Assembly (NCBI GenBank): GCA_017654935.2
Contig: CM065699.1
Coordinates: forward strand, 1,063,074 to 1,127,073
DNA: 64,000 nucleotides
Direction of reading: 5' to 3'
DNA from: Phymorhynchus buccinoides
Taxonomy: Eukaryota; Mollusca; Gastropoda; Neogastropoda; Raphitomidae
Shown here piece by piece: positions 1-64,000 of this stretch (positions are counted from its first letter, which is position 1; each line of letters opens with the position of its first letter). Position numbers and translations under genes: made by a program. The notes beneath the pieces are model-generated. The model had not been told where the DNA came from. It was given only the letters and a program-made list of their open reading frames with translations, and did no database searches.

Positions 1-345
1 ACATGCACGCTGTGTCACAATGTACACAGTTAAATGCACACCAACACAAACATACACACATAGACATGCACGCTGTGTCACAATGTACACAGTTAAATGC
101 ACACACACACAAGTACACAAACATACACACATAGACATGCACGCTGTGTCACAATGTACACAGTTAAATGCACACACACACAAGTACACAAACATACACA
201 CATCGACATGCACGCTGTGTCACAATGTACACAGTTAAATGCACACACACACAGGTACACAAACATACACACAGACATGCACGCTGTGTCACAATGTACA
301 CAGTTAAATGCACACACACACAAGGTAAGATGCAGGTAAAGTATG
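1..345. repeat. 71-bp tandem repeat, about 5 copies
   Basis: Five copies of a unit beginning ATGCACGCTGTGTCACAATG occur at about 3, 66, 137, 208 and 277 (spacing 63-71 bp), each with a variable CA-rich stretch. The array is cut by the left edge of the window. It lies downstream of exon I of the ANKRD11/12-like gene, probably in its next intron. No exon was seen in 346-486. Confidence 0.95.
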
Positions 346-486
346 TATGGAAGAACATAAAAACAAAACACACACACACAAAAGATTAAAACAGCAAAGA
401 GGAAAAACCACCAACTACAGAAACTAAACTCTTTTTTTTATCTCTAAAGTAGCAAGCCATGTGTACAATTCATAATCTCCCCGTCT

Positions 487-719
487 TACAGCAGACTGAT
501 GAGTTGATGTGACATATCTACAACTCACAGGCACAACGTTATCTCCCTTTCTTCTTTACAGCAGACTGATGAGTTGATGTGACATATCTACAACTCACAG
601 GCACAACGTTATCTCCCTTTCTTCTTTACAGCAGACTGATGAGTTGATGTGACATATCTACAACTCACAGGCACAACGTTATCTCCCTTTCTTCTTTACA
701 GCAGACTGATGAGTTGGTG
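487..719. repeat. 70-bp tandem repeat, about 3.3 copies
   Basis: ACAGCAGACTGATGAG recurs at 488, 558, 628 and 698, exactly 70 bp apart. The last partial copy runs directly into the 53-bp donor-bearing array at about 720, so two unrelated arrays abut without unique sequence between them. Confidence 0.95.
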
Positions 720-1226
720 AGATACAGAGCAGAGATCACTTTATCTCACCATGGGAACAGACAGAGTGCTGGTAGCACTGAGCAGAGATCACTTTATCTC
801 ACCATGGGAACAGACAGAGTGCTGGTAGCATTGAGCAGAGATCACTTTATCTCACCATGGGAACAGACAGAGTGCTGGTAGCATTGAGCAGAGATCACTT
901 TATCTCACCATGGGAACAGACAGAGTGCTGGTAGCATTGAGCAGAGATCACTTTATCTCACCATGGGAACAGACAGAGTGCTGGTAGCATTGAGCAGAGA
1001 TCACTTTATCTCACCATGGGAACAGACAGAGTGCTGGTAGCATTGAGCAGAGATCACTTTATCTCACCATGGGAACAGACAGAGTGCTGGTAGCATTGAG
1101 CAGAGATCACTTTATCTCACCATGGGAACAGACAGAGTGCTGGTAGCATTGAGCAGAGATCACTTTATCTCACCATGGGAACAGACAGAGTGCTGGTAGC
1201 ATTGAGCAGAGATCACTTTATCTCAC
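720..1226 (-). repeat. 53-bp array carrying copies of the exon I donor site
   Basis: About 9.5 copies with an exact 53-bp period (for example 781, 834, 887). On the minus strand each unit contains the last 27 nt of exon I, ending TCTGTTCCCATG, followed by the donor gtgagataaag and about 15 further intron bases. The array starts at the real donor (1226/1227) and runs into the intron. Every unit is therefore a potential 5' splice site, and a 53-nt step would shift the frame. Confidence 0.9.
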
Positions 1227-1358
1227 CATGGGAACAGACAGAGTGCTGGTAGCGTTTCCCTGCAGGACGTAGGTACAGTTGACCATGAGGTAGTCTTTGA
1301 AGCCGTTGGGTGGTTTGGGTGTCACAGAGTTCATCAGTTTCAGCCGGTTCTGGATTTG
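1227..1358 (-). CDS. ANKRD11/12-like gene, exon I (C-terminal domain, partial)
   Basis: This exon has 132 nt and 44 codons, beginning QIQNRLKLMNSVTPKPPNGF and ending TLSVPM. The acceptor is tttattgtgtgcag|CAAATC and the donor is CCCATG|gtgaga; both ends are phase 0, matching exon H. The sequence aligns with the conserved C-terminal domain of vertebrate ANKRD11/12, around the segment IRKKIEEKRKILCCITPQAP, which is needed there for nuclear regulatory and turnover functions. Relative to that alignment the H/I junction carries one extra Gln. The rest of the C-terminal domain must lie left of the window. Confidence 0.85.
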
Positions 1359-1435
1359 CTGCACACAATAAATAAATAACACAATATGAATACCATGTAG
1401 ACAAAAATACAAATAATTAATCAATAACAAGAGAT

Positions 1436-1504
1436 AGTTGTTGAAACCGTTGGGCGGTTTGGGCATCACCGAGGTAATCAGTTTCAGCCGGTTCTGGATT
1501 TGCC
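1436..1504 (-). pseudogene. Decayed partial duplicate of exon I
   Basis: The minus-strand sequence reads QIQNRLKLITSVMPKPPNGF, nearly the first 20 codons of exon I, about 146 bp upstream of the real exon. The similarity fades after roughly 70 bp into an A/T-rich reading with no matching donor. The preceding AG (ccctgag|g) is one base out of frame for joining to exon H. It looks like an old local duplication that lost its splice sites. A use as an alternative exon is possible but not supported by phase. Confidence 0.75.
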
Positions 1505-1589
1505 TCAGGGTAAATATCATGCATGGTTTGAAATTCTAAGGGGTGATCTGAGACTAGCGCTTATAAACGCACAATTTACAGCTTTTGAC

Positions 1590-2950
1590 AAAGCCTGTAA
1601 ACTGAATGACCACTTCTCTGCTGACTGACATAGCCTGCAAATTGAATGACCACTTCTCTGCTGACTGACATAGCCTGCAAACTGAATGACCACTTCTCTG
1701 CTGACTGACATAGCCTGCAAATTGAATGACCACTTCTCTGCTGACTGGCATAGCCTGCAAATTGAATGACCACTTCTCTGCTGACTGACATAGCCTGCAA
1801 ACTGAATGACCACTTCTCTGCTGACTGACATAGCTTGCAAATTGAATGACAACTTCTCTGCTGACTGACATAGCCTGCAAATTGAATGACCACTTCTCTG
1901 CTGACTGGCATAGCCTGCAAATTGAATGACCACTTCTCTGCTGACTGACATAGCCTGCAAATTGAATGACCACTTCTCTGTTGACTGACATAGCTTGCAA
2001 ATTGAATGACCACTTCTCTGCTGACTGACATAGCCTGCAAATTGAATGACCACTTCTCTGTTGACTGACATAGCCTGTAAACTGAATGACCACTTCTCTG
2101 CTGACTGACATAGCCTGCAAATTGAATGACCACTTCTCTGCTGACTGACATAGCCTGCAAATTGAATGACCACTTCTCTGTTGACTGACATAGCCTGTAA
2201 ACTGAATGACCACTTCTCTGTTGACTGACATAGCCTGCAAACTGAATGACCACTTCTCTGTTGACTGACATAGCCTGCAAATTGAATGACCACTTCTCTG
2301 TTGACTGACATAGCCTGTAAACTGAATGACCACTTCTCTGCTGACTGACATAGCCTGCAAACTGAATGACCACTTCTCTGCTGACTGACATAGCCTGCAA
2401 ACTGAATGACCACTTCTCTGCTGACTGACATAGCCTGCAAATTGAATGACCACTTCTCTGCTGACTGACATAGCCTGCAAACTGAATGACCACTTCTCTG
2501 CTGACTGACATAGCCTGTAAACTGAATGACCACTTCTCTGCTGACTGACATAGCCTGTAAACTGAATGACCACTTCTCTGTTGACTGACATAGCCTGCAA
2601 ATTGAATGACCACTTCTCTGTTGACTGACATAGCTTGCAAATTGAATGACCACTTCTCTGTTGACTGACATAGCCTGCAAATTGAATGACCACTTCTCTG
2701 TTGACTGACATAGCCTGCACAAATTGAATGACCAGTTCTCTGTTGACTGACATAGTCTGCAAACTGAATGACCACTTCTCTGTTGACTGACATAGCTTGC
2801 AAATTGAATGACCACTTCTCTGTTGACTGACATAGCCTGCAAATTGAATGACCACTTCTCTGTTGACTGACATAGCCTGCACAAATTGAATGACCAGTTC
2901 TCTGTTGACTGACATAGTCTGCAAACTGAATGACCACTTCTCTGTTGACT
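1590..2950. repeat. 40-bp tandem array, about 34 copies
   Basis: The unit centres on TGAATGACCACTTCTCTGCT and GACTGACATAGCCTGCAAAT with a strict 40-bp period and a few point variants (c/t, ctg/ttg). Two copies near 2720 and 2880 carry a 2-bp insertion. It has no stop codon in any minus-strand frame, which gives three overlapping spurious ORFs of 455-525 aa. It is intronic (H-I intron). Confidence 0.95.
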
Positions 2951-5075
2951 GGCATATTGGTCAGAATGTTATGAACTAGGGATCCACAGCCAATGGTTCT
3001 GTTGACTGGCATATTGGTCAGAATGCTATGAACTAGGGATCCACAGCCAATGGTTCTGTTGACTGGCATATTGGTCAGAATGTTATGAACTAGGGATCCA
3101 CAGCCAATGGTTCTGTTGACTGGCATATTGGTCAGAATGGGATCCACAGCCAATATGAACTAGGGATCCACAGCCAATGGTTCTGTTGACTGGCATATTG
3201 GTCAGAATGCTATGAACTAGGGATCCACAGCCAATGGTTCTGTTGACTGGCATATTGGTCAGAATGTTATGAACTAGGGATCCACAGCCAATGGTTCTGT
3301 TGACTGGCATATTGGTCAGAATGTTATGAACTAGGGATCCACAGCCAATGGTTCTGTTGACTGGCATATTGGTCAGAATGTTATGAACTAGGGATCCACA
3401 GCCAATGGTTCTGTTGACTGGCATATTGGTCATGATGAACTAGGGATCCACAGCCAATGGTTCTGTTGACTGGCATATTGGTATGAACTAGGGATCCACA
3501 GCCAATGGTTCTGTTGACTGGCATATTGGTATGAACTAGGGATCCACAGCCAATGGTTCTGTTGACTGGCATATTGGTATGAACTAGGGATCCACAGCCA
3601 ATGGTTCTGTTGACTGGCATATGGTGGTATGAACTAGGGATCCACAGCCAATGGTTCTGTTGACTGGCATATTGGTCATAATGGTATGAACTAGGGATCC
3701 ACAGCCAATGGTTCTGTTGACTGGCATATTGGTATGAACTAGGGATCCACAGCCAATGGTTCTGTTGACTGGCATATTGGTCATAATGGTATGAACTAGG
3801 GATCCACAGCCAATGGTTCTGTTGACTGGCATAATGGTATGAACTAGGGATCCACAGCCAATGGTTCTGTTGACTGGCATAATGGTCTGAACTAGGGATC
3901 CACAGCCAATGGTTCTGTTGACTGGCATATTGGTCATAATGGTATGAACTAGGGATCCACAGCCAATGGTTCTGTTGACTGGCATAATGGTATGAACTAG
4001 GGATCCACAGCCAATGGTTCTGTTGACTGTCATAATGGTATGAACTAGGGATCCACAGCCAATGGTTCTGTTGACTGGCATAATGGTATGAACTAGGGAT
4101 CCACAGCCAATGGTTCTGTTGACTGGCATAATGGTATGAACTAGGGATCCACAGCCAATGGTTCTGTTGACTGATAATGGTATGAACTAGGGATCCACAG
4201 CCAATGGTTCTGTTGACTGGCATAATGGTATGAACTAGGGATCCACAGCCAATGGTTCTGTTGACTGTATGCAGGGATCCACAGCCAATGGTGTTGACTG
4301 GCATAATGGTATGAACTAGGGATCCACAGCCAATGGTTCTGTTGACTGGCATAATGGTATGAACTAGGGATCCACAGCCAATGGTTCTGTTGACTGGCAT
4401 AATGGTATGAACTAGGGATCCACAGCCAATGGTTCTGTTGACTGGCATATTGGTCAATGTCATGAACTAGGGATCCACAGCCAATGGTTCTGTTGACTGG
4501 CATAATGGTATGAACTAGGGATCCACAGCCAATGACTGGCATAATGGTCATAATAGTCTGCAGTGTCCAATGACTGGCATAATGGTCATAATGGTATGAA
4601 CTAGGGATCCACAGCCAATGGTTCTGTTGACTGGCATAATGGTATGAACTAGGGATCCACAGCCAATGGTTCTGTTGACTGGCATATTGGTCATAATGGT
4701 ATGAACTAGGGATCCACAGCCAATGGCTCTGTTGACTGGCATAATGGTATGAACTAGGGATCCACAGCCAATGGTTCTGTTGACTGACATAATGGTCTGA
4801 ACTAGGGATCCACAGCCAATGGTTCTGTTGACTGACATAATGGTCTGAACTAGGGATCCACAGCCAATGGTTCTGTTGACTGGCATAATGGTATGAACTA
4901 GGGATCCACAGCCAATGGTTCTGTTGACTGACATAATGGTATGAACTAGGGATCCACAGCCAATGGTTCTGTTGACTGGCATAATGGTATGAACTAGGGA
5001 TCCACAGCCAATGGTTCTGTTGACTGACATAATGGTCTGAACTAGGGATCCACAGCCAATGGTTCTGTTGACTGC
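2950..5075. repeat. 48-57-bp tandem array, about 43 copies
   Basis: The unit centres on ACTAGGGATCCACAGCCAAT followed by GGTTCTGTTGACTGGCATA and a variable tail (attggtcagaatgttatg, aatggtatga or attggtatga). The junction half-unit TCTGTTGACTGGCATA is shared with the preceding 40-bp array, so one array seems to have grown from the edge of the other. Lengths vary by whole sub-blocks. It is intronic and ends about 50 bp short of the donor of exon H. Confidence 0.95.
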
Positions 5076-5127
5076 TGTCTGGTGTACAGTGTGCTACATT
5101 ACACTACAATATAACTATATAATGTAC

Positions 5128-5336
5128 CTGTCTCCTCAGATTCAGGAACAGCTCATAGGGGTTGGGGGGTTTCTCCAGCACCACGTCGCGTGCCTCGGCC
5201 TGTTCTCTGGTCTGGGCCTCGGTTTTGGCGCGGAGCTTTCTCTTCCTGGGGTGGACGGCCATGTCGTCCTGAGGACCCACGGGGCCGGTGCCCGTGTCAG
5301 ACGTGGGCTCTGCATCGTCCTTGGTCTCTGAGAACT
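5128..5336 (-). CDS. ANKRD11/12-like gene, exon H
   Basis: This exon has 209 nt. Acceptor gttgtgtgcag|AGTTCTC; donor AGACAG|gtacat. It begins with two nucleotides that complete the phase-1 end of exon G (G|AG, Glu) and ends in phase 0. It encodes FSETKDDAEP..., then HPRKRKLRAKTEAQTREQAEARDVVLEK in overlapping view, and ends NPYELFLNLRRQ. The basic HPRKRK-type motif followed by the NPY segment is the hallmark of the start of the ANKRD11/12 C-terminal domain. Confidence 0.88.
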
Positions 5337-5985
5337 CTGCACACAACAGTACAACAATGCTGTAGAACTCTGCACACAACAGTACAACAACGCTGTAGAA
5401 CTCTGCACACAACAGTACAACAATGCTGTAGAACTCTGCACACAACAGTACAACAACGCTGTAGAACTCTGCACACAACAGTACAACAATGCTGTAGAAC
5501 TCTGCACACAACAGTACAACAACGCTGTAGAACTCTGCACACAACAGTACAACAATGCTGTAGAACTCTGCACACAACAGTACAACAATGCTGTAGAACT
5601 CTGCACACAACAGTACAACAATGCTGTAGAACTCTGCACACAACAGAACAACAATGCTGTAGAACTCTGCACACAACAGCAACAATGCTGTAGAACTCTG
5701 CACACAACAGTACAACAATGCTGTAGAACTCTGCACACAACAGTACAACAATGCTGTAGAACTCTGCACACAACAGTACAACAATGCTGTAGAACTCTGC
5801 ACACAACAGAACAACAATGCTGTAGAACTCTGCACACAACAGTACAACAACGCTGTAGAACTCTGCACACAACAGTACAACAATGCTGTAGAACTCTGCA
5901 CACAACAGTACAACAACGCTGTAGAACTCTGCACACAACAGTACAACAATGCTGTAGAATTCTGCACACAACAGAACAATGCTGG
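5337..5985 (-). repeat. 35-bp array carrying copies of the exon H acceptor site
   Basis: About 18 copies. On the minus strand each unit reads AGTTCT acagcattgttgta ctgttgtgtgcag, so it holds the real acceptor with its upstream tract plus the first six exon bases. The array ends exactly at the exon H acceptor. The step of 35 nt would shift the frame. Units alternate aatgctg/aacgctg, and two lack the 'gt' of 'cagtac'. Confidence 0.9.
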
Positions 5986-5987
5986 TT

Positions 5988-6080
5988 ATAATAATAATGG
6001 GAATTCATATAGCGCTCTTTTTCACATGAGCTCAGTGCGCTTTACATTTATAACAAGAACATTAAAGGCAAAAAATAATG
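5988..6080. mobile_element. Terminal fragment of an interspersed (SINE-like) repeat
   Basis: The stretch containing TATAGCGCTC, CACATGAGCTCAGTGCGC and ACAAGAACATTAAAGGC recurs in reverse orientation at 37095-37190. This type of sequence (AGCGCTATATAAA near the end, next to ATT repeats) is common at the ends of invertebrate SINE-like elements. The family name is not known. Confidence 0.6.
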
Positions 6081-6179
6081 AACAAGGGCATCGCTGAGTG
6101 GCAGATATGTCCTTTGCCGGCAACGCCCTGTACCTCCCTTGCCCCTCACATGTTAGGCCCCCATCCTCCTTGTGTCCTT

Positions 6180-7260
6180 TGGATGATATACCTAAACACC
6201 CGTGACTTGGTGTAAATCCTTTTCTGGGATGCACACCCTTAATTGATGGGGTGTACACCCTTAACACTGAGACATGTCTTCCGCTCGGCGACTTTTCACG
6301 TGGCACATTTTGTGCTACGATGTCTTTTACTTTTAGTAATAGACCCCCCTCCTTTACCGGGATGCACACCCTTAATTAGTTCGGGGTGTACACCCTTAAT
6401 TAATGGGGTGTACACCCTTAACTCAGAGACATGTCTGCCGCTCGGCGACATTGAAATCCTACGTGGCATAATTTGTACTGCAATGTCTTCTACTTACAAA
6501 CAAACAAAGAAACATACACGAACGAAAATATGCTCCTTTGCGATCGTAGATAGGCAAAGGACAAAACGAGTTGGTACCAGTAAATGACCCGCTGTTGCTC
6601 GAGTAGTCAATGACCTTGGGTAGCTCGCACGGCCTCCCTGGAAGTTTCTGGAAAACACGCGGTCTACGTGGAAAAGCTAGTTTTGGTTCAGAGGCATATG
6701 TGCTAGTTTCGGTTAGCTGATGAGAATGGGGGAGGGTGTGAGTGTATTTTGTTGTGTGTGCGTGCTCTCTCTGTGTCTGTCTCTCTCTCTTCATAGAAAG
6801 CCTTACAACACGTTTCAAAAGTAGTAGGCCTTTTCAAGGGCATCGCCACCCTTAATGGGGTGTACACCCTTAACTCGGAGACATGTCTGCCGCTCGGCAA
6901 CATTAAAATCCCACGTGGCATAACTTGTACTGCAGTGTCTTCTACTGCCCTTTTTTCACCCACACACAAAATTTGGAGTGATTCTATACAGTGGAATAAA
7001 ACAAGCAAACACTTGGGTGGTTGTAATTTGACTTGGAAATAATTTAATGACACAATACTTCGGGCCACAGACCCTTCAAAGGTGCTAAGATTCTTTTTGC
7101 ACCTTTGAAGGGTCTGTGACCCGAAGTATTGTGTCATTACATTATTTCCAAGTCAAATTACAACCACCCAAGTGTTTGCTTGTTTTATTCCACATTGAAT
7201 TTTGACAGGTCATTTTCTGAACTTACATTCTATACAGTATTTCACGAGATATAGGAGGGT
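6180..7260. repeat. Cluster of dispersed-repeat fragments
   Basis: The block contains several copies of GGGGTGTACACCCTTAA and ACATGTCTGCCGCTCGGC (about 6280, 6430, 6880 and again 7275). It also holds a hairpin-type motif TCCTTTGCGATCG...GGCAAAGGA at 6529-6562, the same as at 7914-7941. It reads as overlapping, degenerate copies of one non-autonomous family. No gene was seen between 5340 and 8440. Confidence 0.6.
6991..7193. repeat. 95-bp near-perfect palindrome (foldback insertion)
   Basis: Arms 6991-7085 and 7099-7193 are inverted complements with two mismatches in 95 bp, separated by a 13-nt T-rich loop. The outer bases are GTGGAATAAAAC and GTTTTATTCCAC. The 12-bp word ATTCTATACAGT occurs on both sides (6981-6992 and 7227-7238). 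It lies within a dispersed repeat that would be continuous without the insertion. The transcript would fold into a long hairpin. Confidence 0.9.
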
Positions 7261-7261
7261 G

Positions 7262-7941
7262 AAGAAAAACGGAAACATGTCTGCCGCTCGGCGACATTGT
7301 ATTTCCGAGGAATAACTTATATACGAATGCGTTATAGTCTTAGTCTCACACCATCACACAAAATTTGAAGGGATTTTGTCTCCTAGTGCACAAGATACAG
7401 CTTGGACAAGAAATATATAGCGCAAAGAAGGAAATTTCCGTTTTCAAGGTCACACTTCAAGGTCAAAGTCAACATCATGCCGATAATTTGTGCTCGGATG
7501 TTTTCCACTCTAGGGTATACAGTACCACACACAATCCGAAGCGCTTCTGTCAAGTACAAATGTGGAAAATATGGCTGAAAACCCAATTTGTAGACCCCTA
7601 CTACTTTCAAGGCCTACCGATCTCCCGGACCTTGACCTTGACCGGTATGCCATCATCAGAATGGCCATAAGCCAAAGTACCTACATGCCAAATTTGAAGA
7701 CTCTAAGACCAACAGTGTGGGAGTTATGGCCCCTTACAGATTTTCGGTTTTCAAGGTCATACGCCAAGGTCAGGATGGCGAAACTTTTTGCGCGGATGCA
7801 CACACCACCACACTAAATTTGAAGCGATTCGGTCAAGCGGTTCGGGAGATATCCTTGGGACAGACAGAAAAACAAACAAAAAAACAAAGAAACATACACG
7901 AACAAAAATAGACTCCTTTGCGATCGTTGATCGGCAAAGGA
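7262..7941. mobile_element. Dispersed non-autonomous repeat ending in a short hairpin
   Basis: It contains the recurrent phrases AAATTTGAAGCGATTCGGTC, GGTTCGGGAGATATCCTTGG and GACAGACAGAAA. The same phrases occur at 21240-21692 and partly at 60300-60620. It ends with a stem TCCTTTGC/GCAAAGGA around 7914-7941. No protein of its own was seen. The superfamily is undetermined. Confidence 0.6.
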
Positions 7942-7943
7942 CA

Positions 7944-8195
7944 ATCATTAGAAAGTTAAATAAACACGATGATTGCACGCAACGTTCTCCGACTTCCTCA
8001 CACATACACACGCACGTACGCACGCCTGCATGCATGCAGGCACACACACACACATACATGCACAAACACACACACACATGAACGCACGCACGCACACACA
8101 ATTAATTATACAAGAGTAAAATAGTTACAGTATGAAAATTCTAAGAAGAAACATAGACCACATTCACAATCAGGTTTGGATACAATACTGCATCT
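7944..8195. mobile_element. Interspersed repeat with internal CA tract
   Basis: From ATCATTAGAAAGT through GCACGCAACGTTCTC, a CA-rich microsatellite, then TATACAAGAGTAAAATAGTT and AAGAAGAAACATAGA, the block matches 36885-37090 in reverse orientation. The two copies differ in the CA-tract length and in the sequence attached beyond GATTGC. It is probably the same SINE-like family as 5988-6080. Confidence 0.65.
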
Positions 8196-8394
8196 TGAAA
8201 TAAAATCATACTGCCATCGACATACCAATTACATGACTAATTATAAAAGACAAATTTTGCAAGAACAAAAATACCCTTCTACCTCATTTACAAGCATTTA
8301 AAGTTTACAAGACGTAGACATTCTACATACAATATACGAATTATAAAAATTTTTTAAATACATTTTTTCTACAAGATTTCTGCAAAGAAACGGA

Positions 8395-9560
8395 CCCCCC
8401 CCCCCCCCCCCCCCCAAACAATCATATTATGTCCGAAACAAGCGAGTTTTAAGGGCAGAGCGAAAGGCAGAGATAGTCAGATGAGCGGACATGTTGTGGG
8501 AGGGAATTCCATAAGTGAGGTGCTAAATAGTAGAAGGATCGTTCACCAAAAGATTTCGTGTGGACCCGAGGAACCTTGAGTGTGCAGCAGTCAGAGGAAG
8601 AACGTAGGGAGCGAGCAGGTGTGTAGACAGTTACTAGTTCGGAGAGATAGACAGGACCAGAAGAGTGAACAGCACTGAAACAAAGGTAAGCTATTTTATA
8701 CTTGATTCTAGCCTCTACTGGAAGCCAGTGCAAGTTACGAAGAGGAGGTGTTATATGATCAGAGCGTGGAATCTTGAGAGTGAGGCGTGCTGCACTGTTT
8801 TGCAGTTTTTGAACACATTGCAGGAGATACTGAGGACAGCCACAGAGAAGAGAGTTGCAATAGTCAATGCGGGAAAGAATAAAGGCAGAAATAAGAGTTT
8901 TCGTGGCTGCAACAGACAGAAAGTGTCGAACAGCACTGATTCGTCTGAGCTCATAATTGATGGAACGTATGAGATTAATAACCTGTGTATGCATTGTAAG
9001 ATTTGAATCGAGGGTAACTCCGAGATTCTTTGCTGACTTAGAAAACTGAACACAAGCATTGCCAACTGTAAGAGTTTCTGGAAGAGAAATAGTTGCAGAC
9101 ATACGCTGAGAGGAAACAGAGCTTCCATCTTGTCATCATTAAGTTTTAATTTGTTGCATGTCATCCAGGATTTGTCATCATGAATGCAGGATTCCATAGA
9201 CTGAATAGTGCTGTCAAGTTGGGTAGGTTCTGCCGATTTTTGAAGCTGGGTATCATCAGCAAAGGAATGGTCAATAACAGAGTGACTAGCAAAAACATCA
9301 GAGAGAGGAGCAGTGTACAGGACAAAGAGAACTGGCCCCAATACAGATCCCTGAGGTACACCACAAGAAATTAACTTCGGATCTGAACTGCAGTTGTTGA
9401 TCAAGATAGTCTGAAAGCGATTTGTTAGATATGAGGAGAACCACTGTAGAACTGTAGAATGGATTCCAAAAACACGTTCCAGCCGGGATAGAAGAATGGT
9501 GTGATCTATTGTATCAAATGCTGCCGACAGATCTAGGAGATATATGGGAGGGACTCTTAT
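8395..9560 (-). pseudogene. Degenerate L2/CR1-like non-LTR retrotransposon (RT)
   Basis: The minus strand encodes reverse-transcriptase motifs LLDLSAAFDTIDHT, GVPQGSVLGPVLF and FADDTQL (frame ending near 9105). After a frameshift it encodes the conserved RT C-terminal 'thumb' region with RIDYCNSLL and HWLPVEARIKYKIA (down to about 8450). It is 5'-truncated at about 9550, just before the RT A block, with no endonuclease. The shift and truncation make it inactive. It ends near a (C)22 run at 8395-8416. It lies in the G-H intron, in sense with the host gene. Confidence 0.9.
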
Positions 9561-10319
9561 AACGGGAGGTTTTATAAGGGAGGTTCCACTGTAGTGCATA
9601 AAAATACATCAGATTTTAACGATAAATTTCTACGACAATAAGTTTTTTTGCAGGTGTTCCATAATGTTTTGTGAAGGCGTATGATTCTTCTTCTTCTTCT
9701 TCGATCACTCAGACAGTTTCCTGTCAATTATGAGCGCAGATGCGTCATGCTGCTAAGAAATAGTTAGGCCCAGCAAGTGTTTTTCGTGAAAAAAGGCAGG
9801 AGAATGGACAGGTAAGGCAGAAAGATAGATGACAGAAAGGAAAGGGAAAAGGCAGAGTCAAAGAGAGTGACAGATTAGAGGAATGGGAAAATTCGGAATG
9901 TTCCCGGGAAATTTCAGAATTCTGAATTTTACCGAGACCAATGCGGGAAAAATCAGAATTACAAATCTCCCAATCTTGGAATGTTCCTGGATCCCAAAAT
10001 GTTCAGTCATATGAACATGCAAATAGACAGATACACACACGTGAACACACACTTCTAAACACACATACACACCCAGGCATGCATAAACACACACATCTCT
10101 CTCTTGTACACATACAGCAGACCTGCCTGCCCCTGAAGTCTACATGAGTAGTTTCAAGGTCCAAAATGAGGCTTAGGAGCAGAGTAGTTTACACCAATCA
10201 TAGATAGGTATGTAAATGCACACACGGGCATGACGGGCGTGTGTGTGTGCGTGTGTGTGTGTGTGTGTACATAACACATTAAACTCTTACAGTTACACAA
10301 TCAATCATTCACATGTATG
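9560..10319. other. Gene-free stretch, low-complexity and inverted-repeat-like fragments
   Basis: It contains TTC repeats (about 9688), GAAAGGG purine-rich sequence, and a patch at 9880-10010 with GGAATGTTCCCGGGAAAT and TTGGAATGTTCCTGG words resembling 28160-28250. There is a short CA tract, and a (GT)n tract at 10237-10268. No coding sequence is supported. Confidence 0.5.
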
Positions 10320-10998
10320 CAGACCTGCCTACTTGGAATTTTCCCAATCAGTAGCCCAGCCATCAATTTTCAGTAGCATGGCAACTTTTTTCGTAGCATC
10401 CACAAACGACGGCAATCCATTTGTTCTCTTCCTGAGCCGAAATGCACTGCTTCTATGTTTCGCCGATTGAACGTGTTGACAGCAATCATCTCTACCGCCA
10501 TGATTCACAGAGAAGTCCGCATGGCAGAGGTTGCACTGCAGCGAGCATGGTTCGCACCGAGTCGACTTCTGACGATGCAAGGCCACTCTTCTGTGTAAGC
10601 TATTTTGAAAACTTGTGTGGCAGGCCGATGTTTTTTTATTAGAACAAGATGGTGTGCCAGATGAGTTTCGTTTTCTGGTTTGGGTTCGTTTTTCTTCGTT
10701 TGAAACATCTCCCGAATCCCTACTGCTGCTGGAGTCCGCCATTTTCCCCAGAGAAAAGTAATAAGAATGCATGCGCAGTCACTTTGATAAAAACGGAAGT
10801 GACTAGGTTATCGCGCGTGACACGGCGTCTGCTCTTAGAAACAGACAAAACCGGGAACGGCATTATATACTTAAAGCAAAAATAAAATGCGGCGGCAATT
10901 TGTTTTTTTCCGTAGCAACGTTAAGGTTGCCGTAGCTCCGTAGCAAAGCCTTATTTTTCGTAGCTGCTACGGCCAAATCGTAGCAGTAGGCAGGTCTG
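10320..10998 (-). mobile_element. hAT-like non-autonomous element with 6-bp target duplication
   Basis: Terminal inverted repeats CAGACCTGCCTACT (10320-10333) and AGTAGGCAGGTCTG (10985-10998) match perfectly over 14 bp. They are flanked by direct repeats TGTATG (10314-10319 and 10999-11004). Inside is one minus-strand frame encoding a zinc-finger exon; there is no transposase catalytic domain. CAG...CTG ends with a BED-like finger point to the hAT superfamily. The 6-bp duplication is shorter than the usual 8 bp. Confidence 0.8.
10329..10742 (-). pseudogene. BED-like zinc-finger fragment of the hAT-like element
   Basis: From MADSSSSRDSGD, the frame encodes a Ser/Lys-rich leader, then a C-x2-C...H-x5-H finger with CNLCHADFSVNHGGRDD and HVQSAKH. 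This finger resembles those at the N-terminus of hAT-type transposases and domesticated derivatives. An in-frame start further upstream (10772) is also possible. The frame ends in the terminal inverted repeat. A DNA-binding role is inferred from family only. Confidence 0.7.
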
Positions 10999-11089
10999 TG
11001 TATGCAAATTTAAACATTCACAGAGGATTAACCAAGGTCAAGTTATTTTTTGATATCCAATTCTAAAGCAAAACAGGCTAGCTGCTGAT

Positions 11090-11552
11090 GTATGAGGAAT
11101 GGACATGATACATTCTTGGTGGATAATCCTGACAGCAACAGAATGGAATGCCCACCAACAGTTATGAGAAAAGAGATGGACAGAACCAGACATCGCCTAA
11201 AGCTAGGCTCCTTTGGAGTCGGCATGGACCCTCGATCCTGTCCCAACAATAAACCTAACAGTAAAACAATGCCCACCAACAGTTATGAGAAAAGAGATGG
11301 ACAGAACCAGACATCGCCTAGCATCCTACCTTTGGAGTCGGCATGGACCCTCGATCCTGTCCCAACAATAATCCTAACAGTAAAACAATGCCCACCAACA
11401 GTTATGAGAAAAGAGATGGACAGAACCAGACATCGCCTAGCATCCTACCTTTGGAGTCGGCATGGACCCTCGATCCTGTCCCAACAATAATCCTAACAGT
11501 AAAACAATGCCCACCAACAGTTCAACACACACAGCCCTGACGTGCATCCTAC
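11090..11552 (-). repeat. 119-bp array carrying copies of the exon G donor site
   Basis: About 3.5 copies. GCATCCTACC starts at 11321 and 11440 (119 bp), with a final partial step to the real site at 11544. On the minus strand each unit has an exon-like end GTCCATGCCGACTCCAAAG joined to the donor gtaggatgc, close to exon G's own end GCAGACTCCAGAG|gtaggatgc. About 30 nt of exon edge is thus copied with the splice site. The remaining unit is intronic. Confidence 0.85.
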
Positions 11553-13462
11553 CTCTGGAGTCTGCCCTGGACCCTCTGTCCTGGCCTTCCCGGTCCCTGT
11601 CCCCCCTGCTGTGGGCCGACGATGATTTGTGCTTCTCCTGCTGCTGCTGCTTCATGGCCGTGTGGGAACGCAGCGTGCGTGTGGGCCGTGACTCCTCCCT
11701 CTCCTCTTCCTCCCCCTCCTCATCCTCCAGCCTCTCCCCTTCTCCCTCCTCCCCCTCTGGCCCGTTGCTGGTTGCCTCCTCCTTGGGAGGGAGGGAGGAT
11801 TCCGGAGGAATAGCTTTCGAAGAGGCTTTCTCCTCTCGGTCCCCAGAACCGGTTGGTGAGCCGGGACGGGAGAGCGGTTTAGGGGAAGGGGCATTGGTCG
11901 TCAAGTTTTCTTCGAAGGGGAAGGGTAGCAGGCCGGAAAGAGTGGGCAATTGCCTCCCTTCGTCAGCGTCTGCCCCTTCCACGTTCCAGTGGGGGGCGCT
12001 GTTGAGCACGTAGGGCAGGGCGGGTTTGATGGGGGGCTTGGTCTGGTCGGGGGCGTGGGGGGCCGCAGTGGCTTTCTGCGAGGGCAGGATGATCTTGAGC
12101 GGCGGCACTTTAGGACACGCCGCTCGCTCAGCCTCCGAACTCCCCGCACTCTCCTCCACCTCCATGCGGAGCGGGGAACTCGCTGAACTGTCAGACTTCT
12201 CCGCCGACAACAAATCGGGGAAGGTCTTGGGCGAGGCTCGGTCAGCTCGCGCCGACAGCCCGTCCCATCGAAAAGGTTGAGGACTACTGGATGGAAACGA
12301 AGATGAGGAAACCGTGTTTGTGTGCGACACCGCGACGCTCGTCAGCGCGACACTGCTGTCACTGATCCCTGAACTATTGACGCACGAAATGCCGCCACCA
12401 ACACCACCACTACTACCACCACTACCTCGCCGATGAAGCTGGGAAGTCCTGTCGGAACTGGAACAATCTTTATCCACGCTACTCCCTGTGGTAGAGGTCA
12501 CTCCGGTTCGCGACACCCACCCCCCTAAATGGGGCGTGGCGGCCCCTGAAGAAGTGACGCTGTGGTTCACTCTGTCCTCTGGAATGTGCGCATGCTGACA
12601 ACTCTCCCCTCCGCCCGCAGCATTCAGCTGACAACTCTCCCCTCCGCCCGCAGCATTCAGCTGACAACTCTCCCCTCCGCCCGCAGCATTCAGCTGACAA
12701 CTCTCTCCTCCGCCCGCAGCATTCAGCTGACAACTCTCCCCTCCGCCCGCAGCATTCAGCTGACAACTCTCCCCTCCGCCCGCAGCATTCAGCTGACAAC
12801 TCTCCCCTCCGCCCGCAGCATTCAGCTGACAACTCTCTCCTCCGCCCGCAGCATTCAGCTGAGGGCGGCCCTTTCCCCCGCCTGTCCTGAACACGGTTTT
12901 ATCGTTATTATCGTCATCATCGCTCACATCCTCCATCGGCTGAGGGGTGAAAGGTTCCGTGCGCAAACGCTGCAAGGAACTCACTCCCTGAGAGGACGGG
13001 GAGGGGGTGAGGGTAGGGGGGTGGGGGCCTTTCCATTCCCCCCCTCCCCCTCTCTCTTCCGAAGAGTCCGGGCCCACACCGTGCACTTTGAGAGAAGGAA
13101 TCGATGACGATAACGACGACGACGATGATGATGATGGGGGCAGAGAGGAAACGCTGTTCTGCCCCCCACCACTCACCCCCCACCGTTGATTGTTATGATG
13201 ATGATGGTGATGCGAGTGGTCCGTAAAGTGGGTGGGAGGTTGTTCTTTCTCCTCCCCTCCCCCCTCCATGGTGGACACTGGGCTGCAGGCGGGGGAGGGT
13301 CTATTTCCAGCACGGGGGTGGAGGGTTGTTCTATCGCGGTAGTGGGGGTGGGGGGTGGGGGGCGTCAGTTGATGCTGTGGTTGTTGCTGTTGGTCGCCGG
13401 TGTCCATGGTGAGGATGTATGATTTGAACATGGGTTCCTTGGAGTCTGTGCTTTTCCTGTGA
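11553..13462 (-). CDS. ANKRD11/12-like gene, exon G (large low-complexity exon)
   Basis: This exon has 1,910 nt. Acceptor tgttgtttgcag|TCACAGG; donor TCCAGAG|gtagga. The first base completes the phase-2 end of exon F (AG|T, Ser), and it ends in phase 1, matching exon H. In order it encodes a Gln/Pro-rich start, a His run, Ser-rich and Gly-rich stretches, and eight copies of an 11-residue [11 protein letters not shown] repeat. Next come a [10 protein letters not shown] motif, an acidic [10 protein letters not shown] tract and [20 protein letters not shown]. It replaces the very large middle exon of vertebrate ANKRD11/12 in position but has little alignable sequence. The basic, Arg-rich end resembles the vertebrate segment just before the C-terminal domain. 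Confidence 0.85.
12597..12862 (-). repeat. 33-bp in-frame coding repeat in exon G, 8 copies
   Basis: The unit encodes [11 protein letters not shown] (11 aa) and is nearly invariant at the nucleotide level (only ctcc/ctct changes). Homogeneity at silent sites suggests recent expansion. The 33-bp length keeps the frame. Confidence 0.95.
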
Positions 13463-13484
13463 CTGCAAACAACAATACGATGCA

Positions 13485-13640
13485 TGTAATAGTTTATCAC
13501 TGTTACCATCTCTATTCTCTACAAACAGACTCACTGCACCGCCACACTATCAAGAAGATGTATGTAATAGTTTATCACTTTTACCATGCTCTATTCTCTA
13601 CAAACAGACTCACTGCAATGCCACACTATCAAGATACACA
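13485..13640. repeat. Two-copy repeat (about 78 bp) beside the exon G acceptor
   Basis: GTAATAGTTTATCACT...CTACAAACAGACTCACTGCA occurs twice, starting about 23 bp from the acceptor. On the minus strand each copy includes a tctgtttgtag stretch similar to the real ttgtttgcag acceptor. The similarity is weak and counted only as a possible splice-site copy. Confidence 0.7.
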
Positions 13641-13796
13641 CACACACACACGCACAAGAAGCATACATACTCAAATAAGAATAGCCATAACTTTAGACAT
13701 ACTTATACACAGATTCATACACAACACACACTTTGTCACACTTAGAATCAACACACTAGGACATACAGAAATGTGTTCATGATACGTGACTTTATA

Positions 13797-14212
13797 TGTG
13801 ACCCAGCACCACGAAAGGGACATTAAGTCGCTGGGCTAGTTTCTCACTTGCAAAGTCAAAAATCTCATTTTGGGGGGTCAATTTTGAGTTATGGGCATTT
13901 TTGTGTTCTCTAACATCTTATCTTTCATATTTAAAAAGGATACTCTTTAACATGGTCTCTAAATGGTCTTATAAGTGTCTTAAAACGAGTAGGTCAATGC
14001 ATTTTCTTCAGCTAGGCTAGAACTTAGACTGTTTTCTCAAAATGACCGACACTCACACTACCAACTTTAAATGCTCATAACTCTGGAACGGAAAAAGATA
14101 CAAGACTGGTTCTTGCATCATTAGAAAGAGAACTGTCGAAGATTTCAAATGTATAATTTTCTCAGAACAGTCAGTTTGACACTTAATGTCCCTTTCGTGA
14201 TGTTGGGTCACA
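13797..14212. mobile_element. 416-bp MITE with TA target duplication
   Basis: Inverted repeats of about 32 bp (13797-13828 and 14181-14212, two mismatches) begin TGTGACCCA and contain CACGAAAGGGACATTAAGT. They are flanked by TA on both sides (13795-13796, 14213-14214), as expected for Tc1/mariner-type or similar elements. There is no coding capacity. It fills most of the 772-bp F-G intron and ends 22 bp from the donor of exon F. Confidence 0.85.
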
Positions 14213-14234
14213 TATTGTTTCCATATCACTGTAC

Positions 14235-14433
14235 CTCTGTCCCTGATTGTTCCCCTGTTCCTCCCCACTAGAAGAGGCGGCAGATTTGAACTTGAGGAAC
14301 AGTCTTGGCGAGGGCAGTGGTTTGTCGACGGGCGATTTGGGCGGCAGACTCATGCGGCGATTGGCGATGGTTCCCGGTGTACATGAGTTGTCACCCTTCA
14401 CCATGGACATGGACGAGCTGCGAGGCTTGAGGT
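14235..14433 (-). CDS. ANKRD11/12-like gene, exon F
   Basis: This exon has 199 nt. Acceptor cactgtgtctccag|ACCTCAAG; donor GGACAGAG|gtacag. It starts with two nucleotides completing the phase-1 end of exon E (G|AC, Asp) and ends in phase 2, matching exon G. It encodes LKPRSSSMSMVKGDNSC, then MSLPPKSPVDKPLPSPRLFLKF and an acidic Gln-rich end. It is a Ser/Pro-rich linker with basic SP sites. No domain is recognised. Placement in the gene rests on splice sites and phase. Confidence 0.75.
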
Positions 14434-17230
14434 CTGGAGACACAGTGACTGGGTAGACACACAAAGGATTCACACAGACCTGCCACCCCCCTAACAGACC
14501 AAAGAGGCTTGAGGTCTGGAGACAGACAGTGACTGGGTAGACACACCAGAGGACAGACAGTGACTGGGTAGAGACACACCAGAGGACACAGTGACTGGGT
14601 AGAGACACCAGAGGACAGACAGTGACTGGGTAGAGACACCAGAGGACAGACAGTGACTGGGTAGACACACCAGAGGACAGACAGTGACTGGGTAGAGACA
14701 CCAGAGGACAGACAGTGACTGGGTAGAGACACACCAGAGGACAGACAGTGACTGGGTAGACACACCAGAGGACAGACAGTGACTGGGTAGAGACACAGTG
14801 ACAGAGGACAGACAGTGACTGGGTAGAGACACACCAGAGGACAGACAGTGAGGGTAGACACACCAGAGGACAGACAGTGACTGGGTAGACACACCAGAGG
14901 ACAGACAGTGACTGGGTAGACACACCAGAGGACAGACAGTGACTGGGTAGAGACACCAGAGGACAGACAGTGACTGGGTAGACACACCAGAGGACAGACA
15001 GTGACTGGGTAGAGACACCAGAGGACAGACAGTGACTGGGTAGAGACACACCAGAGGACAGACAGTGACTGGGTAGACACACCAGAGGACAGACAGTGAC
15101 TGGGTAGACACACCAGAGGACAGACAGTGACTGGGTAGAGACACCAGAGGACAGACAGTGACTGGGTAGAGACACACCAGAGGACAGACAGTGACTGGGT
15201 AGAGACACCAGAGGACAGACAGTGACTGGGTAGAGACACACCAGAGGACAGACAGTGACTGGGTAGAGACACACCAGAGGACAGACAGTGACTGGGTAGA
15301 GACACACCAGAGGACAGACAGTGACTGGGTAGACACACCCAGAGGACAGACAGTGACTGGGTAGAGACACACCAGAGGACAGACAGTGACTGGGTAGAGA
15401 CACACCAGAGGACAGACAGTGACTGGGTAGAGACACCAGAGGACAGACAGTGACTGGGTAGAGACACACCAGAGGACAGACAGTGACTGGGTAGAGACAC
15501 CAGAGGACAGACAGTGACTGGGTAGAGACACACCAGAGGACAGACAGTGACTGGGTAGAGACACCAGAGGACAGACAGTGACTGGGTAGAGACACACCAG
15601 AGGACAGACAGTGACTGGGTAGAGACACACCAGAGGACAGACAGTGACTGGGTAGAGACACCAGAGGACAGACAGTGACTGGGTAGAGACACCAGAGGAC
15701 AGACAGTGACTGGGTAGACACACCAGAGGACAGACAGTGACTGGGTAGACACACCAGAGGACACACCAGAGGACAGACAGTGACTGGGTAGAGACACACC
15801 AGAGGACAGACAGTGACTGGGTAGAGACACCAGAGGACAGACAGTGACTGGGTAGAGACACACCAGAGGACAGACAGTGACTGGGTAGAGACACCAGAGG
15901 ACAGACAGTGACTGGGTAGAGACACCAGAGGACAGACAGTGACTGGGTAGACACACCAGAGGACAGACAGTGACTGGGTAGAGACACCAGAGGACAGACA
16001 GTGACTGGGTAGACACACCAGAGGACAGACAGTGACTGGGTAGACACACCAGAGGACAGACAGTGACTGGGTAGACACACCAGAGGACAGACAGTGACTG
16101 GGTAGACACACCAGAGGACAGACAGTGACTGGGTAGACACACCAGAGGACAGACAGTGACTGGGTAGAGACACACAGAGGACAGACAGTGACTGGGTAGA
16201 GACACCAGAGGACAGACAGTGACTGGGTAGACACACCAGAGGACAGACAGTGACTGGGTAGAGACACACCAGAGGACAGACAGTGACTGGGTAGAGACAC
16301 ACCAGAGGACAGACAGTGACTGGGTAGACACACCAGAGGACAGACAGTGACTGGGTAGACACACCAGAGGACAGACAGTGACTGGGTAGACACACCAGAG
16401 GACAGACAGTGACTGGGTAGAGACACCAGAGGACAGACAGTGACTGGGTAGAGACACACCAGAGGACAGACAGTGACTGGGTAGAGACACCAGAGGACAG
16501 ACAGTGACTGGGTAGACACACCAGAGGACAGACAGTGACTGGGTAGAGACACCAGAGGACAGACAGTGACTGGGTAGACACACACCAGAGGACAGACAGT
16601 GACTGGGTAGAGACACACAGACAGAGGGTACAGACAGTGACTGGGTAGAGACACCAGAGGACAGACAGTGACTGGGTAGACACACCAGTGAGGGTAGACA
16701 CAGACAGACAGTGACTGGGTAGAGACACACCAGAGGACAGACAGTGACTGGGTAGAGACACCAGAGGACAGACAGTGACTGGGTAGACACACCAGAGGAC
16801 AGACAGTGACTGGGTAGAGACACACCAGAGGACAGACAGTGACTGGGTAGTGACACACCAGAGGACAGACAGTGACTGGGTAGAGACACCAGAGGACAGA
16901 CAGTGACTGGGTAGACACACCAGAGGACAGACAGTGACTGGGTAGAGACACCAGAGGACAGACAGTGACTGGGTAGACACACCAGAGGACAGACAGTGAC
17001 TGGGTAGACACACCAGAGGACAGACAGTGACTGGGTAGAGACACACCAGAGGACAGACAGTGACTGGGTAGACACACCAGAGGACAGACAGTGACTGGGT
17101 AGACACACCAGAGGACAGACAGTGACTGGGTAGAGACACCAGAGAACAGACAGTGACTGGGTAGAGACACACCAGAGGACAGACAGTGACTGGGTAGACA
17201 CACCAGAGGACAGACAGTGACTGGGTAGTG
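14434..17230 (-). repeat. 31/33-bp array next to the exon F acceptor
   Basis: About 85 units of the type ACCAGAGGACAGACAGTGAC TGGGTAGAGAC, in 31-bp and 33-bp versions. On the minus strand the unit reads tctacccagtcactgtctgtcctctgg, a pyrimidine-rich derivative of the sequence just before the exon F acceptor (cagtcactgtgtctccag). One microexon-type unit lies at 14474-14520 between exon and array. It is stop-free in all minus frames, giving false ORFs up to 1,041 aa. Confidence 0.9.
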
Positions 17231-18770
17231 ACACAAAGGATTCACTGTTACAGACCTGCCACCCCCCTAACAGACCAAAGAGGCTTGAGGTCTGGACACA
17301 GTGACTGGGTAGTGACACAAAGGATTCACTGTTACAGACTGCCACCCCCCTAACAGACCAAAGAGGCTTGAGGTCTGGAGACAGACAGTGACTGGGTAGT
17401 GACACAAAGGATTCACTGTTACAGACCTGCCACCCCCCTAACAGACCAAAGAGGCTTGAGGTCTGGACACAGTGACTGGGTAGTGACACAAAGGATTCAC
17501 TGTTACAGACTGCCACCCCCCTAACAGACCAAAGAGGCTTGAGGTCTGGAGACAGTGACTGGGTAGTGACACAAAGGATTCACTGTTACAGACCTGCCAC
17601 CCCCCTAACAGACCAAAGAGGCTTGAGGTCTGGACACAGTGACTGGGTAGTGACACAAAGGATTCACTGTTACAGACCTGCCACCCCCCTAACAGACCAA
17701 AGAGGCTTGAGGTCTGGACACAGTGACTGGGTAGTGACACAAAGGATTCACTGTTACAGACCTGCCACCCCCCTAACAGACCAAAGAGGCTTGAGGTCTG
17801 GACACAGTGACTGGGTAGTGACACAAAGGATTCACTGTTACAGACCTGCCACCCCCCTAACAGACCAAAGAGGCTTGAGGTCTGGAGACACAGTGACTGG
17901 GTAGTGACACAAAGGATTCACTGTTTGTAAACAGACCTGCCACCCCCCTAACAGACCAAAGAGGCTTGAGGTCTGGACACAGTGACTGGGTAGTGACACA
18001 AAGGATTCACTGTTACAGACCTGCCACCCCCCTAACAGACCAAAGAGGCTTGAGGTCTGGAGACAGTGACTGGGTAGTGACACAAAGGATTCACTGTTAC
18101 AGACAGATGCTGCCACCCCCCTAACAGACCAAAGAGGCTTGAGGTCTGGAGCTCCACAGTGACTGGGTAGTGACACAAAGGATTCACTGTTACAGACCTG
18201 CCACCCCCCTAACAGACCAAAGAGGCTTGAGGTCTGGAGACAGACAGTGACTGGGTAGTGACACAAAGGATTCACTGTTACAGACCTGCCACCCCCCTAA
18301 CAGACCAAAGAGGCTTGAGGTCTGGATCACAGTGACTGGGTAGTGACACAAAGGATTCACTGTTACATTTTTACCTGCCACCCCCCTAACAGACCAAAGA
18401 GGCTTGAGGTCTGGAGATCAATATTAGACAGAGCAGTGACTGGGTAGTGACACAAAGGATTCACTGTTACAGACCTGCCACCTTCCCCTAACAGACCAAA
18501 GAGGCTTGAGGTTTGGACACAGTGACTGGGTAGTGACACAAAGGATTCACACATACCTGCCACCCCCCTAACAGACCAAAGAGGCTTGAGGTCTGGAGAC
18601 AGATAGTGACTGGGTAGTGACAAAAGGATTCACACATACCTGCCACCCCCCTAACAGACCAAAGAGGCTTGAGGTCTGGAGACACATAGTGACTGGGTAG
18701 TGACAAAAGGATTCACACATACCTGCCACCCCCCTAACAGACCAAAGAGGCTTGAGGTCTGGAGAAGTGT
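17231..18770 (-). repeat. 82-88-bp array of microexon-like units, about 18 copies
   Basis: On the minus strand each unit has an acceptor (cactgtgtccag), a conserved 36-nt segment starting ACCTCAAGCCTC and ending GGGTGGCAG, then a GT donor and spacer ending gtcactacccagt. The first 12 nt equal the first 12 nt of exon F. The 36-nt segment is open in the gene's frame (DLKPLWSVRGVA, phase 1 to phase 1). The three units at the upstream end (18550-18760) have the stronger donor GCAG|gtatgtg; the others have gtctgt. Confidence 0.9.
18723..18758 (-). CDS. Candidate 36-nt microexon of the ANKRD11/12-like gene
   Basis: This is the most upstream unit of the array. Acceptor ggttacacttctccag|ACCTCAAG lies in a unique pyrimidine-rich context, and donor GGCAG|gtatgtgtg is a good consensus. 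Its length is 36 nt, phase 1 at both ends, so inclusion would insert 12 residues (LKPLWSVRGVA type) between exons E and F without changing frame. Skipping it also keeps the frame, so its use cannot be settled from sequence. It may be the founder of the array, or just another copy of the exon F edge. Confidence 0.4.
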
Positions 18771-18789
18771 AACCAGCTCAGTGAGCTGG

Positions 18790-21239
18790 GTAGTGACATA
18801 TCTAAAATTCAGGATTCAATTGACATACAAAGCTGCCAACCCCCAAATAAAAATATTTTAAAGTCTAACTTGAGACCAGTTAAGCAAATTTGGCTTGCCT
18901 TTCAAAGTTTTTTTTAGACAATGTGTAATAGTTAATACACAATGCAGAATTGTGTTTCAATTAAAAAGTATACACACCAGAGATTGTAACAGTGTGGAAA
19001 ATTGTTATGATTCAATACATGGCTCTTAAATAATTAAGATGTTAATACATTTTGGTGTTACCGTAACCTACTCAGCACTCTGAAGTCTAAAATTCAATCA
19101 TCAGTAATGCCGAGTACTGGTATGTTTCTATATTTCTATGTGCAAGAACCTCAGCACACACACATGTAAAATCAAAGCATTTAAAGTCATTGCTGTTTAT
19201 TGTTTTTAATTTGTGGATGAAAACAATGTGTTACATGGTGAAGCGTAACTTGCTCACTTAAATTTTATTTTGTTATAATGCTGACAGTATCAATCAGATA
19301 TTGAACTTCTTTTGCATGCACTCAAATCTGCCCCATGCAATGCACATCTGATGAGAAAAACGGAACAATTGGAAGTTATTTATTTTAGGCCTTGTGTGTA
19401 ACACAATTTGGACACCAAATCAGATTCTTGGCCATATTGCCTTTCGCTCATAAACATAATTTGAAGCAAGCAATTTTCATTCTTGTCACTGTATTTTCCA
19501 GTCTACAAAGCGCACTGTTGTCTAAGCCTCACCCCATGAATTTTATTAAAATTCTGGAAAAAACAACGATAAAGTCGCATTCAGTGTCTAAGCCACAAGA
19601 GACTGAAAAAGAAAAACGAACCTGAGAAGACGAGCAGACGAACGATCGAAAGCCACGGCAACTTTGACGGCCCGTGTTGCACTCACACACAAACTACACA
19701 CTACAGACCTAATCTTCGCCTTAACGGACTTACTAAACACTGGATTCTGCACGACACGACACAACACAACACAAAACATGATAAAGTAACGCACTGGCAG
19801 TTCATTTTCAGTCACAGTTTGCACACACGAAACTTTTACGCGCGTACAACTTGGCTGACAAAATGGCGCAGCGCACACCGCAGATACGAAATCACGGCAA
19901 ACGCTAATGCGCCAGCTGCTTTCATCTATCGGATTTTGTGAGTTGTTTGCATTCAGCGAGTGTTTCAGTGCACACACTAATGCAGATTTATCAGTTTGAT
20001 AATGGAAAGGAGCTGCTTTTCAACTTCGTTTTTTGTGAAGTGAGACCATTCACTGAGTTCCAACTTATGGAGTGAGACCGATCACCTAGTTTCAACTTGG
20101 AAGTTGACTTCGCATTTACATGTGCACATAGTTTGTAAAGATCGACACGATCGCAACTGTTTCAGTTCAAACTTTGATCATAAACTGTTCAGTGATGACA
20201 TGTGTGCATAAAAGTGGTGAAATTTAGTGGTCAGATCGTGATATCGCTGATTAAATTCTTCAGTTTCAGCATGAGAACGGTTCATTTTTACCAAGATTGA
20301 TGATGTCAACACGCACAGGCTGGAATTGACGACCAGCCTAAAATACGGAAGGGGAAATATTCACAAATTAGCCGCAATCGTTGTTTTAGCCGCAGAGGTC
20401 AAAGTTGAAGAAAAGGGTAGCGGCTTATAGCCCGTAAAATATGGTAATTAAAACAAGTCTTGTCTGGAAGTGCCACAACTATTCCTAGCACAATAGAAGC
20501 TTTTGGTTTGTTCCTCTGCCCTTTTTATTTGGGCAGACCAAGACGGTTGGTGCCATAGATGACTTAAATAATAAGACTTGGAAGGAAGATAATGAATCAA
20601 TTCAAGTTCATCTTTGTTCTCCTTTCCTTCCGTTGGCTTGAAAAAGTCGGTGACGGTGAAAGACGAAGTCTGGGAGTTTGCAGTTTCGATAAGACGATGA
20701 GAAGTAATGTTGTATTTGATGCCTTGACACCCTCCATAGGAGACTTTTAAGTGTAGTGAGGAGACTTTTAAGTGTAGTGAGCACATCATACAGCTAGCAT
20801 GATGCACACTTTCTTGATCTCTGAATGCACAGATACTTTTCCATGTAATCTTGGCAGAAATATTGGTCTATTCTCTTTTCTCCCCAGAGTCTCACACACA
20901 TCCATGTGTCAATCACCATCTTGACGGAAGTGCGCGAACGGAAGCTGGAAAGTCGGTTATGCGCATAGCAGCTGTGCCGTTCTGTATATAAAACGACAAA
21001 TTTGCGTGTTAAATTTTTAATTATTATTAAAATTTTGAAAGCGGAATTTTATGGACTCGACCGGAAGGGCGGAAGAAATGTAGTCAGAGTGGAAGAAATT
21101 CTGCTCAAAACGGAAAGGTTGGCAGGTCTGATTGAATGAAGCTCTGAAACGAAACACCATTGTGAAATAGACAGGACGGTGTGTGACGGTTGAGGAAAAT
21201 CAAAAGGAATTTGTGAGATAATTAATGAAAAATCTACAT
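18790..21239. other. Gene-free unique and dispersed sequence of the E-F intron
   Basis: A/T-rich sequence with no supported coding frame. A 129-codon minus frame at 19588-19977 has no recognisable domain. The stretch 20280-20450 contains CCGTAAAATATGG-type words and looks like a decayed transposon end. A CAGGTCTG end like that of the 10320-10998 element occurs at 21121-21129 without a detectable partner. Confidence 0.5.
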
Positions 21240-21692
21240 AAACCAGCACACACAATTTGACGTGATTCTGTCAACCCGTTCGAAAGATATCCTTGGGACA
21301 GACAGAAGGAGAAAAAAATTACCCTCCGATTTTCAGGCTCCAGCGATCTTTTTGACCTTGACCTTGATCGGTATGCCATCATCAGAATGGGCATAAGCCA
21401 AACCACCTTCATACCAAGTTTCAACATCCTATGTTGATCGGTGCCCGAGATATGGCTAAAAATAGATTTTCGGTTTTCAAGGTCGTACGTCAAGGTCAAG
21501 GTCACGACGGCAAAATGGTTTGCGCCGATCTCTTCCTATTAAGGAGGCACACCTTCACACAAAATTTGACGCGATTCGGTCAAGCGGTTCGGGAGATATC
21601 CTTGGGACAGACAGAAAAAACCAAAAAAAAAACAACAAACAAACAAAAATACAAACCAGCCCATCGCAATAGTCCGTCTTGGTGACGGACTA
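21240..21692. mobile_element. Dispersed repeat with terminal hairpin (second copy)
   Basis: It carries the phrases ATTTGACGCGATTCGGTCAA, GGTTCGGGAGATATCCTTGG and GACAGACAGAAAAA twice, and ends in the stem AGTCCGTC ttggt GACGGACT (21671-21691). The family is shared with 7262-7941; the terminal hairpin has the same position but a different sequence. Confidence 0.6.
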
Positions 21693-21770
21693 AAAAGCAT
21701 GCAGACAGAAAGGATGAACAAAAGAAAACTGCTATAATCAACACTTGAAGTCAGCAAAATGGTGGTTGTG

Positions 21771-21906
21771 ATTTTAACCTACTGCCATAACACAAATATC
21801 TAGCTGTAACTTGATGACAATTATCAATGTCCAGTTTGTTTTAACCTACTGCCATAACACAAACATCAAGCTGTAACTTGATGACAATTATTAATGTCCA
21901 GTTTCA
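21771..21906. repeat. 68-bp direct repeat, 2 copies
   Basis: TTTTAACCTACTGCCATAAC...AATGTCCAGTTT occurs at 21771 and 21839 with few differences. It is a recent or small duplication in the intron. Confidence 0.85.
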
Positions 21907-22059
21907 AACAGGATAGAACCCACATAAACAGGGACAACTTTCAAATAATGTCAGACAAAACCCACCAAACTTGGTGACATCAAACTCTGCATACAACTTT
22001 TAAAATACTATCTTATCGGCCTAACTATGAAGGGGTTAAGCTACATAAACAACATTTGC

Positions 22060-22085
22060 CCCCCCCCCCCCCCCCCCCCCCCCCC
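22060..22085. repeat. Poly-G tract beside the exon E donor
   Basis: A run of about 25 C on the plus strand (G on the transcribed sense strand) begins 13 nt inside the intron after the donor GAAG|gtaaag. It is a potential G-quadruplex in the pre-mRNA next to a 5' splice site. Confidence 0.9.
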
Positions 22086-22097
22086 TAACATCTTTAC

Positions 22098-23292
22098 CTT
22101 CACCCACCCCTGTAACATCTTTCACTCTATCTTTATATATCGCTATCTCACCATCACAGTCCAGGCCCCGGTCCTCATCTTTAATGGAAGCCAAACTCTC
22201 GGGTGAAGTGGGCGAGCGGACTTCATCCTCGCTATCTCTATCTTTATATATCGCTATCTCACCATCACAGTTCAGGCCCCGGTCCTCATCTTTAATGGAA
22301 GCCAAACTCTCGGGTGAAGTGGGCGAGCGGACTTCATCCTCGCTATCTCTATCTTTATATATCGCTATCTCACCATCACAGTTCAGGCCCCGGTCCTCAT
22401 CTTTAATGGAAGCCAAACTCTCGGGTGAAGTGGGCGAGCGGACTTCATCCTCGCTATCTCTATCTTTATCTTTATATATCGCTATCTCACCATCACAGTT
22501 CAGGCCCCGGTCCTCATCTTTAATGGAAGCCAAACTCTCGGGTGAAGTGGGCGAGCGGACTTCATCCTCGCTATCTCTATCTTTATCTTTATATATCGCT
22601 ATCTCACCATCACAGTTCAGGCCCCGGTCCTCATCTTTAATGGAAGCCAAACTCTCGGGTGAAGTGGGCGAGCGGACTTCATCCTCGCTATCTCTATCTT
22701 TATCTTTATATATCGCTATCTCACCATCACAGTTCAGGCCCCGGTCCTCATCTTTAATGGAAGCCAAACTCTCGGGTGAAGTGGGCGAGCGGACTTCATC
22801 CTCGCTATCTCTATCTTTATCTTTATATATCGCTATCTCACCATCACAGTTCAGGCCCCGGTCCTCATCTTTAATGGAAGCCAAACTCTCGGGTGAAGTG
22901 GGCGAGCGGACTTCATCCTCGCTATTTCTATCTTTATATATCGCTATCTCACCATCACAGTTCAGGCCCCGGTCCTCATCTTTAATGGAAGCCAAACTCT
23001 CGGGTGAAGTGGGCGAGCGGACTTCATCCTCGCTATCTCTATCTTTATCTTTATATATCGCTATCTCACCATCACAGTCCAGGCCCCGGTCCTCATCTTT
23101 AATGGAAGCCAAACTCTCGGGTGAAGTGGGCGAGCGGACTTCATCCCCACTGGATGTTTCACTGTTTGACGACACGATCTCTCGTGTCAGCAGCTTCTTG
23201 ACAGTGACATCGTGTGCCACGTCAATGGGCGTCTGACCTTTGACATTGGGCTGATGGGCGTTGGCCCCGTGACGAAGCAAGATCGACACCAA
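22098..23292 (-). CDS. ANKRD11/12-like gene, exon E (last ankyrin unit plus acidic repeats)
   Basis: This exon has 1,195 nt. Acceptor cctttgtccccag|TTGGTG; donor GGTGAAG|gtaaag. It starts in phase 0 and ends in phase 1, matching D and F. It begins LVSILLRHGANAHQPNVKGQ and TPIDVAHDVTVKKLL, the end of the third and the fourth ankyrin repeat as in ANKRD11/12. A Ser/acidic linker SSNSETSSGD follows, then nine copies of a 37/39-residue unit (DEVRSPTSPESLASIKDEDR...EIAIYKD). The unit holds two SP/TP sites and is acidic. The vertebrate proteins also have an acidic serine-rich stretch here, but not this repeat. Confidence 0.85.
22125..23150 (-). repeat. 111/117-bp in-frame coding repeat in exon E, 9 copies
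   Basis: Units of 37 or 39 codons differ by one KD dipeptide (KDRDSE against KDKDRDSE). The first and last units encode GLDCDG, while the seven internal ones encode GLNCDG, so internal units probably spread from one variant. One unit has DRNSE. Nucleotide identity is near complete, suggesting recent expansion or concerted evolution. Confidence 0.95.
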
Positions 23293-23672
23293 CTGGGGAC
23301 AAAGGTCAGGGTCAGCAGGGTTAGCATTTGTCCAGGGGTCTCTTTTACTCTAGCTATACACCAATGTACAACATTTTAAGTGTAGACATGCACACACACA
23401 CACACAGACGGAATTCACAGACACATGCACACGTAGAAACACACACAAACTCACACGCACGTACAAGCACACTGACACACTTACACAGACACAAGTATTT
23501 GTTCGTTTTTGTTCTATCTTTGAATGGAAGGGTGCATCATTTCCCTAACCCCAAACCATTACTGTTCACCTACATTGCTCTCACTGCTTTCATTATTGTT
23601 CTTAATATCAAAATCAATATTTAAATTATTACTATTCTAAGGGTGAAACTTGGACAAAATGAAAAGCAGGCA
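23293..23672. other. Intron D-E: unique sequence with short CA tract
   Basis: It contains the acceptor tract of exon E and a CA-rich segment (about 23390-23490). No coding sequence was seen. Confidence 0.6.
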
Positions 23673-23875
23673 GGCCTGGGTGGGGTTAAGGGGCGGAGTT
23701 GTTTGTGTGGGTCAGGTTCATTGGGGCCTGGGTGGGGTTAAGGGGCGGAGTTGTTTGTGTGGGTCAGGTTCATTGGGGCCTGGGTGGGGTTAAGGGGCGG
23801 AGTTGTTTGTGTGGGTCAGGTTCATTGGGGCCTGGGTGGGGTTAAGGGGCGGAGTTGTTTGTGTGGGTCAGGAAG
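23673..23875. repeat. 52-bp tandem repeat, 4 copies
   Basis: GGCCTGGGTGGGGTTAAGGG starts at 23673, 23725, 23777 and 23829, exactly 52 bp apart and almost identical. It is intronic and not at an exon border. Confidence 0.95.
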
Positions 23876-24071
23876 CGAAGCCCCCGAAGCTAAGGCCTTT
23901 GTTGCACATTGTTACTAACACAATCGGGTCATTTAGAGACAGCATTCTCTTGCAGTTTTTTTAAACAATAATGATAAAACACTTTTTTTCTCATTTCAGG
24001 ATTCAGGATCTCTTGAAAACTAACAAAACCAAAATCATGATTCCTGCCATGTGGTATCATCCATACTATTC

Positions 24072-25830
<1,759 letters not shown>

Positions 25831-26235
25831 ATTCAACAGTAATGTTTTGTGCAACATTCAATGACACATTCTCATGTCAACAAATACATAGTACATTCTA
25901 GAATCCTGCTACTGTATTTGACGGACTCTACGGCGATCAGCTTCCCAGACTGAAACCACTGTACCTTATAATAGGATTGATAATATAGGAAGACAGGAAA
26001 AAAACTAAATCAGAATTTTGTGTCGAATTTAGGGGTTCGCCCTATATACAACTGTTTCACAGATCAAATAATTAAACATTTTATTATTGTCATTACTTTC
26101 TTGTTATTATCATCATGTAATCATTATTAAGATTCCCCCCTATCACAGAGACGGGCATCCTACGGTCATTGCACAAGTTCTACATTTTTTTCAATATTTC
26201 TCTTCAGTCATTACTGCTGTTCATAAACGCCATAC

Positions 26236-26427
26236 CAGCATAATCGGTGACGTTAACCGACGCCCCGGCTTTAATGAGGCGTCGTGCGTGTCTGACGTCG
26301 CCTCTTTTGGCCGCCAGGTGGAGCTGCGTCTCTCCACGCTCGTTGCGCTTGTTAACCTTTTTGTCGGCCGGCGTGCGCTTGGTGGAGGTCACCGAGGGGG
26401 GAGGGGAGGAGGGCTTGGGCGAGGAAT
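26236..26427 (-). CDS. ANKRD11/12-like gene, exon C (ankyrin repeat 1)
   Basis: This exon has 192 nt. Acceptor gtgtgatcccag|ATTCCTC; donor GATTATGCTG|gtatgg. The first two bases complete exon B's phase-1 end (G|AT, Asp); it ends in phase 1. It encodes SSPKPSSPPPSVTSTKRTPA, then DKKVNKRNERGETQLHLAAK, RGDVRHARRLIKAGASVNVT and DYA. The 'KVNKRNERGET' entry into the first ankyrin unit is diagnostic of ANKRD11/12. Confidence 0.95.
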
Positions 26428-27240
26428 CTGGGATCACACATGAACAGTCAGACACACTGCTATAATCTGGGATCATACGTCAACAGTCAGACACACTGCT
26501 ATAATCTGGGATCACACGTCAACAGTCAGACACACTGCTATAATCTGGGATCACACGTCAACAGTCAGACAGACTGCTATAATCTGGGATCACACGTGAA
26601 CAGTTAGACACACTGCTATAATCTGGGATCGCACGTCAACAGTCAGACACACTGCTATAATCTGGGATCACACGTGAACAGTTAGACACACTGCTATAAT
26701 CTGGGATCACACGTCAACAGTCAGACACACTGCTATAATCTGGGATCACACGTCAACAGTCAGACACACTGCTATAATCTGGGATCACACGTGAACAGTC
26801 AGACACACTGCTATAATCTGGGATCACACGTCAACAGTCAGACACACTGCTATAATCTGGGATCACACGTCAACAGTCAGACACACTGCTATAATCTGGG
26901 ATCACACATGAACAGTCAGACACACTGCTATAATCTGGGATCACACATGAACAGTCAGACACACTGCTATAATCTGGGATCACACGTCAACAGTCAGACA
27001 GACTGCTATAATCTGGGATCACACGTCAACAGTCAGACACACTGCTATAATCTGGGATCACACGTCAACAGATACACATACTGCTATAATCTGGGATCGC
27101 ACGTCAACAGTTAGACACACTGCTATAATCTGGGATCACATGTCAACAGATACACATACTGCTATAATCTGGGATCGCACGTCAACAGTTAGACACACTG
27201 CTATAATCTGGGATCACACGTCAACAGATACACATACTGC
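26428..27240 (-). repeat. 39-bp array carrying copies of the exon C acceptor site
   Basis: About 20 copies of CTGGGATCACACGTCAACAG TCAGACACACTGCTATAAT. On the minus strand each unit is a full acceptor, gtgtgtctgactgttgacgtgtgatcccag, ending at the same CCCAG|ATT as the true site. The array begins exactly at the exon border. A 39-nt step keeps the reading frame. The nearest unit reads open (13 codons, TGTTCATGT), but most others carry TGA at the gttgac/gtTGAc position. Confidence 0.92.
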
Positions 27241-27711
27241 TATAATACAGTCCAACATATGTTAGACATATTGCTATAATACAGTCCAATATAATCTAAC
27301 ACAGTGCGCATGAAAATAAAATAACCAGGGAAAATGTACACATGCATGCCTTGCTCACAGACAGACAGACACAGAGAAATCATCATCCAGTAAAAAGTAT
27401 GCAGCTTCCACATACTGCTTTTTTGTTGCTATGGAAACAATGCTATTGACACTATGCTTCATTACAAGAAATACAGGACATAAGGAAGACAGGAGGGAGG
27501 GAGGGAGGGGGGCCAGAAGGCAGAGGGAAAAGGGATGGGTGTTGGCTAATTGGTTGTAGCTTCCTTCTTCACATCTCATCCACATTTCATCCCCAGACAG
27601 CAGACCAGTTACCAGATTTTGTTCCGATATATTCCCATTTTCTGGGGCCATTTCATCCTGAGGACAGCTGGCTTCTGTGCCCAGAACCAACATGTGCCGG
27701 ATGATGAAGCC
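27241..27711. other. Intron B-C: no gene seen
   Basis: It contains the degenerate end of the 39-bp array, a GGGAGGGAGGGAGG purine stretch (about 27490) and otherwise unremarkable sequence. A 112-codon minus frame (27355-27693) has no recognisable domain. Confidence 0.5.
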
Positions 27712-28268
27712 CAGACCTATTTACCCTTATAATGAACCACCTGGAATTTGCCACAGAAAACCCCGGAATTTGATAGAGAAAAAACAGAGTTCACATCGCA
27801 ATGTTGCTTATGCCGCCATGCGAAATTTTGAAGTCCACGTTGCAGTACTTGCAGTGTGCATGCTCGTCTCCCAAACGCGAACTTGTTATTCCTGGCACTT
27901 TGAAATACTTTAGAGAAAACTTCTGCTTCACTTTTGGCCGTTTCGCCCTATCACTGCTGTCGCTTGTCGAAGATTTCTGGCGCTTGCCACCTGCGGTTGA
28001 CTTGCCTGACATGTTTGGCGCAAAATTACAATCTCTGCCAACAAGAAATACAATCATTGGTTGAGGGGGGGCCACGGACCAATGAAAAATCGCGTCTCAG
28101 AACTCCAAGGTTTCGGTCAACCCTTGCGTCTTTTCATACAAATGGAATGATAGACGGTTTTTCGAAATCCCGGGATTTTCACTGTTCACCCGGAATTTAT
28201 TATTTTACCCAGAATTTTTGCAAATTCCCGGGATAATTCCGGCAAAACCGGGAGGGTAAACATGTCTG
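27712..28268 (-). mobile_element. hAT-like element with 6-bp target duplication and zinc-finger fragment
   Basis: Terminal repeats CAGACCTATTTACCC (27712-27726) and the complement of CAGACATGTTTACCC (28254-28268) are flanked by GAAGCC on both sides (27706-27711 and 28269-28274). The interior encodes, on the minus strand from about 28015, MSGKSTAGGKRQKSS and a finger AHCKYCNVDFKISHGG. This is related in type to the finger of the 10320-10998 element. There is no transposase core, so it is non-autonomous or internally deleted. Confidence 0.8.
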
Positions 28269-28275
28269 GAAGCCA

Positions 28276-31200
28276 CAGACTGTGGACCATTGTGGTGGAC
28301 CATTGTGGTGGGTCATTGTGGTGGACCATTGTGGTGGGTCATTGTGGTGGACCATTGTGGTGGACCATTGTGGTGGGTCATTGTGGTGGACCATTGTGGT
28401 GGACCATTGTGGTGGGTCATTGTGGTGGACCATTGTGGTGGACATTGTGGTGGGTCATTGTGGTGGACCATTGTGGTGGGTCATTGTGGTGGACCATTGT
28501 GGTGGGTCATTGTGGTGGACCATTGTGGTGGGTCATTGTGGTGGACCATTGTGGTGGACCATTGTGGTGGACCATTGTGGTGGGTCATTGTGGTGGACCA
28601 TTGTGGTGGGTCATTGTGGTGGACCATTGTGGTGGGTCATTGTGGTGGACCATTGTGGTGGGTCATTGTGGTGGACCATTGTGGTGGGTCATTGTGGTGG
28701 ACCATTGTGGTGGGTCATTGTGGTGGGTCATTGTGGTGGGTCATTGTGGTGGGTCATTGTGGTGGGTCATTGTGGTGGGTCATTGTGGTGGACCATTGTG
28801 GTGGACCATTGTGGTGGACCATTGTGGTGGACCATTGTGGTGGACCATTGTGGTGGACCATTGTGGTGGACCATTGTGGTGGGTCATTGTGGTGGACCAT
28901 TGTGGTGGGTCATTGTGGTGGACCATTGTGGTGGACCATTGTGGTGGACCATTGTGGTGGGTCATTGTGGTGGACCATTGTGGTGGGTCATTGTGGTGGA
29001 CCATTGTGGTGGGTCATTGTGGTGGACCATTGTGGTGGGTCATTGTGGTGGACCATTGTGGTGGGTCATTGTGGTGGGTCATTGTGGTGGACCATTGTGG
29101 TGGGTCATTGTGGTGGACCATTGTGGTGGGTCATTGTGGTGGACATTGTGGTGGACATTGTGGTGGGTCATTGTGGTGGACCATTGTGGTGGGTCATTGT
29201 GGTGGACCATTGTGGTGGGTGGTGGGTCATTGTGGTGGACCATTGTGGTGGACCATTGTGGTGGACCATTGTGGTGGACCATTGTGGTGGACCATTGTGG
29301 TGGACCATTGTGGTGGACCATTGTGGTGGACCATTGTGGTGGGTCATTGTGGTGGACCATTGTGGTGGGTCATTGTGGTGGACCATTGTGGTGGGTCATT
29401 GTGGTGGACCATTGTGGTGGGTCATTGTGGTGGACCATTGTGGTGGACCATTGTGGTGGGTCATTGTGGTGGACCATTGTGGTGGACCATTGTGGTGGAC
29501 CATTGTGGTGGACCATTGTGGTGGGTCATTGTGGTGGACCATTGTGGTGGGTCATTGTGGTGGACCATTGTGGTGGACCATTGTGGTGGGTCATTGTGGT
29601 GGACCATTGTGGTGGACCATTGTGGTGGGTCATTGTGGTGGACCATTGTGGTGGGTCATTGTGGTGGGTCATTGTGGTGGACCATTGTGGTGGGTCATTG
29701 TGGTGGGTCATTGTGGTGGACCATTGTGGTGGGTCATTGTGGTGGGTCATTGTGGTGGACCATTGTGGTGGGTCATTGTGGTGGACCATTGTGGTGGACC
29801 ATTGTGGTGGACCATTGTGGTGGACCATTGTGGTGGGTCATTGTGGTGGACCATTGTGGTGGGTCATTGTGGTGGACCATTGTGGTGGGTGGTGGGTCAT
29901 TGTGGTGGACCATTGTGGTGGGTCATTGTGGTGGACCATTGTGGTGGGTCATTGTGGTGGACCATTGTGGTGGGTCATTGTGGTGGACCATTGTGGTGGG
30001 TCATTGTGGTGGGTCACCATTGTGGTGGGTCATTGTGGTGGGTCATTGTGGTGGGTCATTGTGGTGGACCATTGTGGTGGGTCATTGTGGTGGGTCATTG
30101 TGGTGGACCATTGTGGTGGACCATTGTGGTGGACCATTGTGGTGGACCATTGTGGTGGACCATTGTGGTGGACCATTGTGGTGGACCATTGTGGTGGACC
30201 ATTGTGGTGGGTCATTGTGGTGGACCATTGTGGTGGACCATTGTGGTGGACCATTGTGGTGGACCATTGTGGTGGGTCATTGTGGTGGACCATTGTGGTG
30301 GACCATTGTGGTGGGTCATTGTGGTGGACCATTGTGGTGGACCATTGTGGTGGACCATTGTGGTGGACCATTGTGGTGGGTCATTGTGGTGGACCATTGT
30401 GGTGGGTCATTGTGGTGGACCATTGTGGTGGGTCATTGTGGTGGACCATTGTGGTGGGTCATTGTGGTGGACCATTGTGGTGGGTCATTGTGGTGGACCA
30501 TTGTGGTGGGTCATTGTGGTGGGTCATTGTGGTGGACCATTGTGGTGGGTCATTGTGGTGGGTCATTGTGGTGGACCATTGTGGTGGACCATTGTGGTGG
30601 GTCATTGTGGTGGACCATTGTGGTGGGTCATTGTGGTGGGTCATTGTGGTGGACCATTGTGGTGGACCATTGTGGTGGGTCATTGTGGTGGGTCATTGTG
30701 GTGGGTGTGGTGGACCATTGTGGTGGGTCATTGTGGTGGACCATTGTGGTGGACCATTGTGGTGGACCATTGTGGTGGACCATTGTGGTGGACATTGTGG
30801 TGGACCATTGTGGTGGACCATTGTGGTGGGTCATTGTGGTGGACCATTGTGGTGGACCATTGTGGTGGACCATTGTGGTGGGTCATTGTGGTGGACCATT
30901 GTGGTGGACCATTGTGGTGGGTCATTGTGGTGGGTCATTGTGGTGGACATTGTGGTGGGTCATTGTGGTGGACCATTGTGGTGGACCATTGTGGTGGGTC
31001 ATTGTGGTGGACCATTGTGGTGGACCATTGTGGTGGGTCATTGTGGTGGACCATTGTGGTGGACCATTGTGGTGGGTCATTGTGGTGGACCATTGTGGTG
31101 GACCATTGTGGTGGGTCATTGTGGTGGACCATTGTGGTGGGTCATTGTGGTGGACCATTGTGGTGGGTCATTGTGGTGGACCATTGTGGTGGGTCATTGT

Positions 31201-31925
31201 GGTGGACCATTGTGGTGGACCATTGTGGTGGGTCATTGTGGTGGGTCATTGTGGTGGGTCATTGTGGTGGACCATTGTGGTGGACCATTGTGGTGGACCA
31301 TTGTGGTGGACCATTGTGGTGGACCATTGTGGTGGGTCATTGTGGTGGACCATTGTGGTGGGTCATTGTGGTGGACCATTGTGGTGGACCATTGTGGTGG
31401 GTGGGTCATTGTGGTGGACCATTGTGGTGGACCATTGTGGTGGGTCATTGTGGTGGACCATTGTGGTGGGTCATTGTGGTGGGTCATTGTGGTGGACCAT
31501 TGTGGTGGGTCATTGTGGTGGGTCATTGTGGTGGACCATTGTGGTGGGTCATTGTGGTGGACAGTGGACATTGTGGTGGACCATTGTGGTGGGTGATTGT
31601 GGTGGACCATTGTGGTGGGTGATTGTGGTGGACCATTGTGGTGGGTGATTGTGGTGGACCATTGTGGTGGGTGATTGTGGTGGACCATTGTGGTGGGTGA
31701 TTGTGGTGGACCATTGTGGTGGACCATTGTGGTGGGTGGTGGGTCATTATGGTGGACCATTGTGGTGGACCATTGTGGTGGGTCATTGTGGTGGACCATT
31801 GTGGTGGGTCATTGTGGTGGACCATTGTGGTGGGTCATTGTGGTGGACCATTGTGGTGGGTCATTGTGGTGGACAGTGTGGGTCATTGTGGTGGGTCATT
31901 GTGGTGGACATTGTGGTGGACCATT
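28276..31925. repeat. 13-bp minisatellite with two unit types, about 280 copies
   Basis: Units are GGACCATTGTGGT and GGGTCATTGTGGT in irregular order over 3.6 kb, with rare 10-bp or 8-bp slips (for example 28440, 29150, 29218, 30705). A GGGTGATTGTGGT variant clusters at 31590-31700. The 13-bp unit has no stop in any plus frame, so three overlapping ORFs of 1,104-1,128 codons are artefacts. It is intronic (B-C). Confidence 0.97.
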
Positions 31926-32030
31926 TGTGGTGGAGCCCTCTTCCTGCCTCACACGTCTCATGATGGTGGACCATTTGTGGTGGAGCCCTCTTCTTGCCTC
32001 ACACATCTCATGACGCTGGGTCTCCACAGT
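31926..32030. repeat. Two-copy 51-bp segment at the minisatellite edge
   Basis: CCATTTGTGGTGGAGCCCTC TTC(C/T)TGCCTCACAC occurs twice (about 31920 and 31971). The flank of the minisatellite has been duplicated with part of a unit. Confidence 0.8.
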
Positions 32031-32054
32031 CTACCGGAAATGTTATGGTTCCAA

Positions 32055-33325
32055 CGGACGAAGACAGGAGGAGTGGAGTTACAGGGGCAGGCCTAACAAC
32101 CCACCATGCTCTACGGTGCCAGACCTGGCCAGGGGGAGTGCAGTTACAGGGGCAGGCCTAACAACCCACCATGCTCTACGGTGCCAGACCTGGCCAGGGG
32201 GAGTGGAGTTACAGGGGCAGGCCTAACAACCCACCATGCTCTACGGTGCCAGACCTGGCCAGGGGGAGTGGAGTTACAGGGGCAGGCCTAACAACCCACC
32301 ATGCTCTACGGTGCCAGACCTGGCCAGGGGGAGTGCAGTTACAGGGGCAGGCCTAACAACCCACCATGCTCTACGGTGCCAGACCTGGCCAGGGGGAGTG
32401 GAGTTACAGGGGCAGGCCTAACAACCCACCATGCTCTACGGTGCCAGACCTGGCCAGGGGGAGTGGAGTTACAGGGGCAGGCCTAACAACCCACCATGCT
32501 CTACGGTGCCAGACCTGGCCAGGGGGAGTGGAGTTACAGGGGCAGGCCTAACAACCCACCATGCTCTACGGTGCCAGACCTGGCCAGGGGGAGTGGAGTT
32601 ACAGGGGCAGGCCTAACAACCCACCATGCTCTACGGTGCCAGACCTGGCCAGGGGGAGTGGAGTTACAGGGGCAGGCCTAACAACCCACCATGCTCTACG
32701 GTGCCAGACCTGGCCAGGGGGAGTGGAGTTACAGGGGCAGGCCTAACAACCCACCATGATCTACGGTGCCAGACCTGGCCAGGGGGAGTGGAGTTACAGG
32801 GGCAGGCCTAACAACCCACCATGCTCTACGGTGCCAGACCTGGCCAGGGGGAGTGGAGTTACAGGGGCAGGCCTAACAACCCACCATGCTCTACGGTGCC
32901 AGACCTGGCCAGGGGGAGTGGAGTTACAGGGGCAGGCCTAACAACCCACCATGATCTACGGTGCCAGACCTGGCCAGGGGGAGTGGAGTTACAGGGGCAG
33001 GCCTAACAACCCACCATGCTCTACGGTGCCAGACCTGGCCAGGGGGAGTGGAGTTACAGGGGCAGGCCTAACAACCCACCATGATCTACGGTGCCAGACC
33101 TGGCCAGGGGGAGTGGAGTTACAGGGGCAGGCCTAACAACCCACCATTCTCTACGGTGCCAGACCTGGCCAGGGGGAGTGGAGTTACAGGGGCAGGCCTA
33201 ACAACCCACCATTCTCTACGGTGCCAGACCTGGCCAGGGGGAGTGGAGTTACAGGGGCAGGCCTAACAACCCACCATTCTCTACGGTGCCAGACCTGGCC
33301 AGGGGGAGTGGAGTTACAGGGGCAG
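32055..33325. repeat. 65-bp tandem array, about 20 copies
   Basis: ATGCTCTACGGTGCCAGACC recurs every 65 bp with almost no divergence; changes are limited to gtgCag/gtgGag and atgCtc/atgAtc/attctc. On the minus strand each unit contains aactccactccccctggccag, a pyrimidine-rich tract ending in AG. It ends about 120 bp from the donor of exon B, so it is not border-linked. Confidence 0.97.
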
Positions 33326-33447
33326 CTCTGGGGCAGCCGCACTGATCTGGAGAAGACTGCCAACTTTGTCACAGCTACAGGTTTAACAGTCTGACAGTGA
33401 CACTGCCAAACGCAATGAATGCAGAACGAGCATACAAACTGACTGAC

Positions 33448-33633
33448 CTCCCTGCTGCGTCTCATCAGTCATGCGCAGCAGCAGTGCCATCTGCTGTCTT
33501 TCCGACAGCGGCACGCCATGGCTGCGCACGTTGCCACCTGTGACGCCCCGCGGAGACGAGCTGTTGCCGGGGTCAGGGGTGGAGGGGTCAAAGCCCAGAG
33601 GTCGCTTCCTCTTGGCCCCACTCACCTTCTTGT
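33448..33633 (-). CDS. ANKRD11/12-like gene, exon B
   Basis: This exon has 186 nt. Acceptor gttggctgtttcag|ACAAGAAG; donor GGGAG|gtcagt. Two bases complete exon A's phase-1 end (G|AC, Asp); it ends in phase 1. It encodes KKVSGAKRKRPLGFDPSTPD, then GNVRSHGVPLSERQQMALLL and RMTDETQQG. The PLSERQQ-ALL motif just ahead of the ankyrin block matches the same position in vertebrate ANKRD11/12. The KRKRP cluster could be a nuclear localisation signal. Confidence 0.9.
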
Positions 33634-33908
33634 CTGAAACAGCCAACAGACACGCTGAAATAACACATGTAACAACAGACACGCTGAAATAACACATGTA
33701 ACAACAGACACGCTGAAATAACACATGTAACAACAGACACGCTGAAATAACACATGTAACAACAGACACGCTGAAATAACACATGTAACAACAGACACGC
33801 TGAAATAACACATGTAACAACAGACACGCTGAAATAACACATGTAACAACAGACACGCTGAAATAACACATGTAACAACAGACACGCTGAAATAACACAT
33901 GTAACAAC
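33634..33908 (-). repeat. 29-bp array of acceptor-like units upstream of exon B
   Basis: Nine near-identical copies of ACAGACACGCTGAAATAACA CATGTAACA. On the minus strand each unit ends in gttatttcag, a good acceptor. The real acceptor (ggctgtttcag) follows the last partial unit (cgtgtctgttg) directly. A 29-nt step is not frame-preserving. Confidence 0.9.
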
Positions 33909-33989
33909 AACAGCATAAAAAAACCTAAAATAATTATGCAGGTTTGTTCTATTTGGCCCCTGCTCATTTTCTTGTGCACAACGTCCAAA

Positions 33990-35290
33990 TACATGTTGGA
34001 TCATGTGGGGCCAGGCATGGTCTAGCTGCCACCCCCAGTTGGATCATGTGGGGCCAGGCATGGTCTAGCTCAGTTTATCTCCACGGCATAACTACCACCC
34101 CTAGTTGGATCATGTGGGGCCAGGCATGGTCTAGCTGCCACCCCCAGTTGGATCATGTAGGGCCAGGCATGGTCTAGCTCAGTTTATCTCCACGGCATAA
34201 CTACCACCCCTAGTTGGATCATGTGGGGCCAGGCATGGTCTAGCTCAGTTTATCTCCACGGCATAACTACTACCCCTAGTTGGATCATGTGGGGCCAGGC
34301 ATGGTCTAGCTCAGTTTATCTCCACGGCATAACTACCACCCCTAGTTGGATCATGTGGGGCCAGGCATGGTCTAGCTCAGTTTATCTCCACGGCATAACT
34401 ACCACCCCTAGTTGGATCATGTGGGGCCAGGCATGGTCTAGCTCAGTTTATCTCCACGGCATAACTACCACCCCTAGTTGGATCATGTGGGGCCAGGCAT
34501 GGTCTAGCTCAGTTTATCTCCACGGCATAACTACCACCCCTAGTTGGATCATGTGGGGCCAGGCATGGTCTAGCTCAGTTTATCTCCACGGCATAACTAC
34601 TACCCCTAGTTGGATCATGTGGGGCCAGGCATGGTCTAGCTCAGTTTATCTCCACGGCATAACTACTACCCCCAGTTGGATCATGTGGGGCCAGGCATGG
34701 TCTAGCTCAGTTTATCTCCACGGCATAACTACTACCCCTAGTTGGATCATGTGGGGCCAGGCATGGTCTAGCTCAGTTTATCTCCACGGCATAACTACCA
34801 CCCCTAGTTGGATCATGTGGGGCCAGGCATGGTCTAGCTCAGTTTATCTCCACGGCATAACTACTACCCCCAGTTGGATCATGTGGGGCCAGGCATGGTC
34901 TAGCTCAGTTTATCTCCACGGCATAACTACCACCCCTAGTTGGATCATGTGGGGCCAGGCATGGTCTAGCTCAGTTTATCTCCACGGCATAACTACTACC
35001 CCCAGTTGGATCATGTGGGGCCAGGCATGGTCTAGCTCAGTTTATCTCCACGGCATAACTACCACCCCTAGTTGGATCATGTGGGGCCAGGCATGGTCTA
35101 GCTCAGTTTATCTCCACGGCATAACTACTACCCCCAGCTGGATCATGTGGGGCCAGGCATGGTCTAGCTCAGTTTATCTCCACGGCATAACTACTACCCC
35201 CAGCTGGATCATGTGGGGCCAGGCATGGTCTAGCTCAGTTTATCTCCACGGCATAACTACTACCCCCAGCTGGATCATGTGGGGTCATGG
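33990..35290. repeat. 66-bp tandem array, about 19 copies
   Basis: TTGGATCATGTGGGGCCAGG CATGGTCTAGCTCAG plus the CATAACTACCACCCCTAG tail repeats every 66 bp. The first two units are rearranged and shorter. It is open in one plus frame for 359 codons only because 66 is a multiple of three. It lies inside the A-B intron. Confidence 0.97.
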
Positions 35291-35384
35291 TAACTGATCA
35301 AGGAACTACTGGGATAAATGAAGACTTAAACGAACTTTACTGAAATTCACTTTGGCCCGTGACACTGACCTTCATTGTAATAGG

Positions 35385-35743
35385 GGTCAGGGGTCAACAG
35401 TTTACTAAATAACCTTGACCTTCATCGTCTAAGTGGTCATAGGTCAACAGTGTACAGAATGACCTTGACCTGTGACACTGACATTCACCGCAAAGGGGGT
35501 CAGGGGTCAACAGTTTACTCATGATCCCGACACTGACTTTCATCGTCTTAGGGGTCAACAGTTTACTAAATAACCTTGACCTGTGACACTGACCTAAATC
35601 GTCTAAGGGGTCAGGGGTCAACAGTTTACTCAATGACTTTGACACTGTCATCGTCTTAGGGGTCAACAGTTTACTAAATGACCATGACCTGTGACACTGA
35701 CCTTTGTCTAGTTTACTAAATGATCTTGACCTGTGACACTGAC
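35385..35743 (-). repeat. Degenerate array carrying copies of the exon A donor site
   Basis: About six units of 45-65 bp. On the minus strand they contain an exon-like end CTGTTGACCCCTGACCCCTT..GACGATGAAG followed by gtcagtgtcac and an intron-like TTGACC...AGTAAA tail. About 31 nt of exon A are copied with the donor. Copies are diverged and partly truncated, so this array is older than most others here. Confidence 0.85.
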
Positions 35744-35831
35744 CTTCATCGTCTAAGGGGTCAGGGGTCAACAGTTTTCGCTTAATGGCTCTGCCCTCCG
35801 ACTGTGGTCCTCCTACTACAAGGGGTTTCTC
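35744..35831 (-). CDS. ANKRD11/12-like gene, exon A (most upstream exon found)
   Basis: This exon has 88 nt. Acceptor ttactgtgtgttccag|GAGAAACC; donor GATGAAG|gtcagtg. It starts in phase 0 and ends in phase 1, as required by exon B. It encodes EKPLVVGGPQSEGRAIKRKL and LTPDPLDDE. The RAIKRKL segment recalls the ERASKRKLP stretch near the vertebrate N-terminus. Homology is suggestive rather than strong; inclusion rests on splice sites and phase. The start codon must lie in an exon not identified (above 37 kb or outside the window). Confidence 0.75.
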
Positions 35832-37612
35832 CTGGAACACACAGTAATACACACATGTAAATCAATGAGAACAACACTACGGTACACTGTAGCACACACA
35901 GTAATACACACATGTAAATCAATGAGAACAACACTACGGTACACTGCAGAGACACGCAGAGTAATACACACATGTAAATCAATGAGTACAACACTACGGT
36001 ACACTGTAACACACAGAGTAATACACACATGTAAATCAATGAGAACAACACTACGGTACACTGTAACACACAGAGTAATACACACATGTAAATCAATGAG
36101 AACAACACTACGGTACACTGTAACACACAGTAATACACACATGTAAATCAATGAGAACAACACTACGGTACACTGTAACACACACATGTAAATCAATGAG
36201 AACAACACTACGGTACACTGTAACACACACATGTAAATCAATGAGAACAACACTACGGTACACTGTAACACACAGTAATACACACATGTAAATCAATGAG
36301 AACAACACTACGGTACACTGTAACACACAGTAATACACACATGTAAATCAATGAGAACAACACTACGGTACACTGTAACACACAGTAATACACACATGTA
36401 AATCAATGAGAACAACACTAAGGTACACTGTAACACACAGAGTAATACACACATGTAAATCAATGAGAATGACACTAAAATACACTGTAACACACAGAGT
36501 AATATGCACATGTATAATCAATGAGAACAACACTAAAATACACTGTAACACACAGAGTAATACGCACATGTAAATCAATGAGAACACTAAAATACACTGT
36601 AACACACAGTAATACACACATGTAAATCAATGAGAACAACACTACGGTACACTGTAACACACAGAGTAATACACACATGTAAATCAATGAGAACAACACT
36701 AAGGTACACTGTAACACACAGTAATACACACATGTAAATCAATGAGAATGACACTAAAATACACTGTAACACACAGTAATACACACATGTAAATCAATGA
36801 GAACACTAAAATACACTGTAACACACAGAGTAATACACACATGTAAATCAATGAGAATGACACTTAAACACACTTGCAGTATTGTATTCAAACTTGATTG
36901 AGAATGTGAATGTGGTCTCTATGTTTCTTCTTAGAATGTTCATATTGTAACTATTTTACTCTTGTATAATGAATTGTGTGTGTGTGTGTGTGCGCATGCA
37001 TGTGTATGTGTGTGCGCGCACGCGTGTGCGCAAGGAAGTAAGAGAACGTTGCGTGCAAGCATCGTGCTTATTTTACTTTCTAATGATTAATTATTTGTTT
37101 GCCTTTAATGTTCTTGTTATCAATGTAAAGCGCACTGAGCTCATGTGAGAAAGAGCGCTATATAAATTCCCATTATTATTATTATTATAAATACACATGC
37201 ACATCAATGAGAATGACACTAAGGTACATTGGAACACACACACATAAATACACACATGTAAATCAATAAGAACAACACTAAAATACACTGGAAGACACAG
37301 AGAAATACACATGTAAATCAATGAGAATGACACTTAAATACACTGTAACACACAGAGAAATACACACATGTAAATCAATGAGAATGACAAATACACTGTA
37401 ACACACAGAGAAATACACATGTAAATCAATGAGAATGACAAATACACTGTAACACACACAGAGAAATACACATGTAAATCAATGAGAATGACACTTAAAT
37501 ACACTGTAACACACAGAGAAATACACATGTAAATCAATGAGAATGACAAATACACTGTAACACACAGAGAAATACACATATGTAAATCAATGAGAATGAC
37601 ACTTAAATACAT
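35832..37612 (-). repeat. About 56-bp array carrying acceptor-like units upstream of exon A
   Basis: Units ACACATGTAAATCAATGAGA ACAACACTACGGTACACTGT AACACACAGTAAT. On the minus strand each contains tgtgtgttacag, close to the real tgtgtgttccag acceptor. The array starts exactly at exon A. It is interrupted at 36885-37195 by an interspersed element and continues to about 37612 with slightly different units (agaaatacacatg). Confidence 0.85.
36885..37195 (-). mobile_element. Interspersed SINE-like repeat inside the exon A upstream array
   Basis: In reverse orientation it contains both blocks seen separately at 5988-6080 and 7944-8195: AGCGCTATATAAATTCCCATTATTATT at the end, GTAAAGCGCACTGAGCTCAT, GAACGTTGCGTGC, a (TG)n/CG-rich tract, and AACTATTTTACTCTTG. 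It splits one tandem array, so it inserted after the array existed. No RNA polymerase III promoter boxes were identified with confidence. Confidence 0.65.
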
Positions 37613-38650
37613 CGTATCATGAGGACAGGCCATTTGTGTGTGTAATGATGACAGGCCATTGTCTTTGTCATGTGGATAGGCCATTTGTGTGTGTAATGAT
37701 GATAGGCCATTTGTGTGTGTAATGATGATAGGCCATTTGTGTGTGTAATGATGATAGGCCATTTGTGTGTGTAATGATGACAGGCCATTTGTGTGTGTAA
37801 TGATGATAGGCCATTTGTGTGTGTAATGATGATAGGCCATTTGTGTGTGTAATGATGACAGGCCATTTGTGTGTGTAATGATGACAGGCCATTGTCTTTG
37901 TAATGTGAGATAGGCCATTTGTGTGTGTAATGATGAATAGGCCATTTGTCAATGTGTAATGATGATAGGCCATTTGTCTGTGTAATGATGATAGGCCATT
38001 TGTGTGTGTAATGATGATAGGCCATTTGTAAATGTAATGAGATAGGCCATTTGTCTGTGTAATGATGATAGGCCATTTGTGTGTGTAATGATGATAGGCC
38101 ATTTGTCACTGTAATGACAGATAGGCCATTTGTCAATGTGTAATGATGATAGGCCATTTGTCTGTGTAATGATGATAGGCCATTTGTACACTGTAATGAT
38201 GATAGGCCATTTGTCAATGTGTAATGATGATAGGTAACCATTTGTGTGTGTAATGATGATAGGCCATTTGTGTGTGTAATGAGGACAGGCCATTTGTGTG
38301 TGTAATGATGATAGGCCATTTGTGTGTGTAATGATGATAGGCCATTTGTGTGTGTAATGATGATAGGCCATTTGTGTGTGTAATGATGATAGGCCATTTG
38401 TGTGTGTAATGATGATAGGCCATTTGTGTGTGTAATGATGATAGGCCATTTGTCTGTGTAATGATGATAGGCCATTTGTCTGTGTAATGATGATAGGCCA
38501 TTTGTCTGTGTAATGATGATAGGCCATTTGTGTGTGTAATGAGGACAGGCCATTTGTCTGTGTAATGAGGATAGGCCATTTGTCTGTGTAATGAGGATAA
38601 GCCATTTGTGTGTGTAATGAGGATAGGCCATTGTGCACGTCATGTGGATA
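37613..38650. repeat. 26-bp tandem array, about 38 copies
   Basis: AGGCCATTTGTGTGTGTAATGATGAT with interior variants (gaggac, tctgtg, caatgtgta). The internal TG dinucleotide count varies among units. False minus-strand ORFs of 144-346 codons result. Confidence 0.95.
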
Positions 38651-38729
38651 GGACAAAGGCCTCACATTAAAAGTTCACTTACAGACACCAACAAATTGAC
38701 AGCACACACAATGACAGACGAACAGAACA

Positions 38730-39179
38730 GAACAAACGGACATGGACAAACACACACTACACAGACACTGGATGTCCTGCCCACCCCCCCCCAATGGACA
38801 TGGACAAACACACCTACACAGACACTGGATGTCCCCCCCCCTCACCCCCAGCATTGACAATGGACATGGACAAACACACACTACACAGACACTGAATGTC
38901 CTGCCCCCCCCCCCCCCCCCCCCCTCCCCCCCAGCATTGACAATGGACATAGACAAACACACACTACACACACAGACACTGAATGTCCTGTCCTGCCCCC
39001 CCCCCCCCCCCATACCCCCATACCCATACCCCCCTCCCCCCCAGCATTGACAATGGACATGGACAAACACACACTACACAGAATGTCCTGTCCTGACCCC
39101 CCCCCCCACATACTCCCCCCCAGCATTGACAATGGACATAGACAAACACACACTACACACACTGAATGTCCTGTCAGGC

Positions 39180-39218
<39 letters not shown>

Positions 39219-40225
39219 CCCCCAGCATTGACAATGGACATGGACAAACACACACTACACACACTGAATGTCCTGTCAGGCCTGCCCCCCCCCCCCCCCC
39301 ATACCCCCCCCTCCCCCCAGCATTGACAATGGACATGGACAAACACACACTACACAGAATGTCCTGTCCTGACACCCCCCCCCCCCCCCCATACTCCCCC
39401 CCCCCCCCCAGCATTGACAATGGACATAGACAAACACACACTACACAGACACTGAATGTCCTGTCCCCCCCCCTGCCCCCCCCTCCCCCCCCCCCCCCCC
39501 CCCCCCCCCCAGCATTGACAATGGACATGGACAAACACACACTACACAGAATGTCCTGTCCTGACCCCCCCCCCCCCCCCCCATACTCCCCCCCCCCCCC
39601 CCCCCAGCATTGACAATGGACATAGACAAACACACACTACACAGACCCCCCCTGAATGTCCCCCCCCCCCCATACCCCCCTGCCCCCAGCCCATGGACCC
39701 ACACTACACAGACTGTCCCCCCCCCCCCCCCCCCCAGCATTGACAATGGACATGGACAAAACACAGTACACAGACACTGAATATCTTGTCCCCCCTCCCC
39801 CCCCTCCCCAGCATTGACAATGGACATAGACAAACACACAGTACACAGAATGTCTTGTACTGCCCCCTCCCCCATAAACACCACCACCCAGCATTGACAA
39901 TGGACATTACACAAACTACACAGACACTGAATGTCTTGTCCCCCCCCCCCCCCCAGTATTGACAATAGACATAGACAAAACTACACAGACACTGAATGTC
40001 CTGTCCCCCATACACACCACCGCCCAGCATTGACAATGGACATTACACAAACTACACAGACACTGAATGTCCTGTCCCCCCCCCCCCCCCCCCCCCCCCC
40101 CCCAGTATTGACAATAGACATCCCCCCCCCCCCCCAGTATTGACAATAGACATTACACAAACTACACAGACACTGAATGTCCTGTCCCCCATACACACCA
40201 CCGCCCAGCATTGGCAAATTAAACG
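38730..40225. repeat. Array whose units carry variable poly-C tracts
   Basis: About 18 units of AGCATTGACAATGGACATGG, ACAAACACACACTACACAGA, CACTGAATGTCCTGT and a C-rich tract. The tract varies from a few C to about 33 C (39182-39214) and sometimes contains TACCC or AT interruptions. Unit length is 55-130 bp, mainly because of the C-tract. The complement is G-rich and could form G-quadruplexes. Confidence 0.95.
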
Positions 40226-40239
40226 TACTGACAAATGGA

Positions 40240-41149
40240 CGGGGCACACACACACACAGACAAAACTGACTAAGACATACCCATATTTGTTACTCCTTCC
40301 CCTCCCCTTATCCTAGAAAACACACACACACACACACATAGTGGTTTGTGCGCTGTTAAAATCAAACACAGCAGAGGACAGTGGAAGTTGTTGACCGATC
40401 AATAGGACACTTGACTTCTCTGTTTTTTCCCTCTGCCCCCACCCCCAAACCCCGCCATGCCACTCTTTCTCTCCAACTACACACACACTGACAGACGGAC
40501 ACGCACACATACAAACACATTTCATAAGAGAGAGAAAGATTGTATTGATTGCAAATCAAATAAAGCAGGGACGCCCAAGCCGAAAGATCGATTGAAAGAC
40601 CCAGAGTCAGACAAGTTCTATTCCTTGGCCTTTCTGTCACACAGACACACACACAAACATGCAAGTCAAATATGCATACACATAAGCATACACAAATGCG
40701 TGCACACACAAACTCACAAGTACACACACACTCACAAGCACACACACACAGAGGGAGAGAGACAGAGACGGAGAGAGACAGGCAGACAGAAAAAGCAGGG
40801 GCAGTCTCAGTTGATGGATCGATAAAGTGGCTTCATTCTGGGCTCTGCTATCATACTGCATACACCAAACCCAAAGAGAGAGTGACAGGCAGACAGACAG
40901 ACCAACAGAGAGAGAGATAAATTGAAAATGGTTTATTTGATCTAGGCCATGTGCCCGTGTCAAATGGGAACAGGGGGGATGGGCCAGAAAAAAAAGTAAC
41001 AAGTGCAACGTCCCCTCGCAGCATCGCCGAGGTACTCCGAAATCGGAATGTGTCGGCTGTACACATACATAAAATGCATCAAAACAGCACGTAACTACAT
41101 AAAAACGCATCAAAACAGCACGTAACTGAATAGGTTTTTATATATAGCC
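40240..41149. other. CA-rich sequence with degenerate macro-repeat copies
   Basis: Short CA tracts (40320-40338, 40480-40520, 40640-40760) and two degenerate copies of the ATCGATTGAAAGACCCAG and GATGGATCGATAAAGTGGCT type, related to the macro-repeat at 43800-44690. No gene seen. Confidence 0.5.
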
Positions 41150-41169
41150 TTGGGGTTCGGACCCGTGAT

Positions 41170-42298
41170 TTGAGCGTGCGCGATCATGCGCGCACAGAAA
41201 AATTCATAACAACTGTGTTATAGACCATTCATTAAGAAATGAAATGCTGTGAAACATTCATGACAACTGTGTTATAGACCATTCAATAAGAAATGAAATG
41301 CTGTGAAACAACATTCATGACAACTGTGTTATATAGACCATTCATTAAGAAATGAAATGCTGTGAAACATTCATGACAACTGTGTTGTAGACCATTCATT
41401 AAGAAATGAAATGCTGTGAAACATTCATGACAACTGTGTTATAGACCATTCAATAAGAAATGAAATGCTGTGAAACATTCATGACAACTGTGTTATAGAC
41501 CATTCATTAAGAAATGAAATGCTGTGAAACATTCATGACAACTGTGTTATAGACCATTCATCAAGAAATGAAATGCTGTGAAACATTCATGACAACTGTG
41601 TTATAGACCATTCAATAAGAAATGAAATGCTGTGAAACATTCATGACAACTGTGTTATAGACCATTCATCAAGAAATGAAATGCTGTGAAACATTCATGA
41701 CAACTGTGTTGTAGACCATTCATCAAGAAATGAAATGCTGTGAAACATTCATGACAACTGTGTTATAGACCATTCATTAAGAAATGAAATGCTGTGAAAC
41801 ATTCATGACAACTGTGTTATAGACCATTCATTAAGAAATGAAAAAAAAAAAAAATTGTGCTGTGAAACATTCATGACAACTGTGTTATAGACCATTCATT
41901 AAGAAATGAAATGCTGTGAAACATTCATGACAACTGTGTTATAGACCATTCATTAAGAAATGAAATGCTGTGAAACATTCATGACAACTGTGTTATAGAC
42001 CATTCATCAAGAAATGAAATGCTGTGAAACATTCATGACAACTGTGTTATAGACCATTCATCAAGAAATGAAATGCTGTGAAACATTCATGACAACTGTG
42101 TTATAGACCATTCAATAAGAAATGAAATGCTGTGAAACATTCATGACAACTGTGTTATAGACCATTCATCAAGAAATGAAATGCTGTGAAACATCCATGA
42201 CAACCGTGTTATAGACCATTCATTAAGAAATGAAATGCTGTGAAACATTCATGACAACCGTGTTATAGACCATTCATCAAGAAATGAAATGCTGTGAA
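41170..42298. repeat. 54-bp tandem array, about 21 copies
   Basis: ATTCATGACAACTGTGTTAT AGACCATTCATTAAGAAATG AAATGCTGTGAAAC repeats every 54 bp. Variation is mainly attaag/aataag/atcaag, one (A)14 insertion at 41841 and one 57-bp unit at 41307. No frame is open. Confidence 0.97.
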
Positions 42299-42312
42299 AA
42301 ACACTGCATTAA

Positions 42313-42533
42313 CCCTTTCCCTGCCAGCCATCTTTGAGCCAAAAATGTCCATTAAACTTACTTGGCTACAGAAAAGATGTCTGCAATATTGTGGGATTTC
42401 TCTGACATATTTAGAATGGGGTCAATCCTTCAGGAACACAATATCATTGAATAACAGACCCTGATTTCAAGGGTTTGAATAGCATGGGTGATAAGCAGTG
42501 TGGTGCAAAAATGCGACATTGGCGGTGAAAGGG
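42313..42533. mobile_element. 221-bp piggyBac-type MITE
   Basis: Ends CCCTTTCCCTGCC and GGCGGTGAAAGGG are inverted repeats (13 bp, two mismatches). They are flanked by TTAA on each side (42309-42312, 42534-42537), the target duplication used by piggyBac elements, whose ends also begin CCC. It has no coding capacity. Confidence 0.8.
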
Positions 42534-42589
42534 TTAAAATACATGCAAAACTTCGCGAGATATTAGCGATTATGTGTTTCGGGGTTTGA

Positions 42590-42812
42590 ACCCCGTAACT
42601 GGCGCGACCTTGAGCTTAATGTAAAACTAAATACATCAGTGGATAGCTTGCATCTTGGCAAACTAGTATACCAAATTTCATGATAGACTGAATAGTTTTT
42701 CAGAAAAACGGACGAATAGCCGGACGGACGGAGGCACGCCGGACGGACGGACACCGGACGGACGGACCAGACAAAAACAATAGCTCCCCGAACCTTCGGC
42801 TCGGGGACTAAT
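42590..42812. mobile_element. Dispersed repeat with GGAC runs and terminal hairpin
   Basis: It contains GATAGCTTGCATCTTGGCAA, a (CGGACGGA)n-like stretch at 42712-42770, and ends in the stem TCCCCGAA cctt CGGCTCGGGGA (42785-42808) followed by CTAATAATAATAA. The layout resembles 7262-7941 and 21240-21692. Confidence 0.6.
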
Positions 42813-43127
42813 AATAATAAAGTGATTAGATAAATAACAGCATAATGGCATACAAGAACATGCAGAAACAACCCGATAAATCAATCAAGAAATGATACAA
42901 TAAGATAATAATAGCATAGAAACATACAATTCATAAGCATATAAATAAATAAGATAGCCAAATCAAATACATACAAACATATGTACAAACATGTACATGT
43001 ATACATACATACAACACACACACACACACACACTCAACATACACATACATAAACCCACCAACACACACATATCCACCCCCACCCCAAGCACACGCTAACA
43101 CATACACGGGCACAAGAATGGGAGGGG

Positions 43128-43228
<101 letters not shown>

Positions 43229-43314
43229 GAGAGGGACAGAAATACATACACATTGATAGAGATCCAGGCATAAAAATATTTAAAAAAAGCCCCACATAAA
43301 AGCTGAAGATACAC

Positions 43315-43765
43315 AATGGATAAACAGGCCTCTAATGTTGTGCCTTCCTGTCACGCCACATAGACAGACAAGCTGCCTTCCTGTCACGCCACATAGACAG
43401 ACAAGCTGACAGTCACAATGGATAAACAGGCCTCTAATGTTGTGCCTTCCTGTCACGCCACATAGACAGACAAGCTGACAGTCACAATGGATAAACAGGC
43501 CTCTAATGTTGTGCCTTCCTGTCACGCCACATAGACAGACAAGCTGACAGTCACAATGGATAAACAGGCCTCTAATGTTGTGCCTTCCTGTCACGCCACA
43601 TAGACAGACAAGCTGACAGTCACAATGGATAAACAGGCCTCTAATGTTGTGCCTTCCTGTCACGCCACATAGACAGACAAGCTGACAGTCACAATGGATA
43701 AACAGGCCTCTAATGTTGTGCCTTCCTGTCACGCCACATAGACAGACAAGCTGACAGTCAGAATG
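43315..43765. repeat. 69-bp tandem array, 6.5 copies
   Basis: CACAATGGATAAACAGGCCT CTAATGTTGTGCCTTCCTGT CACGCCACATAGACAGACAA GCTGACAGT. The core TGTGCCTTCCTGTCAC is also the core of the degenerate macro-repeat in 43800-44690 and 51300-52290, so the array probably grew from one such copy. Confidence 0.95.
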
Positions 43766-43799
43766 ACAAATGCCCGTGAAAAATAAAATACAGAAACAA

Positions 43800-44690
43800 A
43801 ATACATGTAGCAACATTTCAAGTTTGTGGGTCGATAAAATGGCTCAAATTCTGTGCCTTCCTGTCACACTACACACAGTCATGCACGTTCATAAACATTT
43901 GGATGAGGCTAAACAGAGAACAAAATTGAGGAGTCTAAATGGACTGATGGACACAACATGAATAACTCTTACTTTCACACCATACAGATACAGACAGTAC
44001 AAGACCGATATAGACACACAGACACAGTCAGTCAGACAGACAGACATGCAAACCGATTTGTTCAACTTGAAGGTGAAGAAGGTAGCACCAAAGCAGCACA
44101 AGACCAGCCCAAGTTGTTGGAGCCATAAAACTGCTTCTGATTCTGTCCTTTTCTGTCAAAGCACTAACAGTCACAAAACAGACACACAGACTGACACTAG
44201 TGACAGACACACAAACTGACGGACACACAGACCAATTTGGATGAGGCTAAATTTAACACACACAAATGTGACCCAAACTGAAAAAGCAACCTAAAGGGAC
44301 AGTCTAATACTTTGATTGAAAGGCTCTAATTCTAACAGTCTCTAATGTCTTTGATCTCTCTCTGCACATTCAAACACTATAATTATGAATAGCTGATAGA
44401 GACAGACAGACAGATGTGGAAGAGGTTAATTCTAAGCCTCTCTCTCTCTAAGCTGTCTTTCCCTCCCTCCCTCTCTCTCGTTCACACACACAAACGCACA
44501 TTCACACACACTATAATTATGAATAGCAGTGATAGAGACAGACAGACAGATGTGGAAGAGGTTAAAAAAGATACCATTAAGCTGAACAGGGACAGCCCAA
44601 GTTGTGGATCAATAATGGCTTTGTCAATGGTCTTCATTTTGCACCTTACTGTTATGAAAGAGACAGACAGACAGACAGTGCCTTACTGTT
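43800..44690. repeat. Degenerate ancient tandem repeat (left part)
   Basis: Diverged copies of a unit with TGGATCAATAAAATGGCTC, TTCTGTGCCTTCCTGTCACA, a CAGACAGACAGACA run and GATTTGGATGAGGCTAA. Copies are near 43820, 43898, 44108, 44231, 44293, 44413 and 44550. Spacing is irregular. The same units continue at 51310-52290. Confidence 0.65.
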
Positions 44691-44865
44691 ATCAGGGATG
44701 TGAGAGGACCCAAAATAAAAAAGCTTACTGGATCCATGGGCCACCTCGGGCCCCCGGTGGGGACTGCGCGGTAGGAGTGTAAAGAGCATAAATGTGGTGT
44801 GTGTGACTGTAAATAAAGTGTAAAGCTCTATAAACAAGGTGTGTGTGTGTGTGTGTGTGCATGTG

Positions 44866-45126
44866 TCAAAGTCAAAGTCAAAATTTTTATTTTCAGATGG
44901 AACATTGAATAAGCAATAATGGTTTGCTTTTTTACATCAAGCCATCTATAACACAACAGTTAAAGAAGGAAATAAACATGAGAACACCCCCCACCACCAC
45001 CACCCCACACAGACACAAACCAAACCAAAACAAACAAACAACAAAGACATTAATAAGTTCATGCATGCACACACCCGAGTACTCGTATACTCTCTCTCTC
45101 TCTCTCTCTCTCTGTAAAAAAGAGAG

Positions 45127-45164
<38 letters not shown>

Positions 45165-45392
45165 AAAGTCAAAGTCAAAATTTTTATTTTCAGATGGAAC
45201 ATTGAATAAGCAATAATGGTTTGCTTTTTTACATCAAGCCATCTATAACACAACAGTTAAAGAAGGAAATAAACATGAGAACACCCCCACCACCGCCACC
45301 CACACACACACACAGACACAAACCAAACCAAAAACAAACAACAACAAAGACATTAATAAGTTCATGCACGCACACACCCGAGTACTCGTATA

Positions 45393-45430
<38 letters not shown>

Positions 45431-45450
45431 AACAAACATCTATACGCTCA
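44866..45450 (-). repeat. 296-bp tandem duplication of a retrotransposon 3' end
   Basis: GTCAAAGTCAAAGTCAAAAT followed by TTTTATTTTCAGATGG occurs at 44868 and 45164, and the sequence stays nearly identical for about 280 bp to a (CT)n tract. On the minus strand the block ends in (TTTGAC)3, a tail typical of CR1/Jockey-group non-LTR elements. It is probably the 3' end of the element encoded at 45.9-48.5 kb. Confidence 0.8.
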
Positions 45451-45943
45451 AAACATATATACATATATACATATATACAAATACATACACATATATATAT
45501 AACAAGATAAGATACACAGGCACATTAATACTTCGAGTAATTTTCAGTGTGATAGAGGATCAAGATGATTCAGATCAATAAACCACATCATATGAAACAT
45601 GATATAAATAAAATTGACAAGAATGTGATCAAGAAACCAACATATCAAATAATTAGGTTGCCTTGTTTGTCACACAGTATAAATTTGATTAGAAGACGTG
45701 ATCAAACTTAATATTATATTAATCATTAAATGGGTCTTCTTAAAAACATCATCATGGAGCATTAACAGGCAACCGTTACCGGACGTAGACCTTGCATCAA
45801 TGGTAGACATGAAGCCAGAAATACACTTAGAATGAATTTGATGTGTTGTAAACGTCAACCTTTAATCTATGCTTACAGAACGTTCATATTCATGAGGTGA
45901 GTTTTTAATTTTTTCTTAAATAGATTCCTGTTTTTTATGCATT

Positions 45944-48505
45944 TCAAATTTTTGGGGAGGCTAACTGGTTCCATAAGTTTCCACCTGAATAAAGAAAACT
46001 TGATTTGTATATATTGTTTTTTGGTCGAGGGAATGATAGTGAATGGCTATGTCTATGTTGGTTGGTTTCAAAAGTGCTCGTTATCTTTTTCGGAGCATTT
46101 CCGTTCACAACGTTATGCATAAATAATGCTTTATTGAAGAAAAGTCTGTTGTGAAGTGTTAATATGTTTAGATGTTTATAGTCATCACTTGTTAAGGAAC
46201 TTGATTTTAACAAAATCAATTTAACAGCTTTTTTATACATACGATGAACAATTTTCAAATTGGTCTCACTACAGTTATCCCACAATGTGGACGCATAATC
46301 AATCAATGATAGAATGTGGGCATTAAAGAAGAGCTTACGAGAATGAATATCTAATAAGTTTTTGATTTTATTCAATTGGAACGTTTTTTTGGAAAGACGT
46401 TTTCCCAAGGATACAATCTGATCAGTCCAAGAGAGGTCTTTGTCAACAATGATACCTAATGTTTTATGAGAGTCAACTTCTTCAATTTTGTTGTTTTGTA
46501 TATATAAAGATGGAAATTTGTTCTTCATTTTTTTGCCGTTTTTGCCTTGTTGTTGCGTACATGCACTTTGTTTTGGTTGTATTTAAGGACATGTGATTTA
46601 ACTCAGTCCAGGTGACTATATTTTGAATACTGTTTTGAAGTTTACATCCTAGTTGTTCGGCATCAGAATCACTGGAGTGAACAGACGTATCGTCTGCAAA
46701 CATTTCACATTTACTTGAAATAGAACAGGGTAAATCATTCACATAAAGAGAAAATAAGAGAGGGCCAAGCACAGAGCCTTGAGGTACTCCGTATTTGACT
46801 GGCAATCGTGCTGAAATTGTATTGTTTATAACCACTGACTGCACTCGATCGCTCAAAAAGGATGACATCAGATTTTTAAATTCTGGAGTTACCTTGTAAA
46901 GTTCTAGTTTTCGTAGCAATAGAGAATGGTTAATCACATCAAAAGCTTTTTCAAAATCTACGAAGAGAATACCGTTAAATTTATTGTCGTTTACATTACA
47001 AAGAAGACTATCAATAAGCTGTATCAATGCGCTATGGCAAGAATGATTTTTACGGAATCCAGACTGGTCGCCATGTAGTAAGTCATTTTTATCAAGGTAA
47101 GAATACAAGGACACTTGAAGGTGTTTTTCGATAGGTTTTGATATGGCTGACAAAATAGCAATGGGTCTGTAATTTGAGGGATTAGATGTTTCACCAGATT
47201 TATAAAGAGGGGTAACTTTAGCTTGTTTGAAATGAATAGGAAAACATTGTTTATCAATACACAAATTATACAAATACGTTAACGAATCTGAAATAACAGG
47301 ACATGCCACTTTTAATATATTAGTATCTAAGCCATCTAAATCACGGGTTCCTGATCGTTTTAAAGAAGAAAGGTTTTTACTAACGTCAAAAACAGTCATT
47401 GGCTGAAGAACAAAAGGATAATGAAAGTCTTTTGAGTCAAGGTAGTATTTTAAAGTGCCAAGATCATTTTCAGTGGACCTGTCATGCTTTATAACTTTTT
47501 CTGTTATGTTTGCAAAGTGGTCATTTAACTGGTCTGCGGATATATCTTTAATGCTTTGCTGACTCCTGGATGCTTTTTTATTAGTTAATATGTTTATGGC
47601 CTTCCATATTTGACTTGAGTCTTTTGTTGAGGTTAACATCTTTCTAAAATAGTTACGCTTAGCTTTACGCTTCATGGTATTAACTTTGTTTCTTTGTTTT
47701 GTAAATTGCTGTTTTGTGCCATGGTTGCTGAGATCATCGCGTTTATTTCTTTCATCATCTATTTCTTTACTAATCCATGGCGGTTTGGTTTCTTGCCTGA
47801 CTCTTTTCTTAACGAACGGGGCATGTTTATCATATACTGACATAAATGTATTTTTCCAAAATTCAGCTGCTTGGTTAGGATATCTGATTTGATATATGAA
47901 ATCTAAATGAGCATTTGCAAGGTCTTTGAGAAAATCTTGTTCATTAAATTTTTTAAAACTTCTATAATATATACTCTTGTGTCCTACCTTTGGAATTTTG
48001 ATGTGTGTTTTATACCAGGTAAGACAGATGACATTGTGATCACTACAGCCAGAAGGAGGAGCACACAGCTCAATAATGGATTGTTTATTGTTAGCATAGA
48101 TATGGTCAATCAATGATTTAGATGTTTCAGTTATGCGGGTTGGTAAGTTTACTAATTGTTCGAATCCATGTAGACTATAAATATGATACCATTTGGGTCT
48201 GGGTTTCAATAAATCAATATTAAAATCTCCCAGCACAATTGTTTCACGATCAAACATTGTTATTTCATCCATTAAAGAATTGAAATGATCATACCAGACT
48301 GTTGTTTCTGCTGGGTTTCTGTATACAAATCCTATTACTAATGGTGTACTGTTCTTTACAGTGACTTCTATCCATATTGATTCAACAAATTCATTATTAA
48401 CGTTGTCAAGTTTTCTGCAATTTAACGAGGAAGCAAAATATAAGAGTAAACCAGTAGATTTCGGTTTATGTGGGTCTAATCTCATTATCTGATAGCCTGG
48501 CATAT
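45944..48505 (-). pseudogene. CR1/Jockey-group non-LTR retrotransposon, nearly intact ORF2
   Basis: A 673-codon minus frame (48503-46482) contains the C-terminal half of the AP-like endonuclease (GFVYRNP, VLGDFNIDLL, SLIDHIYANN, GCSDHNVI). A spacer follows, then reverse transcriptase (LFVDFEKAFDVINH, YGVPQGSVLGPLLF, FADDTSVHS). A single-base shift in an A run near 46525 moves the thumb region (DYASTLWDNCSETNLKIVHR, LWNQLASPKI) to another frame (46528-45944). It is 5'-truncated inside the endonuclease at about 48505. It is the best-preserved element here and may be recent. Confidence 0.92.
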
Positions 48506-48685
48506 CTATATCTGTCTGTGTCTATGAGTATGTGAGTCAAGTGTAAACACTAGGTATGCATGTGTCTATGAGTATGTGTCAAGTGTAAACACTAGGTGTG
48601 TGTGTGTGTGTGACTATAAATAAGTATGTGAACAAAGTTTAAAGACTAATATTATGCATGTATAGATGAGTGTGTCACTGTGTGT

Positions 48686-48767
<82 letters not shown>

Positions 48768-48928
48768 TTAAGTATGTGAACAAAGTTTAAAGACTATACA
48801 TGTATAGGCCTAGAGCAGCAGATGTGTGTATGAGACTTGAGTGTGTGTGTGTACATATGTGTGTGAGACTTAAGCATGTGAGCAAAGTGAAACTACATGA
48901 TGTATTAGCAGATGTGTGTGAGAGAAAA

Positions 48929-48965
<37 letters not shown>

Positions 48966-49611
48966 GAAAAGGGGAAACTGTGTGTGTGCGTGCGTGTGCG
49001 TGTTTCTCACTCAACGAGTCATTGGAGTTTGAAGAAGCACCTTTGAAAAATTTCAAAGATAACGCTTAATTCATGCTTCGAATCTTCGCATTGTCATGGT
49101 CCTTTTTTTTTTTACGTGGTCAAACACAGCAGCCTTTCCTCCTGTTTGCATAGCTGCCCGTCACAATCAACTTTCCCGAGTGTCCGATTCAACTTTATTG
49201 ATGAAATCGCTGACAGACACGTATCTTAATGACCTCCAGTTTCATCCAGCCAAGCCCAGTCAAATTTGTATCGGCATCCTTTGTCGGTCTCCTCGATATT
49301 CACATCGATAGTGCGATGAATAGTTTTCATTGTTGCGGATAAAACAATCGCTCAAGATCACTCGCCTGCACCGCCATCGAACAAACGCCAAGCGTACGAG
49401 AATCGCGCAGTCATTGGGCGAAATTGACCAATCACAAAGAAGCTTACGATTTTCAGGCAAGGGAGAGTACTACGAGCTAAATTCTGCTTTCGGGTTGTTT
49501 GTAAGCGTGCGGGAACGTCGGCGAAATCGATCGTCATTACGTTTTTTTGCTTTCGTTTTTTTTGGGGGGCTTTCCCGAATAGAAAAAGCGCATTTACGCG
49601 TTTACGCGTAA
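48506..49611. other. Microsatellite-rich sequence, no gene
   Basis: (TG)n and (AG)n tracts at 48595-48615, 48690-48763, 48840-48870 and 48935-48961. The remainder (49030-49610) has no recognisable domain; short frames on both strands are not supported. Confidence 0.5.
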
Positions 49612-49625
49612 CTCTCACATCCCTG

Positions 49626-51310
49626 TGTTATGAAAGAGACAGACAGACAGACAGTGCCTTACTGTTATGAAAGAGACAGACAGACAGACAGTGTCTTACT
49701 GTTATGAAAGAGACAGGCAGACAGACAGACAGTGCCTTAATGTTATGAAAGAAACAGGCAGACAGTACCTCACTGTTATGAAAGACTGACAGGCAGAGAG
49801 ACAGGCAGACAGTGCCTTACTGTTATGAAAGACTGACAGGCAGAGAGACAGGCAGAGAGACAGGCAGAGACAGACAGACAGTGCCTCACTGTTATGAAAG
49901 AGACAGACAGACAGACAGTGCCTTACTGTTATGAAAGACTGACAGGCAGAGAGACAGGCAGAGACAGACAGACAGTGCCTTACTGTTATGAAAGACTGAC
50001 AGGCAGAGAGACAGGCAGACAGTGCCTTACTGTTATGAAAGAGACAGACAGACAGTGTCTCACTGTTATGAAAGAGACAGGCAGACAGACGGTGCCTTAC
50101 TGTTATGAAAGAGACAGACAGACAGTGCCTTACTGTTATGAAAGAGACAGGCAGACATTGCATCACTGTTATGAAAGAGACAGGCAGACAGACGGTGCCT
50201 TACTGTTATGAAAGAGACAGACAGACAGTGCCTTACTGTTATGAAAGAGACAGACAGACAGTGCCTTACTGTTATGAAAGAGACAGGCAGACATTGCATC
50301 ACTGTTATGAAAGAGACAGGCAGACAGACAGACAAAGAGCCAGACAGTACTGTTATGAAAGAGACAGACAGACAGTGCCTTACTGTTATGAAAGAGACAG
50401 ACAGACAGTGCCTTACTGTTATGAAAGAGACAGACAGACAGTGCCTTACTGTTATGAAAGAGACAGGCAGACAGACACACTGTTACAGACAGTGCCTTAC
50501 TGTTATGAAAGAGACAGACAGACAGTGCCTTACTGTTATGAAAGAGACAGACAGACAGTGCCTTACTGTTATGAAAGAGACAGGCAGAGAGACAGACAGT
50601 GCCTTACTGTTATGAAAGAGACAGACAGACAGTGCCTTACTGTTATGAAAGAGACAGACAGACAGTGCCTTACTGTTATGAAAGAGACAGGCAGACAGAC
50701 AGACAGTGCCTTACTGTTATGAAAGAGACAGACAGACAGTGCCTTACTGTTATGAAAGACAGACAGACAGTGCCTTACTGTTATGAAAGAGACAGGCAGA
50801 CAGAGCTTTACTGTTATGAAAGAGACAGACAGACAGTGCCTTACTGTTATGAAAGAGACAGGCAGAGAGACAGACAGTGCCTTACTGTTATGAAAGAGAC
50901 AGACAGACAGACAGACAGTGCCTCACTGTTATGAAAGAGACAGACAGACAGTGCCTTACTGTTATGAAAGAGACAGGCAGAGAGACAGACAGTGCCTTAC
51001 TGTTATGAAAGAGACAGACAGACAGTGCCTTACTGTTATGAAAGAGACAGGCAGAGAGACAGACAGTGCCTTACTGTTATGAAAGAGACAGACAGACAGT
51101 GCCTTACTGTTATGAAAGAGACAGGCACAGAGAGAGACAGACAGTGCCTTACTGTTATGAAAGAGACAGACAGACAGTGCCTTACTGTTATGAAAGAGAC
51201 AGACAGACAGTGCCTTACTGTTATGAAAGAGACAGACAGACAGTGCCTTACTGTTATGAAAGAGACAGACAGACAGTGCCTTACTGTTATGAAAGAGACG
51301 GACAGACAGT
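49626..51310. repeat. About 33-bp tandem array, about 50 copies
   Basis: CCTTACTGTTATGAAAGAGA CAGACAGACAGTG with a variable number of CAGA/CAGG steps. One founder copy lies at 44645-44690, on the other side of the 44693-49625 insertion, so the insertion split or edged this array. Overlapping ORFs of about 60-200 codons are artefacts. Confidence 0.95.
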
Positions 51311-52290
51311 GACCAATTTGGCTGAGACTGAACTTGACAAAAAGGCAACACAAGACGAACAGTCTAATTGTTTGATGGATAAAATGGCACTAATTCTAAG
51401 CCTCCTCCCTCCTCTCTCACATATTTATATTTATATGCACACACACCACACTTACAATTTACATTCATGGAGTGATGGACACACACACACACACACGGTC
51501 GACACACACACACACACGGTCGGCACACACACACACTATTGTGAATGCTTTGTAAAAAGAATGTTTTTGTACTGTGCCATTTTTTTCTGTGCACTCTCAT
51601 TTTGTCCATTCTTTGTTGTTATTTTGTTCTCTTGAGGACAGGATGTAAAAAAACCTGTTATACTTAATCCTTTTATCCTCAAGAAAGATAATTTTGACTT
51701 GACTTGACTTGACACACACAGTGAGAGATGTGGATGAAGCTAAAAACTAAGCTAAACAGGGCTAGTCTCAACTGTGGGATCAATCTAATGGTTATAATTG
51801 TGATGAGGATTTGGATGAGGCTTAACTTTAACCAAAAAGCACCAAAAGAGGGACAGTGTCATTGTTCAATCAATAAAATGACCATAATCCTGTGTCTTGC
51901 TTCCAAACCATTACACCCAACAGAAAAACACAGACAGATCTGGGAGAGGTATAAGTTTTTAAAAAGGACAGCTGATTTTATGGGATCCATAAAATGTCTG
52001 TAATTCTGTGTCTTGCTTTCATAACACACAGACTTACAGACACAGACAGACAGACACTGATTTGGATGAGGTTTTTAAAAAAAAGAAGCAAAAGAAGTTA
52101 CTGGATCAATAAAATGGTTCAAATTATGCGTCTTCCTGTCACAGCACACAGACAGCGAGACAGACAGACAGCGAGACAGACAGACAGGCAGACATTGATT
52201 TGGATGAGGATAAGAAAGCCAGCAACACAGGGCCAGACCCAGAAGACGGATCGATAGCCTGGGTCTCTTTCTGGAGCACACCCAACCCCC
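51311..52290. repeat. Degenerate ancient tandem repeat (right part)
   Basis: Further copies of the GATTTGGATGAGG / TGGATCAATAAAATGG / TTCTGTGTCTTGCTTTC unit, with GATGAGG-type starts near 51727, 51811, 51938, 52059 and 52199 (spacing 84-140 bp). A CA tract and a retrotransposon tail are inserted (51480-51713). Confidence 0.65.
51540..51713 (+). mobile_element. 3' tail of a non-LTR retrotransposon
   Basis: The sequence TTGTTGTTATTTTGTTCTCT, ...TCCTCAAGAAAGATAATTT ends in (TGACT)n, TTGACTTGACTTGACTTGAC. Such short tandem tails mark 3' ends of CR1/Jockey-group elements. It is in plus orientation, with no coding part. Confidence 0.6.
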
Positions 52291-52555
52291 TCCCCCCCAC
52301 CCCATTCTTGCTTTCCTATCATATCTAAGAGCCACAATAAGTTTTGAAGAGAACCAGACTGTGAGTGAGTTACACTTGTCTGCGTTCAAACTAAAACAAA
52401 GCATAATAAATAAATGTATCTTGAAAAAGAAAAAGACGCAAAAAACCCACCTCATTAATTAATCACAGTAGAATTTTATCAGCAGAGGCCCTACAATTGT
52501 CAGACACACAAGCATGCAAACACACACACACACACTCTCTCTGACCGGAATAAAT

Positions 52556-52608
52556 GCACAACCATTTTCCACAGTATAAAAGTTTTATACTGTGGAAAAT
52601 GGTTGTGC
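52556..52608. repeat. Perfect 26-bp palindrome
   Basis: Arms 52556-52581 and 52583-52608 are exact inverted complements (start GCACAACCATTTTCC) around a single G. It lies immediately before the 51-bp array at 52615. No spacer and no mismatch. Confidence 0.95.
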
Positions 52609-52614
52609 CACACT

Positions 52615-53930
52615 GTATGCATTTCTTAGGTGTACACATTCATGCTGTTCATTCTAAAATACAGTCAATACTGGTAAACAAGCTACACATTCATGCTGTT
52701 CATACTAAAATACAGTCAATACTGGTAAACAAGTTACACATTCATGCTGTTCATTCTAAAATACAGTCAATACTGGTAAACAAGTTACACATTCATGCTG
52801 TTCATACTAAAATACAGTCAATACTGGTAAACAAGTTACACATTCATGCTGTTCATTCTAAAATACAGTCAATACTGGTAAACAAGTTACACATTCATGC
52901 TGTTACATAATACTAAAATACAGTGTTCAATACTGTCAATACTGGTAAACAAGTTACACATTCATGCTGTTACATAAAACAAGTACACATTCATGCTAAA
53001 AATACTGACACACATTCATGCTGTTACAATACTGGTAAACAAGTTACACATTCATGCTGTTACATAATACTAAAATACAGTAAATACTGATAAACAAGTT
53101 ACACATTCATGCTGTTACATAATACTAAAATACAGTAAATACTGAATACTGGTAACAAGTTACACATTCATGCTGTTACATAATACTAAAATACAGTGTT
53201 CATTCTAAAATACAGTCAATACTGACATACAAGCTTATTCTAAAATACAGTTACATGCTGTTCATACTAAAATAAATACTGGTAAACAAGCTACACATTC
53301 ATGTGTTCAAATACTGACAAACAAGTTACACATTCATGCTGTTCATTCTATACAGTCAATACTGGTAAACAAGTACAGTATTCTAAAATACTGATAATAC
53401 AAGTTACACATTCATGCTGTTACATAATACTAAAATACAGTCAATACTGATAAACAAGTTACACATTCATGCTGTTACATAATACTAAAATACAGTCTGA
53501 ATACTTCATGCTGTTCATACTAAAATACAGTCAATACTGGTAAACAAGTTACACATTCATGCTGTTACATAATACTAAAATACAGTAAATACTGACAAAC
53601 AAGTTACACATAATACTAAAATACAGTCAATACTGACAAACAAGTTACAAGGGCGCAGTTTGTGGTCCTGACATATACTTGAATAATAAATAACACATCA
53701 CATGCTGTTACATAGCTACGTATGATAAACTTCTAGCTTCTACATAACTAACATGTTTATTTTTCAAACAAATACTGACCGCCAGTTATTTTACAGTGCA
53801 CACATTCATGCTGTTACATAATACTAAAATACAGTCAATACTGACAAACAAGTTACACATAAGGCTGTAGAAAATACTGAAATACAGTCAATACTGACAA
53901 ACAAGTTACAAGAGTTTGTGGCCTGAGATA
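52615..53930. repeat. 51-bp array degrading into shuffled sub-blocks
   Basis: The first five units (52626-52880) are regular: ACACATTCATGCTGTTCATT CTAAAATACAGTCAATACTG GTAAACAAGTT. Further right the same sub-blocks (ttacataatactaaaatacag, actgacaaacaagtt) appear in changed order and lengths. Single-copy sequence is interspersed at 53650-53790. Confidence 0.9.
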
Positions 53931-54034
53931 TACTTGAATAATAAATAACACATCTGTACATAGGTATGAGAGATTTTTCAGAGAGAGAGAGAGAGAACAC
54001 AGAACAAGACAGAGAGAGAGGGGGGGGGGGGGGG

Positions 54035-54145
<111 letters not shown>

Positions 54146-54154
54146 AGAGAGACT

Positions 54155-56755
54155 TGAAAACTTTGAAAACTTGAAAACTTTAACTTTATTTTTCAAGGAT
54201 AACGATTTTAGGCAATGCCTAGTCTTCCAATCTGTCCTTGGTACATATATACGAACATAGAATACAAACATGGCAAGGCATGATATTACACATACAGATT
54301 TGAACATAAAGGTAGCACCTTTGTACATATACGAACATAGAATACAAACATGGCAAGGCATAGAATTACACATACATAATTGAACATAAAGGTAGCAAAG
54401 CAGCTATTGTGATAAAGACAGGTTGAAATACGAATTTATAGAATTACATACGCGCATGTATAGTTGTTAATACTTGTGCGGGCATACATGCGTGTAACCA
54501 TACACGCACACACCTGCACGTGCCACACGCAAGAATACATGCACATACACACAGATATATGTTGAAGCACGTATAAAAGAACTATACATTTTAGAACAGG
54601 GCAAACTAATGCAGCCTATGGTATGAAACCGGTAGCAATTAGCAATAGAGTGCAGACAATTTAAACATTAATTTTAGCACATTGTTGGAGAATAGTAAAC
54701 AAACTTAACAGAGTGATGTGAAATACATGACATCGTAATTAGCAAAATAGCGTATCGGGATATATGAAGAAAAACAAAAAGAGAAAAATAATAAGAAAAC
54801 AAAATCATAGAGGGTCGAATGTAAGTGTCTCTCGGAGACTCGTTTTGAAGGTTGAGATGGAGGAGCATAATCTAATGTCGGACTGAAGGGAATTCCATAT
54901 GGAGGAACCCGAGAAAGTAAAACTTGACTTGAATTTATCTATTCTTGTGTGTGGTAGAATATAGTTACTTGAACCATAGCGATGTGAGGCTCGTGTAAGT
55001 AGATTTTTCAGGTATTGTGGAGCTAAGTCATAGTGTACTTTGTACATGAGAATGGCTTTAATATAGCTAAGCTGTGATTGCAGTGGAAGTATGTTTAACT
55101 GGGCTTGTTTTTCTGCTGTACTGAGTTCAGGATCAGGAAGGATTATTTTAGCTCCCCTTTTGTGCATAGAATTGAGTTTTAATAGGTGACAATTAGCAGC
55201 AGAGTCCCAGACTACTGATGCGTAATTAATGTGGGAGAGACAGTGGGCATGAAAAAACATTGTGCGTGCGTCTATATCTATGAAGGGTGTAAGTTTTTTT
55301 TAGTAGGAATAAGCTGCGAGCAAGTTTATGTGTCATCTTTTCAATATGGAGTTGCCATTTTAGTTCGTCATCTATTATTACTCCCAGGACTCGGTGCTCG
55401 CGTACTTGGTCTATGGCATTGTCATTAAATTGATTAATATAAACATTTAAAATTAGAGGTTCTATTTGATGTTTTTGTCTTGAGGTAATTAACATGCTTT
55501 TTTTTATATTTTAGGATGGAGGACCATAAGGTTTTGGTTACACCAATCCGAAACATCATGCAAAGCTGACTGAAGAGAGGTTTGAATCGAAGACAGGTTT
55601 GATGCACTAGAATGGAGAGAGGTGTCATCTGCAAAGAGATCACACGAGACAGAGTCAGCCGATATTGATAAAGGTAGATCATTAATGAATAGGCAGAATA
55701 GAAGAGGCCCTAAGACAGATCCTTGGGGTACACCAACCTTTATGATCTCAGTGCATGAGTTTGTGCCATTACTAAAGACAAACTGTGTTCTATTAGTAAG
55801 ATAAGATGCAAAGAAGGAGATCGTGTTTTCGTCTCGTAAACATAGCGCCAGTTTTTTAAGTAGTATTTCATGATTCACAAAATCAAACGCTTTCTTAAAG
55901 TCTAGGAATATATAGCCTGTCATTTTGCTTTGGTTGATTGCTGAAAGCCATGTGTCACATATGTGGACTAGGGCAGCTTGACAGGAATGGTGACGTCGAA
56001 AGCCAGTTTGTAAGGGGTGAAACAAATTATTATCTTCTAAATATTGCATTAGATGCTTATGAATTTTTCTAGTGGTTTAGACAGAACTGAAAGAAGAGAG
56101 ATTGGCCTAAAATTATTCAAGTCAGAAATATCTTTACTTTTAGGCAATGGTATAACTTTTGCTGATTTAAGATCAGGTGGAACAATGTTCTGGTCTAGAC
56201 ACGCGTTATATATGAAAGTAAGAGGTTCTATTATGTAGGGAAAATCAGGTCCCATTGATTTAGTATTTTTTAGATTTGAAATCAAAGAGCCAACTTCGTG
56301 AACAGCTAGTGAAGGTATTTTAAATGAACCGCCAGGTTTAGCGTTAGTATTACAGAAGGTTTGAAAAGAAGGTGGTGGTGTATAGTCTTTTGCAGGTTCT
56401 GATGTATCTGTTGGACTTACAGACTCTGCTAAATTTATAAAGTAGTTATTGAATGCATCTGGCGACCAGTTAAAGTTATTCGTCTGCTGGCGATTAGACT
56501 TATGTGTGATATTGTTTATGGCTCGCCATAAAGTAGATGTGTCGTTGTTTGCAGATACCATTTTGTTGAAGTGTTGTTTCCTGGAGTCACGAATGAGATC
56601 ATTGACTTTGTTTCTTAGTTTTCTAAATTCTGATTCAGCATTTTCACGCTCCAGTTGCTTTTCAACTTTAACATCATCAGGTAGTGAATCAATGTTATCT
56701 TTCTTCAGCAATTTGTATTCGTATTTCAGTTGATTTCGTTTTTTCATTGCTTCTG
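54155..56755 (-). pseudogene. CR1/Jockey-group non-LTR retrotransposon, several frameshifts
   Basis: Minus-strand coding runs from about 56747 to 54805 in four frames. First comes a pre-RT segment (TLWRAINNITHKSN, LNNFRPISLLSVLSKPLEKF). Then RT (FLDFKKAFDFVNHE, VGVPQGSVLGPLLF, LFADDTSLHSS), a segment with HRVLGVIIDDELKWQLHIEK, and the C-terminal HINYASVVWDSAANCHLLKL to FTFSGSSIWNSLQ. Shifts are near 56050, 55500 and 55260. No endonuclease is present. The 3' UTR ends in a (TTTTCAAG)n-like tail next to (AG)n; the 5' end also abuts (AG)n at about 56809. Confidence 0.92.
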
Positions 56756-56811
56756 CTATAGTAATTCCCTTTGTGTGTTCTCATGCTTCTGCGCACTCCT
56801 CTAAAGAGAGA

Positions 56812-56871
<60 letters not shown>

Positions 56872-57101
56872 GCTGATACACCATGAGTGAACAGGGATAG
56901 GGGTGTTTTAAAAAAATCCCACACAGCTGTTACTACTAATACTAGTGTTAGGACGGAGACTTAACCCCTTCTAACTTAACTCAAGATTTAAAAAAAGTTG
57001 AACATAAAAACAAAAGTGTCTCTTCTTACTTCTATCCCCCCCCCCCCATCTGTTTTCTCCTGCCCATATCTGTGTGTGTGTGTGCGCGTGTGTGCTGTAA
57101 T

Positions 57102-57352
57102 TTCACAGCCTTTTTTATAACGAACCTCATCCCTGACTTATCTCTGCCCAATAAATAGACTAAGGCACCCTCCAACAAGCGTCTTCACAGCCTTTTTTAT
57201 AAGAACCTCATCCCTGACTTATCTCTGCCCAACAAATAGACTAAGGCACCCTCCAACAAGCGTCTTCACAGCCTTTTTTATAACGAACCTCATCCCTGAC
57301 TTATCTCTGCCCAACAAATAGACTAAGGCACCCTCCAACAAGCGTCTTCTCA
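57102..57352. repeat. 82-bp tandem repeat, 3 copies
   Basis: TTCACAGCCTTTTTTATAAC...CACCCTCCAACAAGCGTC starts at 57102, 57184 and 57265. It is not near a recognised exon. Confidence 0.95.
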
Positions 57353-57945
57353 GACATATAAAAAAAGAACAAGAAAAAACATCTTGGCAGCAGAAACAGA
57401 TAGAAAGAAAGAAAAAGAGAAGAAGAAGAAAGCAGATACTTTCCATTTCTGTTTTCTTCTCTCCATCAGGCTGGAAAAGATCAACTTTAGTCTCACAACT
57501 TTTCTGTTTCCATGGTAACCCGATTCTTGGTACGCATGTACTAAAGAGGAAAAAACAACAACAAAAACCTAAGTACTGGGTATTTGTTTTTCTTTGTCAG
57601 AATTTTCTTCAGTTATATTGAATTATTTGATCTGCGAGACATCTGGTTCTGTTTAGTCCTTGGTGTGTGTGTGCGTGCGTGTGTGCACATAGTGTATGCG
57701 CGCACATGTGCGTGCGTGTGCATGCATGCACATGTTTGTATACATGCATGCATGGAACAGGGGTAGATGCATAATTGTTTGATGTCAGTAATTTGCATTG
57801 TTGGATATAGTAATTCCCTTTGTGTGTTCTCACGCTTCTGCGCACTCCTCTAAAGCAAAGCACTGCAATACACGTTGCCTGATTGTATTTTGCAGTAAGC
57901 TAGCTACCAGTTAAGTTGTGAAGAAAGATGGCAGTCTACTGCTGA
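57353..57945. other. No gene seen; GT tract and duplicated 50-bp segment
   Basis: A (GT)n-type patch at 57660-57740. The 50-bp segment ATAGTAATTCCCTTTGTGTG through CTCCTCTAAAG at about 57806-57855 also occurs at 56757-56806, beside the 5' end of the retrotransposon. Confidence 0.6.
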
Positions 57946-57949
57946 GCAC

Positions 57950-59475
57950 AAAAAGTAACTTACTACAACAACACTGAGATAATTTGCAAGAATGGACCGA
58001 CAAATGAAATCTTTATATTTCAACGCAGGACATTGCAAGGTTATGCATGTTGGTAACATAAATCCAAGTGTTGATTCTACTCTGATGAACGGCCTTTCTA
58101 CCCAGGGTCTTTGGTGGTATGGCCAGTAACAAACTACCGAGGGTCTTTGGTGGTATGGCCAGTAACAAACTACCGAGGGTCTTTGGTGGCCAGTAACAAA
58201 CTACTGAGGGTCTTTGGTGGTGGCCAGTAACAAACTACTGAGGGTCTTTGGTGGCCAGTAACAAACTACTGAGGGTCTTTGGTGGTAAGGCCAGTAACAA
58301 ACTACCGAGGGTCTTTGGTGGCCAGTAACAAACTACCGAGGGTCTTTGGTGGTATGGCCAGTAACAAACTACCGAGGGTCTTTGGTGGCCAGTAACAAAC
58401 TACTGAGGGTCTTTGGTGGTAAGGCCAGTAACAAACTACTGAGGGTCTTTGGTGGCCAGTAACAAACTACTGAGGGTCTTTGGTGGTATGGCCAGTAACA
58501 AACTACCGAGGGTCTTTGGTGGTATGGCCAGTAACAAACTACTGAGGGTCTTTGGTGGTATGGCCAGTAACAAACTACCGAGGGTCTTTGGTGGTATGGC
58601 CAGTAACAAACTACCGAGGGTCTTTGGTGGTATGGCCAGTAACAAACTACTGAGGGTCTTTGCAAATTGGTGGTAAGGCCAAACTACCGAGGGTCTTTGG
58701 TGGCCAGTAACAAACTACCGAGGGTCTTTGGTGGTATGGCCAGTAACAAACTACTGAGGGTCTTTGCAAATTGGTGGTAAGGCCAAACTACCGAGGGTCT
58801 TTGGTGGCCAGTAACAAACTACCGAGGGTCTTTGGTGGTATGGCCAGTAACAAACTACCGAGGGTCTTTGGTGGTATGGCCAGTAACAAACTACTGAGGG
58901 TCTTTGGTGGTAAGGCCAGTAACAAACTACCGAGGGAGGGTCTTTGGTGGTATGGCCAGTAACAAACTACTGAGGGTCTTTGGTGGTAAGGCCAGTAACA
59001 AACTACCGAGGGAGGGTCTTTGGTGGTATGGCCAGTAACAAAATGTGATTATGAAAAAGACTTAGGGGCAACTTTTGATAAGGATTTTTCTTTTGACAAA
59101 CATATTCAAAACTGTATTAATACTGCTAATAAGATGATTGGTTTAATTAAAAGAACCTTTGCAAATATTGATCGGGATATATTTATTAAATTATACAAGT
59201 CAATTACTGAATTAGTAAGACCCCATTGAGAATATGGAAACATCATATATGGTTCCCAAAGTATAAATACCAGTTGTCAGCAATTGAAAAAGTGCAACAC
59301 AGAGCAACAAAACTTGTTAAGGGATGTAAAAATATGGATTATTATAGTAGACTTAAATATATAAACCTGTTTTCTCTCAAAGGAAGAAGAATTAGGGGGG
59401 ATCTCATTGAGGCCTATAAAATATTCAATGGTCAAGTTGACTTGTCTTGGACAAAATTCTTTGATTCTCAATAAA
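57950..59475 (+). pseudogene. CR1-like retrotransposon RT fragment split by a tandem array
   Basis: Left piece (57970-58095): DNLQEWTDK and, one base shifted, LYFNAGHCKVMHVGNINPSV, matching the RT region before the thumb. Right piece (59040-59475): CDYEKDLGATFDKDFSFDKH, IQNCINTANKMIGLIKRTFA, then after a stop or shift YQLSAIEKVQHRATKLVKGC and YINLFSLKGRRIRGDLIEAY. In related elements these pieces are about a dozen residues apart; here they are separated by the 36-bp array. Confidence 0.85.
58100..59040. repeat. 36-bp tandem array nested in the RT fragment
   Basis: ACTACCGAGGGTCTTTGGTG GTATGGCCAGTAACAA, about 28 units. A shorter 30-bp class lacks GTATGG, and a long class includes GCAAATTGGTGGTAAGGCCA. 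It lies exactly between the two RT pieces. Confidence 0.95.
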
Positions 59476-59753
59476 ATTATAAACTAACAAGGAATGCATG
59501 GTAACATTTTTTTTTTAAATTAAAAGGTTTAATACTAAAAAAAACGTAATATAAGGAAAAATTGTTTCAGCATCCGTGTTGCTAACTTCGGGAATGAGTT
59601 ACCTATTAATCTAAAATGTGCACCTAATACTAACACTTTCAAAAACCGCTTGGGTGATTCTCCAAAATATTTATATGTTTAGAAGCTTTGACAATCGATT
59701 TGTTTTTAATTAGGAAAATTGACCGTAATACACCTTGACCACATTTATGTTTT
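59476..59753. other. A/T-rich sequence, probably retrotransposon 3' remnant
   Basis: It continues from the RT fragment with AACTTCGGGAATGAGTTACC and ACTTTCAAAAACCGCTTGG, which read like the last conserved block of CR1 ORFs (W/F-NxLP, TFKNRL) with a shift. No host gene. Confidence 0.5.
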
Positions 59754-59761
59754 TTATACTT

Positions 59762-60008
59762 GGTAAAGGTCAAGATGTGCCACCCCCCCTACATTTCTCG
59801 GCTAATTAAATGTTTTCTGTTTTTGCCTTTCTTACCAAACATGAAGCTGTATGTTATTAACATTTTCAGCTAATTATCTTTGTTCAATAATTAATTGCAG
59901 TCATGATAAAGCAATTAAAGGCCATTATCTAACAGGACCCCCCCATGTAGTGCAGTATACCGCAGCATTTGTCACAGTCGTGGTTCATTGCGTTTTCCGG
60001 TCTTATAG

Positions 60009-60063
<55 letters not shown>

Positions 60064-60208
60064 GAGTGGTTAGGGTTATTATTCCAAAAAGATAATCAGC
60101 TGAAAAGGTTCATAAAATACAATACAGCTTTATGTTTGGTAAGAAAGGCAAAAACGGAAAAACGGAATTAACCGAGAAATGCAGGGGGGGCACATCTTGA
60201 CCTTTACC
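59762..60208. mobile_element. hAT-type foldback MITE with 8-bp target duplication
   Basis: Ends GGTAAAGGTCAAGATGTGCC and its complement open inverted arms of about 130 bp (59762-59891 and 60078-60208, roughly 85% identical). Flanks TTATACTT (59754-59761 and 60209-60216) are an exact 8-bp target duplication, the length typical of hAT. The core contains a run of 51 G (60012-60062). A partial second copy in opposite orientation lies at 62038-62235. Confidence 0.85.
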
Positions 60209-60224
60209 TTATACTTTATACATG

Positions 60225-60640
60225 CACTAGCGCAACGCCGAGTCCCAGTAACGCCTAGTAACGGTAACGCCTAGTAACGGTAACGCCAAGTACCGGTAAC
60301 GCTGAGTACAGCAAATTTGAAGCGATTCGGTTAAGAAACGGCGGAGTCGTATAGCACGCGCGTTTCTGAACCGATTTGCTTCCGGGTTGGTACACGGATA
60401 GTCACCGTCCCTGGTGATCTTCCTGCCAAATTCGAAGGCAATCGGTCCAGAAACACCGGAGATACGGGCGCCGAGAGGCCGGCAGATGCGCGTTTCGCGC
60501 ATTTGCCGAACCGCGCAAATGACACGGCCGCCTCGGTTGCCATTGTTAGGGCTCACAGCAAATTTGAAGCGATTCGGTCGAAAAACGGCGGAGTTATAAG
60601 GCCCGTTTCGTGTTTCAGACACACACACACACGGACAGTT
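60225..60640. mobile_element. Dispersed repeat fragment (GCGATTCGG family)
   Basis: CAGCAAATTTGAAGCGATTCGG occurs twice in overlapping view (60308, 60558) with AACGGCGGAGT nearby. A short internal repeat AACGCCTAGTAACGGT occurs at 60260-60300. It is GC-richer than its surroundings. No protein is supported. Confidence 0.55.
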
Positions 60641-61138
60641 GGCTTATTACTATATGATTATTTTGTCCCTACCACTACTACTCCTACAGCAAGGAATGTC
60701 AGGTGATCAACAAAGAAATGGAGCAAGCAGTGCCTGCCTAGCACAGTAGCAGACAAAGAAAGGCAGCTGACCTACTTGGTAGAGAAGAAGAAAACATCAC
60801 AAACAGCAGCCTTCCAACCAACCAAACCCCTGTGGATGTGTGTGTTGGAGCTTGAACTAGTTCACGCTTGACAAGAGTGGAAAACATCCACAACTTGTGG
60901 AGAGAAAGACATACACAGTGGCCTAGATCAGTTAGGAAATGTACACCACTCCACACAACACACCCACTGACGTACTAGGCCTATATCGCTGAACACACCC
61001 AGCTACACAGTGCACATAATCAGCACAGTAGGTATGTAGCCAACAACACAGAGCATGAAGTCAGCGTGTAGTGTACACAGACCTAGACACAGATTGGCTT
61101 ACAGTTACACGGAGGGAAAGATAATGAACAGGGTCAGG

Positions 61139-61142
<4 letters not shown>
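60641..61142. other. No gene seen
   Basis: Unremarkable sequence between dispersed repeats and the (AG)n tract at 61143. No coding frame with recognisable content on either strand. Confidence 0.5.
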
Positions 61143-61690
<548 letters not shown>

Positions 61691-62037
61691 TGGTGGTGAT
61701 CTGTTATTATAAAGTACAGAGTAGAGGTGAAAAACCGGATTGGAGAGAATAGGGTGTTGTTGGGGGTGAGCGCGTTATGAAAGGTAAACTGGAGAGAGGG
61801 TGGGGAAAAAAGTGAGGGGGGAGGGCAAAAGACAAAGTCAAAGAAGGGATAGACAGACAAGGGCAAAGGTAAAGGTGACGCCCCCTCCTCCATTTCTTCT
61901 CGGTTGTTTCCATGTTTCCGCTCTTGCCTTTCTTACTGCGGATTGAGTACTTCATCCTCTATCGTCTGCTTTCATCCATTTACAGAATTATTAAACACAT
62001 TCATTCAATAATAGTAGAAGATAAAGGCAAGAGGGAA

Positions 62038-62235
62038 AAACGCAATGAACCAGGACTGTGACAAATGCTCCGCGGCTGTTGTGTGTACTGCACTACATAG
62101 GAGAGGGGGGGGGGGGGGGGGTGGTGGTGTGTGTCCTATTAGATAATGGCCTTTATCATGACTGCGACTAATTATTCAACAAAGATAATTAGCTGAAAAG
62201 GTTATTAATAAAATACAGCTTAATGTTTGGTAATT
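62038..62235. mobile_element. Partial second copy of the 59762-60208 MITE, inverted
   Basis: CGCAATGAACCA, ACTGTGACAAATGCT, a G run, ATAATGGCCTT, CATGACTGC and AAAGATAATTAGCTGAAAA follow the reverse complement of the first copy. It breaks off at TGTTTGGTAA; a possible continuation (TTGGTAAGAAAGGCAA) is at 62549, separated by about 310 bp of other sequence. Confidence 0.7.
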
Positions 62236-62239
62236 TTAC

Positions 62240-62548
62240 GCGTTGGACTGTAGAGGGGAAGTATTGTTTTTTGATCTTGATGTTTTTTTGCTCCTTCTGT
62301 TGCCCGCTTTTTGCTCCTTTTGCTATATTTGCTGTTTAATTGTTTGTCTGTGTTGATAAAGGCGCATTCGCCGAAATATCCAGTAGTTTTGTTTTGTCTC
62401 TTGTGAATAAAATAACGCCACTTTGCACTTGTCGTGTGGTTGTTTGTTTGTTGTATGTTCCAGTGACGTTGCAGTCTGTTTCAGGTGTCGTGTAGTTGTT
62501 TGTTTGTTGTATGTTCCAGTGACGTTGCAGTCTGTTTCATTTTTTTGG
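62240..62548. mobile_element. Possible Penelope-like or similar element end
   Basis: It contains TTGATAAAGGCGCATTCGCC GAAATATCC, a layout common near Penelope-like element ends (x-TGAxxAAGG stem CCGAAA). This is followed by TGAATAAAATAACGCC and a 57-bp direct repeat (GTCGTGTGGTTGTTTGTTTG, 62432 and 62489). The core departs from the canonical hammerhead CTGATGA. It appears inserted into the MITE copy. Confidence 0.3.
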
Positions 62549-62696
62549 TAAGAAAGGCAAGTGTGAAATTGCGGGGAGAGCTGAGAAATGTCGGCCAGAC
62601 AAGGACTCAACAAGGAGTGTTGGTTGGTTAGCTGGATGCTGAATGTTCATTATCAACACTTTGACATGGGATTGTCATGATAATGGGGCTGTCCAC

Positions 62697-62839
<143 letters not shown>

Positions 62840-63214
62840 TCGTTCTTTAGTTTAACGTCTGTTCACCCGCAAGTGATATTAGACAAAAAATATATATATA
62901 TAAAAATAAAAAAATAAAATAAAATAAAATAAATAAATAATTAAAAAAAAAAAGTATTGAAGTGAGTGTGTGTGAGTGCGTGGGTGGTAGTATTATTTAT
63001 GTGTTTTCCCTACACATCTATTCATACAAATCTAACTGAGTGCATATAAAAATTACATTAACAGATATATAAGATGGGAGGGAAGGGGGGGACATACAGT
63101 AACATTTCAAACTGACTTATGTAACATGAAGAGTTAAACAAGTGTGTCTTAATTTCTAAATGGCTAACAACAAAAATATAATAACACAATTTAAACCAAC
63201 AATTAATTAGTAAC

Positions 63215-64000
63215 TCAAAGACAAATACCAACAGGACTTATGTGCAGGATTTCTGAAAAACTTTTAAGGAGATTAAAGTTGTTTAAGATTTTTTCAATGG
63301 TTAAAGGCGTTTGATGGTTCAGCAATTCACCATCAGTTTTGTTGATTTGTTCTTTAATTCTAGGACAATATAGGAGCAAATGATTTATAGATATTTGATT
63401 TCCACATATGCACTTAACGTCTTTAGAAAATTTTGTTTTAAAAGCATTTAAACGAAGTTTAAACATCAAAGATACGATTTGTCTTAAACTTGTATCTTTG
63501 AGCTGTTTTAAAATTAAGTAGGAATTCATTGTACTTGAGCCTTTTATACAATAGCGTGAATATTGACTGTCTGAAGTCATTAACATGCTGTCAAACATTT
63601 TCTTTGGATAATTTTTCAATATGTTTATAATATTCATGCAGATCTAAATTCACATTAAGATGAATCGTTCCCTCGGAATTACGCGCTGCACTTCTAGCTG
63701 CTCGATCAACCAATTCATTTGAGTATATTCCACAATGGGAGGGAACCCAATAAAAAGTTACACTAATGTCTTTACTCGATAATTGATTAATTAAATGTTT
63801 GATCTCTAATATTTCAAGGCATATGTTAACATTTTGACCTTTAATAGCTTGTAATGCTGATTTCGAATCTACACAAAGTAATATTTTACAAGCATTTATA
63901 GGTAATTCTGCAGTATATTGTAATGCCATTAAAATAGCTAACAATTCTGCAGTAAAAATTGAATAATATTTACCTATATATCGTTTCTCTATTTTTAACG
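63215..64000 (-). pseudogene. Non-LTR retrotransposon 3' part: RNase H and C-terminal region
   Basis: The minus-strand frame from the window edge to 63591 encodes an RNase H domain with the acidic residues in context: FTAELLAILMAL (E), LLCVDSKSALQAIKG (D), FYWVPSHCGIYSNELVDRAA (H, D). A one-base shift near 63595 leads to 63637-63215, with a CICGNQISINHLLLYC Cys/His motif (C-x-C...H-x4-C) as in the tail of I/Ingi-group elements. The RT would lie right of the window. The shift argues that it is inactive. Confidence 0.88.

Follow-up and report, generated by a model that had tools for sequence, protein, structure and literature searches.

Intron lengthening is usually ascribed to transposons and to random insertions and deletions. 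In the 64,000-nucleotide stretch of Phymorhynchus DNA analysed here (the window), a preliminary description had noted tandem arrays at the exon borders of one gene, with units that repeat the adjoining splice site, and had proposed either duplication seeded at splice junctions or selection for units that remain spliceable. The locus raises the question of whether exon borders are favoured sites of tandem duplication, and whether introns grow in this way. The observation is confirmed by our analysis, and its interpretation is partly supported.

An ANKRD11/12-type gene with an unchanged coding frame

The minus strand of the window holds a snail gene of the ANKRD11/12 type, whose nine exons in the window (A to I, all on the minus strand) form one open frame matching that of relatives. 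Their borders are predictions from splice phase and comparison with relatives. Exon A (35744..35831) has phase-consistent splice sites, and splice phase together with alignment to relatives places exons B (33448..33633), C (26236..26427), D (25537..25679), F (14235..14433), G (11553..13462), H (5128..5336), and I (1227..1358). Exon E (23070..23292) would end, judging from relatives, at the first copy of its donor, GATG/GTGAGATAG (slashes mark the exon border). Joined at these phase-set borders, exons A to I give a frame of 1094 amino acids without a stop; with four further exons (J to M) downstream of the window, the 13 exons give a frame of 1272 amino acids.

Junction lengths across the 13 exons are as in relatives save for one residue at A/B, and the arrays fall on the intron side. 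This comparison was made by alignment with five relatives for exons A to I, and by tblastn plus visual comparison with the Babylonia sequence of that alignment for exons J to M. Against Babylonia, the A/B residue is the sole junction gap among exons A to I; it is present in four of the five relatives and missing in the Phymorhynchus gene and in Littorina. The F/G and H/I junctions differ too in more distant relatives, and the Nucella record is without exons H and I.

Splice sites copied in tandem at exon borders

Arrays were called by Tandem Repeats Finder and are minisatellites, in which a unit of tens of base pairs is repeated head to tail. On the predicted borders they overlap exon–intron boundaries, which makes them candidate exon-border internal tandem repeats. 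We counted as a junction copy any same-strand match to the 16 nt around a border (8 + 8) within 4 kb and with at most three mismatches.

On the acceptor side (all arrays are given on the minus strand), the array at A5' (35832..36864) consists of a unit of ~55 bp that ends at AG and copies no exon bases, and that at C5' (26425..27246) of a 39-bp unit with TGATCCCAG/ATT; the 16 intron bases before the exon, taken without exon sequence, recur 13 and 20 times, respectively. At F5' (14521..18765), 84-bp units carry TCTCCAG/ACCTCAAGCCTC with 12 exon nt (15 junction copies), and a 31-bp array lies between them within the same region. The H5' array (5331..5979) has a 33-bp unit, TGTGTGCAG/AGTTCT, and 19 junction copies. 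On the donor side, an older array at A3' (35336..35743; 78% match; six junction copies) contains at least 34 nt of exon edge and a GTCAGTG donor; that at D3' (24071..25553; 17 copies) has units of 81-83 bp with 17 nt of exon edge and GTGTGTTG; and that at G3' (11147..11552; two copies) has a 119-bp unit with ~34-40 nt of diverged exon edge and GTAGGATGC. The I3' array (727..1253; nine junction copies) has a 53-bp unit with 27-30 nt of exon and GTGAGATAAAG, and its nine spare copies are all identical across the 27-nt exon edge. At A3', F5', and G3' the limits set by the repeat finder leave gaps of 39, 87, and 30 nt to the border, and the link there rests on the junction copies.

Eight of the nine borders originally listed are thus clear cases, whereas B5' is weak: its 29-bp array (33644..33909), with an acceptor-like TTTCAG in the unit, does not reach the acceptor, from which it is 10 nt away, and a single junction copy was found. 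Two further borders had been put forward as weaker versions, and both arrays only abut the border. The 26-bp array at D5' (25683..25821) lies 3 nt from the acceptor, with two copies of the 16 intron bases before the exon, and the 79-bp repeat of two units at G5' (13479..13634) lies 16 nt away, with no junction copy in the same 16-nt search. This G5' repeat was called in the repeat-finder run on one strand and is missing from the run on the opposite strand. The list had overlooked E3', where an array of a 117-bp unit (22128..23146; eight junction copies) includes about 77 nt of exon E and its donor. The ranges first given for the copied exon part, 15-30 nt at donors and 0-12 nt at acceptors, accordingly prove too narrow, and in other genes this part reaches about 115 nt. 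The sense orientation of the copies holds throughout, with no antisense copy at any of the 18 window borders, and the arrays do lengthen the introns.

Whether borders are enriched within this gene depends on how the repeats are counted. Raw coverage gives no border excess: at least two junction-type copies were found at 7 of 18 borders, but at 62% of 400 positions drawn at random in the gene. When the nearest copy and intron bases only are considered, a duplication starts within 0-25 nt at 12 of 25 borders (window and downstream), compared with 1-3 of 25 per bin from 150 to 800 nt. Array density, which had been suggested as the yardstick, comes out both ways: it is not exceeded in raw coverage of this gene, but the expectation from collapsed seeds, drawn up for the motor-protein borders below, is. 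Downstream of the window, K3', L3', and M5' are spanned and L5' is abutted, making four of the seven borders from J5' to M5'.

Border arrays in motor-protein genes

The arrays had been described as a feature of one gene; they are found in myosin, kinesin, and dynein genes too. Among 146 scorable borders of 77 exons from these families, 25 are spanned by an array, 8 are abutted, and 113 are neither. Array density in random pieces of a single contig (C20), a background not confined to introns, predicts 4.3 spanned borders; these pieces hold 0.42 arrays per kb (period at least 20). The spanned borders are distributed over 15 contigs, each >41 Mb, and comprise 13 of 74 in myosins, 9 of 40 in kinesins, and a lower 3 of 32 in dyneins. 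Donors and acceptors do not differ (11/72 and 14/74). The claim that border content goes beyond random seeding is upheld, since such arrays are far commoner than that both in the ANKRD gene and in motor-protein genes chosen regardless of repeats.

The sample consists of the best candidates scored (65 of 306 for myosin, 122 of 424 for kinesin, and 122 of 246 for dynein), and such sampling may be biased towards exons that have additional copies of an edge. Exons make up a mean of.55 of the units here and.33 in the ANKRD gene (p =.029). Spanning arrays with 20 exon nt or fewer number only 4 of 25 in the repeat-finder output, so the excess comes mostly from arrays that include long stretches of exon, which a ranking of candidates could have favoured. 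Match scores showed no difference between exons with and without border arrays. The flanks viewed were 250-400 nt, which makes arrays in intron interiors harder to detect there; arrays at least 20 nt off the border gave 23 rows in 49.4 kb (about 8 independent by eye).

Where a spare exon-edge hit is listed beside its exon among the matches, it lies on the predicted side, upstream for an exon start and downstream for an exon end, in all eight loci that could be scored by eye; two more loci were unscorable. One kinesin exon edge with its donor recurs at about 78% identity over 81 nt (score 45; shuffled maximum 12), about 7.7 kb farther on and shortly before the next exon of that gene. A spare acceptor edge of TCP1 was found as well.

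A hot zone around the splice site

Duplication starts scored on intron bases only decay with distance from the border: over the first 150 nt, successive 25-nt bins have frequencies of.082,.101,.067,.063,.028, and.011 against.013 in the random C20 baseline. This amounts to about seven times background within 50 nt of the border, and to background level by 125-150 nt. A paired test inside the flanks gives a modest difference (13 versus 3 of 127 borders, p =.02). A hand count of young arrays, those with at least 95% match, gave 10 at borders, where 1.23 were expected.

Duplication had been proposed to start at the splice site itself; the units instead straddle it, with a median exon part of about 65 nt and a median intron part of about 50 nt, figures in which several rows had jumped to a later copy. 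The hot zone hence comprises the exon edge and about 100 nt of intron. Compared with a possible branch-point requirement of acceptor units in mind, the intron part of units measures at least 23 nt at acceptors and likewise at least 20 nt at donors, again with several rows having jumped to a later copy. One dynein border has been duplicated at least twice, with differing intronic ends. The arrays of two dynein paralogs differ at a border that both share, and the second type is more distant from the exon. Copy age shows only a weak trend with distance from the border (17 of 24 unequal pairs, p =.064).

Two compositional causes were considered and rejected: spanned and other borders do not differ in GC step (p =.89), and array units are not GC-richer than their flanks (p =.25). 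In human, VNTRs are reportedly enriched in subtelomeric regions, and the window likewise lies about 1 Mb from its contig end; in contrast, spanned borders occur also far from the ends of many contigs, and a subtelomeric cause was rejected. On C20, some pieces close to either end do show raised array coverage.

Discussion

We consider it most likely, with a probability of roughly 0.6, that short tandem duplication has its hot spots at exon borders and that the copies are hidden by splicing at the innermost sites. Duplications of mostly about 20-160 bp would arise and persist unusually often across exon–intron borders, and the duplicated unit would comprise the exon edge and the adjoining splice site. 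Since the unit carries both, each event would yield a complete border next to the exon and a spare deeper in the intron. Splicing at the innermost sites, as under exon definition, would leave the mRNA unaltered, so that copies accumulate within the intron, which lengthens outwards from its ends. The innermost splice sites are presumably the ones used, and the excess probably reflects a raised duplication rate at exons, beyond better survival alone, although survival or sampling bias may account for part of it. Older border copies probably turn into ordinary intron sequence. A bolder version, which we regard as possible but hold only tentatively, makes the borders mutational hot spots, perhaps linked to transcription or splicing, from which introns accrete: new border copies would push older ones deeper, and a good part of the intron would be fossil exon edge.

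The main competitor, which we judge unlikely though deserving of real weight, is that minisatellites are born without regard to position in a repeat-rich genome. The border excess would then be only apparent, because exon copies stay recognisable and are less freely deleted, and because both the window and the search-ranked exons would have been drawn from the array-rich end. The array density of random contig pieces, the repeats at most random positions of the ANKRD gene, the possible sampling bias, and the predominance of long exon parts all fit this account. It sits poorly with an excess that persists in intron-only sequence and in young arrays, where exon conservation gives no help in detection, and that falls to baseline within 150 nt. 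Selection of spare sites as redundant or reinforcing splicing aids in long introns appears improbable. Their dinucleotides are indeed intact in 83 of 85 copies, where flank divergence predicts 90%, but the 85 are not independent observations, because copies from the same array are recently related. Donors and acceptors are affected alike, and no reading-frame signal is present; multiples of three are not overrepresented among the unit lengths (9/25), by which coding use of the units was rejected as well. The earlier proposal that units are selected to remain spliceable thus finds little support.

Tandem genomic duplication, in which an exon piece bearing AGGT gives rise to a new intron, is a described route of intron gain and would also copy exon edges with their splice sites, as the units do. 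It is a very improbable explanation here: one intron holds many copies, where arrays occupy both ends of an ANKRD intron, their units appear unrelated by eye, and in these introns no case was seen by eye in which donor and acceptor are copies of one exon segment. Tandem repeats are generally difficult to assemble, which lends an assembly artefact whatever plausibility it has. We give that reading the least credence, given that units vary within arrays, that paralogs carry different arrays, and that the spanned borders lie on many long contigs.

Among known systems, the closest to the border duplication favoured here may be human segmental-duplication genes, for which the excerpted report describes internal tandem repeats at exon–intron boundaries and 27 intron modifications (PMC2812944). 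There, as in the snail, minisatellite expansion over these boundaries alters intron structure. In the human case the affected genes arose by recent duplication in primates and often have alternative transcripts, whereas the snail arrays affect about one in six sampled borders of conserved motor-protein genes, and the ANKRD coding sequence is unchanged relative to relatives save for one residue at one border. Intron gain through tandem duplication of proto-splice sites, as outlined in part of another report, similarly duplicates an exon edge with its splice motif; it makes a new intron, whereas existing snail introns, it seems, are lengthened from their ends (PMC2891723). In tandem-repeat genes with dual-specific splice sites, such as UBC, the available text describes repeat expansion with splicing that hides or uses the copies and introns embedded in repeats; one site there serves as donor and acceptor at the repeat-unit edge, unlike the snail units, which straddle an ordinary donor or acceptor (PMC10809524). 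The 'missing' genes of chicken resemble the snail gene in having introns made largely of tandem repeats, and the excerpt on them does not mention exon content of the units (PMC6792250). A genome-scale counterpart was not found among the literature listings surveyed, which included gastropod genome papers, PMC3862624, and PMC12783039.

Border copying apparently occurs at many genes of Phymorhynchus, which suggests an unusual way of intron growth and raises the question of why duplication peaks within 100 nt of exons. If the rate of about one border in six holds genome-wide, exon borders would be a source of intron sequence, and their natural arrays would suit the study of splice-site choice among near-identical copies. 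At that rate, spare exon edges would also mislead gene prediction in such genomes.

The ANKRD11/12-type gene and its exon borders

Joined together, the nine minus-strand exons in the window (A-I; G000:C20:1063074-1127073) give a single frame of 1094 amino acids. Its closest relatives are proteins from Babylonia areolata (78% identical across 38% of the query) and from Littorina saxatilis and Nucella lapillus, which suggests a neogastropod-like snail. The junction lengths of this frame equal those of five aligned relatives save at A|B, where four of the five have one extra residue, and at F|G and H|I, where the more distant ones differ in length. Matches to the proteins of Babylonia and Littorina reveal four further exons (J-M) downstream of the window, and the 13 exons together comprise 1272 codons with no stop. 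Judged against the aligned relatives, exon E stops where its donor first occurs, which makes the 117-bp array that covers 22128-23146 and is open in frame a border array too (E3'; 5' denotes the acceptor border of an exon and 3' its donor border).

Exon G contains an in-frame 33-bp coding array (12594-12862, minus strand; 11-aa unit, about eight copies) that is not present in the five aligned relatives. The intron upstream of exon I carries, some 70 nt from it, a diverged duplicate of part of that exon (1430-1503, minus strand); by eye, this duplicate has no good donor. An array with a 13-bp unit and about 280 copies (28282-31934) leaves all three plus-strand frames open for more than 1100 codons, and long open frames run on the minus strand at 45944-48521 and 54805-56780; the latter two are putative non-LTR retrotransposon reverse transcriptases by their likeness.

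Seven of the 18 borders in the window carry at least two same-strand copies of their 16-nt junction: A3' (6), D3' (17), E3' (8), F5' (15), G3' (2), H5' (19), and I3' (9). At A5', C5', and D5', the intron edge alone is copied (13, 20, and 2 times, respectively), and B5' and G5' fall short by this measure. The preliminary description, which had placed arrays copying the splice site or a variant of it at nine borders, is thereby upheld at A5', A3', C5', D3', F5', G3', H5', and I3', with B5' a weak case; the two borders described as bearing weak or older arrays, D5' and G5', are only abutted. The array limits drawn by the repeat finder end short of the border by 39 nt at A3', 87 nt at F5', and 30 nt at G3'.

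Beyond the window, arrays span L3' (75-bp unit, 11 copies), M5' (103-bp unit, 6 copies), and K3' (96-bp unit, present twice at the exon and about eight more times some 4.4 kb farther), and an array abuts L5' at 7 nt. The K3' array lies in two parts (582-1354 and 5727-5912 of the fetched piece L008) with about 4.4 kb of other sequence between them, as if it had been split, conceivably by an insertion.

Excess of arrays at borders

The ANKRD11/12-type gene holds 36 array loci in 50 kb, filling 26 kb. By raw position, its borders show no excess of repeats over random gene positions, because long arrays make 62% of the latter repetitive. A fair test asks instead with what frequency an array's founding unit covers a border. 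With the count restricted to intron bases and to the copy closest to each border, a repeat starts in 39% of the scorable 0-25 nt windows at the gene's 25 borders, versus about 2-7% in bins at 150-800 nt.

Because the window had been chosen for its arrays, we sampled motor-protein families from the same 2.12-Gb genome, taking 40 of 68 myosin-head, 20 of 127 kinesin, and 17 of 127 dynein matches (77 exons). These were hand-picked down the score lists before the flanks were viewed; near-duplicate loci were passed over, as were the majority of small contigs and some exons of unclear frame, and 8 of the 154 borders were dropped for want of a clear splice site. Among the 146 scored, 25 are spanned by an array whose unit measures at least 20 bp, another 8 have an array abutting them at up to about 20 nt, and the other 113 have neither. 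Spanned borders occur in 23 of the 77 exons and are distributed over 15 contigs, each longer than 41 Mb.

In 18 random pieces of the window's contig (C20; 144.9 kb without N), we found 61 arrays with units of at least 20 bp, a background that predicts 4.3 spanned borders versus the 25 observed (Poisson P ~7e-12). Set against total array density, border arrays are thus in excess of the count expected from collapsed arrays, but not of the raw repeat coverage of the ANKRD gene. Arrays of at least 95% match number 10 at borders by hand count, versus 1.23 expected (P ~7e-7). Intron-only duplication starts (shift of at most 110) run at.082,.101,.067,.063,.028, and.011 per successive 25-nt bin from 0 to 150 nt, and at.013 at random C20 positions; paired within flanks, 13 versus 3 of 127 borders have starts at 0-25 and 100-125 nt, respectively (p =.02). 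Arrays located 20 nt or more from a border make up 23 rows (about 8 independent by eye) in 49.4 kb of motor flanks, which at 250-400 nt each make arrays inside introns harder to see.

The genome search scored the best 65 of 306 myosin, 122 of 424 kinesin, and 122 of 246 dynein candidates only, and this might favor exons carrying extra edge copies. Exon sequence does take up a larger share of the unit in the motor sample than in the ANKRD gene (mean.55 versus.33, p =.029), but match scores show no difference between motor exons with and without border arrays. In the TCP1 family, with 87 of 93 candidates scored, 4 exons of 54 matches were examined, and a spare acceptor edge was found at one of their eight borders. 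Two TCP1 exon matches 2.6 kb apart on another contig (G000:C27:30848853 and C27:30851499) each come with an open frame of 956 aa, so the sequence between or around the two may be free of stops. A short motif resembling AGGGAGGTCTTATAA, perhaps a dispersed element, is repeated near exons of several genes (pieces L040, L061, and L064).

Duplication history and fate of the spare copies

Two dynein paralogs on C20 have arrays at the same acceptor. In one, a 121-bp unit is present about three times, counting the functional border; the other has one spare copy of the 121-bp type, followed at a greater distance by about 2.3 copies of a 137-bp unit that shares the exon edge but has a different intron part. 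At least two duplications have therefore occurred at this border, and the paralogs differ in their arrays. In a kinesin gene, an 81-nt spare stretch of exon edge and donor (~78% identical) lies ~7.7 kb downstream of its exon, scoring 45, where the highest of 200 shuffles and the highest-scoring other locus both reach 12; it is near, and 5' of, the exon that comes next by domain position (family residues 159-243, then 242-289). Across 26 arrays, likeness to the functional edge averages.93 for the nearest copy and.86 for the farthest, the nearest being better in 17, worse in 7, and equal in 2 (p =.064).

Published work describes minisatellites at exon-intron boundaries in human segmental duplications (PMC2812944), the origin of new introns by proto-splice site duplication (PMC2891723), and bird introns filled with repeats (PMC6792250). 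In the literature searched, no match was found for genome-wide border copying in ordinary conserved genes.

The splice dinucleotide is kept in 83 of 85 spare junctions. Unit lengths divisible by three are not favored (9 of 25), arrays span donors about as often as acceptors (11 of 72 versus 14 of 74), and a GC step at the borders has no effect on array presence. Judging from the protein lengths of relatives, the innermost splice sites would be the ones used. We conclude that the spare copies are mostly passive, being removed with the intron by splicing.
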